Part shown: one piece after another, positions 1 to 64,000 of the stretch
Position numbering within the stretch: position 1 is the stretch's first letter
How the letters are laid out: the number at the start of each line of letters is the position of its first letter
Source of the DNA: Liquidambar formosana
Taxonomy: Eukaryota > Streptophyta > Magnoliopsida > Saxifragales > Altingiaceae
Reading direction: 5' to 3'
DNA length: 64,000 nt
Assembly (NCBI GenBank): GCA_039720395.1
Contig: CM077834.1
Coordinates: forward strand, 4,112,607 to 4,176,606
Notes under the pieces: generated by a model
Told to the model about the DNA's origin: nothing
The model's input: the letters and a program-made list of their open reading frames with translations, nothing else
The model's database searches: none
Translations under genes and position numbers: made by a program

Positions 1-786
1 AGAAAATAGTAAGTTCAATTATGATTTTGCCCTTCAATTCACATTCTTGTTTAAAATATTTATATATGCATATCTCTATTCAATGTAAATAAAACAATGA
101 AATATCCAAGGACGAAACCAAGATTACAACATAGAAGGGGCCAAATTATGAACAAAAAAAAGATTCACTATCAATAATAAGAATTTTTGTTTGCGCCAAT
201 TAAAAAGCTGATTCAAAATTTCATAACAACCATCTTTATTTTTAATTGTTATAAGACTCCAAATAAAAAATAATAAAATAATAAAAATTGGTCTTCTCGG
301 CATAAAATGGAGCACCTAAAAAAAAAAAAAAAAGAAGGTGAAATTCTTTGCCCCTATTTTCTTGCCAAGAAAACAACATGAAATAAAAGAAAAAAAATGT
401 CTTTTGTAGCAAATTGATTAAGCCAATTCAATTCAAAAATTTATTATTTTTCTATTAAAGCTTGGTTTTATGAGGGCTATTAAGTTATGTATATATATAT
501 AAAACAAAAAAAAAAAAAAAAAATTCAAAAGGTTGGGGGGCCATGGCCCCTTGGCCTAACGCAGTTCCCTCATCGGAAATATCTATGTAAAAGCTTTACC
601 TATGACAGATATCCAAACATTCGAGCATATGTTCATAAAAACACGATTCTAATATGTCAAATATGTATATGCATGTTCAAATGTTCGTTTTTGCAGGACT
701 CTAATGCAAATATTTAGCATCATAAGAATTCAAGACAATAAAATATACGATTAGAAGAAAATTAGGAGAAGGGATAGAATACTCAC
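1..786. other. 3' flank of the GH17 gene, no gene seen
   Basis: AT-rich sequence with poly-A and poly-T runs (around 318-333 and 507-522). I see no conserved coding sequence on either strand. The final exon of the neighbouring GH17 gene should lie in this direction, but I could not find a peptide that would complete its X8 domain. It is either beyond the left edge or missed. Confidence 0.5.
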
Positions 787-2287
787 TAGGTTCCTGCGTG
801 ACCACGTACGCCGCACCACCAAAATCGCACGTTCCAGCCCCACGTCCCTTCTTTTGATAATAGCTATTGAAAGCGTAAGAGGCATGGGCCGCAACCGTAT
901 CAGGATCGTAACACGTGGCACCCTCCTGAATCGGACGGCAATCGGCACCTCCCTCCCCACAAGCATAATCAAGGCCAGCTTGCAACTTCTCTTCCCCAGC
1001 ATTCTCATTGGCCACGCACCAAGTCTGACCCACTGAGCTCGGGGTCACATCTCCGGTGGCCGGAACCTGAGTCTTGCTTCCGTTGATCGGCACTGACCGG
1101 TTATTATTCACACCCTGGAGTGTAAAATCCACATTATACACCTTCTGCTGATTAGGGTAAAAAAGCCCATAGTTCCTCTCCGATGTGGGCCCCGGCTTTT
1201 GGTTCTCATTGAACAGAGCAAATAAGTAGACGTCAAGTGTGTCATTGGGCCTTAAAGGGGTCCCACCACCGGTGAGGACCCGGTTCACCAGGTTCCCATT
1301 ATACGACGCCGCATTGGCTGCACCCGCACCAGTCTCGTCCTCATCACCCAATGAAGGCCACCCAGTTTCGGTCACCACCATCTTTATGTCGTTGTATTGA
1401 AGTGCAGACATGGCTGCAAAAACGGCGTCGATTTGGGCTTCCAGGAGGCTCATGTATTTCAAGTTATTACCCGAATCCACCACACCTGGGTTTTCCTTGA
1501 ACAGAGCGTAATCCAAGGAGATAACATCGGCATTGGCTTCGTAAGCGAAAAACGGGTATACGTTAACCATGAGGTAGGACCCGGTCTTACGGAGGAGACT
1601 CAACATGGGTTTGATTACGGGCTCTACCAATTCGGGTTTGAAAGATCCGGCTGAAGATGGGTATGAATTCTGGAGCGCACTAAGAGCAATCGCAGAAGAG
1701 ATTTTGATACTGGAGAGGTTGTACTTGAGGAGCGAGGCGTGGACGTTGGTCATAGCGGGTACGAGGTACTTGGTGACGTTATTCGGGTCGACGAAGACCT
1801 CGTTGCCGACGGAGATGGCTTGGATTTGGGTCGACGGGTAGTATTTGGAGATGTTGGCTTGGACCCAATTGTCCGTGAAGGATTGGTCGGCGGCGGCGGA
1901 GGAGAGGAGCTCGTTGGGCATGGCTACAACGACGGAGATGTCGGAATTGGCCAGTGCGGTGAGGACGGATGAGTCGGTGTCGTAGATTTTTACTCTGTTT
2001 ATGCCCTGTGCTTTGAGAAGCGCCACCACTTGTGGTGGTTGAGGGAGGTTGTTCGCCACTCGCCCGTAGTTTACGCCGATTAATCCCGCTTCTGCAAAAT
2101 GTATCACAGCTGCATCAGCAATCTTATACATGTATTATATATAAGAAGGAAAATGTTAAATTTTTACAGGAATTTCTTTCTGCGACACACACTTAATTAG
2201 CAGAGAGAGACAGAGAGAGAGATACATACCCGTAAAAGCGAGGATAGAGAGAAATGAGATGAAATGTGAGATGGTGAGAGAGGCCAT
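787..2287 (-). CDS. Glucan endo-1,3-beta-glucosidase, GH17 with C-terminal X8/CBM43 domain (3'-partial)
   Basis: Hydrolyses 1,3-beta-glucan (callose) in the cell wall or at plasmodesmata (family knowledge). Two exons are readable: 2287-2230 (start ATG at 2287; signal peptide MASLTISHFISFLSILAFT) and 2091-787. The intron between them has donor GTATGT and acceptor TTTGCAG, and splicing joins the signal peptide to EAGLIGVNYG, the usual GH17 start. The probable acid/base Glu is in SVGNEVF (about residue 117) and the nucleophile in VVTETGWPSLG (about residue 261). A linker leads to an X8 domain starting near TWCVAN (about residue 376). Only five of the six conserved X8 cysteines are visible. Exon 2 ends at a consensus donor (GTGAGT, 786-781), so a short terminal exon carrying the sixth Cys is expected. 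Without splicing the frame runs to a stop at 701 through non-conserved residues. The family call is firm; the 3' end is open. Confidence 0.92.
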
Positions 2288-2328
2288 TGCTCTGATTCTG
2301 GTGGAAACAGAGCAACAGGGAGAGAATA

Positions 2329-2348
2329 GAGAGAGAGAGAGAGAGAGA
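2329..2348. repeat. (GA)n microsatellite in the GH17 5' leader
   Basis: A ten-unit GA run that reads as CT on the transcribed strand, between the inferred TATA box and the start codon. CT-rich leaders are common in plant genes. Confidence 0.85.
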
Positions 2349-2375
2349 TGAAAATATTTTTGTAATGCTATGATG

Positions 2376-2383
2376 TATATATA
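2376..2383 (-). promoter_or_regulatory. Probable TATA box of the GH17 gene
   Basis: TATATATA lies about 90 bp upstream of the GH17 start codon on the minus strand. That places transcription start near 2350 and gives a short CT-rich leader. Inferred from position and sequence only. Confidence 0.5.
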
Positions 2384-2849
2384 GACTTCATTTCGGAGAG
2401 AGTCCTTTATCAAAAAAAAAAAAAAAAATTTCGGAGAGAGAGAGGGAGAGAGTGGAGTTAGTGGGAACGGGAGACCCTGTAATGGGGTTGTGGGGTGAGA
2501 TTGGTGGGGGGCGTGGGAGATTGTTGGGGCCAACGTGGATTGCTCTGGAGATAGAAAAAGTATATTGGCAAACTACCTTCTTCCACTGAGCGTCAGAGAC
2601 GGGACCCACAATTCGACCGTTTTATTTGTCCGTCCCTCCAATTATGAGGCACGTAAGATCGGAGATTTACCAGGGTTTTTTAACCTAAAATTGAACGTTG
2701 TATTTGCCAGCTGTGTATGTGTGGTCGAAATAATTAGAGCAAAATCACTTTAATTGCGCCTTTTATATTCTTCAGCTTCAACAGTGGGAATCGATACAGC
2801 ATTTCCTATTCAGAATATTAGATAGGCAGAGGACTAGTGGGTTTGATGC

Positions 2850-4645
2850 AATGTTTGGTAGGGAAAATAGAAAAGAAGAAAGAAAGATGGAAGGAATGGG
2901 CTTTCCATCTTAGGGGAAAAAAAACCTTTTTTTTTTTTTTATGTGTTTGGTTTGATGGATGGAAAATAGAAAGAAAGATAATTTTCTTCTTTCCTATGTG
3001 TTTGGTATAGAAGAAGGAATAGAAAGAATAGATACTAATTTTACTATTTTGTCCTTAAATATGTAGTAGTAATAATAAATTATAGGGTAAATTGCACTTA
3101 AGGGTCCAGAGTTTGGAATAAGTTTCACTTAAGGGTCCAGAATTTCAATTGCGTCAATTTGGTACCCAATGTTAGTGTTGACCAAAAATCAAAGACGGTG
3201 TTAACGGAATCCTTAAAATGACTTTAATGCCCTTCACAAAACGCCGTCGTTTTTGCCTGTGCTCTCAAACCAACGCCCCATTCTTCATCGCCGGCGTCGG
3301 CAGCGCGAATTTCTCCTTATCTGACGACATGCGCGAGCTGTGTGCGCTGCTTTTCCCCATAGCAGAAGAAGAGTCCTCGTTGGCGCAGGGATTGAAAGCG
3401 ACGTCACGGTCGCCGGGGGAGGTAAGAGCCACAGTAGATGCGGCGAGGACGGACACAACGAGAGTGCAGGACCCCTTCATCTCGAAAAATTGAACGGAAT
3501 ATTACAACTGATGAAGAGATCCTTTTGTTAGCCTCGAACGACAATGGATGAAATCCGATCAACTTCGCCACCACTATCACCATTAAATCCACCCAATCAG
3601 ATTCGCCACCACTGTTTTCCCTCTTCCCTCATCATCCTCGCCGATGTCCCCATCAAAAATGATGGAGATGAGTTCTTGAAACAGTGGCGTCGGCGAATGG
3701 TTTGGATTAATACCCCACCGTGGGATGAGTTCTTGAAAATTGCCGGATTTTCGGGTTATAAACCCGAGACTTTGGGCTCAAAATGATTATGATTATGCAA
3801 GTTTTTGGATGAACGATTTGTACGCGCTTGTAGTGCTCCGCAAGAGCTTCAATTCGGCTATTGAAACGTTGAATTTGGTTGAGAAATGAGTGAGATAAGT
3901 TAGGGGGAAGTTGGCCCGAAACAAAACTCAAATATGACATTTTCTCCAGCAACCCGTTTTGAGGTTGATGGTGAAGTGGATTATGATCCAGTGTGGTGCA
4001 CTCACCTACACATACTGTGTTCCTCAGCATTTGAAGACTATAGGCTGACCCTATTGACTCCAGATTGGACGGGTAGATTCTTCTTGATGAGACCTACCAT
4101 GTGAGACCCTTAGTTGACCATTTTGACCAAAAATTGATCAACTTTGATTTTCAGATTTGAGCTATATTGGTGTAAAATAGGGTTTTCATACTCATCAAAA
4201 GGGCAAAATAGGAATAATATAGGTCACATGCACGGCATGTGCAAATTAGAGGTAAAACCGTTTGGTCAACAAACGGTTTATGACGGTGGACCCCAAATTG
4301 AAACCTAACTAATAATTTGGGTACTAAATTGATGCAATTAAAATTTGGGACCCTTAAGTGAAATCTACCCCAAACTCTGGACCCTTAAGTGCAATTTACC
4401 CTAAATTATAATAAGTATAAGGGTAAATGTGTCTTTTAAGATCAATTCCCCCTTTTCCCTTCCCCTTTCCTTCCACTTTTGGGAGGACTCTAAAAAGTTA
4501 AAAAAAAAAGGATTTGCCCCTTCCCTCCCCTTTCCTTCTTTCCCCCATTCCCCTCAACCAAACACACACAACTATCCCTATCCCTCTCCTTTTCCATCCC
4601 CCCATTTCCTTCCCTCTTCTTTTCCCCCCAACCAAACACAGGGTG
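2850..4645. mobile_element. Older inverted-repeat element hosting the MULE at 3085-4401
   Basis: Left arm (about 2850-3060) and right arm (about 4440-4645) are imperfect inverted repeats, starting TGTTTGGTAGGG on the left and ending CCCCCAACCAAACACA on the right. Both arms are rich in GGAAAGAAG / CTTCTTTTCC. The intact MULE sits between them. I could not fix the ends or a target-site duplication, so the superfamily is undetermined. Confidence 0.4.
3085..4401. mobile_element. Mutator-like (MULE) element, non-autonomous, 1317 bp
   Basis: Long terminal inverted repeats of about 90 bp start GGGTAAATTGCACTTAAG and end with the complement. The arms differ at a modest number of positions. A perfect 9-bp target-site duplication, TAAATTATA, flanks it at 3076-3084 and 4402-4410; 9 bp is the Mutator hallmark. 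No transposase is recognisable. The interior has a GC-rich stretch (about 3230-3480) with open frames on both strands that I cannot assign. It could be captured host sequence (Pack-MULE style). Confidence 0.9.
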
Positions 4646-4649
4646 AGTG

Positions 4650-6149
4650 ATTTTATTGAAAAGAATGGGAAAAAAACAATTAAAATTGGAATGCTAGGCT
4701 ATGCGCCAACTCTCTATATATCCTAGTTTCTTGCATCAATTCGCGATGAGGCGATGACATATTACTACTGACATATTATAAATAAAAAATAAAAAATTAC
4801 AGTAAGTCATTGGATACCGTTTCATCAAAGGTGAGTTTAAATGTGTGTATATATATATATATATATATTTTTGGTTAAATTCACACCCCCTCATGACTAA
4901 AAATAAAGAAGATGTAGGATTAGAAAACATAAAGGATGTGAATTGAGGATATAAAACATATTAATATAGCAAAAAAGGGTGTGAATTTAAACCCATCCTT
5001 CACTAATAACGCGAGTTTGTGCATAGAGTTGGTGCAAGTAATATTCTCCTCTCCCACAAATCCCTCTCACATGTGCTTGATATGATGCTCAATCAAGTTT
5101 GATAAATTTGTGAGGATACACTTGTAGTATTTGCTCAAATTAAACTCATAAGAATAATAATTATGTTATTTCAATGGTCTAGGTTGATCCTCTAGTATTT
5201 ATCAAGAAACAAAAAGTTACAAATTTTACTTTGTTATTTGAATCAATCTCATACTCCCTCCTTCCCTTAAAGATTACCCCACATATATATATTTGTTGTC
5301 CCAAAATTTTCTTCATGTTCAAAAGTAAAAAAAAAAAATCAATTTTAGTAATTTTCCAAAATATACTTCCATGTGGTGTAAATTAGATAGTTAAGGAATG
5401 GAGAGATTAAGAGATTTTCAGATTTAGTTACTAGTCTTGCGTATTAAAACACTCTTTGTAAGTTGTAACCAAAAAATGAAAACAAAGCATAAATTAATTA
5501 GCAAAATAATCCATGTACAACCTCTTATAAAGGTTGCCAATAGCCCTTGATCCTAGTGGCAAGTCTCGCCTCAATAAAGATGTAGGATTTACAGAGGTCT
5601 ATGTTTCGACTACACAGGTGCGTGTGTTTACTCATTTCCTTTGACAAAAATAGATTTTTTGAATAAAAAATCTCTTGAAAAGGTTTTTCTATACATTGTT
5701 ATAGGGCATCTCCAACTCTTTCTTCCTATGGTCCTTGTCGATATATCAGATGGGTTTAGATATGGAAAACATTGTCAAGTGTTATCCTTTTGATTTTATA
5801 ATTCATTTAAATAATAAACGGAAAAAGTCTTTAGATCACATCACCAATTTGGGTTCGGTAATGTGCAGCGAATGCGATTGGTTGCTTTGGAGTTTGGAGA
5901 AGCAACGTTGATCAACTCCGAAGAGCTACAAGGACATTAAGAATACTTAAAAGGTCAATATATAGTTGTTTAGAAATTGGAAGGCGACGTGTAGAACATA
6001 TAATATGGTTGCACAAACCTTTTTCTTTTTCTTTCAAATTGATGTGATCGTGTGATATTAATATTTTGACTCGTTATTATTATTAATATTTTTTGGTTAT
6101 AAAGTAATAAGAAGTTTAATTTTGACGTTTAACTGGAAAGTGACCAATT
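4650..6149. other. Intergenic, no gene seen
   Basis: AT-rich intergenic sequence with a short TA run at about 4846-4866. No open frame has recognisable domains. A SINE-like patch near 5540-5620 is too weak to call. Confidence 0.6.
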
Positions 6150-6209
6150 GAGAAAACATAAGCTAGCTAGGAATTTTAATCGAGAAAACATAGGCTAGCT
6201 AGGAATTTT
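6150..6209. repeat. 28-bp direct repeat, two copies
   Basis: GAGAAAACATARGCTAGCTA followed by GGAATTTT occurs at 6150-6177 and 6182-6209, separated by 4 bp and differing at one base. Confidence 0.9.
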
Positions 6210-6357
6210 TTCCTTCCTATCATGGTGACCCAGGTAGAATTTTGCATGCTGAATTGTGACTCACGTAGCTCATTCTAGATACGTGAAACAGGAGGCTTTG
6301 TTTTCGCAGGCCATGTTTGAATATGACCACTAAAAATTCCCCATACAATGTCCTTTA

Positions 6358-6360
<3 letters not shown>

Positions 6361-6395
<35 letters not shown>
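6361..6395. repeat. (TA)n microsatellite
   Basis: Uninterrupted TA dinucleotides immediately left of the MITE at 6401. Confidence 0.95.
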
Positions 6396-6399
<4 letters not shown>

Positions 6400-6400
6400 G

Positions 6401-6619
6401 GTAATGATCCTATCAGCACGGTTACAAATCTATAATTACTAATTACAAACCTACAATTGACTGATTACAAACTTATAATTAGTTGACTACAAATGTCGCC
6501 CGTGGACCAGATATTTGTCCATTTGTAATCAGTCAATTATAGGTCTATAATTTATCAATTGTAGGTTTGTAACTGTATCGATATAAGCCTATATCAGCAC
6601 ATGCTGATAGGATCACTAC
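6401..6619. mobile_element. Foldback MITE, about 219 bp
   Basis: The ends are inverted repeats: GTAATGATCCTATCAGCAC on the left and the complement of GTAGTGATCCTATCAGCA on the right. The arms continue inward with matching blocks containing ACAAACCTACAATTGA. No coding capacity. The TA-rich flanks prevent a safe target-site duplication call, so the superfamily is open. Confidence 0.7.
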
Positions 6620-7810
6620 TATATTTATATAAAAAATTCTCGCCTATTAAGTTAGAATTAGCTCGTATTAGTTGGAAACCCATGTCATAAGATATAAACT
6701 TTCGGCAGGCACTCATATGTTTAGTTGCATAATTAGTTATGTGGCCGTCTCATTAGTTGGGGAATTTCTTCTTTTATTTATTATAAATATTTGCTTGATC
6801 CAAAATAGATGATAACCAAACCGAAGATTCGATACCTTGTTAGCAAAATAAAAATAAATAAAATAGTTATGCAGTCATTAAATTCTAGCCCGGCCAGACA
6901 CTTAATCCCCAAGTATCAACCAGTTGTTTGCTAGTTTGCTTATTCTATGGATTGATCGATCATATATATACTTAATCCCCAAGTATCAACCAGTTGTTTG
7001 CTAGTTTGCTTATACTATGGATTGATCGATCATATATATATATATATACCATGAGTTGAATTTTTATGAATGTGTCATTGCAGGGAAAGCGATGGAAATA
7101 ATATAGCTGATGTAGGACGGCATTATGGTGACAAAATTGCTTAGAGTTAACAGATAACTATCATTGTTCTGTTAAGGCCGGTGCTATTGTGCTTTAGTTA
7201 GAAGGAAACTTAAAAAGATCTATTGGCCAAAATTCATAGTGAAATAAACGCCCCCTCAAATGGTATGTTGCTAGTTCCACTCCTCGGAGTCAAGTATTTT
7301 AGATAAGAAAATGATTTCATAACAAATCTCGACGGTAACATGGTTAATTGAGTAAAGCTTTGTAAGTCCGAAAAGCAATGTCATATAGTGATATAGTCCA
7401 ATTCATTTGTCTAACTGATGTGAATCTATGTAAGGGTAGTTAGTCATGTTCCTAGGTCATCCAACAAGACTGCTCGTGAGTTAGCCCTATGTGCTGCTTT
7501 AATTTTTGTAATCATTTTGGAGACATTTTTATTTTTGACCTCCTCTAGATTATTGTAGAGGAGGTTGATTATGGAAATGACCTAGCCTCTGTTTCTTTAT
7601 AATATCATTTCCTTATCAAAAAAAGGAAAATGACAAAGATAGTATGTTGAGTAAACTTACTAAAAATTAACTATTAATAATGAGAAGCAAATTTAAGTAA
7701 AATATCAGATTTCCTTTTTTTGGTAAGAAACCCCTTCTTTCCCTTCATTAAAAGCCAAAAAAAATGTTAGTCGCCATACTTGTTTTTCAATTTTGTTAAC
7801 CACTCTGTGT
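6620..7810. other. Intergenic, no gene seen apart from a 70-bp duplication
   Basis: No coding sequence recognised. The only structure I see is the tandem duplication at 6901-7040. Confidence 0.6.
6901..7040. repeat. 70-bp tandem duplication
   Basis: Two adjacent 70-bp copies (6901-6970 and 6971-7040) differ at a single base (TATTCTATGG versus TATACTATGG). The duplication is therefore recent. The right copy runs into a short TA run. Confidence 0.97.
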
Positions 7811-7818
7811 ACTCTATG

Positions 7819-9029
7819 TAGGAATGGCAATGGGGCGGGTCGGGGTCGGTTCGCCTGTATACCATCCCCGAATCGCAGACTAATACCCTATGCCCAAACC
7901 CGCCCCTAAACCCGACGGTTCGAAAATTTTACTACCCATCCCCGACCCTATGGTTTTTTAAGAAACCCGTCCCCGCCCCGTCCTGCCCTTTTTTTTTTTT
8001 CCTCCCCTGCTGAAAGACAAATAAACAAGCAGCCCCTGCCTAATTCACTTTCTCCAGCCAAAAAAATCAATCTCCTCAAACAATCAATCCCCTCAAATAG
8101 CCATCAGACAGATATAATTTCATCAAGGATAAGTTTCAACAACACTTATTTTGAACATAATCAATCACAATCCCAAGATAAATGTAGCAAATAAATAATC
8201 TTTCAAATTGGTCAAGATTTCATTTTCATGGCTAACATATGCTTATTCACTTTTAGTTCAAAAGCATAGACATTATAATGAATTTCAACTGAAAATTGGG
8301 CCGTTAGGGAAGTAACCTCTGTGAGAAAGAAAAAAAAAATTAATTCATACAGTAATCAGGATGAGGGATGAAGGCGCACCGTTGTCAGTTGTAGCGGTGA
8401 GGTACTGAGGTAAGGCGACGCCGGTGAGGGAGGGAGATCGGAGTCTGGAGAGTGGAGACTGGACTCACGGTGATGAGGCGACGCCGGCAAGGGAGGGACA
8501 GCAGAGTCTGGAGCAGTCGAGCAGCAGGTGAGCTTTCACGGTGATGAACCGACGCCAGCGAGAGAGGGATAGTGGAGACTGGAGCAAGTCGAGCAGCAAG
8601 TGAGCCCTCACGGTGATGAAGCAACGCCGGCGAGGGAGGGAAAGCGATGCCATTGCCGGCGAGGGAGGGAGATTGGAGGCCGAACTGGACGAGTGGAGGT
8701 GGAGACGCGAGGGAAGGAGAGCAGATGAGTAGCGGCTAGGGTTTCGTTTGGGGAAAGGGAGGGAGAGCAGACGAGCGGCGGCTAGGGTTTCGTTTGGGGG
8801 AAATGGGAAATGTTTAGGTATATATATATATAAGGGTAAAATGGTAAAATTACATGCGGTTCGGTTCGGTTCGGGGCTTAGTAAATACCAAAACCGAACC
8901 GAACCCGACGGGTTTTTTAAAAAATTCCCTATACCTGAACCATGAACCGAAAAAATGAGAAAAAACCCACCCCTATGAGGACGGGTCGGAGCGGGGCACC
9001 TGTGGGGCGGGGCGAAATTGCCATCTCTA
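7819..9029. mobile_element. Non-autonomous hAT element, 1211 bp
   Basis: Perfect 8-bp target-site duplication ACTCTATG at 7811-7818 and 9030-9037. Short terminal inverted repeats: TAGGAATGGCAATG at the left, complement of TAGAGATGGCAATT at the right. Subterminal regions are GC-rich and repetitive (GGGGCGGGTCGGGG type). No transposase is visible. The interior holds an imperfect tandem array of about 71 bp (roughly 8395-8660) around the core GRCGCCGGCRAGGGAGGGA, and a duplicated GGCTAGGGTTTCGTTTGGGG at about 8735 and 8780 that looks like a captured gene leader. Confidence 0.9.
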
Positions 9030-9037
9030 ACTCTATG

Positions 9038-11796
9038 GTCTTCATCAAGAAGTCCAATAAATGAATGGACTGGTTTGTCAAATTTAGACCAATTTGGAAT
9101 TTACAAGTCTGGCATAATTAAGATGGTGGGCCTCACATAAAATGAACGGCTGAGATTCAATTTAAACTTCAAGTCACTAGATAGGATTTTTAAAACCCCA
9201 TTAGCTAGGGAACCCCCCAATCCATCCCTTAAGCTGCAAGTGGGACTTGAATGCTCAAACTCTAAATCTCCCAAATGAGAGGCACTTAGACACCACTGGC
9301 CTACAAAACTAATGAGATTATTGTAGCATAAACACTCGAAACATTTTTTATTATTATTTTGTTATTGAGAGGGTCATTTAATGGACTACATAACCTGTTC
9401 TTTTTTCTTTTTGTTAAAATCCCAAATAAACTCAGTTCCAAAAACCAAACGAGCCCCAACACTACACTTGCTCAATGAGAAAAACAGGGGGAGACTCTTT
9501 TTCTGACTGCGGCGAGTTGGATCTGGAGTCATTCGAATCACCATTTTCAACGGCATGTTTGGAAAATTAACACCAACCTCCAAAGAATTCCCAAACCAAA
9601 AAAAGGAGAAAAAGATACTAACATTAAGACTTTACTATGAGGTAATTTTATAATACAGAGTATATATTGACTAATAAACAAACCATTCATACATGCAACA
9701 TAAAGGGGGAATTACAGATTAGTCAGGTTACATGTAAATAATTACAGTTAGTAGTCATTTTTAGTTAAATTAGTAGTCATGTACGAAGAAGTTAGTAGTA
9801 ATTTATGTTGAAATGTAATTATTTTCCCATAATCCGACCAACCTAAAATCCCCCCATTGAACAATCATATGCCCTACCCAATAAGATGTGTTACCTCTCT
9901 CAAAACTAGTCCTTACCAAGGCCTAGCTAAGAACCTCCTATAAGACCTTGGGTTCAACTCTCATTATTCTTGCTCAAGGCCACTTTCGTAGATTAGTGCA
10001 TATACTTATCATATACTTATAATTGGGTTAAAGGATTGGACCCATTTGACAAGTTACCTATCCCAACTTGAGGTACACCCAACTACCCAAGGGCCATAAA
10101 AATCAAAATACTGGTCCCTACGAAAGGTCTACGCTATTCATTATACCCGTTTACGTAATACATTGGAAGTTGGTAGGTTACAGCTGGGAAAAGTGTGAAA
10201 GGGTCACAGATTGTCAATGAAAATGTGTCCAACTCCACTGTTGACTTGTTTCCCTAAGAAAAGCTTTATCCTTTGGGCTATGTACCTTTCTGACCTTATC
10301 CTTCTCCTTCTCCACCAATAATAATAAATAAATAAATAAATTTCAACCTTTCAATTATGTTGGTTACTTGGTTTGACAAATTAACCACACAGGCAGGTAT
10401 ACAATTTGGTCAAATTACCAAAATAAATACTAATAAAAGGCCGTGTGCAATTTGGTCACAAACTTCTTAAAGCTTTGAGAAGCTTTAAATTATGAGCTAT
10501 GAGCTAAATACTCCCCACTCTAGGGATGGAGGTCGGCAGGGTTCTGTTCACCAAAAATTGGCAAAGAGGTTCTCTCCCTTTGGAAGCCTTCTCTTTGACA
10601 TTTTTATATGTGAATGGATGACATGATTATCCAATGAGTACATGCCACAAGCTGGTGTAGGAAGTTTGGTTGGACTTTCCTATCCTCCCCATCTGCACTG
10701 TGGAAAGTGAGGTGAGGTATATCCCAAAAAAGGGAGTGTCTTATTTTTTTAATCTAATTTGCTGGGCCAAGATTTTGGGTCACCTTTATTATTAATTATA
10801 CACTAAGAAACACATAGATATGGACATATAACATGGTTATAATATGAGGTTGAAATGCTAATAGGACAAATTTTTTAGAATTTTAATTTTAAACGATGAG
10901 ATGATGAAACACGGCATGTATAAAAATATATATTTGAATATATAATTATAATATATTGTAGCTTACATATTCATTCGAACACATCTTTTGTATTGTTTTT
11001 AGAAATCCTAAGATAGATAAAAAGGAATAGAAAGGATAAGAAATTACATGTGGGATATGCATGAAAAGAGAGATATATTGTATTGGAGGCTTATTGAACG
11101 AGTGTTATGTCAGATATGGTAATACTACCATGCTACCTCTACGGATGTGTCTATGCTTCTTAGTTTAAAAGAAAGATTTTTGTATGAATCACATATCCAT
11201 CAGATTAGGTTGTCTTATGTATGAGAAAGAAAAAAATAAAAATAAATCAACAAGAAATTAAATGCACACTTGGGTGTCCCGTGAAAATTGAATTGCCTTG
11301 TTGCTTTTTATATACAAATACATCATATGAATTAGGCCGTGAAAATCGCAACTACCATCAGAAATGAAAATGAAATTTGGAATTTGAGGCATTTCATACC
11401 ATCATCTGCGATGAGAACCAAACTTTTTCTAAATGGCCCCAGATGATAAATCTTTGACTTCAAAAGGAGCATAGCAGCAGCTGCGCATTGAAATCTCATC
11501 CCCTCCTCCAACCAAGATCCTTAACAAGGGGTGTTTCTTCCTCAAATTTTTCCTACCTATGATCCTTTTTAACCCCCCACCCACCAAAAAAAAAAAGGAA
11601 AAAAAGAAGAAAGAGAATGCACTGCATATGATCCTTAATTAAGACCTTTCTTAATTCTGTGACGCCAAGGATCTCTGACTCGCTGTGAATGAGAGGTCTA
11701 AAGTCTTACACAATTTAGGCCCAATAACCCATCGAGAGGCAAAGTTATGACAGCCCATGCCACAAATTCTTAACTTTATTAAATGAAAATAATCCT
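9038..11796. other. Intergenic, no gene seen
   Basis: About 2.8 kb of AT-rich sequence with many stops on both strands and no recognisable domains. A box-B-like GGGTTCAACTC near 9950 suggests a possible SINE remnant, but no boundaries were found. Confidence 0.6.
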
Positions 11797-11801
11797 TTAT
11801 C

Positions 11802-12104
11802 TGTTGTAAAACCAAGAATTTAGAACAAGTTGTGAGGAGAATAAATTTCTCATTCATCTTCTTTCTCTTCTTTCTCTCCAAATACATATCCTCTCTTCAT
11901 TCTCTCCAAAAATACATTTCTTCATTCTCTCCAAAATATTCCTCACATCCTCTTCTTTCTCCCCTCCCCCTTTTATCTTTGTTTGCATTAGGTCCACATA
12001 ATAGAATTACCTAACCCACTTATGATGGTGTTCCCATTATCACAAAGTGGATGGGGGTGTGGACATCCACTCAATTGTCCACTCAATCTTTAATATTCAT
12101 AACA
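11802..12104 (-). repeat. 3' LTR of the copia element
   Basis: Starts TGTTGTAAAACC and ends TTCATAACA. It differs from the 17932-18234 LTR at about three positions (for example AAAACC versus AAAATC). Rich in CTTTCTCTTC/TCTCTCC. Confidence 0.95.
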
Positions 12105-12115
12105 CTCCCCCTTGG
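12105..12115 (-). other. Polypurine tract of the copia element
   Basis: The minus strand reads CCAAGGGGGAG directly upstream of the 3' LTR. This is the usual position and composition of the plus-strand primer in LTR elements, and it confirms minus-strand orientation. Confidence 0.8.
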
Positions 12116-12362
12116 ATGTCCACCACACTAAGATAATGTGCCTCGTTAAAACCTTACTAGAAAAACCCAGTGGGAAAAAACTAGTGAAGGAAAAAGAGTA
12201 CAACATTTTTGTAAATCTTAGAGTGGTGTTGGACGCACTAAAGAAACTGCCTCATTAAAACCTTGCTAGGAAAACCCAATGGGACAAAACTTAGGCGAAG
12301 GAAAAAGAGTACAACGTGCATATGTCCAAAAATGAATACTCCCCCTGATAAGAAGATAAGTA

Positions 12363-14690
12363 TCAACTTAACTGATCGCAAACCCGACGCATTCCAATGC
12401 CATATACCAATTTCTTGAATGTTGACGATGGTAAGGCCTTGGTGAATAAATCCGCAAGATTATCAGTGGAACGTATTTGCTTCACATCAATTTCATGCCT
12501 CTGCTGGAGTTCATGAGTGTAGAAGAACTTTGGTGAAATGTGTTTGGTTCTATCACCTTTAATGTACCCTCCTTGAATTTGTGCAATACATGCAGCATTA
12601 TCTTCATAAATTGTTGTTGGCATACTTTTAATCAGAGGTAACCCACATGTGTCTCGAATGTGATGGGCTACAGATCTTAACCATACACATTCACGACTTG
12701 CTTCATGGAGTGCAAGTATCTCAGAGTGATTAGAAGATGTAGCAATTAGAGTCTGCTTTGTAGATCGCCAAGAGATCGCTGTATTGCCACATGTAAATAC
12801 ATACCCTGTTTGTGAGCGAGTTTTGTGAGGATCAGAAGGGTATCCAGAATCTGCATATCCTTCTAAACAAGGACCACGGGCTAATTCCTTTGAGTAAAAC
12901 AAACCCATATCTGTGGTTCCACGAAGGTAGCGTAAAATATGTTTAATACCATTCCAGTGTCGTTGAGTTGGAGCAGAACTGAATCTTGCTAATAAGTTGA
13001 CTGAAAATGCTATATCAGGCCTAGTGCATTGTGCTAAATATAACAAAGCACCTATTGCACTAAGATATGGTACTTCAGGACCAAGTAGCATTTCATTATC
13101 TTCTTTGGGGCGAAATGGATCTTTCTTAATATCAAGAGATCGAACCACCATGGGAGAATTTAGTGGATGCGCTTTATTCATATTAAAATGTTTCAATACA
13201 TTTTCGGTATAAGCTGATTAATGGATAAGAATTCCATTTGATTTATGCTCGATCTGCAGGCCGAGACAATATTTTGTTCTCCCTAAATCTTTCATCTCAA
13301 ATTCTTTTTTCAAATATTCAGCAGCTTTCATGAGCTCTTCAGGAGTCCCAATTAAATTTATATTATCAACATAGACTGCAATGATGGCGAATCCAGATTC
13401 TGATTTCTTTATAAATACACAAGGGCATATAGGATTATTAATATATCCTTCTTTAACTAAGTACTCACTGAGACGATTATACCACATTCTTCCAGATTGT
13501 TTTAATCCATACAAGGATCGTCTCAGTTTAATTGAGTACATATTTCGTGGTTGTAATGTATTTGCTTCAGGCAATTTGAATCCTTCAGGGATCTTCATAT
13601 ATATATCTGCATCTAACTTTTCATATAAATATGCAGTAACTACGTCCATAAGACGCATGTCAAGTCCTTCTAAGACTGACAGACTAATTAAATATCGAAA
13701 TGTAATGGCATCCATTACAGGTGAATATGTTTCTTCATAATCAATCCCAAGTCTCTGCAGGAAACCTTGTGCTACTAAACGAGCTTTATATCTGACGATC
13801 TCATTTTTATCATTACGCTTTCTTACAAACACCCATTTGTAACCCACGGGTTTTACATCATTGGGTGTTAGGACTACAAGTCCAAATACTTTACGTTTTT
13901 CTAGCGAATCCAATTCTGCTTGGATTGCTTCTTTCCACTTTAACCAATCAGGTCTACTGTGACATTCGTCTACAGTGCGTGGTTCAAGATCATCATCATC
14001 TTTCGAAATTTCAGTAGCTACTGCGAAAGCAAATACATCATTAATAACCACTTCTGAGCGATCCCACAATTCTTTTGTACATGTATAGTTTATGGAAATT
14101 TATTCATTTCTATGTACATATGCCTCTTTATTGTTTTCTGTCTCTTCAGGGACATTTTCCTCTTCAGGAGTTATTAAATCAGAATTTGTGGGAATATTTA
14201 TTTCTTGTTCAATAGCCTCTTCCGGAGTACTATTTTCTATATTTTGTTGCCTTTTTATTTTCCTCTTCCGGGGAACTAAATCTTTTGAACCAAAGGGTCT
14301 ACCACGCTTCAGGCGTGTAGTAGATGATTCATTTGCTGCAATAATAGTAGACTTACCAATTGGTACATTGATCTTTGCTGGTGTGTTTGCAGCCGGTATA
14401 TAAGACTTAGTTATTTTTGTTGCGTCTGTAAATGCATCTGGCATTTGATTAGCAATCTTCTGAAGATGAGTGATCCTCTGTACTTCAGTTTCACATTGAG
14501 CAGTACGTGGATCAAGATGGGACAAAGATGGTACATTCCAAGAAAGTTCACGTCGTTCTTCTATCAGTGGTTCACGTCGTTCTTCTATCAGTGGATTTCC
14601 TCTTCCTAACGACGGGAACTGTGTTTCATCAAAATGACAATCTGCAAATCTTGCTGTAAAAACATCACTTTGTGAGTTTGGGTGTGTGAA
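12363..14690 (-). pseudogene. Copia pol remnant: linker, reverse transcriptase and RNase H
   Basis: One continuous minus-strand frame is broken by two in-frame TAA stops (14100-14102 and 13218-13220). Upstream part: the integrase-RT linker with a GRPFGSKD motif and a 24-bp in-frame tandem duplication (14547-14594). Middle: RT with typical copia blocks (YKWVFVRK, YKARLVAQGF, LYGLKQSGRMWY). The catalytic YVDD box reads YVDN (codon 13362-13364), which removes a metal-binding Asp. 3' part: RNase H with GYADSGYPSD, SSNHSEI and NLADLFTKALP, ending at 12363. The protein is inactive in cis. Since the LTRs are nearly identical, this copy was probably moved by proteins supplied from elsewhere. Confidence 0.92.
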
Positions 14691-16410
14691 TTCTTACCAT
14701 ACTGTGATTACCATCCCTTACCATCATTGTGATTATGTTAAAGTATAAAGATCTTTATGTTAGAGCACTTCTGGTGCGCTACCACATGTGTTTCAATTGT
14801 GCTTATAATCGTATAGAAGAGAAAATATTTAATATGAGCTTCTACCCCAAAATCATAGAGGTAATATAAAGATAGTTTCAATATGATAACTATTTACGAT
14901 GTAAATTTTAGAAACTCAATAAATTTCTTCTACTTCTGGTAGAATATAAAGAATTGTCAACATAAATTTTTGTTCTTTTTGGCAATATTATATTTGCTCT
15001 TCTGGAACCTTCAATTAGGTTAGATGAACCTCATATGATATTGACAATAGTTTTGAATAATGATAAATATTGGAAATTTAATGATTGTGTGAGTTATAGC
15101 ACTATCTTCCAGACATATATTTTTAACAATCATCTTGAAATTAGATCTGCAATATCATATTGCAATTCATATTTGATTTCCCGTATACTAGTTTATAAAT
15201 TATGCTTGTTTTCAGGTGAGTATATAGGGGAACATATATTCACTAGATATAGACGTGAAGTAATTAGTACACCTACAATAGTACTTACAAGGTAAGAAAT
15301 ATTAAAATATTTTCACAATCTTGCCACTCTGTTCAGTGTATTGTCACATTTTGGTATCTTGAAAATATTTATCTATATAAGATTTTGCAATAAATCGATC
15401 ATTTTCAAAAGAATCAAATATCAAAAGAATTATGGTCACAAATATTTAATTTCAATGGTCATCAAATTTAATGACGAAATGGTTTTGATAATAATCAAAA
15501 AAAAATTGGCCAACAAATAATTTCAAACTCATAAATCAAAATTGATTGTTATCACGTAATAAGTAAAACCAATTTACTTGTTTTATAAAGCTTTATGACC
15601 ATTTTTTTTTTTTAAAATATGATAGAGAAAATAATTCCATATTGATACATATGCCAAGGTATCTTTACCACGGTTAGAGTAACTTACCCAAAGCACTAGT
15701 ACTTCTCCAATGGCAGAATAGAATTAATAGATAGCCTTTCATCAATTCTTCAAGGTTTGCTTAGGCAATTGGCACTATTAGAAGTGCCTTTAATTAAACT
15801 AACGCATACCAAAATGGGGCTAGGATTCTTAATGGGCTGCAGAGACAATCTCCAGTTGGTCTCTCTAGTTCTCAAAATGCTACTAATAAGTAGCAAAAAA
15901 TATGTAATCTGCTCCAAGTACAATGACCAAATCTGAAATTTTAGTGAAAACAATTTGTGATGCGTATAAATGAATTTTTATATGTTCAATCCAAAAAGAA
16001 ATGGGCTTTGGGGTTTATATCACTTAAAAGTATATCAAATGTACTTTGTAACCTCAAAATTTGGTAGAAAAATACCTAGCAAAACCCATTCAAAAATATT
16101 TTTCAATATTGAGTTAGTGCTGTCTAGCAGAAATCCCAGATTCAGGTGTACCACGAAATAATTACGCAAAAAATATCAAATGGTCACCCAATGACACGAA
16201 AATTGGTAGGATGTTAGCCCAACAAGTCAGTGACAAAATCCAATTCGTTTCATCTCAAAATCATAACTAGAACTAAAGTTATGAATTAAATGGTAAAATG
16301 GGTTCGTGCTGTCAACACAGTATAACACACAAAACCTCAACCATGTATTTACTTAAAACATTTATCTCGTAGGTTTATTCTATAAACCGATGCTTATTTC
16401 TTCAGTGTCA

Positions 16411-16996
16411 TTCCACTTCTAGTGGTTTGGTATTTTATTTTTCCACACCAAATATATTCATTCCACTTCTGGTGGTTTGATATTTCATTAATCCACTTCT
16501 AGTGGTTTGGTATTTTATTACTCCACACCAAATATATTCATTCCACTTCTGGTGGTTTGATATTTCATTAATCCACTTCTAGTGGTTTGGTATTTTATTA
16601 CTTCACACCAAATATATTCATTCCACTTCTGGTGGTTTGATATTTCATTAATCCACTTCTAGTGGTTTGGTATTTTATTTTTCCACACCAAATATATTCA
16701 TTCCACTTCTGGTGGTTTGATATTTCATTAATCCATTTCTAGTGGTTTGGTATTTTATTACTCCACACCAAATATATTCATTCCACTTCTGGTGGTTTGA
16801 TATTTCATTAATCTACTTCTAGTGGTTTGGTATTTTATTTTTCCACACCAAATATATTCATTCCACTTCTGGTGGTTTGATATTTCATTAATCCACTTCT
16901 AGTGGTTTGGTATTTTATTACTCCACTTCTAGTGGTTTAGTATGTCATTAATCCACTTCTGGTGGTTTGGTATTCCATTATTCCACTTCTGGTGGT
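16411..16996. repeat. 80-bp tandem array in the copia leader, about 7 units
   Basis: Period 80 bp. Successive CCACACCAAATATATTCA blocks fall at 16443, 16523, 16603, 16683, 16763 and 16843. Each unit contains two copies of CCACTTCTRGTGG, itself a small inverted repeat (CCAC...GTGG). The array closes with a few 30-bp half-units. Confidence 0.95.
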
Positions 16997-17304
16997 TTTT
17001 TATCATAAAATGACATACTTTAAGTTGACACAGTGAAGTTACCAGTAAATCTGAGAGAAGTTGACTGACAACAGAGGTGACGTTGACAGTTAATTCGTAG
17101 TAAAACAAGAGCATATTTTTGTGTGTTCTTCTATGCTAACTAAAGCAAAAGTTAAGGTGCACCCGCGAATTTTCACCAAAATTTTACAAGCATCTAAAGA
17201 AGTTGCATAACACAGAATAGAGAAATACATTACTCTATTTAATTTGGTCATCATTGACCATCACTTTATTCAATTAAATTAAGACTTTATTCATTATTTC
17301 TAAA

Positions 17305-17740
17305 ACTTCAGGTTTTGAAATTTGTCTCTTGCTTCAGGAAGAGAACAGATGAATAATAACTTTTTTTTTTTTTTTTTTTTTTATAGAAAACTTCTGGTTT
17401 TCAGATCTTTCTCTTACTTCAGGAAGAGAAGATGAATTGTTACCCTTTTTCCTTTTTAATTATAAAACTTCAGGTTTTATTTTAAATCTTCTCTTGCTTC
17501 AGGAAGAGAATATATGAACAACAACTTTTCTTATAGAAAATTTTGGAGATTGAAATTTGTTTCTTCCTTCATGAAGATAACATGTAAATAATAACTTTTC
17601 ATATAGAAAACTTCAAGTTTTCAAATCTTTCTCTTACTTCAAGAAGAGAAAATGAATCATTACTCCTTTTATTTATTTCTAAAACTTCAAGTTTTATTTT
17701 TAAATCTTCTCTTGTTTCAGGAAGAGAAGATGGATTCATC
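17305..17740. repeat. Second degenerate tandem array in the copia leader
   Basis: Five to six units of roughly 70-80 bp carry AAACTTCAGGTTTT and CTTGCTTCAGGAAGAGAA with decreasing similarity. Located just inside the 5' LTR. Shorter CCAAATTGGTT repeats follow to about 17870. Confidence 0.85.
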
Positions 17741-17931
17741 CATTCAAGTATATAATTTAGAGTAAAAAACAATCCACAACCAAATTGGTTAAAAGCATAC
17801 CAACTTACCACAATCAAATTGGTTTAGAACGTACCAACTTACCAACTTACCACAACCAAATTGGTTAAGAAAGAAGATGGTGGTAGTATGATATTGCTCC
17901 CAAATTCCTTGAGCAATTCGTGCTGATAACG

Positions 17932-18234
17932 TGTTGTAAAATCAAGAATTTAGAACAAGTTGTGAGGAGAATAAATTTCTCATTCATCTTCTTTCTCTTC
18001 TTTCTCTCCAAATACATATCCTCTCTTCATTCTCTCCAAAAATACATTTCTTCATTCTCTCCAAAATATTCCTCACATCCTCTTCTTTCTCCCCTCCCCC
18101 TTTTATCTTTGTTTGCATTAGGTCCACATAATGGAATTACCTAACCCACTTATGATGGTGTTCCCATTATCACAAAGTGGAGGGGGGTGTGGACATCCAC
18201 TCAATTGTCCACTCAATCTTTAATATTCATAACA
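17932..18234 (-). repeat. 5' LTR of the copia element
   Basis: 303 bp, TG...CA, nearly identical to the LTR at 11802. Followed by the second TTATC target-site copy at 18235-18239. Confidence 0.95.
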
Positions 18235-18585
18235 TTATCTTTCCTTTGTCAAGTTATATTAACCATTGCCAAATTTCCCTCCAATTTGATTGGACAATTA
18301 ATTTTCAAAGTCGTGAGAATGTTGTAAGAAAATTATTAATTACATTACATTCCATTATTACTTTCGCATTGACGGACACTTAAAATATGTCAACAAATTT
18401 TCATAAAAACGCATGAGATCCACATGATAGAGGAGCACGTGTCTGTGAATTTGTGTGTCCATCATTACTTTTAACAATGACCGGCCTATCATGCTAGTCG
18501 GAATTTATCTCATTCCTCATACAGTGCATGTAGATTGGTGAAGAATTTGGGTTTGTCTGGCCCAAGTTCAATACATTTGTCCAAA

Positions 18586-18983
18586 GGGAATAGCCAATGC
18601 AACCCCCCATTCTTATCACCCCACCTCCCATCCTTTAAGTTTCTAAGGTTTTATGCAAAATATAAAAGGTTTTTATAAAAATCGACCATGGTGTCCACTA
18701 GAAAACATCATTTTGAACAACTTTGTAGGAGAAAGTTTTTCCTAAATCTGTCGTTTAAATATACTTTTTAGCCATTTATAGCCTTTATTTCATTTTTTAC
18801 CAAAAAGTCTACTTAAACGATAGATTTTGGAAAAACTTTCTTCTGCAAAGTTGTTCAAAATGATGTTTCCTAGTGGACCATGTTACTGGTTTTTGCAAAA
18901 ACCTTTTATGTTTTTCATGAAATCTTAAAAACCAAAAAGAAGGGATGGGGTTATAAGAATTGGGGGTTGCAATAGCCGTTCCC
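18586..18983. mobile_element. Foldback MULE-type MITE, 398 bp
   Basis: A perfect 9-bp target-site duplication, TTGTCCAAA, flanks it at 18577-18585 and 18984-18992. Each arm is about 170 bp and the two pair almost end to end: GGGAATAGCCAATGCAAC on the left, complement of GGGAACGGCTATTGCAAC on the right. It therefore folds into a long hairpin with no coding capacity. The 9-bp duplication points to Mutator superfamily mobilisation. Confidence 0.9.
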
Positions 18984-18992
18984 TTGTCCAAA

Positions 18993-19468
18993 TTTGGGGC
19001 GTGGGCTTAGATTTCAAGGTCGGCCTTATTTGTGTGTATCAACCCTGTTTTCAGCAGTAGTGCAGAAATGACTTAAGAAGGGAGTAGTCTGATTCAAGGT
19101 ATATTCTTACCACTCTTTTTTATTTTTTATATATTTTTTTTAAAAGGTAAAATAAATTCTCTTTCAATTATTCCTTATTAGTTGATTACAAGCTAGAACC
19201 GTGCTACACTGCTACCAAGATTTGTTTTCCCATGGTTTTCTTGTTGTTTCCCTCTTATTATGAAGAAAACTAACATATTGAAGTTAAATATTATACATCA
19301 TATATAGCATAGGTAATTAACTTTCTCGACAAGTTTAAGGTTATTTTTTTGTAAATTGGTATCAAAATAAAAATAAAAATGAAAAAAGAAAAAGAAAGGC
19401 CAATGAAATGTTAGTTTAGAAACAGTTGCCTTACTTGATTCAAGTTCATTGATACCCATTTATTAATA
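18993..19468. other. Intergenic, no gene seen
   Basis: AT-rich spacer between the MITE and the first Helitron. No recognisable coding sequence. Confidence 0.6.
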
Positions 19469-19903
19469 CTAGTTGGTGCACACGTGCGTTGCGTGTGGTT
19501 TTTTGTTTATTTATTTATTTATTATATACGAATTATAGTTTCCGTTTCTTTAGAATTCCTATTTAGGTTTGGTTTTATTTAAGTATTATACGAATTATAG
19601 TTTCCTTAGAATTCTTATTAAGGTATGTGTTTTATATTGTTATATTTCCTATATATGCAGAAGGATCGTTGTATAGTTTCCTTAAAATTCTTATTAAGGT
19701 ATGTGTTTTATATTGCTATATTTCCTATATATGCAGAAAGGTAGTTTGTATAATTCCTTTATAATTCTTATTAAGGTATGTGTTTTATATTACTATATTT
19801 CCTAAATATGTAAAAGGATAGTTGTGTATTTAAAAATTAAAATAAGGGTATATTAGTCAATTAAAAGTTTTTCTCACATTCATCTTTTTATAGGTAGTAT
19901 AGA
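19469..19903 (-). mobile_element. Non-autonomous Helitron H1, about 435 bp
   Basis: On the minus strand it starts TCTATACTACCTATAAAAAG and ends CACACGCAACGCACGTGTG, then ...CTAG followed by host T. This matches Helitron rules: 5' TC, a 3' hairpin about 10 bp before CTRR, and insertion between A and T. The interior has about three imperfect repeats of roughly 80 bp containing GCATATATAGGAAATATA and AAAACACATACCTTAATA. No Rep/helicase. Confidence 0.88.
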
Positions 19904-20515
19904 TATAGATAGATATAGATTAGAGAGTTAAGGGTAAGATAGGTCTGTCAATTGTATATTAAAAAAAAAAAAAACTAATATGTTGTTTTTAATTGTGTCA
20001 GCTAGGTGTAGACCCCCTTTGTAAGGGTTTGGATTTGGTGCTGTTATATTACTATGCTATGCGTGATTGCGTGATTGTACGATTGTATTGCAGGTTGGCA
20101 AAACACTAGCTTTGAGATCATGCACAACATGACACTGTTACAGCATCAAATCTTAATCCCTTTGTAGAGGCATTTAGTTGCATGTTATCATGTACATGAG
20201 GTGACATTTGTATATACAGGGGTTCATAAGCCTGTTACATTAAAAATTTCCCCCTAAGTGAGGATGAATCTGTAGACACGAAAGGACGTTCTTTCTTTCT
20301 TTTTTTTTTTTTGGTTTTTTAAAAAATTTATTTATAATTTTTATTTTCTGAGTAAGAAAGTAAAAACTAAAGGAGGAAACCATTTGCCATCACAATAGTT
20401 ACATCGCAGTGAAAATAAAACACCTCTAGCTTTAGAAGCATTTTAATTTTGGAGGGAGAAAATGCAGACAACTATGGAAACAAATATTTGAAATTTTTTA
20501 AAAGATATTTAGATT

Positions 20516-20552
<37 letters not shown>

Positions 20553-20770
20553 AGTGGAGATAATAGGAGATTTCAAAACTTCCATTTTGATAAATTATAA
20601 AACAAACAAAATCTAGGTAAATTTCTAACAGAATATCTTATTCCAAATGAAGGAGTAGTCTGAATATTTACAGGAGGATGGCAATTATATCAAACACATC
20701 TAAGCCATTGCAGTCTCTATGAATACTCCATTCCCAATCTCGTTGACCCTTTATTGAGTGTGTTTAAAGG
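19904..20770. other. Intergenic, no gene seen
   Basis: AT-rich, with a TA run at about 20520-20549. No coding sequence recognised before the SUMO-like exon. Confidence 0.55.
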
Positions 20771-20853
20771 AGGACAGTGAAGCGTACTCTCTCTCTCTCT
20801 CTCTCTCTTCATAGCCGAAATATCGGAAGCCCAACGTCCCCGGTTTGGGAAAA

Positions 20854-21026
20854 ATGTCGGGTGTTAGGAAAGACGGGGAAGGCAAGAAACCAACCAAAGC
20901 GAAACGTCAGGGGCAAAACGTTTCGAAACCAGTTGTTATCGAAGACCAGGAAGACGAGAAACCTACTCAAGAGGAGCTCATGAAGGTTCTTAAAGTCAAG
21001 GGCCAGGTCCAGTCTTTCCCTCTCTA

Positions 21027-21072
<46 letters not shown>

Positions 21073-22350
21073 TATATCCTTGAGCTATCTCCTACATATG
21101 TTATAAGGGTTTCTTATATTTCTTATAGGGTTCTATCGAAGACGAAGAAGATGAGAAACCTACCAAAGAGGAACTCAAGAAGATTCTTAACGTCCACGGC
21201 CAGGGCCGGGTCCAAGGCCAACGACAAGTCCATGTCCAGGGCCAGGGACAGGTCCAGGTTAATGTCCAGGGCCAGGCCCAGGTCCACTACTCTCTCTATA
21301 TATATATTTATCTTTGAGCTATTTCATAGGGTTTCTTATATTATTTATGTATATATGTATATATAAAACACGTTAGGGTTTACCTCGATTGTTGTTAGGG
21401 TTTCAACAATGCAAGCGTAGATATATGTTCCTAGAAACTGTTTTGTTTACAATTTTAGGATTTATAAAAAATGGTGCAGGTTGGGATTTTCCTCCATCAG
21501 TGTGCAGGATGGTTCCTTCGCTTTTAGAAAATTTTTTATTTTATTTTTATTTTTTGATACAATTTGAAAGGTTTAAACCCTTATACTATCATAATCTTAC
21601 CTTTTATCTCATCTTCCCTCATTGCTAAGTTAGTCCCAATGACTTCAGAATAGTTTATAGGTTTAAAAATTTATGTATTATCCATGGTTTTTGCCTAGGA
21701 TTGCAAGCATTTTTAGGTTGTGAGAAATTCAGTTATCATTACGTGTTTAATTGGTTGAGCAAAAACGGTTGGAAAATATTAGAGTAAATTATTCCGTTCA
21801 ATGTTTTATGTAACCTTTCGTGTGTGGTAATAAGTGGTATCCACACATTTTACCCCACTAACCTCTGTCAAGTCATCATTCACTCTATTTTAATTAATAC
21901 ATTGGTTGGGTGTAATAGGGAGTAGAAAGTTGAATCCGAAATCTCGTACTTCTTCAAATAGAACTCTTATTTATCATTGGAAAACAGACCCGAAGGGTTG
22001 TATTAGGATTATTTCTAAGTGTTTTTTTTTTCTTCTTTCTTCTGTTCTTTCTTTCTTTCTTTCTTTTTTCTTTTTGGGGGGGTGTAGGGGGAGGATTCTA
22101 ATCAGAAATAATTTAATATTCAAAATGAATATGTTTATGTATAAATTATATATTTAAAATATTTAAAATATTGTTTTTTTATTATTTCCTACATCTTCTC
22201 AGGAAGAAAACTGAGCTTATTTGTTTGGGGGATAGTATTATTGTTGGGTTTGACACTTTAGTGGAGTATGTTAAGATTCTCTCTCTTCAAATCGTCTTAA
22301 AACATTATTTTATAGGTGCCTTAAAAAAGAAAAAAAAGAATGAACCCTTG
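20854..22350 (+). pseudogene. SUMO-like first exon plus decayed intron 1 (truncated paralogue)
   Basis: ATG at 20854 opens a 51-codon exon starting MSGVRKDGEGKKPT and ending KVKGQ, followed by GT at 21007. It matches the real SUMO exon 1 at 27143 at both ends (MSGV...KKPT, KVKGQ|GT) but carries a longer acidic middle. A partial exon copy (EDEEDEKPTKEELKKILNV) lies at about 21130-21206. It is followed by a GGCCAGG/CAGGTCCA minisatellite encoding Gln-rich repeats. Downstream to about 22350 the sequence is recognisably related to SUMO intron 1 (compare 22190-22270 with 27850-27930). No exon 2 or 3 follows; a Helitron begins at about 22481. Probably a non-functional partial duplicate, though the first exon is open. 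Confidence 0.65.
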
Positions 22351-22480
22351 TGATGCACAGGATAAAATGAAAAAAAATATATATAATAAGAAGAATTAAA
22401 AAAAAAATGATAGACACTACATTCTTATTTTTCCCGGTAAGAAATAAAATTATCAAAACACATATATATCTATATTTATA

Positions 22481-23318
22481 TCTATATCTACCTATAAAAA
22501 GCTGAATGTGAGAAAAACTTTTGATTAACTAATATACCTTTATTTTAAATTTTAAATACACAATTACCCTTCTACATCCTTTTAATCTTATTATAGTTGA
22601 ATAGATGACAACTACTATTGTAATAAAATTTATATAGGAGACATCTATACTTTTGTAGTTAACTTATATAGGAAACATTTATCTTTGTATTTCATTAGAG
22701 TTCTATGCAGGGTCATTCTTTAACTTTTTCATTGTGAATGGCTATTTTTCCATCAAAACTTTAAAGGATATAGTAAGATTTATTGGTTTTCAATTGTTAA
22801 AGGTTAGAATTTGGTAAGCTTGAATTCATTTTTTTTTTTCCATGACATGTATGAGATCATTTTATGATTATGATATACTTACGAAATTTATCAATGTTAC
22901 TTTGATTTGTACAAATAGTTTACTTATTTTATTTTATTTTACTCGAACTCATCTATTACCAAAATATAATACTTTCAACTTATTAAGTAACGATATTTTT
23001 GTAAATTAGTGGCAACACATATCTTCAATAATGATAAATTTTTTTTACTTAAATTTTAATTTCAAATTGTTGAAGTTTTGTTGTTAATCAATGTAATATT
23101 GTGTTACTATATATTATTGGGAATTATTATATTCTAAATTTATTTGTGACTAACTTAAAATTTTTCAAATTAGTTATACTACTCACTATAAGTTTTATTA
23201 GAAGTAAAAAAATCTAACTAAACTGATATTAATATTTAATAATTTAAAAATTATTCTTTCATTTATATTTCATATTATTGAAAAATAACCACGTGCAACG
23301 CACGTGTGTCTACATCTA

Positions 23319-23319
<1 letters not shown>
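22481..23319 (+). mobile_element. Non-autonomous Helitron H2, about 840 bp
   Basis: 5' end near TCTATATCTACCTATAAAAAG. The 3' end has the hairpin CACGTGCAACGCACGTG at about 23290-23306, then TGTCTACATCTAG and host T at 23320. The exact 5' base is ambiguous because TCTATA repeats there. No coding capacity. Confidence 0.8.
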
Positions 23320-23356
<37 letters not shown>

Positions 23357-23675
23357 CTCTATCATGTGCAAGATATCCTGTACTTATGATTACAGTTGTC
23401 TGTGAGCAACACACATCCACTTGTGAAATGTTATACTCTCTCTCGTATTATCCACAGACGTCCATGATCATTCGAGATAATATGGAATATCTAGTAGAAG
23501 AACAACCCAATATATATATATATATATATACACAGACATATAAATAAATATACATACATATTGAGGTTCATAATTCTAGGGAGACTAAAAGATGACATTA
23601 CAATACTTTCTTTCATTCTAATTTTTTTCCAATACAAATTAAAATTTTCAAAAAATACATGGATACATATCTATA

Positions 23676-23983
23676 TCTATACTACTTATAAAAAGATGAA
23701 TGTGAGAAAAACTTTTGATTGACTAATATACCCTTATTTTAATTTTTAAATACACAACTACCCTTCTGCATATATAGGAAATATAGTAATATAAAACACA
23801 TACCTTAATAAAAATTCTAAAGAAACTATACAACTACCCTTCTGCATATATAGGAAATATAGTTATATAAAACACATACTTTAATAAGAATTATAAGAAA
23901 ACTATAATTCGTATAATAATTAAATAAAAACAAACCCAAATAGGAATTCTAAGTAAACAGAAACTATAATTCGTATATCTATA
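23676..23983 (+). mobile_element. Helitron H3, 5' part only
   Basis: Starts TCTATACTACTTATAAAAAG, with the same 5' region and internal 80-bp repeats as H1. It lacks the 3' hairpin and runs straight into the 5' end of the next Helitron at 23984. Confidence 0.75.
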
Positions 23984-24094
23984 TCTATACTACCTATAAA
24001 AGTCTCTTGAAAAGAAAAACTTTTGATTCACATAATTACCCTCATTAGAAATCTTAAAGACAATAATACCTTTTTTTTAATAATAAAACCTCCT

Positions 24095-24135
<41 letters not shown>

Positions 24136-25733
24136 TAACGTTGTATTGGATAACCTTTAAAACATTAATGTTTTCACTCTCTCAACAACCCCTAAACCGA
24201 CACCAATATCCATCATCTCTGTTAATAGCCCCCACCCACTTTTCTCTCTCGAAATCTTGGGTTTAAGGTTTACGCTTTTTGATCTCCACTGTAAACCCTG
24301 CATAGGGTTTTCTATTTTGCGGCCAAGACCATGATATTGATATAAGAAATAAGAAACATAGCCGTGATAAATAGTTACAAGAAATTCTTGAAAAGTTGAA
24401 AACCACATCTTGCGAGCTTACGGCCCCTCAAACACCTTCAATGGTAAGTGGTAAGGAGGACATCACATAGTGGGGGAAACAAGTATACAATCAAGTCCAT
24501 ATTAAATGGTTTTGCCTGTATAAGTTTGGAGCACATGAAAAAAAATCTCTAATAAAATTTTAAGTTTTGAAATTCATTGTCACTTAATCTCAAGATAATC
24601 TCATGGCTAGAATATCTATCCTACGATGGTTGCGTTATTTTCCTTATATATTTTTATTTTTTGTGTATTTCAGATCTTGAGCTTCCCTAACCTAACCGTC
24701 ATCTTACCACTACATCATCAGGTATGCATCCTTTGTTGTTATTAATTTTTTTTTCTTTCTGAAATTGAATAAAAATGTTGTAGATGCATGCCACGTACAC
24801 CATTAAAGAAAAAAAATTGGTTCAAATTATGAATATGAATTAAGTATAAAATTGGTAAAGAGTAAAGACTATAAAGTAAAGCCTACTGATTCATGCTCTA
24901 ATAAATTATTTCTCCCTATTGTTGTAAAAAAAATAATAATAAAATAATTAATTAACACCGTAATAATAACACAATAACTAACTCTAAAAGATTATACTTT
25001 TATTTAAAATTATATATATATTCTTGCTATTGGTGTGAGATAAAGTGGCCTACATGTAGGTTTGATATAAAGATGATCCACACGTGTCTAATATTTATTT
25101 TTAACTAAATAATAGAATCCTAAAACAAATATAAAAAATAAAAAAATAAAAAAAACACATTAAAATCTTAAACCAAATAAAAACAAACACTCAGCCTAAA
25201 ACTTTAACATGCTTGCATTGTGTGTGACTTAATTGCCAAGTGAAGATATATTGTGCGATTTTTGGTTACCAAGTTCTTGAAGATGAGCAAGGCAAGTTGA
25301 CCAAATTCCGCCTCAAAAATGTCTAAATTAAGCAACACGTACTTGGATCATATATTATAGAGATATGGCATGGAACCAATACATAATCTTTTTATTTTTA
25401 TTTTTTAAAAATAATAATAATTTCCTTTAGTTGAGGTTGCTTAAGGTCTAATTGACGTTTTTCGGTATAAGGTGCATCACGTACTCCTTATTTAGAGTTA
25501 AGGTATATTAATTCTTCAAATATTCCGTTATATGAAGAAAAAAAATTATGAATGTATATCTAAAGAGTTTTTAATCTTTCGTTGACAATTTGATTATAAA
25601 AAAAATAAATAAATAAATAAAATGTACTTTTGAATTTTAAACTTTATCTTTTATGAAAAAATATAAAATATTTATGTATTTATTATTTTGTATTTAAGAA
25701 TATTCACGTGCAACGAACGTGTGTTATATCTAG
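23984..25733 (+). mobile_element. Helitron H4, about 1750 bp
   Basis: 5' TCTATACTACCTATAAAAG. 3' hairpin region CACGTGCAACGAACGTG, then TTATATCTAG and host T at 25734. The last ~220 bp closely match the 3' ends at about 40950-41176 and 63690-63898. The interior is AT-rich with a TA run at about 24101-24132 and no recognised gene. Confidence 0.75.
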
Positions 25734-25848
25734 TATATATATATGTACACAGAAATCCACAATTTTGAGAGACTAAAAATTTTGTCTTTTCAATAATGAA
25801 ATTCAATGTGGTCAATCTAAATATTAAGGACTAACAACGTTTCTTAAA

Positions 25849-25885
25849 TTAGTTGATGCACATGTGTATTGCATGTGTCCCATTT
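25849..25885 (-). other. Decayed Helitron 3' terminus
   Basis: The minus strand reads CACATGCAATACACATGTG, then CATCAACTAA and T. This is the H1 3' end with its CpG sites changed to TpG/CpA, as expected after cytosine methylation and deamination. The matching 5' end was not found. Confidence 0.55.
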
Positions 25886-26068
25886 TGAGTTATATTTTTT
25901 TAATCAATAATAAATTAGTCAAAAGCAATAAACATAAGTTTGTTTTTCTGATAGAGGTAATAACTAATAAGTTTTAAACCGTGTTGAATTTATTATTATT
26001 ATTATTATTTTTAAATCCATTGTGGTTTTGTTATGAAGGCAGACGATTGCTGCACGTCCAATTTACTC

Positions 26069-26165
26069 AACCACCCACACAACCACAACCACAACCACAA
26101 CCACCCTTACAACCCCTACAACCACAACCATCCCCACAACCGCAACTACAACCGCAACCTCAACA
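26069..26165. repeat. (ACCACA)n-type microsatellite
   Basis: Imperfect CCACAA hexamer repeats encode Pro-Gln or His-Asn runs depending on frame. I see no gene around them. Confidence 0.85.
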
Positions 26166-26699
26166 ACAGAGAAAGAGGTATTGACTGTTTCGATTTATTG
26201 TGCCTTCTTTCGTTTAGTTTTTGTCCAACTGTGTGCAATTTAGGCTGAATTAAAGAAAACTTCCTTCCTCTTTTTTTATTTTATTTTATTTTATTTTATT
26301 TGGGTATGTAGAGAAGTAAAGAAAATGATGAAATATCTTTGTAAGTTTTGATTCACGTTGTGTAATCCCAATCTTTTGTAGGCATGCTCACATAAAATTC
26401 TTCTGCAATATGGTAGAATAATTTAGGTATTTTGCATGTACACGCATTGTGTGGACAAGTATCTATGCATTAAAGAATACAACTTTGTTACATATAATCA
26501 AAATAGCCTTTACAATTGGATCTGATCTTACTTGTCGTAAATTATTTTTCAAAATTCATCATAAATAACATGATAATTTAACAATCCGTAAAATTGAATT
26601 TGAATAACGAGTTAAAAATGATTTAATATTAAGTAGATAGTTTGAAATAAATAACATTATTATTAGATTAAATATATGAACTCGATCCAGATCATTTAC

Positions 26700-26945
26700 T
26701 TAACATTTGATGCATAACTCAAAATAACGTGTTTAAATAGTAAATGGATTACAATTTTTCAGAAGTCTGAAAAAGCTTTAAAGGAAAAGGAGAAAAAAAA
26801 AAAAAAAAAACAAAGGGCACTCGAGTCGGCTCGAGTGGGTAATTCAATCATTCAACATTCGATGCATTATTCAAAGGAGTGAAAGAAAATCTTCTCCTTT
26901 ACGGCGTCGTGTTAAAATAAGTAAATGGATTACACTTTGTCCGTC
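26700..26945 (+). promoter_or_regulatory. SUMO upstream region with an internal duplication and a palindrome
   Basis: Two related blocks (about 26700-26760 and 26855-26940) share CATTYGATGCATWAYTCAAA and GTAAATGGATTACA. Between them, 26818-26837 is a perfect inverted repeat, CACTCGAGTCGGCTCGAGTG. It lies 300 bp upstream of the SUMO start, within promoter range. No function is assigned. Confidence 0.4.
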
Positions 26946-27142
26946 CGATGAAGCTGAATTAAAACAGATCTAGACCGTTGGATTATGTTACCCCCATTCC
27001 CGTTGACTTGCAGGGTCAAAAGGTCACCGGAGAGACAAAGAGAGGGCTGGAGGGTGAAGAGAGTGTACAAAAAGGCAGCAAGCAGAGTAAAGTCTCCCCT
27101 GACGCGAATTGCAGTAGAGGAAACGAAGACGAAGACGAAGAA

Positions 27143-29275
27143 ATGTCGGGTGTCACGAATCAGGAGGAAGACAAGAAACCCACCGATCAAGCGGCTCACA
27201 TCAATCTCAAGGTCAAGGGCCAGGTCTCATCTCTCTCTCTCTCTCTCTCTCTCTGCTTGAGCTATTTCCTGTATATATTTAGGGTTTTGTTTGTATGAAT
27301 AGCAGGATGGGTTTTACCTTGGTTGTTTTTTAGGGTTTTAGTTCATGCAAATGTGTGTCTTCCTTGAAATTTCATCCTAGCTGGGGTTTGGTTGATCTTC
27401 CCCCATCCCCTCCCCCAAATTTATTTTGTTTGTTTTTTAGGGGTTAATTGTGTATAGAGTATAAGAGATTGATTGAGATTTCGCGCGATTAGCGTCCATG
27501 GTGGTTCTAAGGTTTTAGATTGGTTCATATGTGCATAAATGTTAGGGATTTGATGCTGCAACGAGTATGTATTCTTTGGTATTTCATGGAAGCTAAGGTT
27601 TATGGCTTCGATTGCAAGGATTAACTTTCGTTGAGAGAAATTTACTCAGCAGTTCCCCTTGTTTGGTTGCTGGGAAAACGTAGGAAACGACGAAAGTAAA
27701 ATCTTGCACTCGATGTTTTAATTTTTTAGTGTTTAATTGTTTATTTTTGGGTTACTTTTGTTTATTGAAAGGCGTGAAACTCAAAACTAAGCCAATTGGT
27801 TGTATTAGGCTTAGTTTAACGTGTCATTTTTTGTTTTTTGTTTTTTTTCTTTCCCTATGTTTTCTCAGCAACCAAACTGAGCTCGTTTGCATTCTGGAGA
27901 CTTAAAATTTTGCGTTTGACACTTGTCTGTAGTTGTTGTTATATCATACATGTTGCCGTGCAGTTTTCTAGTTCTCTTTTTGTTTCATAGTGTGTTCATA
28001 AATTTTCATAACGTGACTCTCCATTGTGATATTGAAAATAGTAATGCCATGGCTTTGGAAAATGCTAGATGTGTATACCTCGTTGGCATTGGAAAATGTG
28101 ACTCTTCCCGACCCTTTTTCCCAACTTTTTACCAACTCTCTCACATTGGGTAGGGCTAGATGAGTGTGGGTGTCACCCCATGTGAGTGTGTTGAGAAATT
28201 TTTTGGAAAGAATAGCACTTCTTCTTGGCATTCTTCTTCCATTTTTGGTGCCTCCAAATTCTGCTGACTTAACTTGCTTCCAATACCACTGTTTTGTAAG
28301 ACATCAGTCATTGTTTTATTGTAATCTTTTAGTCTATGACAGTTTGTTTTTATTAAATGGTTTTCAAGTACAATAATATGTAGTGTTTTCATTTATAATT
28401 ATTTAGTCATCTCATTTCCCCTATGTTGGATACATTGATCTTAAGATCACATTGCTATTTGGTTTACTACCTAAATGCTTTTAGAGGTTAAGTAGTTAAT
28501 AAAAGTTCTTTTAGAGGTTGTCTAGTTAATGTTGATAGCCTGATATATCATAAATTCATAATTATGTTTTTTTAGTTGTTATTTAATAGTGCATTGATAT
28601 ATGGTTTACTTGGTCCCTTTTAAGTGCTTCTAAAATGATTTCAAAATGATCCACGGTATCTAAGTACTAACTGCTAACTATCCCTTATGATATATGATTT
28701 GGTAAACTATTCCTTTTTCTTTTTTTTCCTTTTTTTTTTTTTTGGGGGGGGGGGGGGGGGGGCTGGGGCTATACACACATAGATAACTCACACACATTGT
28801 AAGCTAGTCAAGGTTGACTTTAGGAGTGTACAAGGTTCCACCTCTCCTTCAAGAGCTAGGCGCTTTTGGAAGTTGGGTGTGGGTTAACTTTATGGGCTCT
28901 TAGATCTTCCTTTGGTCTATGTCACATATGTGGGCTTCCTCAATTTGGTAAACTATTCTCTTGTTAGAATACAACCTTGAATGACATCAATTAGAATCCT
29001 TCTTTGCTGTGATGTTTCCATTTTGTCTCGTTGCCTTGACATATCTTTTAGCAAGATCTTAGATTTTGATAAGTTTTAGCAAGATCTTAGATTGCCATGC
29101 TGATTTCATATTTGGTTCAGAAATATCTTGCATTACCAGGCTGCTTTAAGTCACAGTGCCTTTAAATGTCTTCTGGCATATGGATATCAAGGTGGCAGGT
29201 TTGGGCCATGGTGGCCGTATTCAGTTATCCTAACCCCATATATACATACATACATATATACATACATACATATAT

Positions 29276-29333
<58 letters not shown>

Positions 29334-30764
29334 TTTCCCAAACCTCTATCTGGACTCATCAAGTCTGGATGTGGGATAAACATTGATTAGGGTGGGTACT
29401 CGTTGGGGAAAACACTATCTATAAATAAAAAATTTTCAACTAGATGTGGGACCTATCGGGCGGACACTAATAAAAATATTTCAACTAGATGTGGAGAAAG
29501 TGTTGTCACATGACAACCCAAATCTCACCATGAAACTGTTTTTTATTTTTATTTTTATTTTTAATTTGGATTCTCACTTTTCATATTTTGTTATGTGTAT
29601 ACAATTATCCATGATTTGTTGCTACTAGATAGGAGATAACCGAAACTAAACCAATGTTTTTTGGATTTGTAAAAACCAAACTGAAGTACTCTTGTTGGGT
29701 TTGAAGTTTTCACTAAAACCGAACCAAACTGAACCACAAACATGCCTAGTTGAGAGTGTTGTAGGAAGTAGAAAAATTGCATGCCTTGACTTTTTAATAT
29801 GAACAAATATTGTGGGACATCCGGAAAAGGAAATGTGCTCTAACAAAATGGGATGGAGGGAGTGGTAATAAATGATAATCTTACTCCAGTTCTAGAGACA
29901 GGGAAAAATCTCTTTGTTCATTATTCATTTGCTACTAAGGCTTACCTGTTTTTAACTATTTGATTTAAGAAGGTGGATTTGTTGAAAAATAAGCTCCAGG
30001 GACTGTTGAATGGAATCTTTTCATCATCGGTGTTGCGATTTCAAATTATTTTGTTGTCGCCTAAAGTGTAGACTAGTTTTTGATGACTTGCTTAATGCGT
30101 GATGGAGTAAGTTAGCAGGTATTCAGGAGCCACTTGTAAGGGAAATTCTTGCATCAGTTGACATGTCACTAGCTTTCAGGATTGACCTATTGCTGCTGGT
30201 TCATGTCATGTTTATTTGTCTCCCTGTCATGATTTTATGATTCTCTTCCTTGTTCATTTCTTATTCACAATCATTTAGAATGATTGAGTAAACATGTTCA
30301 TCAATAAATAAATAAATAAAATGATTGAGTAAACATGTTATGTCCCTTGCTCTAAGTAACTTCAAGGCTGGACTTTTTTGCTTGGATCTGAACATGGTAT
30401 TTTGCTTTGGTCAGTCATGATAGTTCAATCTGAACAAGTGCCAACTGCCAGCTGAGACCTATAATATTCTAAGTATTATAGAATGGTCACTGAATTTGCT
30501 CTGATATGTGGTGATATGATCATCACTTTGAAGATGAGGAATTATTCTTGAATCAAATATTAGTGTGAACATAATGCTGTAGAGTTTCACGTGACTAATT
30601 TGGCAATGTTTTGTAGGATGGGAATGAAGTGTTTTTCAGGATTAAGAGAAGCACTCAACTGAAGAAGCTGATGACTGCTTATTGTGATCGACAGTCTGTG
30701 GAGCTCAACTCTATTGCCTTCTTGTTTGACGGTCGTCGTTTACGAGCAGAGCAGACTCCAGATG

Positions 30765-30810
<46 letters not shown>

Positions 30811-30918
30811 TAGAGTTGGATAGTTTCTTACTTTAAAATTTTGTTGCTACAGCTGGAAATGGAGGATGGGGATGAGATAGATGCTATGCTGCACCAGACG
30901 GGTGGTGCTGTTGCCTAA
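27143..30918 (+). CDS. SUMO: Small ubiquitin-related modifier (SUMO)
   Basis: A ubiquitin-fold protein conjugated to lysines of target proteins, mostly nuclear (family knowledge). Three exons: 27143-27223 (27 aa), 30617-30766 (50 aa) and 30853-30918 (21 aa plus TAA), total 98 aa. The N-terminus is [13 protein letters not shown]. The ubiquitin fold includes [20 protein letters not shown] and [14 protein letters not shown]. The C-terminus is HQTGGAVA, so protease cleavage after Gly-Gly would remove AVA. Introns are 3393 and 86 bp. Both donors are weak by plant standards (CAG|GTCTCA, GAG|GTCTCT) and run into CT repeats. The frame stays open upstream of the ATG, but without another in-frame ATG. 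Intron 1 contains the left breakpoint of the tandem duplication. It closely resembles the canonical plant SUMO1/2 type. Confidence 0.97.
29281..29331. repeat. (TA)n microsatellite in SUMO intron 1
   Basis: A TA run preceded by TACATA repeats from about 29240. The counterpart in copy 2 is at about 45747-45783 and has a TAAA prefix instead. Confidence 0.95.
30768..30807. repeat. (CT)n microsatellite at the SUMO intron 2 donor
   Basis: About 20 CT units begin immediately after the GT of intron 2. In copy 2 the same position has a shorter, interrupted run. Confidence 0.95.
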
Positions 30919-33037
30919 TGAATGGGTTTGGTAGGTGGTATCTTTAGTAGAAGTATAAGTAAATGATATTGTGGGATTTTTTAATAGACAATGTCTGGAG
31001 CTGTATCATTAATTAGTGAGCCACTCGTGGTCAAACTATGCGGTTTGCAAATGTCACTTGTTAGTAGCTTACAATTATGATCTTTGTATTGAAGCTTGCT
31101 TTTGGTTTGGAGAGTGATTTGAGGAATCGTTGCTTGTTAACACTTTCCTATTTGTATCTGGTTTCTGCAGTTGGGGTTTGTCTTTAGTCATTTATGCTTT
31201 TCCAATATTTTCAGTTGGGAACTGTATTCTCTATTCTCCACTCTCGGGGAAAAGAATATAAAAAATGGAAATCTAGCTTACGACTATTGTCCATAGTTGT
31301 AACCACTGGAAATTTCCTTTTATTTTCATGTTGTCTTAATCTGGAAGGGGTTGGGTGGGGTTGGTCGATTTTTGTGGTAGTATGAAATCCAATTTCCCCC
31401 AGAAGGAAGAAAGTGTGATGCCCTTCGTGAAAGACTCCAAATGGGAAGCTTCCACGGGATTGAATCAAGCATCCAAATATCCATTGCTGTACTGTACTGC
31501 TCTGTCCAAGCCGATTGAAATTTGAATTCCTTGTCTCTCGAGTTACTCTTTTTTCCCTTTTCATTAAACTTTCCACCTTGATTTGTGAGACAGATAACTG
31601 GCCAAATCAAGGTCTAATGGAGGACAATGCTTACATTGCTGGTGTTGCCCTCTGCTTCATTCAATGTGATATGGATCACGGTAAGAGTATATTTACCAAA
31701 TCTACTTATTAAATGACCATTTGAGAATAAGACGAGAGCTAGTTATTACGTCCAGTATAACCATTTGGTCATGTGCACTGCAGACCAAAAACTGCACTCT
31801 TTTTTACTCAAATCTAATTTGAAAACCTCCAATAAAACTATTTTATAGAAATACCTACCAACATCGTGGTTGTCTGCTTCAGCGTCTTCCCATTTTAAAT
31901 GCCTTAAGACTATCAAGAAATTAGCCAACGACTCCACCAAATACTTGTGCTTGAGGCAGTCTGGTCTAAGAGGGGTTTCAGCCTATATGGCCTTGGGATG
32001 AATGGAACAAAGATCACAATGCACAATGTTCCCCGCACGTCTGTGGCATAGAACTGACCCTTCAAAGAATATGATATCTATGTATGCGACTCATGGGGTA
32101 TTATCGACGGTTTTCCCATCTCTCATCACCTGTCTAGGAGGAAGCCAATTTATGCTGATTACAATGGTTAACTAGGATTATGCAGCTAGGATCAAATGGA
32201 TTGGATGATGATATCGCCCGCTTTATATAGCCTTCTGAAAAGTACTTGTAGGTGGAAGTTGGATTTGGGTTCTTGAGAAGGGATTTAAGAGGTAAATTTT
32301 ATTAGGGGAAGTGCAATCAATAAACTTAGAATCCACCTGAAGAAACCTTAAATCCAGAAGGAAAATAAGAGAAACCCTGGATTTTATTAATATTGAACCG
32401 AGTCTACCTTTTAGCTTAGGTTTTCACTTATAGGGGACTAACCATAATTCTTTCAAAAAAAAAAAAAAAAAATGAGTAGAAAAAAGAAAAAATGGAAAAA
32501 ATTAAACACAGTAATAGACTATAAAAATTAATAATATTTAATCCTAGAATAAAGGCTGGATCGACTAGGAGCATTTCAGCATTCTATAATGAAAGTCATT
32601 CTCAAAATAAAACTTTCTTGAAATGGCAAAATTGCAATTCTGGAAATCTGACGTTGCAATTCTACTGATTGCAATCAAAAAGTGAAAATTCCATGGAAAA
32701 GTTTTGATTTCCACATTTCCGTTCAATCTTTCGGATTTTGTGCGATTCTCAGTTTGAAGCTCCTGATATTTATAAGTGCTGTTTTGACTTGAAATGTTAC
32801 AAACTTTCAATAAAAAGTTTGGAACTACAATCAAACTACCCTTATTCAAATTTGAATCAAACCACGCTGAATCGAACCAGATTAACCGAATTAGTTTGAT
32901 TTTCAGTTTTATCCTAACCAAGTTGCACCTCTTTTAATTTGTCATCGAATTAGTTTTAATTATAGTGCTAGGTTTTGAAAAAAAAAAATAAATAAATAAA
33001 AGAAGGTGGAAAAGGGAGAGAACAAAAAACTTTCATT

Positions 33038-33420
33038 TGAAAGCGGCCTTACTAACACCGCTTTCAGTATAAGAAAAAATTCCTGTCAAGATAAGGTGTG
33101 AAAAGTCGTAGTCTTTCAGTCTTTCACTCCCACTCTCTCACCCTTGACATTCTCTCTCTCTCAACCATCGACGCCGGCGTACACGATCCCGACGAATCCG
33201 ACACCGACGAAGGCCATCATCGACGGATTCGATGCCGGCGTACACCCCTTCTACTGCCGTACTCTCTGGCCGGCGCCGCCTACCTCTCATACCACCGTTC
33301 TCTCTATGCTCTTCTCTCCTCGCGAACATTTCCGCCGTCGTCGCTCGCGAAAGTTTCCGCCGTCGTCGCTCGTCGTTGTCAATAACTGCCGCTATTGACT
33401 ATTCGCCCTTTAAAGCGTCT
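33038..33420. other. GC-rich patch with an upstream hairpin, unassigned
   Basis: TGAAAGCGG...CCGCTTTCA (33038-33066) forms a 9-bp stem. A CT-rich stretch follows, then about 290 bp of GC-rich sequence (33130-33420) with open frames on both strands. Composition resembles the 5' end of a plant gene or captured gene DNA. The copy at 50246-50585 lacks one 25-bp direct repeat (CCGCCGTCGTCGCTCGCGAA type) found here. I recognise no protein. Confidence 0.4.
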
Positions 33421-34147
33421 CTCTCCTGGTATTTACAAATCCAAACTATTTTCCTATGAATCTCTATGATAGTCTAATCTACACTAAAAGGTCCATGTAT
33501 AAATATGTGTCTACACACTCATAAATTGCCAGCAAACCCTAATATATTAAACTGTTTGGTGATGTGTACCAGGTGTTTGATTAAATTCCCCATAGCCATC
33601 ATATCATTAAAGTGATTCTAACTTTCTTCAAGAGTTTCGAATCTTTTGGTTAGTATTTAATGCGTTGGTGATGTAGTTCTGCCTTAACCTGAATCAAAAT
33701 GTGGGTCGCATTCTGTCTTGTTCAGGATCCCAAACAACAAGAATGTGGGTCAATTGTGATGAAAAAATGAGTGGTATTTTGTTGGGTAAAGCTTTGTGGT
33801 TGAGATAGCTGAACTTCCTGCAATGATCAAACTTCATTTTCCCAAAGAGCCAAATTAATTTTGCATTACTTGAGGTTATGGTACCTATCTTCCTCAGAAG
33901 TAATCTTTCCCTTTGGATGCCCCTTTAGAAATTGTTATTGCTTTATATTCTGGCATATTGATTGATGAGTATTTGCGTATTTGAGTTTGTGACTGGTTTG
34001 AATTGGTTGAGCTGTTAATGCCATCTCCCCCCTTGTCTCGAGTATACTTTCCTAGGATCCTCATCCAATATTGGTAAGTCAGTATAGCATGCAAGGGGAA
34101 CTCGTGATACGATTCTTGAGTAAAAATCTAACCTTGTCATGAGATAT

Positions 34148-34192
34148 GAGATGGATGCTGTGCTGCACCAAATGGGTGGTGCTGTTGCCTAG
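34148..34192 (+). pseudogene. SUMO exon 3 remnant
   Basis: 14 codons plus stop read EMDAVLHQMGGAVA, matching the SUMO C-terminus ([14 protein letters not shown]). The SUMO 3' flank continues, with a gap, to about 34790 (compare 30919-31340). An older local duplication of the SUMO 3' end, carried again in copy 2 at 51296-51340. Confidence 0.85.
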
Positions 34193-36572
34193 TGAATGGG
34201 TTTGGTAGGTGGTACTCAATCATATTAAATTTAGTCCATAACCATTATTTGATTTTCAAATAAACCAACTCATAGTTGGTTTTAAAAAAATTGTGTTTAT
34301 GCTTTATTTTTAGAACAAAGCTGAATTGTATGGTAGGAAAAAGAAACTTACCAAACAGTGTAAAATCAAAATTGATTAGATTTATCCTCAACTGCTGGTT
34401 AGATTTTTTGGTTTGCCAAACAGCCCCTAAGTAAATAATATTGTAGGATTTGTTAATGGACAATGTCTGGAGGTGTATCCTTAATTAGTCAGCCAATCGG
34501 GGTTTGCAAATGTCACTGGTTGGTAGCTTACAATTATGATCTTTGTATTGAAGCTCACTCTTTGTCTGGAAAGTGATTTGAGGAATAGTTTCTTTTTGAC
34601 ACCTTCCTATTCGTATCCATTTTCTGCGGTTGGGAATTGTCTTTCTATCATTTTTGGTTTTCCAGTAATTTTCAACTTGTCTTACGCCCAATGGCACTGC
34701 ATTCTCTATTCCCCATTCTTGAGGAAAAGAAAATGGAAAATGGAAAATTTGCAACTATTATCCCAACTATGGTTGTAACGATGTCGTTGTAATTCTCATC
34801 ATGGTCTATTTTGTCATTTCACTTAATTGATAAAATAGGCAGAGAAGAAGAGACTAACATTGTTGTAGGCCTCATCAGTTCTAAGAAATCATTTTCGTTT
34901 CGTTTGGTGGACCATAGGCATGGAATTTATGAGTAGAGGAGGTCATGGATTTCTTTTGAGTAATCTACACTCCTAAGTCGTAATTGGTGTGGTCATTCGA
35001 GTCACAATAACAGAACAGTACGAAGCCAATTTTTCTCGCGAATTGCGCAATATTTTCCAACTGGCGGGACATAGACCAAGACGGCGGGACATAGACCAAG
35101 ACCACACTTGAGGATGGTTTGTTGACAATCGATAGAATTTATCCCTATCCCTAACCCTACCTTAATATCTACAAATGTGTATTTATGTTTTTTATGACTT
35201 TGAACTAGAGATCACTTACCTAACAAATGATGTAAAATGCCATTAGACTTCCATGTCATTGGCTCAAAAAAAGAAGTTTGGTTAAATATTTTTATGCAAT
35301 TTAAAGAATTAAATTCCCACATCTCTCTGCCCCGCCTTGCCTTCCAAAAATAAAGCTTTTTTTTTTTTTTTTTGGGACCAAACGATAGGAGAATACACAC
35401 ACCCATGTAGAGTCGAAACTAAGATTTTTGCAAACCCCACATGTCAATTGACCGGGATGAGATATGCCATTAGACCCAAAGTCCATTGGCTTCCAAAAAA
35501 AGGAAGTTTAGGAGAATATTTTTATGCAATTTGAAGGTTAGGGACTTAGGGTGATAAGTTGTTCTTGATCCTTACCATTTAAGAGAGTGAAATTTAATTT
35601 ATCTATTGTTAAATTTATTTGCTATGACGTTTTAAATTTGCCTATGAAGAATTGAAGATGAGGGGAAATGGTAGTGACAAGGAGAGTTTGGGTGAACTAG
35701 CCTACATTTGATCAGGTCGGGGAGGGGATTTAATCTGGTGTGCGTAAGTTGGCCTAAGATACCCCTACCGCAATACCAAAAAAAATAAAAATAAAAACTT
35801 ATAATTAATGCTCAGTACAATTAAAACCCACAACTTATATATCCACTGTCCAAATCAAATTAAAAGAAATATATATCATCAAAATTGAAAGCTGGTAGCC
35901 TTAAGTTGTCCAATGCATGTGTTGCGGCCCATATGGTCGATTCATATGGTGGAAGGCACGGTGCCCGGTGGTCGGTGGGTGATGCTAAGGGCACTAACAC
36001 CATAGGCTTCCATGGAAGCTACCACTAATTAAGTTGCCTATGCCATTATCTTTTTCTTGAACCCAATAACACCATGAAGATGCTTTGTGATTGGTTGCAG
36101 CCCATGTGGTGCTTTTGAAGCTCTGGTGCCACTTTTGTGTGCTTCCTTGTGGGAAGTCAAGGCAGTGGTTGCAACTCAGATTTAATGGAGACTTCTGGGA
36201 CGATATTCTAACTCGTGGACTGAAACAGAATACATGCTAGCTCGCGCTAGATGATGGTCCATGGAAGAGAGGGAGAGAGAGAGAGAGTCTCACAGGTAGA
36301 TTAGTGTAGAAAATGGTATTGTAATCAGCAAAGAGGCTAATGGATTAACTGGGTAAAAAAAAAAAAATGTTACTTGACTAATTGCTAAATAAGTTTTTTA
36401 TGCTTAACTAATGGCCAAATTTCCCCCATAAAAAGGGAAATAATACATGTATTCATAACAAATAACCCACTTAAAAAATGATAAATAGCCTTAAATAGTG
36501 ACAATGGTTGTTATTTTAAAATAATATAAACCCAAGATTCACGACATGCAAAACTTCAACATTAAATATCTT

Positions 36573-39500
36573 TTATCGAGCCTCTAATAGCGTAATGGTG
36601 ATCTCATTGTTTGAACTTGGTTCACGCTTGCTTGATGAGGAATTAGTTTCAACTAGATTCCTTTCAGTGAAAAAACCAGGTTGTTTAGGTAGAGGCAAGA
36701 CACCTTCACTACCCAACATTAGAACCACTGATGACATGCTAGGCCTATCTTCCGGATTATGTTGTACACATAATAGACCCACATGGATTGACCGCAACAC
36801 TTCAGATAGATTGTCTAAGTTCCCCATTGATGCATCTATCAGTTCCAAGGACCTATCCTCTATATGTAGTCTCCATGCCTGAAAATTTTGAAATTAAATC
36901 ATGTTATTAATTGTAAGTCCGACATAGAGAAAGAAGTTACATTAAGAAAAACACTTACATGTCCAATAAGGTTAAGATGGTGGTCCGGATGATAGAAGCC
37001 TCTGTTTCTCTTCCCATTTACTATTTCTAGCAATAAAACACCAAAACTAAACACATCGGATTTTATAGAGTACAGTCCATCAATTACGTACTCAGGGGAC
37101 ATATATCCACTGCATGAAACCAATAAACAAGTAATTAAACACATTGATAAGCCATGAAATTGGATTAAAAAAAACTAACATAAGGGGTACCCACTATGTT
37201 CCAACCACTTTATTTGTGTTCGCAGCAGTTTCATTTCCACCAAAACTCCTAGCCATGCCAAAGTCAGATATTTTTGGGTTCAACTCATTGTCTAGTAAAA
37301 TATTGCTTGCTTTGACATCTCTGTGAATTATCCTTAATCTGGAATCTCGATGAAGATAAAGAAGCCCTTGAGCAATTCCATTGATGATATGGAAGCGCTT
37401 AGACCAATCTAGTAGAATGCTTCGTGTGTGATCTGCTCAAGTTTTTTGTCCAAATAATTCCATTCATCAGCCATTTAAATTTTTGAATATATTTGGAAAA
37501 CGATTTGATGAGTCCATAATTAACAGAGAATCGTGGAAAAGAATTCTTTTTTTTTTTTTTTCTAAGACGTGGAAAATAATTCATGTGACATGTGTAACAA
37601 CAATGAAATCAAAACTACTCCCGCAGCAACCCCTGTTAAATTGGATAAGAATACCGACAGAGATCCCCTTTTTCTTCGATTCATGCGTCACTGATACGTC
37701 GTGCTGCCTAAAATTTCCCCTGATCAGGGTCTTTGGTCAAAACATCACACTCTTAAAGAAAGTTTTGGAGCTTGTATGCTGAAAAGAATACTGGATTGTG
37801 TCTAATCTATTGAACTAAGTATGCAATTATGGGAGAGATTCATACCAAAAATAAAGAAGTCCAAGCTCTTGTTAGGCATGAATTCATAAATCAACATCTT
37901 TTCATCTTCTTGAATACAACACCCCAAAAGTTTCACTAGATTTCGATGTTGAAGTCTGACAATGTGAATAACTTCATTTTTGAACTCGTTAAGTCCTTGG
38001 CTAGAATTCTTTGATAATTTCTTCACAGCTATTTCTCGCCCGTCTTCCAACACACCCTAAAAAATTATCACCCCATAATATATATATGGCTAGAGTTTGG
38101 ATTTTCTTTTGCAAAATATAAAAAAAAAAAAGAAAAAAAAGAAAAAAATGTTGAATTTTGCATACAACGTACTGTAAAATGTCACCCACCTTTTTAAATG
38201 GTTACAATTTACATATGCAAATGGGCCCTTTGCTGAAGTGTGGCAAAGTGTATTATATCATTTCTTACAAAAGATGGAAAAGAAAATAACACCTTTATAA
38301 TCATAGGTCTGTGTCATTTGTTGGAATAATGTTGAAGGGCGAAGTAGTGATGATGAAAAACTACCTGGCGCCTAGAGTTGGTACGATGCAAACCGGGTCA
38401 TATTGAATTAGAGTAAAGTTTTTACCTTGTAGACAGGTCCAAAACCACCCTCTCCAAGTTTATTGTTAATTGAAAAGTTATTGGTTGCGTTAGCTAATGT
38501 AGCCATGTCAAATGATGGTAACTCTAGATCTTCCTTGTGGCTCTCACGGGGATAAACTCTCTCTTTATTGCGTCCCACTTTTCCTGCAAAGTAAGAATTA
38601 ATGTTGATGAAAATGAATGTAGAGGAACATTCTTGAGTTAGTCTATTCCATTGCAGAAACTTAATTTCCCAGAAAAATAGAAGTGAATGACTTACGTGCT
38701 CTATTGTGCTTCTAAAATCAAAACATAAAAGACCAAAGCTAGGCCCAGGAGCAACATTGCTGCAGACAACACAGCGATGACTATGATTCGTACTCGTTCC
38801 CTTACATTAGAAGTAGCATTTATCTTCCCACTGTCAACTTGATCTTGAACAAGGCAATTAAAATCAGGAAAACTAGCAGTTAACGTTGGAAAGCAGTTAA
38901 CCAGTCCCCCACCCCCCCCCCCCCAAAAAAAACCCCTTTTTTTCTTGTAAAAAAACCTTTTTACAAGACATTTACTCAAGTTGAGGATTAATTTCATACC
39001 TAGTTTTGATGCAGCCATCCTAATGTAGATGTCTTGCCCATTCTCAGTAAACTCTCTAATATCAATTAGTTCACCAAACCAAAGCAAACACCCTGTTCCT
39101 CTCTTGATATCTAAATTTGCAAAAGCTGTACAAGTGCAATTCTTGGAGCAAACAATCTTGCATTCCTCAAAGTTCATGCTGTTATTAAGCCAGGAACCTT
39201 GCGTGTCTGGCGCTTTCATCCCAGAGTACTTATTAAACCCATCTCCATTCCGGCAATCCAATGGTGTCTTTCTCACACACCCATTTGACCAATCCATCAT
39301 GTCCCATTCTTTTGGGAATTTAGGCACAAATCCTTTCAGACACCCACATACAGGAGAGTTAATGATTTTACAGTTGCCGTATGCTCCACACAATGCATAA
39401 TGGTCGCAGTTATCCATTGGTACAGTTGAGTAAGGGACCCAACCTTTGGTTCGATCAATCCACGTGAGGCGCTGCACTACTCCACTCTGATTCACCACCA

Positions 39501-40275
39501 ACCTTGAAACAACTGAGCTATTCAGAAGCTCATAACTGTAATATATCTCTTCTTGAGTATAAACCAAACCAAATTTATAAACTGGGTTTGGTTTTAATTC
39601 AGGAAAGCCACTGAACCGGATACCATTCCATGGTCCAGATCGGAATTGCACTGCAGAACCCCTTCTCAAAATTAATTCTGGAAATCCACGGGGATCAAGC
39701 TCATACGAAAAATCACCACGAGAAGGATCATTAGCGCTCTTCCAAGGTGAAAAGTAACGATTCAAACCCGTCACCAAGTTCCTCCCAAACTTCATAGTAG
39801 GCAGAAATGTGTCACCAGGATAATCAAAACTCTGCCATAGGAAATTATTATCATCCCCATCTTTCATAACAACAAGATTCCCCGACTCCAAAAGTTTTGC
39901 GACTGGAATCTGCGCTGCCAATCTCGATGAGTTGGAAGACCAAATGATGCCCTCATTATGACTGAAAAGCAGGAGAATTCCTCCGTCAGTGACCTTCAAT
40001 ACACCTGATTTATCCACCAGGGGCATTTCTCTGTTGGCAACCCATACTACTGTCCCGCTAGATATTTTCTTATACCATATTCCCAAGTATCGTTTCGTGG
40101 TATTACCTGGGCTGAAGAATCCTAGCTCAAAGCTTCCATCGGCTGAAACTATGGTCTCGCCGTCTCTTATGGGTCGGGAAAGAGTTATGGTATTTGTTGC
40201 AGTGGACATTATCAAGGTGGGTAACAAAGAGAAGCAGAAAACAAGTATGGTATAGACTTCCATTGATAGATTCAT
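36573..40275 (-). pseudogene. S-domain (G-type lectin) receptor-like Ser/Thr kinase, copy 1, frameshifted
   Basis: Seven exons: 40275-39000, 38843-38696, 38583-38426, 38056-37846, 37432-37195, 37109-36959 and 36878-36573, the usual S-domain kinase structure (exons 3-6 are 158, 211, 238 and 151 bp). Exon 1 encodes the signal peptide, B-lectin, S-locus glycoprotein/EGF-like and PAN domains. Exon 2 encodes the membrane span. Exons 3-7 encode the kinase ([28 protein letters not shown]). Compared with the intact copy at 54474-58167, exon 2 has one extra base in an A-run near 38713-38717. It shifts the frame to a TAG at 38701-38703. The predicted product is 472 aa: ectodomain plus membrane anchor, no kinase. 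The kinase also has Val for the usual Leu in HRDLK and Val for Ala in SPEYA. A read-through frame to 38701 that ignores the intron is not the real product. Confidence 0.88.
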
Positions 40276-40329
40276 GATTCTAAGTTTTTTTTAAAAGGAA
40301 AACGAAGGATGGAAAGGAAAAACTAAAAG

Positions 40330-40356
40330 ACTTGAGGCCTCATGAGTTCCTCAAGT
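40330..40356 (-). other. Potential leader hairpin of the receptor kinase
   Basis: ACTTGAGG...CCTCAAGT gives an 8-bp stem with an 11-nt loop, just downstream of the inferred TATA box, so near the start of the mRNA. Conserved in copy 2 at 58222-58248. Confidence 0.4.
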
Positions 40357-40361
40357 AAACC

Positions 40362-40379
40362 TTTATATTCAGGAGTCAA
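40362..40379 (-). promoter_or_regulatory. TATA box and W-box of receptor kinase copy 1
   Basis: Minus strand: TATAAA at 40367-40362, preceded by a W-box core TTGACT at 40379-40374, about 90 bp upstream of the start codon. W-boxes bind WRKY factors, which would fit a defence-type receptor. Prediction from motifs only. Confidence 0.45.
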
Positions 40380-40698
40380 CATAGTTTTTTACCAGTCTTC
40401 CAAACATGCCTTTCAATTGTGGACCAAAGGGCATGGAGACAAATCAGTATGAGATATTTGCTATTTATCATTTTCTTTTGAATAGTCCATACTCGTAATT
40501 AAAGGTATTATTGGTCGTCTAGGTAGGAGGAACCAGTGAGAGTCGATGCCGTGGGCTTGGGGGACTCATAAGAAATGAGTGGCGGTCATGCATGTGTAAG
40601 AAAGCAAGACCAACTCTGAAAAGTATTTGTCACACGCTGAGTGAAGAAACAATGTACTCCGCAGTTTTAATTACAGCTATGAAGAATTCATATCTATA

Positions 40699-41176
40699 TC
40701 TATATTACCTATAAAAAGGTGAATCTCAGAAAAATTTTTGAATGACTAATGTACCTTTATTTTTTAAAAAAAAAATACTTATCTATCATTCCTTTAATTG
40801 AGAGACATAGTAAACATTCTTATCATTTGGCAACAAATTAAATGAAAGTTAGATTTTAACTCAAACTCTTAACAAATTAAAGTTAGATTTTTACTCAAAT
40901 TCTTTTTCCTGAAGCAATTATCAAGTTACATGGAAATACATATGAATATAAACTCTTTAAATATTCCGTTTTATGAAAAAAAAAAATTCTGAATATATAT
41001 CTAAAGAGTTTTTAATCTTTCGTTGACAATTTTGATTATTAAAAAAAAAAAAATGCACTTTTGAATTTTAAACTTTATCTTTTATGAAAAAATATAAAAT
41101 CTTTATGTATTTATTATTTTGTATAACTAATATTATTTAAAAATATTCACGTGCAACGCACGTATGCTATATCTAA
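40699..41176 (+). mobile_element. Non-autonomous Helitron H5, about 478 bp
   Basis: 5' TCTATATTACCTATAAAAAG. 3' hairpin CACGTGCAACGCACGT, then ATGCTATATCTAA and host T at 41177. Its 3' half matches 63490-63898. In copy 2 the same element is split near its 5' end by Helitron H6. Confidence 0.85.
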
Positions 41177-41510
41177 TATGAAAAAAGAGGAGGAACCAGT
41201 GATAGTCGATGTTGCCTAGCTTATTCCATTGTCGTGGGCTTGGGGACATCAGGCCTCGTCATGAGTTTTTTGGGGGACTTGGGCGAACTCCTAAAATGCT
41301 CTATGTTATGCATATTTACACGCACAATAAAATTTATATTTAACAATTTTTTACCTTAATACACAAATTTTGCTTGCATAAATAATTAAAAATTAAGACC
41401 TACTACAAGGGTAACTAATTTAAGGCCTTCATTTTTTATTAAAAATTGGGTGCCTTAAGTGGTTGTTTGACCCACCTGATATCAGGACCGGCACGAGGGG
41501 GGGACATATA

Positions 41511-41760
41511 AATGAGTGGTGGTCATGTGGAAGAAAGTAAGACCAACTCTGCATGGAAAGCATTTGTCAACATATAATAAAAGAGTGGTGGTCTTATGGA
41601 AGAAAGTAAGACCAACTCTGCATGAAAAGCATTTGTCAATCACACTATAAGTCTTATTTTCCACATATAATAAATGAGTGATGGTCATATGGAAGAAAGT
41701 AAGACCAACTCTGCGTAAAAAGCATGTCATACACACTCTTAAGTCTTATTTTCCACACAA
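41511..41760. repeat. Degenerate tandem repeat, three units
   Basis: Units starting at about 41514, 41583 and 41674 carry GAGTGGTGGTCATGTGGAAG and AGTAAGACCAACTCTGC, spaced 70-90 bp apart. A related single unit lies upstream of each receptor kinase (about 40575 and 58465). Confidence 0.85.
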
Positions 41761-41793
41761 GAAAACTTATATGTATATGTGTGTATATATATA

Positions 41794-41821
41794 CTAGTTT
41801 ATAACCCATGTATCGCATGGG
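41794..41821 (-). other. Helitron 3' terminus of a second family
   Basis: The minus strand reads CCCATGCGATACATGGG, then TTATAAACTAG and T: a hairpin plus CTAG end typical of Helitrons but different in sequence from the H1/H5 family. The 5' end was not found. Confidence 0.6.
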
Positions 41822-42109
41822 GAAGTTTGTAAAAATAAATATTATTAAAAGTAAAAATTATATATATAACACTGATCAGGTCAATACGTGTTAATATAAG
41901 TTATATCAGTATCATGCATTGAAAGTTGTACCCCTTACAGTGGCGCAAGGATTGGTTATGATTGTGCTAATTAGCATTGGCCTAGGCTTTTAAAATGTAG
42001 CATACTTGTCAGTCACTTTATTACCTCAATTTAATCATACTGATTTGTACTCATGTAACTTTTCCCCTTCCCTTTTTCATTCCCCATCTTACCCTAACAA
42101 AAAAAATAA

Positions 42110-43463
42110 GGGTAAAATACATCTACACCCCCTCTGTTTACTGACTATTACACTAACACCCCCTATGCTTTCTGAAATTACACTGCCCTCCCTTTGTCAG
42201 AACACCAACGTTAACGTGATTAACGGAAATGTAAAAAGACCAAATTACCCTTCTTTAAACGGCATCGTTTTGTGCTTTTGCTTTCTCTCTCTCTTCTATG
42301 TTTCCTTTTCTTTTTTTTTTTCCAAACCCTCACATAGTGCACTGCCGCAGCAAAACCCCACCGCATGTACCGTCGGCAAGCCCCCACCACGACGAGCATC
42401 CTCACCTTCCATTCCACTAGCGGCGCAGCAAATCCCCAACGCAGCAAACCCCCACCGCAGCAAACCCCCATCGCGTGCACCGTCGGCAAGCCCCACCACG
42501 ACGAGCATCATCACCGTCGGCGCAGCAAACCCCCATCGCGTGCACCGTCGGCAAGCCCCACCACAACGAGCATCATCACCGTCGATCTGACACCATCCTC
42601 ACCTTCCATTCCACCAACGGCGCAGCAAACCCCCACCGCGTGCACCTGTCACCACCGCAGCAAACCCCTACCGCCAGCAAAAACAAAAAATTCAAGGAGA
42701 CAACCAACCAATGCAAACCCAACAGCCTCCACAATCTGTGATTTTTACCCCCCTAAAAAGAAAAAAAAAAAAAAAAAAAAAAAGAAGGAAGGAGACCATG
42801 GACACCGGCATCCATGGCCGCCCTTCCCCCCGTTTTTTCAGATCTGGCATCTTTTTTTTTTGTTTTTTTGTTTTTTTTTTTTTTTTTTCGTTTCTCTACA
42901 AACCCTCACATAGTTGGGCAAAATGGATGGGGGGGGGGGGGGGGGGATGATCTGAAGGGGCGGGGGGAGGGGCGGCCATGGATGCCGGCGTCCATGGTCT
43001 CCGGCGAAGCACACCGCGAAGCCGCACCAGTTCACCGGCTGTGTGAAGGGATAGCGTGAAGGTGAGGGAGAGCGTGAGGTGAGTTCACCGGCGATGGTGT
43101 GAGGCGGCGGCAGTTCGCTGGCGGTTCACGGTGTGAGGGTGAAGAGCTTTCACGGTGAAGAGCTTTGACGAGGGGCTGACGATAAGGCAGCTTTGACGCT
43201 TCTTCTCCTTCTTTTCTTATACTTCATTTAAGGCCTCTTCTAAACGCAGCGTTTGAGCGTTTGGCTGAAGGTTAAAATGGGCATTTTAAACCCATTTTTG
43301 GCTGACATCAGCAACAAACGGAAAAAACTCTAACGGCTGTTTGACGGATGGGGGGAAATGTATATTATTTTCTAAAGTAAGGGAGTGCAGTGTAATTTCA
43401 GAAAGCATAGGGGGTGTCAGTGTAATAGTCAGTAAACAGAGGGGGTGTAGATGTATTTTACCC
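42110..43463. mobile_element. Mutator-like (MULE) element, non-autonomous, 1354 bp
   Basis: Terminal inverted repeats of about 90 bp: GGGTAAAATACATCTACACC and its complement. The 9-bp flanks AAAAAATAA (42101-42109) and AAAAAAGAA (43464-43472) match at 8 of 9 positions. The interior has a GC-rich imperfect array (about 42360-42660) around GTGCACCGTCGGCAAGCCCC, homopolymer runs and another GC-rich stretch (42950-43200). Long open frames here are Pro/Thr/Ser low-complexity and not credible genes. The end sequence resembles the MULE at 3085. Confidence 0.85.
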
Positions 43464-43809
43464 AAAAAAGAAAACATGGCGTTAGTTTCAAAAAGCACAG
43501 TTGTACACAAAAATTTTTGTGAAAATGCTGCATATATGTTGTCAGTAGTTAAAATTTTCTATTCCATTCTTCTTTATTCCAACAATCAAACAAACGAAAT
43601 TACTTTCCTCCAACAATCAAACATACGAAATCACAGTCTTTAGTAATTAATTTTCTATCTTTTTTTTTCCCACATTTTTTCTAAAACAACCAACTGAAGG
43701 AAAGTTTTTTATTTTCCTTTCCTTTATCAGCAAGGTCGAATAGCAGAGAAATTACCACCTTCTAAACAACCAAACAATGGAAAGTTTTCTGTTTTCCTTT
43801 CCCTTTCTT

Positions 43810-44499
43810 TTACTTCCCACTTCTTTTCGTTGCTCTTTTGATGAACCAAAGAGAGCGCAAAGGTTGAATAGAAGAAAAATTACCCGCTTCTAAATCACGC
43901 AATTTGGCAAAAATCCCAACCAATGGTGCAGTATTATACGTGCATGTCTCAGTCTGCTCATAATTCCACCTTTCATCCCTAAATTGATCCTTGATATCAG
44001 GCCCACCGACTAGGGCCCCAACAACAACATTAGGGTTTGGATAGGGACGCCCATACCAATTATCGTACCCTTGCCCGCACCCTATAAATCCCTTGTTCTC
44101 TTTGTATGACACAATTGATGCCCCTCTATGGTGCACCCTCTTGGGGTAATTAGAGCCATAGCCAACCAAGTAGCTCATAGCTAATGGGTTAGAGCCCAAT
44201 ATGTAATCAACCCGTGATTTGGCATAGGCCAAAATTTCTTGTGGGACCACCAGCCCTCCATGGCAGTTGAGCTTCTGTTTTGAAGATTGGAGATAATCAG
44301 AGTAGATTGTTAGAAGAAATGCTGCAGTTGAAACATGTTGCATGTTGTTCCATTGGCGGATGTACAGTAGGCCTCCTGGGGTGCGATCTATGTTACTCAT
44401 GTCGTTTTTGTTTAGGCAGGCGCAGAGGTAGTGTTTGGCTTTTGAATTGTATTGTTCCAGTATGTGCCTGTGTTCTTTGTGTTTTCCTTCCTTCAACAA
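43810..44499 (-). pseudogene. GH9 endoglucanase (cellulase), 3'-terminal exon only
   Basis: GH9 enzymes hydrolyse 1,4-beta-glucans in cell walls. This exon begins after a TTTGTTGCAG acceptor and encodes 229 residues plus a stop. It has the GH9 C-terminal signatures: [20 protein letters not shown] with the conserved His, and [20 protein letters not shown] with the acidic catalytic residues. The N-terminal catalytic Asp region is absent, and no upstream GH9 exon is seen before the duplicated block begins at 45183. It is most simply the truncated end of a tandem duplication unit, with the complete gene expected beyond the right edge. The C-terminal tail after GNFSS is not conserved-looking. Confidence 0.85.
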
Positions 44500-45182
44500 C
44501 TGCAACAAATTAAGAGACTTAATTAATTATTGAAATTTTAAATTTGAAAAAATATTATAAAAAAAAAAAAAAATTCCCTTCTCTTGTTACATCAAATTTA
44601 ATGGGATTGAATTTTAAGGAAACTGTAGAAGAGCCTCCCCCATTTTTTTTTTTTTTTTTAAAATCTTTTTTTGAGCCCCAATTGGGTGATATGGCAATTG
44701 CCTTATCAACAGCTGCGTAAATTGGGTGAATAAACTTAGCCACATGAGTTGGGCTTATATAGCATTTGAGTTCCAAATCGCAAATCTCTCTCTCTTTGAA
44801 GAGAGAAGAGAAACCAACTACACCTAAGGCACGTTTGTTTGGTTAAAATTAAGGAAAATTAGAATGGAATGGAATGAGATGCTAATATTCTCTTAGTGAC
44901 TTGCTATACTCACTGTTGAAATTTCATTCCGATTCTCTTCAATTCAATCCAAACAAACAAGCCACTAAAATAGTTCTAATTAATGGTATTTTACATTGAT
45001 CCTCCACATGTCATCATTTACATTGATCCTTCACATGTCATCAGATGCAAAATTAAATTAATGTGAGGGCTAGGAATATATATTTTTTTTTAAGTGGGAT
45101 GGTTCAACTAACACTATAGGGTAGGTGGTTTTAAAAATTTTAATTAAAAAAAACCCTAGTTTGTGGGGCTATTATAGCTAAT
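44500..45182. other. Truncated GH9 intron up to the duplication junction
   Basis: AT-rich, no exon recognised. If the tandem-duplication model holds, this is intron sequence of the GH9 gene, cut at 45182 where SUMO intron 1 sequence begins. Confidence 0.5.
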
Positions 45183-45739
45183 TAACTATCCCTTATGATA
45201 TATGATTTGGTAAACTATTCCTTTTTTTTTTTTTTTGGTTTTTTTTTTAGGGGGGGCGCTATACACACATAGATAACTCACACACATTGTAAGCTAGTCA
45301 AGGTTGACTTTAGGAGTGTACAAGGTTCCACCTCTCCTTCAAGAGCTACGCGCTTTTGGAAGTTGAGTGTAGGTTAACTTTATGGGCTCTTGGATCTTCT
45401 TTTGGTCTATGTCACATATGTGGGCTTTCTCAATTTGATAAACTATTCTCTTGTTAGAATACAACCTAGCTTGAATGACATCAATTAGAATCCTTCTGTG
45501 CTGTGATGTTTCCATTTTGTCACGTTGCCTCCATTTTGTCACGTTGCCTTGACATATCTTTTAGCAAGATCTTAGATTGCCATGCTGATTTCATATTTGG
45601 TTCAGAAATATCTTGCATTACCAGGCTGCTTTAAGTCACAGTGCCTTTAAATGTCTTCTGGTATATGGATATCAAGGTGGCAGGTTTGGGCCAGGGTGGC
45701 CTTATTCAGTTATCCTAACCCCGTATAATAAATAAATAA

Positions 45740-45785
<46 letters not shown>

Positions 45786-45952
45786 TTTCCCAAACCTCTA
45801 TCTGGACTCATCAAGTCTGGATGTGGGATAAACATTGATTAGGGCGGGTATTCGTTGGGGAAAACACTATCTATAAATAAAAAATTTTCAACTAGATGTA
45901 GGACCTATCGGGCGGATACTAATAAAAATATTTCAACTAGATGTGGAGAAAG

Positions 45953-46638
45953 CAGGGGTGTTAATGGTTTTGGTTAAAACCGAGAACCAAACCGAACCAA
46001 ATCGAACCAGGCGATTTGGTTTGGTTTTTTTGTCATTAGGTTTGGTTATGGTTTTAATTTTAGAAAACCAAACTCAATTGGTTTGGTTTTGGTTTTTAGT
46101 TTTAAAAAACCAAACCAAACCGAAAAAACCGAAAAAACTAAAAAATATAATATATATATATATATAAACTTAAAGTTTGTAAATTCCCAATTCTAATAAG
46201 GGTAAAATAGGTAATGGGCTTGTTTTTGTTGATTTTAAGTTTCTTATTGTTTTCTCTTTTTTAAATTGGCATGTATTAAACTAGATATTAATGTTGTGTG
46301 TATTAATGTTGTGTGTGATATTGACATGTTGATATATGTCAATATGTTTTTATTTTGATACAATGTTTGTTTTTTTTAGTTGCTAATGTAATGCTTTTAT
46401 TAAAAATGTTTTTATTTGGAGTTTGGCATGTCATTTTTTTCATTTTCAATTATTTGTTGTTACTTGATAGGTTAAAACCGAAACCGAACCGAACCAAACC
46501 GAAATATAATGGTTTGGTTTGGTTTGGTTTTTTTATAGTATGGTTTGGTTTTGGTTTGGGAGGAACAAAACCGAAATATAATGGTTTGGTTTGAAATCTC
46601 CCCTAAAACCGAACCAAACCAAACCATTAACACCCCTA
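45953..46638. mobile_element. Non-autonomous hAT element, 686 bp
   Basis: Target-site duplication GGAGAAAG at 45945-45952 and 46639-46646. Terminal inverted repeats CAGGGGTGTTAATGG and complement of TAGGGGTGTTAATGG. Copy 1 has one uninterrupted GGAGAAAG at 29493-29500, an exact empty site. The interior is mostly CCGAACCAAACC-type repeats with no transposase. Confidence 0.96.
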
Positions 46639-47774
46639 GGAGAAAGTGTTGTCACATGACAACCCAAATCTCACCATGAAACTGTTTTTTATTTTTATTT
46701 TTAATTTGGATTGTCACTTTTCATATTTTGTTATGTGTATACAATTATCCATGATTTGTTGCTACTAGATAGTAGATAACCGAAACTAAACCAATATTTT
46801 TTGGATTTGTAAAAACCAAACTGAAGTACTCTGGTTGGGTTTGAAGTTTTCACTAAAACCAAACCAAACTGAACCACAAACATGCCTAGTTGAGGGTGTT
46901 GTAGGAAGTAGAAAAATTGCATGCCTTGACTTTTTAATATCAACAAATATTGTGGGACATCCGGAAAAGGAAATGTGCTCTAACAAAACGGGATGGAGGG
47001 AGTGGTAATAAATGATAATCTTACTCCAGTTCTAGAGACAGGGAAAAATCTCTTTGTTCATTATTCATTTGCTACTAAAGCTTATCTGTTTTTAACTATT
47101 TGATTTAAGAAGGTGGATTTGTTGAAAAAAAAGCTCCAGGGACTGTTGAATGGAATCTTTTCATCATCTGTGTTGCGATTTCAAATTATTTTGTTGTCGC
47201 CTAAAATGTAGACTAGTTTTTGATGACTTGCTTAATGCATGCTGGAGTAAGTTAGCAGGTATTCAGGAGCCACCTGTAAGGGAAATTCTTGCATCAGTTG
47301 ACATGTCACTAGCTTTCAGGATTGACTTATTGCTGCTGGTTCATGTCATGTTTATTTGTCTCCCTGCCATGATTTTATGATTCTCTTCCTCATTTCTTAT
47401 TCACAATCATTTACTGGTATGTTGAGCATGAATGATTGAGTAAACATGTTCATCAAAAAAATAAATAAATAAATAAAATGATTGAGTAAACATGTTATGT
47501 CTCCTGCTCTAAGTAACTTCAAGGCTGGAATTTTCTGCTTGGATCTGAACATGGTATTTTGCTTTGGTCAGTCATGATAGTTCAATCTGAACAAGTACCA
47601 AACTGCCAGCTGAGACCTATAATATTATAAGTATTATAGAATGGTCACTGAATTTGCTCTGATATGTGGTGATATGATCATCACTTTGAAGATGAGGAAT
47701 TATTCTCGAATAAAATATTAGTGTGAACATAATGCTGTAGACTTTCACGTGACTAATTTGGCAATGTTTTGTAG

Positions 47775-48066
47775 GATGGGAATGAAGTGTTTTTCAGGAT
47801 TAAGAGAAGCACTCAACTGAAGAAGCTGATGACTGCTTACTGTGATCGGCAGTCCGTGGAGCTCAACTCTATTGCCTTCTTGTTTGATGGTCGTCGTTTA
47901 CGAGCAGAGCAGACTCCAGATGAGGTCTATCTCTCTCTCTGTCTCTCTCTCTCTTGTTTAGAGTTGGATAGTTTCTTACTTTAAAATTTTGTTGCTACAG
48001 CTGGAAATGGAGGATGGGGATGAGATAGATGCTATGCTGCACCAGACAGGTGGTGCTGTTGCCTAA
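47775..48066 (+). pseudogene. SUMO exons 2 and 3, second copy lacking exon 1
   Basis: Exon 2 (47775-47924) and exon 3 (48001-48066) keep splice sites and reading frame. They encode exactly the same residues as the full gene; the five base differences I see are all synonymous. Exon 1 and the promoter lie outside the duplication, so this copy has no normal start. It could be expressed only through a new upstream exon. I treat it as a fragment, but its coding sequence is undamaged. Confidence 0.85.
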
Positions 48067-51000
48067 TGAATGGGTATGGTAGGTATCTTTAGTAGAAGTA
48101 TAAGGAAATGATATTGTGGGATTTTTTAATAGACAATGTCTGGAGCTGTATCATTAATTAGTGAGCGAGTCGTGGTTGAACTATGCGGTTTGCAAATGTC
48201 ACTTGTTAGTAGCTTACAATTATGATCTTTGTATTGAAGCTTGCTTTTGGTTTGGAAAGTGATTTGAGGAATTGTTGCTTGTTAACACCTTCCTATTTGT
48301 ATCTGTTTTCTGCAGTTGGTATTTGTCTTTCGTCATTTATGCTTTTCCAATATTTTCAGTTGGGAACTGTATTCTCTATTCTCCACTCTTGGGGAAAAGG
48401 ATATAAAAAATGGAAATCTAGCTTACGACTATGGTCCATAGTTGTAAAAGCTGGAAATTTCCTTTTTATTTTCATGTTGTCTTAATCTGGAAGGTGTTTA
48501 TGTGAGGGTTGGGTGGGGTTGGTCGATTTTTGTGGTAGTATGGAATCCAATTCCCCCCAGAAGGAAGAAAAGCGTGATGCCCTTCGTGAAAGACTCCAAA
48601 TGGGAAGCTTCCACGGGATTGAATCAAGCATCCAAATATCCATTGCTGTACTGTACTGCTCTGTCCATGCCGTGTGAAATTTGAATTCCTTGTCTCTCGA
48701 GTTACTCTTTTTTCCCTTTTCATTAAACTTTCCACCTTGATTTGTGAGACAGATAACTGGCCAAATCAAGGTCTAATGGAGGACAATGCTTACATTGCTG
48801 GTGTTGCCGTCTGCTTCATTCATTGTGATACGGATCAGGGTAAGAGTACATTTACCAAATCTACTTATTAAATGACCATTTGAGAATAAGATGTGGGTTA
48901 GTTATTACGTCCAGTATAACCATCTGGTCATGTGCACTGCAGACCAAAAACTGCACTCATTTTTACTCAAAATCTAATTTTATAGAAATACCTATCAACA
49001 TCGTGGTTGTCAGCTTCAGCGTCTTCTCATTTTAAATGCCTTAAGACTATCAAGAAATTAGCCAACGACTCCACCAAATACTTGTGCTTGAGGCAGTCTG
49101 GTCTAAGAGGAGTTTCAGCCTATATGGCCTTGGGATGAATGGAACAAAGATCACAATGTACAATGTTCCCCGCACGTCTGTGGTGTAGAACCGACCCTTC
49201 AAAGAATATGATAACTATGTATGCGACTCATAGGGTATTATCGACAGTTTCCCCATCTCTCATCACCTGTCTTGGAGGAGGCCAATTTATGCTGATTACA
49301 ATGGTTAACTAGGATTATGCAGCTAGGATCAAATGGATTGGATGATGATATCGCCCGCTTTATATAGCCTTCTGAAAAGTACTTCTAGGTGGAAGTTGGA
49401 TTTGGGTTCTTGAGAAGGGATTTAAGAGGAAAATTTTATTAAGGGAAGTGCAATCAATAAACTTAGAATCCACCTGAAGAAACCTTAAATCCAGAAGGAA
49501 AATAAGAGAAACCCTGGAAATCATTAATATTCAACTAAGTCTACCTTTTAGCTAAGGTTTTCACTTATAGGGGACTAACCATAATTCTTTAAGAAAAACA
49601 TGAAATGAGTAGAAAAAGAAAAAATGGAAAAAATTAAACACAGTAATAGACTATAAAAATTAATAATATTTAATCCTAGAATAAAGTCTGGATCGACTAG
49701 GAGCAATTCAGCATTCTATAATGAAAGTCATTCTCAAAACAGAACTTTCTTAAAATGGCAAAATTGCAATTTTGGAAATCCAACATTGCAATTCTACTGA
49801 TTGCAATCAAAAAGTGAAAATTTCATGGAAAAGTTTTGATTTCCACATTTCCGTTCAATCTTTCGAATTTTGTGTGATTCTCAGTTTGAAGCTCTTGATA
49901 TTTATAAGTGCTGTTTTGACTTGCAATGTCACAAACTTTCGATAAGAAGTTTGGAACTACAATCAAACTACCCTTATTCAAATTTGAATCAAAACACGCT
50001 GAATCGAAACAGATTGACTGAATTAGTTCGATTTTCAGTTTTATCCTAACCAAGTTGCACCCCTTTTAACAAGCCATCAAATTAGTTTTAATTATAATAC
50101 CAGGATTTGTAATTTAAAAAAAACAAAAGGTGAAAAAGGGAGAGATCGAAGGTACAGGCTATAAATCTGAAACGATCCAATGGGATGGAGTAATACAAAA
50201 AGCATTATAGATTTTATTTTTTTAAGTAAAAAAACTAAACTTTTATTGAAAGCGGTCTTACTAACACCGCTTTCAAAAAATCGTAGTGTTTCAGTCTTTC
50301 ACTCTCACTCTCTCACCTTCGACATTCTCTCTCTCTCTCTCAACCATCGACGCCGGCGTACATGATCCCGACGAATCCGACGCCGACGAAGGCCATCATC
50401 TACGGACTTGACGCCGGCGTACACCCCTTCTACCGCCGTACTCTCTCGCCGGCACCGCCTACCTCTCATACCACCGTTCTCTCTATGCTCTTCTCTCCTC
50501 GCGAACATTTCCGCCGTTGTCGCTCGTCGTTATCAATAACTGCCGCTATTGACTATTCGCCCTTTAAAGCGTCTCTCTCCTGGCATGTGCAAGTCCAAAC
50601 TATTTTCCTATGAATCTCTATGATAATCTAATCTACACTAAAAGGTCCATGTATATATATGTATCTACACACTCATAAATTGCCAGCAAACCCCAATATA
50701 ACTGTTTGGTGATGTGTACCAGGTGTTTGATTAAATTCCCCATAGCCTTCATATCATTAAAGTGATTCTAACTTTCTTCAAGAGTTTCGAATCTTTTGGT
50801 TAGTATTTAATGCGTTGGTGATGTAGTTCTGCCTTAACCTGAATCAAAATGTAGGTCGCATTCTGTCTTGTTCAGGATCCCAAACAACAAGAATGTGGGT
50901 CAAGTGTGATGAAAAAATGAGTAGTGTTTTGTTGGGTAAAGCTTTGTGGTTGAGATAGCTGAACTTCCTGCACCGATCAAACTTCATTTTCCCAAAGAGC

Positions 51001-51295
51001 CAAAGTAATTTTGCATTACTTGAGGTTATGGTACCTATCTTCCTCAGGAGTAATCTTTCCCTTTGGATGCCCCTTTAGAAATTGTTGTTGCTTTATATTC
51101 TGGCATATTGATTGATGAGTATTTGCGTATTTGAGTTTGTGACTGGTTTGAATTAGTTGAGCTGTTAATGCCATTTCCCCCCTTGTTTCGAATATACTTT
51201 CCTAGGATCCTCATCCAATATTGGTATGTCAGTAGCGTGCGAGGGGTACTCGTGATACGATTCTTGAGTAAAAATCTAAGACTGTCATGAGATAT

Positions 51296-51340
51296 GAGAT
51301 GGATGCCATGCTGCACCAAATGGGTGGTGCTGTTGCCTAG
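51296..51340 (+). pseudogene. SUMO exon 3 remnant, copy 2
   Basis: Counterpart of 34148-34192, reading EMDAMLHQMGGAVA and stop. Carried along by the 16.5-kb duplication. Confidence 0.85.
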
Positions 51341-52212
51341 TGGGTTTGGTAGGTGGTACTGCAATAGACCAAGTTCAGTTCATAATTATTATCTGATTTT
51401 TAAATAAACGAACTCATAGTTGGTATGAAAAAAATTGTTTTTATGTATTATTTTTAGAACAAAGCTAAACTGTATAGTAGGAAAAAGAAACTTACCAAAC
51501 AGTTTAAAATCAAAATTGGATAGATTTATCCTTTGACTAGATTTTTAGGTTTGTTAGACGATCGTAAGTAAATAATATTGTGGGATTTATTAATGGACAA
51601 TGTCTGGAGCTAATTAGTCAGCCAATCGCGGTTTGCAAATGTCACTCGTTGGTAGTTTACAATTATGATCTTTGTATTGAAGCTCACTCTTTGTCTGGAA
51701 AGTGATTGGAGGAACAGTTGCTTTTTGACACCTTCCTATTCGCATCCATTTTCTGCGGTTGGGAATTGTCTTTCTATCATTTTTGGTTTTCCAGTAATTT
51801 TCAACTTGTCGTACGCCCAATGGCACTGCATTCTCTATTCCCCATTCTTGAGGAAAAGAAAATTTAGAATGGAAAATTTGCAACTATTATCCCAACTATG
51901 GTCGTAACGATGTCGTTGTAACTCTCATCATGGTGTATTTTGCCATTTCACTTGATTGATAAAATAGGCAGAGAAGAATAGACTAACATTATTGTAGGCC
52001 TCATCAGTTCTAAGAAATCATTTTCCTTTCCGTTTGGTGGACCATAGGCATGGAATTTATGAGTAGAGGAGGTCATGGATTTCTTTTGAGTAATCTAAAC
52101 TCCTAAGTCCTAATTGGTGTAGCCATTCAAGTCATAATAACAGAACAGTACGAAGCCAATTTTTCTCACGAACTGCGCAATACTTTCCAACTGGCGGGAC
52201 ATAGACCAAGAC

Positions 52213-52990
52213 TAGCGATGTTAACGGGGCCGGGTTTGGTACGGCAAGTCCTCTCTCACCCCTAAACCATTGGAATTTTTTCCGTCCCAACCTTGTCCCA
52301 AACTCACTTTGAATTTAACATCTAATTCTCATTCCCATCCCATTTAAATTTGAAAATCCTATTCCCGCCCCACCCCGCCTAGCCCAGCCCAACCCAATCT
52401 CATTTATACTTTGTACGATAAGATAGGACGGGAAAGGATAAGACAAAAAATTGATTACGTTCTATAGCATAAATTTGTTTTTAAGAAAAAATAATTGTTT
52501 ATTTTACCATATTTATTACAAGAAATTTTTTAAATTCATTCATTAAATTCATCAAACTACTTTCAATTTTCCTATATGAAAGATTAACAAAACATAACAT
52601 AACAACTAAAAAAAGTCAGTAATAACAATAATTTTTTTCAATAAAAGTGTTACAACTTCCAACAAAATGGAATAAAACAAAGAGACAAGAAAAAGAAACA
52701 TGATCCTAACAAAGCCAAAAAGTAATATAACAAATTAGAGGTATTTATATATTAAATAGCATAAGTGTATTATTATATATTAATAGAGGTATAACAGTAA
52801 AAGAGAGTAGATAATTGGAGAGGGTTCGGGACGGGTTTTTAATGAAAATCCCAACCCCGCCCCAAACCTTAACAAGTTCTTAAAAAAATCCCAAACCCGT
52901 CCCTACCCCATTAAATAATATCCCAAACCCTTCCCACTTAAAGCGGGACGGGGTGGACCCTTGAAAAAACCCATCCCATTTACATCCCTA
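52213..52990. mobile_element. Non-autonomous hAT element, 778 bp
   Basis: Target-site duplication ACCAAGAC (52205-52212) and ACCAGGAC (52991-52998), one mismatch. Ends TAGCGATGTTAACGGGG and complement of TAGGGATGTAAATGGG. Copy 1 has the empty site at about 35075-35102, where a 20-bp stretch containing ACCAAGAC is duplicated instead. Subterminal CCCCGCCC/GGGACGGG repeats, no transposase. Confidence 0.92.
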
Positions 52991-54473
52991 ACCAGGACCA
53001 CTCTTGACGATGATTTGTTGACAATCGATAGAATTTATCCCTATCCCCAACCCTGACCTTACCTAAATATCTACAAATGTGTATTTACGTTCTTTATAAG
53101 CTGGAACCAAAGATCACTTACCTAACAAATGATGTAAAATGCCATTAGACTTTCATGTCATTGGCTCAAAAACAAGAAGTTTAGTTAAATATTTTTATGC
53201 AATTTAAAGAATTAAATTCCCACATCTCTCTGCCCTGCCTTGCCTTGCCTTCCAAAAATAAAGATTTTTTTTTTTTTTTTTTTTGGCCAAACGATAAGAG
53301 AATACACATACCCAGGCAAAGTCGAAACCAAAACTTCTGCAAACCCCACATGTCAATTGGCCATGATGAGACATGCCATCAGATCCAAAGTCCATTGGCT
53401 TCCAAAAAATGAAGTTTAGGAGAACATTTTTATTGCAATTTGAAGGTTAGGGACTTAGGGTGATAAGTTGTTCTTGATCCTTACCATTTAGGAGAGTGAA
53501 ATTTAATTTATCCATTGTTAAATTTATTTGCTATGAAGTTTTAAATTTGCCTATGAAGAATTGAAGATGAGAGGAAATGGTAGTAACAAGGAGAGTTTGG
53601 GTAAACTAGCCTGCCTTTGATCGGGCAGGGGAGCGGATTTAGTCTGGTGCGCATAAGTTGGCCTAGGATACTCCTACCACAATACCAAAAAAAATATAAA
53701 TAATAAATAATAAATAAAAACTTATAATTAATGCTCAGTGCAATTAAAACCCACAATTTATATATCCACTCTCCAAATCAAATTAAAAGAAATATATTTC
53801 ATCAAAATTGAAAACTGGTAGCCTTAAGTTGTCCAATGCATGTGTTGCGGCCCATATGGTGGAAAACACGGCGGGTGATGCTAAGGGCACCAACACCATC
53901 GGCTTCCATGAAAGCTACCACTAATTAAGTTGCCGATGCCATTATCTTTTTCTTGAACCCAAAAACATCATGAAGATGATTTGTGATTGGTTGCAGCCCA
54001 TGTAGTGCTTTTGAAGTTCTGGTGCCACTTTTGTGTGCATCCTTGTGGGAAGTCGAGGCAGTGGTTGCAACTCAGATTTAATGGAGACTTCTGGGACGAT
54101 ATGCTAACTCGTGGACTGAAACAGAATACATGCTAGCTCGCGCTAGATGATGGTCCATGGAAGAGAGGGAGAGAGAGAGAGAGAGTCTCACAGGTAGATT
54201 AGTGTAGAAAATTGTACTTTAGTGAGAAAAGAGGCTAATGGATTAACTGGGTAAAAAAAAAAAAAGGTTACTTGACTAATTGCTAAATAAGTTTTATTTG
54301 CTTAACTAATGGCCAAATCTCCCTCTAAAAGGGGAAATAATACATGTATTCATAACAAATAACCCACTTAAAAAATGATAAATAGCCTTAAATAGTGACA
54401 ATGGTACGTTGTTATTTTAAAATAATATAAACCCAAGGTTCTCAACATGCAAAACTTCAACATTAAATATCTT

Positions 54474-57400
54474 TTATCGAGCCTCTAATAGCGTAATGGT
54501 GATCTCATTGTTTGAACTTGGTTCACGCTTGCCTGATGAGGAATTAGTTTCAACTAGATTTCTTTCAGTGAAAAAACCAGGTTGTTTAGGCAGAGGCAAG
54601 ACACCCTCACTACCCAACATCAGAACCACTGATGACATGCTAGGCCTATCTTCCGGATTTCGTTGTACACATAATAGAGCCACATGGATTGATCGCAACA
54701 CTTCAGATAAATTGTCTAAGTTCCCCATTGATGCATCTATCAGTTCCAAAGACCTATCCTCTATATGTAGTCTCCATGCCTGAAAATTTTGAAATTAAAT
54801 CATGTTGTTAATTGTAAGACCAACATAGAGAAATAAGTAATATTAAGAAAAACACTTACATGTCCAATAAGGTTAAGATGGTGGTCTGGATGATAGAAGC
54901 CTCTGTTTCTCTTCCCATTTACTACTTCTAGCAATAAAACACCAAAACTAAACACATCGGATTTTATAGAGTACAGTCCATCAATTGCATACTCAGGGGA
55001 CATATATCCACTACATGAAACCAATAAACAAGTAATTAAACACATTGATAAGCCATGAAATTAGATTTTTTTTTAAAAAAAACCAACATTATAAGGGGTA
55101 CCCACTATGTTCCAACCACTTTATTTGTATTTGCAGCAATTTCATTTCCACCAAAACTCCTAGCCATGCCAAAGTCAGATATTTTTGGGTTAAACTCATT
55201 GTCTAGTAAAATATTGCTTGCTTTGAGATCTCTGTGAATTATCCTTAATCGGGAATCTCGATGAAGATAAAGAAGCCCTTGAGCAATTCCATTGATGATG
55301 TGAAAACGTTTAGACCAATCTAGTAGAACGCTTCGTGTGTGATCTGCTCATGTTTTTTGCCCAAATAATTCCATTCATCAGCTAATTAAATTTTTGAATA
55401 TATTTGGAAAACGATTTGATGAGTCCATAACTAACAGAGAATCATGGAAAAGAATTCATGTGACATGTGTAACAATGAAATCAAAGCTACTCCCGCGGCA
55501 ACCCCTGTTAAATTGGATAAGAATACCAACAGAGGTTCCCCTGTTTCTTCGATTCATGCGTCACTGATACGTCATGTTGCCTAAAATTTCCCCTAATCAG
55601 GGTCTTCGATCAAAACATCACACTAGTAAAGAAAGTTTTGGAGCTTGTACGTTGAAAAGAACACTGGATTGTGTCTAATCTATTGAACTAAGTATGCAAT
55701 TATGGGAGAGATTCATACCAAAAATAAAGAAGTCCAAACTCTTGTTAGGCATGAGTTCATAGATCAATATCTTTTCATCTTCTTGAATGCAGCACCCCAA
55801 AAGTTTCACTAGATTTCGATGTTGAAGTTTGGCAATGTGAATAACTTCATTTTTGAACTCGTTAAGTCCTTGGTTAGAATTCTTTGATAACCTCTTCACA
55901 GCTATTTCTCGCCCGTCTTCCAACACACCCTAAAAAATTATCACCCCATAATATATATATAGCTAGAGTTTCAATTTTCTTTTGCAAAATCCAAAAAAAA
56001 AAAAGAAAAAAAAGAAAAAAAGGAAGTTGAATTTTGCATACAACTGTAAAATGTCACCCACCTTTTTAAATGGTTACAATTTACATATGCAAATGGGCCA
56101 TTTGCTAAAGTTTGGCAAGGTGTATTATATTATTTCTTATAAAAGAAGGAAAAGAAAATAACACTTTTATAATCCTAGGTCTGTGTCATTTGTTGGAATA
56201 ATGTTGAAGGGGGATGATGAAAAAATACCTGGTGCTTGGAGTTGGTACCATGCAAACTGGGTCACATTGAATTAGAGTAAAGTGCTTACCTTGTAGACAG
56301 GTCCAAAACCACCCTCTCCAAGCTTATTGTTAATTGAAAAGTTATTGGTTGCATTAGCTAATGTAGCCATGTCAAATGATGGTAACTCTAGATCTTCCCT
56401 TTGGCTCTCACTGGGATAACCTCTCTCTTTATTGCGTCCCACTTTTCCTGCAAAGTAGTAATTAATGCTGATGAAGATGAGCGAGAAGAAACATTCTTGA
56501 GTTAGTCTATTCCATTGCAGAAATTTAATTTCCCAGAAAAATAAAAGTGAATGACTTACGTGCTCTATTGTGCTTCTTAATCAAAACATAAAAGACCAAA
56601 GCTAGGCCCAGGAGCAGCATTGCTGCAGACAACACAGCGATGACTATGATTCGCACTCGTTCCCTCACATTAGAAGTAGCATTTATCTTCCCACTGTCAC
56701 CTTGATCTTGAACAAGGCAATTAAAATCAAGAAAACTAGCAGTTACGTTGGCAAGTAGTTAACCATTCCCCCCCCCCCTCTCTCTTTTTTAAAAAAAAAA
56801 GAAAAAAAACCATTTTTTAAGATAATAATAAAAAATTAAAAAAAAAAACATTTTACAAGACATTTACTCAGGTTGAGGATTAATTTCATACCTAGTTCTG
56901 ATGCAGCCATCCTAATGTAGATGTCTTGCCCATTTTCAGTAAACTCTCTAATATCAATTAGGTCACCAAACCATAGCAAACACCCTGTTCCTCTCTTGAT
57001 ATCTAAATTTGCGAAAGCTGTACAAGTGCAATTGTTGGAGCAAACAATCTTGCATTCCTCAAGGTTCATGCTATTATTAAACCAGGAACCCTGCGTGTCT
57101 GGCGGTTTCATCCCAGGGTACTTATTAAACCCATCTCCATTCTGGCAATCCAATGGTGTCTTTCTCACACACCCATTTGACCAATCCATCATGTCCCATT
57201 CTTTTGGGATTTTAGGCACAAACCCTTTCAGACACCCACATGTAGGAGAGTTATTGATTTTACAGTTGCCGTATGCTCCACACAATGCATAATGGTCGCA
57301 GTCATCCATTGGTTTAGCTAAGTAAAGGACCCAACCTTTGGTTCGATCAATCCACGTGAAGCGCTGCGCTATTCCACTCGGAGTCACCACCACCCTTGAA

Positions 57401-58167
57401 ACAATTGAGCTATTCACAAGCTCATAACTGTAATATATCTCTTCTTGAGAATAAACCAAATCATATTTATAAACTGGGTTTGGTCTCATTTCAGGAAAGC
57501 CACTGAACCGGATACCATTCCATGGTCCAGATCGGAGTTGCACTGTTGAACCCCTGCTCAAAAGTAATTCTGGAAATCCACGGGGATTAAGCCCATACGA
57601 AAAATCACCACGAGAAGGATCATCAGCGCTCTTCCAAGATGATATGTAACGATTCAAACCCGTCACCAAGTTCCTCCTAAGCTTCATGGTAGGCAGTAAT
57701 GTGTCACCAGGATAATCAAAACTCTGCCATAGGAAATTATTATCATCCCCATCTTTCATAACAACAAGATTCCCTGACTCCAAAAGCTTTGCGACCGGAA
57801 TCTGCGCTGCCAATCTCGATGAGTTGGAAGACCAAATGATGCTCTCGTTATGATTGAGAAGCAGGAGAATTCCTCTGTTAGTGACCTTCAATACACCTGA
57901 TTTATCCACCAGGGGCATTTCTCTGTTGGCAACCCATACTACTGTCCCGCTAGATATTTTCTTATACCATATTCCCAAGTATCGTTTCGTGGTATTACCT
58001 GGGCTGAAGAATCCTAGCTCAAAGCTTCCATCGGCTGAAACTATGGTCTCGCCGTCTCTTATGGGTCGGGAAAGAGTTATGGTATTTGTTGCAGTGGACA
58101 TTATCAAGGTGGGTAACAAAGAGAAGCAGAAAACAAGTATGGTATAGACTTCCATTGATAGATTCAT
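54474..58167 (-). CDS. S-domain (G-type lectin) receptor-like Ser/Thr kinase, copy 2, intact
   Basis: A plasma-membrane receptor kinase of the SRK/SD1 family: extracellular sensing and cytoplasmic Ser/Thr phosphorylation. Seven exons: 58167-56892, 56706-56560, 56447-56290, 55929-55719, 55343-55106, 55010-54860 and 54779-54474, total 2487 nt, 828 aa. Domains: signal peptide (about 1-24), B-lectin (about 27-155), S-locus glycoprotein/EGF-like (about 205-330), PAN (about 335-420), membrane span (about 445-465, [20 protein letters not shown]), kinase (about 510-790) and a short tail. Kinase motifs: [14 protein letters not shown] with Lys about 539, HRDLKASN with Asp about 636, DFG Asp about 654, SPEYA. 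All introns are GT-AG and the frame is intact. The start at 58167 (MNLSMEVY) is used; a second Met lies four codons in. Ligand unknown. Confidence 0.94.
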
Positions 58168-58253
58168 GATTCTAAGTTTTTTTTAAAAGGAAAACGAAGG
58201 ATGGAAAGGAAAAACTAAAAGACTTGAGGCCTCATGAGTTCCTCAAGTAAACC

Positions 58254-58271
58254 TTTATATTCAGGAGTCAA
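58254..58271 (-). promoter_or_regulatory. TATA box and W-box of receptor kinase copy 2
   Basis: TATAAA at 58259-58254 and TTGACT at 58271-58266, identical in spacing to copy 1. A leader hairpin at 58222-58248 is also shared. The promoter and first 96 codons look identical between the two genes. Confidence 0.45.
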
Positions 58272-58596
58272 CATAGTTTTTTACCAGTCTTCCAAACATG
58301 CCTTTCAATTGAGGACCAAAGGGCATGGAGACAAATCAGTATGAGATATTTGCTATTTATCATTTTCTTTTGAATAGTCCATACTCGTAATTAAAGGTAT
58401 TATTGGTCGTCTAGGTAGGAGGAACCAGTGATAGTCGATGCCGTGGGCTTGGGGGACTCATAAGAAATGAGTTGCGGTCATGCATGTGTAAGAAAGCAAG
58501 ACCAACTCTGAAAAGTATTTGTCACATGCTGAGCGAAGAAACAATGTACTCCGCAGTTTTAATTATAGCTATGAAGAATTCATATCTATATTTATA

Positions 58597-59492
58597 TCTA
58601 TACTACCTATAAAAAGATGAATGTAAGAAAAACTTTTGATTGACTAATATACCTTTATTTTAATTTTTAAATACACAACTACTCACCCTTCTGCATACAT
58701 AGAAAATATAATAATATGGAAACTATAATTCTAAAACACATACCTTAATATATAAAACACAAATAGGAATTCAAAGAAAATGGAAACTATACCATAATAT
58801 ATTATGAAACACATACTTTAATATATAAAACACAAATAGGAATTCAAAGGAAACAGAAATTATATATGGTAATGTTAGAAAAGCAATGATTATAATATAT
58901 ATATGGTACTGTTAAAGAACTACAAATTATAATATATAGTTGCCAAGACCCCATGGCCAACTCTTGCTATTCATCAAGCAACAAAAATCTGAAAAAACGA
59001 AAAGAGAGAGAGAGAGATCGAGATGAGTGTGTGTGAGAAATAAGGTAGATAGAGAGAGAGAGAGAAAGGGACAAAAGAGAGAAACAGAGAAACAAAGAGA
59101 TTTTTTTTATGTGTGTGTGTGCGTCTGTGTGTGTGTGTGTGAGAGATTCAAAAAAATTTCTCCACTGATTTTTTTATGTGTGTGTCTGTGTGCATCTGTG
59201 TGCATGCGTGTGTGTAATAAAATTGGAGAGATCTTTTTGTGTGTGTGTGTGTGCGTCTGTGTGCGTGCGTGTGTGTGTGCGCGCGCACGCGTGTGTGTAA
59301 TAAAATTGGAGATATTTCTTTTATATGGTACTGTTAGAAAAGCAATAATTATAATATATATATATGGTACTGTTAGAGAACTGCAAATTATAATATATAG
59401 TTGCCAAGACCCCAAGGCCAACTCTTGCTATTCATCAAGCAACAAAAATCTGAAAAAACGACAAGAGAGAGAGAGAGATGAGTGTGTGTGAC

Positions 59493-59538
<46 letters not shown>

Positions 59539-62500
59539 GACAAAAGAGAGAAACAAAGAAACAAAGAGATTTGTCTTATGTGTGTGTGTGCGTCTGTGTG
59601 TGTGAGAGATTAAAAAAATCTCTCCACTGATTTTTTTTATGTGTGTGTGTGTGCATCTGTGTGTGTGCGCGTGTGTGATAAAATTGGAGAGATTTTTTTG
59701 TGTGTGTGTGTGCGCCTGTGTGCGTACGTGTGTGTGTGCACGCGCGTGTGTGTAATAAAATTGGAGAGATTTTTTTTATTTGGTTCACACTTGTGTGTGT
59801 GCGTCTGTGTGTGAGAAACAGAGAGAGAGAGAAAAGGGAGAAAGAGAGATTTTTTTATGTTGCCTAATGAGACAAACTGAACCAATAGATTTTTGTATTT
59901 AATAATAGTATTTTATTTTCGCAGTGCTTTCAACCAGTCGTTCATAATATATAGTGAGCTATATTAAATATTTCACATCATTTTACATTAAAATAGTATT
60001 ATCTGTCAATTGAATTTTATTATTTTAAATGCATATTGTTACGTAAGATTGATAATCCTTTTAAATGCATATTGTTACATAAGATTAATAATGTAATATA
60101 GGTTTAATGCAATATATGACTGTTATGTTTTGCCTATTTTTTTTACTTTTTGTCTTCATATTTCTTCTATACTACCTATAAAAAGATGAATGTAAGAAAA
60201 ATTTTTGATTGGCTATTATACCCTTATTTTAAATTTTAAATACACAACTACCCACCCTTCTGCATATATAGGAAATATAACAATATGGAAACTATAATTC
60301 TAAAACACATACCTTAATATATTATAAAACACATACCTTAATATATAAAACACAAATAGGAATCCAAAGGAAACGGAAACTATACCTTAATATATTCTAA
60401 AACACATACCTTAATATATAAAACACAAATAGGAATTCAAAGGAAACGGAAATTATATATGGTACTGTTAGAAAAGCAATGATTATAATATATATATATA
60501 TGGTACTGTTAGAGAACTGCAAATTATAATATATAGCTGCCAAGACCCCATGGCCAACTCTTGCTATTCATCAAGCAACAAAAATCTGAAAAAACGAAAA
60601 GAGAGAGAAAGAGATGAGTGTGTGTGAGAAATGAGGTAGATAGAGAGAGAGAGAGAGGGACAAAGGAGAGAAACAGAGAAACAAAGAGATTTTTTTTATG
60701 TGTGTGTGTGCGCCTGTGTGTGTGTGTGAGAGAGATTCAAAAAAATCTCTCCACTGATTTTTTTATGTGTGTGTCTCTGTGCGTGCGTGTGTGTAATAAA
60801 ATTGGAGAGATCTTTTTGTGTGTGTGTGTGTGTGCATCTGTGTGCGTGCGTCTGTGTGCGTGCGCGCGCGCGTGTAATAAAATTTGAGATATTTTTTTTA
60901 TATGGTACTGTTTGAAAAGCAATAATTATAACATATATATGGTACTGTTAGAGAACTACAAATTATAATATATAGTTGCCAAGACCCTATGCCAACTCTT
61001 GCTATTCATCAAGCAACAAAAATCTGAAAAAACAAAAGAGAGAGAGAGAGAAGAGTGTGTGTGACAAATGAGGTAGATAAAGAGAGAGAGAGAGAGAGGG
61101 ACAAAAGAGAGAAACAAAGAAACAAAGAGATTTTTTTTTATGTGTGTGTGTGCGTCTGTGTGTGTGTGAAATTAAAAAAATCTCTCCACTAATTTTTTTA
61201 TATGTGTGTGTGTGCATCTGTGTGTGTGCGTGTGTGTAATAAAATTGGAGAGATATTTTTATGTGTGTGTGTGTGCATCTGTGTATGTGCGTGTGTGTGT
61301 GTGTGTGCGTGTGTGTAATAAAATGGGAGAGATTTTTTTTATTTGGTTCATACTTATGTGTGTGCGTCTGTGTGTGAGAAACAGACAGAGAGAGAGAAAA
61401 GAGAGAAAGAGAGATTTTTTTATGTTGCCCAATGAGACAAACTGAACCAATAGATTCTTGTATTTAATAATAGTCTTTTATTTTCGCAGTGCTTTCAAAT
61501 AGTCGTTCATAATATATAATGAGCTATGTTAAATATTTCACATCATTTTACATTAAAATAGTATTATCTGTCAATTGACTTTTATTATTTTAAATGTATA
61601 TTGTTACATAAGATTGATAATCCTTTTAAATGCATACTGTTACATAAGATTGATAATGCAATATAGGTTTAATGCAATATATGACTGTTATGTTTTGCCT
61701 ATTTTTTTTACTTTTTGTCTTCATATTTCTTCTATATTACCTATAAAAAGATGAATGTAAGAAAAACTTTTGATTGGCTAATATACCCTTATTTTAAATT
61801 TTAAATACACAACTACCCATCCTTCTGCATATATAGGAAATATAACAACATGGAAACTATAATTCTAAAACACATACCTTAATATATTATAAAACACATA
61901 CCTTAATATATAAAACACAAATAGGAATTCAAAAGAAATGGAAATTATATATGGTACTGTTAGAAAAGCAATGATTATAATATATATATATATGGTACTG
62001 TTAGGGAACTGCGAATTATAATATATAGCTGCCAAGACCCCATGGCCAACTCTTGCTATTCATCAAGCAACAAAAATCTGAAAAAACGAAAAGAGAGAGA
62101 GAGAGATGAGTGTGTGTGAGAAATGAGGTAGATAGAGAGAGAGAGAGGGACAAAAGAGAGAAACAGAGAAACAAAGAGATTTTTTTTATGTGTGTGTGTG
62201 CGTCTGTGTGTGTGTTTGTGAGAGATTCAAAAAAATCTCTCCACTGATTTTTTTATGTGTGTGTCTGTGTGCATTTGTGTGCGTGCGTGTGTGTAATAAA
62301 ATTGGAGAGATCTTTTTGTGTGTGTGTGTGTGTGTGCGTCTGTGTGCGTGCGTGCGTGTGTACACGCGCGCGTGTGTAATAAAATCGTAGATATTTTTTT
62401 ATATGGTACTGTTAGAAAAGCAATAATTATAATATATATATGGTACTGTTAGAGAACTGCAAATTATAATATATAGTTGCCAAGACCCCATGGCCAACTC

Positions 62501-63225
62501 TTGCTATTCATCAAGCTACAAAAATCTGAAAAAATGAAAAGAGAGAGAGAGATGAGTGTGTGTGACAAATGAGGTAGATAGAGAGAGAGAGAGAGAGAGG
62601 GACAAAAGAGAGAAACAGAGAAACAAAGAGATTTGTTTTATGTGTGTGTGGTGTCTGTGTGTGTAAGAGATTAAAAAAATCTCTCCACTGATTTTTTTAT
62701 GTGTGTGTGTGTGCATCTGTGTGCGTGCGTGTGCGTAATAAAATTGGAGAGATTTTTTTTTGTGTGTGTGTGTGTGCGTCTATGTGCGTGCGTGTGCGCG
62801 CGCGTGCGTGTGTGTAATAAAATTGGAGAGATTTTTTTTATTTGGTTCACACTTGTGTTTGTGCGTCTGTGTGTGAGAAACAGAGAGAGAGAAAATAGAG
62901 AAAGAGAGATTTTTTTATGTTGCCTAATGAGACAAACTGAACCAATAGGTTTTTGTATTTAATAATAGTATTTTATTTTCGCAGTGCTTTCATACAGTCG
63001 TTCATAATATATAGTGAGTTATGTCAAATATTTCACATCATTTTACATTAAAATAGTATTATCTGTCAATTGAATTTTATTATTTTGAATGCATATTATT
63101 ACGTAAGATTGATAATCCTTTTAAATGCATACTGTTACATAAGATTGATAATGCAATATAGGTTTAATGCAATATATGACTGTTTTGTTTTGCCTATTTT
63201 TTTTACTTTTTGTCTTCATATTTCT
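58597..63225. repeat. Higher-order tandem repeat, three 1.5-kb units
   Basis: Units start at 58597, 60166 and 61731 (lengths 1569, 1565 and about 1495 bp), each beginning with the Helitron 5' end and closing with GCCTATTTTTTTTACTTTTT. Each unit contains two sub-repeats of about 450 bp, starting at ATATGGTACTGTTAGAAAAG (near 58863/59326, 60456/60900 and 61948/62401). Each sub-repeat carries (GA)n, then several (GT)n/(GC)n blocks separated by ATAAAATTGGAGAGAT. Open frames here are Cys-Val-rich low complexity, not genes. Confidence 0.95.
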
Positions 63226-63898
63226 ATTCGAAAATGAATTGAATTTTTGGATTGTATTCGAAAAGCTGTTCAAAGTATCAAGGTACATTATTTCTTCCAA
63301 AATATTTTAATGCAGATGATCATTTTTTTATATGCAATGAAGGCTATTGATATTTCTCCTATTTGTAAATGGCATTTTTTTCCGCATACTGTTACATAAT
63401 AGGATTAATGCAATATAAAATTGTTACAATTTGCCTATCTTTTTACTTTTTGTCTTTATCTATAAAAGGCTGAATCTCCCTTATTTTTTTTTTATAAAAA
63501 AATACATATCTACCATCCCTTTAATTAAAATACATAGTTAACATTCTTATCATTACCAAATGAAAGTTAGATTTTAACTAAAACTCTTAACAAATAAAAA
63601 TTAGATTCTTACTCAAATTCTTTTTCCTAGAGCAACTATATATGAAGTTGCATGATAATATATATGAATATAAACTCTTTAAATATTCTGTTTTATGAAG
63701 GAAAAAAAAATTATGAATGTATATTTAAAGTGTTTTTAATTTTTCGTTGACAATTTTGATTATTAAAAAAAAAATGTACTTTTGAATTTTAAACTTTATC
63801 TTTTATGAAAAAAATATAAAATCTTTATTTATTTATTATTTTGTATAACTAATATTATTTAAAAATATTCACGTGCAACGCACGTGTGCAATATCTAG
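58597..63898 (+). mobile_element. Chimeric Helitron H6, 5302 bp
   Basis: Begins TCTATACTACCTATAAAAAG (H1-type 5' end) and ends with hairpin CACGTGCAACGCACGTG, then TGCAATATCTAG (H5-type 3' end). It sits between A58596 and T63899. In copy 1 the flanks are contiguous (A40704|T40705, ...CTATA|TTACCTATAAAAAGG), an exact empty site showing A|T insertion without target duplication. The body is three 1.5-kb repeats plus a unique 240-bp stretch and an H5-like tail. No Rep/helicase is present, so it must be moved in trans. Confidence 0.93.
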
Positions 63899-64000
63899 TT
63901 ACCTATAAAAAGGTGAATCTTAGAAAAACTTATGAATGACTAATATACCTTTATTTAAAATATAAAAAAAAATATCTATCATTCTTTTAATTGAAAGAGA
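63899..64000 (+). mobile_element. Interrupted H5 Helitron, continuing past the window
   Basis: TTACCTATAAAAAGGTGAATCTTAG and following bases match H5 from base 7 onward (40705...). This is the H5 counterpart of copy 2, separated from its first bases by H6. It shows that the duplication continues beyond the right edge. Confidence 0.85.

What the first reader, a model, noticed from the sequence alone, without database searches (positions are those of the whole stretch)
28674..64000. A 16.5-kb tandem duplication with breakpoints inside two genes, predicting a full GH9 gene beyond the window
Copy 1 starts in SUMO intron 1. Copy 2 starts at 45183 with the same intron sequence and lacks SUMO exon 1. 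The sequence just before 45183 is a GH9 gene that lacks its 5' exons. One event explains both truncations: a unit running from SUMO intron 1 to inside the GH9 gene was duplicated head-to-tail, leaving the intact SUMO at the left end and, by prediction, the intact GH9 gene at the right end. The intermediate truncated GH9 exon and SUMO fragment are byproducts meeting at the junction.
Basis: partly seen in the sequence, partly recalled or inferred. Interest (0 to 1): 0.75.

Follow-up and report, generated by a model that had tools for sequence, protein, structure and literature searches.

The report
Tandem duplication broken inside two genes
A stretch of plant chromosome holding a receptor kinase and most of a SUMO gene was copied head-to-tail, leaving a SUMO copy without its start and a piece of a cellulase-like gene at the seam; this is an ordinary kind of duplication, and whether the whole cellulase gene lies further right could not be seen.

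Summary
Copy 1 (from 28675) and copy 2 (from 45183) share a sharp left edge in SUMO intron 1 and are collinear to about 40690/58590: 94.3% identity over 11,847 aligned bases, 56 gaps. Copy 2 lacks SUMO exon 1. Left of 45183 lies only the last exon of a minus-strand GH9 gene (endoglucanase 11 type); three full-length GH9 probes match nothing else of GH9 in the window.

The right end is not shown. The 41.2-45.2 kb segment has no second copy before 64000, only six short repeat matches. Copy 2 runs into a Helitron-like array, and the window ends inside a Helitron start resembling copy 1 near 40805. The predicted GH9 gene is neither confirmed nor refuted. With no further insertions its second last exon should lie near 67.1-67.7 kb, and the other exons beyond about 68.4 kb. 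The genome search did not complete (11 attempts).

Two hAT-like insertions found only in copy 2, with 8-base target duplications, support two separately evolving copies. One head-to-tail duplication remains the simplest explanation: a new example of a known, ordinary process.

The parts
27143..27223 (+). SUMO exon 1 (intact gene, left of copy 1)
   Evidence: tblastn with P0179 residues 1-27, 100% identical; GT donor follows
28675..40690 (.). Copy 1 of the duplicated segment, as far as collinear similarity is shown
   Evidence: blastn and MAFFT against copy 2, 94.3% identity over 11,847 aligned bases of 28675-40763/45183-58661; the last 70-80 bases of that alignment are Helitron 5' ends of two different groups
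30617..30918 (+). SUMO exons 2 (30617-30766) and 3 (30853-30918), copy 1
   Evidence: tblastn; ends read in the sequence
36576..40263 (-). G-type lectin S-receptor-like kinase gene, copy 1
   Evidence: tblastn blocks match residues 1-423 and 471-823 of Vitis P0253 (823 aa); Pfam B_lectin, S_locus_glycop, PAN_2 on the first exon
40699..41176 (+). Helitron-like element in copy 1 (3' hairpin then CTAA|T; 5' end approximate)
   Evidence: alignment with 25505-25736 and 63484-63897; 5' ends compared; end letters
43858..44499 (-). Last exon of a GH9 gene (endoglucanase 11 type), about 204-214 residues (3' end of coding approximate), no upstream exons in the window
   Evidence: Pfam PF00759, E 4.7e-51 for ORF 43810-44526; tblastn 71-78% to P0121, P0122, P0179
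45182..45183 (.). Junction: GH9 intron joined to SUMO intron 1 sequence
   Evidence: homology to 28675 onward starts exactly at 45183
45183..58590 (.). Copy 2 of the duplicated segment, with two hAT-like insertions
45953..46638 (.). hAT-like insertion in copy 2, CAGGGGTG end, 8-base target duplication GGAGAAAG; clean empty site in copy 1
47775..48066 (+). SUMO exons 2 (47775-47924) and 3 (48001-48066) of copy 2, without exon 1
   Evidence: tblastn; five differences from copy 1, four scored silent and the fifth silent by reading the codon
52213..52990 (.). Second hAT-like insertion in copy 2, target duplication ACCAAGAC/ACCAGGAC (one mismatch)
54477..58155 (-). Receptor kinase gene, copy 2
   Evidence: tblastn blocks match residues 1-423 and 471-823 of P0253
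58590..64000 (+). Array of Helitron-like ends and a 1.5-kb repeat in copy 2; the window ends inside it

Best explanation
In this plant lineage one head-to-tail duplication copied a segment running from SUMO intron 1, through a G-type lectin receptor kinase gene, to the last intron of a minus-strand endoglucanase-11 (GH9) gene. Shown: two copies, the sharp left edge, the GH9-intron/SUMO-intron junction, and the two truncations. Inferred: that the right edge of the unit is the GH9 intron, so that copy 2 ends with another GH9 last exon joined to the remaining GH9 exons (expected near 67-68 kb and beyond). Later changes, partly inferred: copy 2 gained two hAT-like elements; Helitron-like elements beside the kinase promoter differ between the copies; the kinase ectodomains changed in protein more than the kinase parts; and the orphan GH9 exon drifted.
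For: Sharp edge and 94.3% collinear copies. Junction between two introns, each keeping its downstream exon with a good splice acceptor. No other GH9 exon in the window with three full-length probes. Two insertions absent from copy 1, with 8-base target duplications, one perfect and one with a mismatch. The GH9 exon differs at 8 of 107 positions that at least 90% of 80 relatives (P0001-P0080) share, median about 2, rank 4 of 81 by fraction. Against P0121-P0236 at a 95% threshold it differs at 5 of 87, median 1, and 3 of 117 sequences including itself reach 5. By my arithmetic, neutral drift at half the non-coding divergence of 0.063 predicts about 7-8 changes at those 107 positions. The last 100 or so bases of the window match the start of the copy-1 Helitron (84% over 114 columns; 13 of 100 aligned bases differ), so copy 2 may continue toward the 41.2 kb segment.
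Against: No second copy of 41180-45182 in the window. The copies differ in the Helitron region, so the right part cannot be aligned. The GH9 exon is still open over more than 200 codons; by my estimate a neutral exon of this age would stay free of stops and frameshifts about 1 time in 10. The conserved-site test is modest: three of 80 relatives deviate more, two of 116 deviate as much, and the exon's tree branch ranks only 13 of 117. In Malus a gene model puts SUMO upstream of GH9 on the same strand (P0179), unlike the tail-to-tail order here, so the ancestral order is uncertain.
Confidence: 0.66

Rival explanations
1. The copied segment ends near the Helitron (about 41.2 kb) and was inserted into the GH9 intron. 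The exon at 43.9-44.5 kb is then the gene's only last exon, separated from its upstream exons by at least 18.8 kb of insert.
For: Similarity between copies is demonstrated only up to the Helitron-like elements; such elements sit at that edge in both copies.
Against: The GH9 exon deviates at conserved sites, unexpected for the only working last exon. An insertion landing 4 kb from its source in the same orientation needs extra assumptions. The window ends inside the array, so the apparent end may be only the window's edge.
Confidence: 0.17
2. The GH9 exon is an older, unrelated gene fragment that happened to lie at the right edge of the unit; no GH9 gene follows.
For: Fragments and relics are common here: an older SUMO 3' relic is present in both copies, and several transposon-like elements are present.
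Against: No GH9 exon lies between this exon and the junction 0.68 kb away, as expected if the junction cut its intron; its reading frame is intact.
Confidence: 0.1
3. The two copies are two haplotypes of one locus joined in error by the assembler.
For: About 6% divergence with transposon indels can occur between haplotypes in outbred plants (general knowledge); false duplications in assemblies are a known problem (PMC9516828, seen in the listing only).
Against: The join lies inside two introns with no shared sequence beyond a few bases, and the window holds no N; an overlap assembler has little to join there.
Confidence: 0.07

Closest known systems
Tandem (head-to-tail) segmental duplication with breakpoints inside genes (general knowledge)
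   Same: Adjacent direct copies, sharp junction, one truncated gene on each side of the junction, the gene between the breakpoints copied whole.
   Different: Nothing different in kind; the right end of the second copy is not in view.
Helitron-linked tandem gene copies in Populus (KCS locus, PMC13253262; abstract and section 20 read)
   Same: Helitron-like ends (hairpin, CTAG/CTAA) beside each kinase copy.
   Different: The junction itself (45183) shows no Helitron end that I recognised by eye, so the Helitrons look like later differences or neighbours rather than the cause.

Membership tests
Tandem segmental duplication | two adjacent direct copies with collinear similarity | tested here: met
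   28675-40763 against 45183-58661, 94.3% identity
Tandem segmental duplication | junction joins the right end of the unit to its left end | tested here: inconclusive
   left end shown; right end inferred only, since 41180-45182 has no second copy before 64000
Tandem segmental duplication | original right flank continues after copy 2 | not testable with these tools
   window ends at 64000; the genome search did not complete
GH9 endoglucanase 11 gene | complete GH9 catalytic domain (444 profile positions) | tested here: not met
   only positions 286-443; no other GH9 exon in the window
SUMO gene, copy 2 | all coding exons | tested here: not met
   exon 1 missing; a stop codon lies in frame directly upstream of exon 2, and the first in-frame Met is residue 19 of exon 2
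Helitron (elements ending at 41176 and 63898) | 3' hairpin followed by CTRR, then T | tested here: met
   CACGTGCAACGCACGTG then CTAG|T at 63895-63899; ACGTGCAACGCACGT then CTAA|T at 41173-41177 (read by eye; motif recalled)
Helitron (elements ending at 41176 and 63898) | Rep/helicase protein of the autonomous element | not tested
   elements are short; none sought elsewhere
hAT transposon (two inserts in copy 2) | 8-base target-site duplication | tested here: met
   GGAGAAAG on both sides; ACCAAGAC/ACCAGGAC with one mismatch
hAT transposon (two inserts in copy 2) | related transposase or an autonomous relative | not tested
   not searched

The most novel reading that the evidence does not exclude
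The SUMO copy without exon 1 is still used: a new first exon near the junction replaces the lost one and makes a SUMO with a different N-terminus, born from a duplication that cut the gene in its first intron. All five differences between the copies in exons 2 and 3 are silent.
Probability: 0.06. Interest if true: 0.45.

Novelty: new member of a known kind. Interest (0 to 1): 0.2.

Why it matters
It is a clear case of how one duplication copies a receptor kinase whole while cutting the genes at its two ends, and it gives a precise, cheap prediction for the adjoining sequence. It does not change what is known about such events. The greater protein change in the lectin part than in the kinase part of the two receptors fits ordinary receptor diversification.

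Tried and rejected

Looking for the intact GH9 gene of the same species among predicted proteins: the best listed relative is 80% identical to the exon (Tetracentron sinense P0121; 120 of 2351 hits listed), so neither the species nor its intact gene was recognised there.

Reading 40757-41175 against 63484-63897 as the right end of the duplication: rejected as proof, because a related 3' end also occurs at 25505-25736, so dispersed Helitron copies give such matches by themselves. The apparent collinearity of 40690-40763 with 58588-58661 was also dropped: the 5' ends belong to two groups (27 of 98 aligned bases differ).

Selection on the truncated SUMO: all five differences are silent, but by my arithmetic only about two protein-changing differences would be expected at the local divergence of 2-4% (windows), so this proves little.

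Rfam at gathering thresholds and a tRNA scan of the window found nothing. No paper in the held library has 'endoglucanase 11', 'SUMO' and 'tandem' together. Of PMC13253262 I read the outline with abstract and section 20; every other paper was seen in search listings only.

Full report
What was checked. The window is plant DNA (its GH9, receptor-kinase and SUMO matches are to plants). Self-comparison shows two direct copies: 28675-40763 against 45183-58661. A global alignment gives 94.3% identity over 11,847 aligned bases with 56 gaps. K2P distance is 0.059 overall, 0.063 outside the exons I masked (9,295 bases) and 0.042 in the left third (3,600 bases). Homology begins exactly at 28675 and 45183. 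The bases just before are unrelated apart from a GCTAA seen a few bases upstream on both sides, a hint of microhomology at most.

Genes at the edges. The intact SUMO gene has exon 1 at 27143-27223, exon 2 at 30617-30766 and exon 3 at 30853-30918. Copy 2 has exons 2 and 3 (47775-47924 and 48001-48066) and no exon 1. In copy 2 a stop codon stands in frame directly before exon 2, as it also does in copy 1's intron, and the first in-frame Met is residue 19 of exon 2, so copy 2 cannot make a normal SUMO without a new first exon. Left of the junction, 44499 to about 43858 on the minus strand is the last exon of a GH9 gene: Pfam positions 286-443 of 444, good acceptor site. Named relatives are called endoglucanase 11 or GH9B8. 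Three full-length GH9 proteins found no other GH9 exon in the window.

The genes in between. Both copies hold a G-type lectin S-receptor-like kinase (36576-40263 and 54477-58155); tblastn blocks match residues 1-423 and 471-823 of an 823-residue Vitis protein, and residues 424-470 were not matched by it. In the first exon (421 codons) dN is 0.051 and dS 0.049 between copies; the five later blocks together have 19.5 protein-changing and 23.5 silent differences, against 49 and 13 in the first exon (Fisher p = 0.0005 on rounded counts). The contrast comes partly from a lower silent rate in the first exon. One codon in the third block is a stop in both copies; it lies in the first codons of the tblastn match (IF*G), which I read as intron sequence drawn into the match.

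Two real copies. Copy 2 holds two insertions absent from copy 1, with hAT-like ends and 8-base target duplications (GGAGAAAG; ACCAAGAC/ACCAGGAC). The first site is clean in copy 1. At the second, copy 1 carries a 20-base local repeat.

The right end. Collinear similarity stops near 40690/58590. There copy 1 has a Helitron-like element ending at 41176 (hairpin, CTAA|T). Copy 2 has an array: three units of about 1.5 kb whose 5' ends belong to another group, then an element of the copy-1 kind ending at 63898 (hairpin, CTAG|T), then a further Helitron start that runs to the window end. That last start differs from the copy-1 element at 13 of 100 aligned bases, the first unit at 27 of 98. The window therefore ends at a point like 40805 of copy 1. 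The segment 41180-45182 has no second copy before 64000; six short matches (24-78 bases) to kinase-upstream repeats and A/T runs were seen. If nothing more is inserted, the second GH9 last exon should lie at about 67082-67693 and the breakpoint at about 68377.

State of the GH9 exon. Against 80 relatives it deviates at 8 of 107 positions conserved in at least 90% of them, median about 2, rank 4 of 81. Against 116 further relatives at a 95% threshold it deviates at 5 of 87, median 1; 3 of 117 including itself reach that number. Its branch in a FastTree tree ranks 13 of 117, its nearest relative there being Tetracentron P0121. Half of the non-coding divergence would, by my arithmetic, give 7-8 changes at the 107 sites under no selection. 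This fits an exon freed at the time of the duplication. Against it, the frame is still open, which I estimate would happen about 1 time in 10.

Older neighbourhood. A Malus baccata gene model joins SUMO and endoglucanase 11 on one strand (P0179), and its first 27 residues are identical to the window's SUMO exon 1. This suggests that the two genes are old neighbours, though in another orientation. Several species list an endoglucanase-11 hit and a kinase hit on contigs of identical length (for example P0122 and P0238, P0153 and P0315, P0200 and P0333), which I take as the same contig; noticed by eye, not counted.

Verdict. The event is an ordinary tandem duplication.

Noticed in passing
58590-64000: Helitron-like array upstream of the copy-2 kinase: three units of about 1.5 kb rich in TG/AG repeats, two groups of 5' ends, elements joined end to end.
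   Followed up: partly
34148-34746 and 51296-51875: Older SUMO relic (end of exon 3 plus 3' region, 75-93% similar) present in both copies, so an earlier SUMO duplication seems to have preceded this one.
   Followed up: partly
20935-21006: A possible further SUMO-like exon 1 on the plus strand: weak protein match (50% over 24 residues, E 0.28), DNA 77% alike to 27165-27252.
   Followed up: no
36576-40263 and 54477-58155: Two receptor kinase copies whose first (lectin ectodomain) exon has dN/dS about 1 against about 0.2 in the later blocks (my arithmetic).
   Followed up: partly
42110-43463: Element of about 1.35 kb with 85-base terminal inverted repeats, 97.6% alike, between the Helitron and the GH9 exon; looks Mutator-like, from recall only.
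   Followed up: no
11802-18234: Two 303-base direct repeats, 99% identical, 6130 apart, around reading frames that look copia-like (family named from recall, no search run): probably a young LTR retrotransposon.
   Followed up: no
16332-16998: Tandem array of an 80-base unit between those two repeats.
   Followed up: no
701-2134: GH17 family enzyme with an X8 domain on the minus strand.
   Followed up: no
P0179 (Malus baccata): Gene model joining a SUMO and a complete endoglucanase 11 on one strand, cluster of 16 sequences: the two genes look like neighbours elsewhere.
   Followed up: partly
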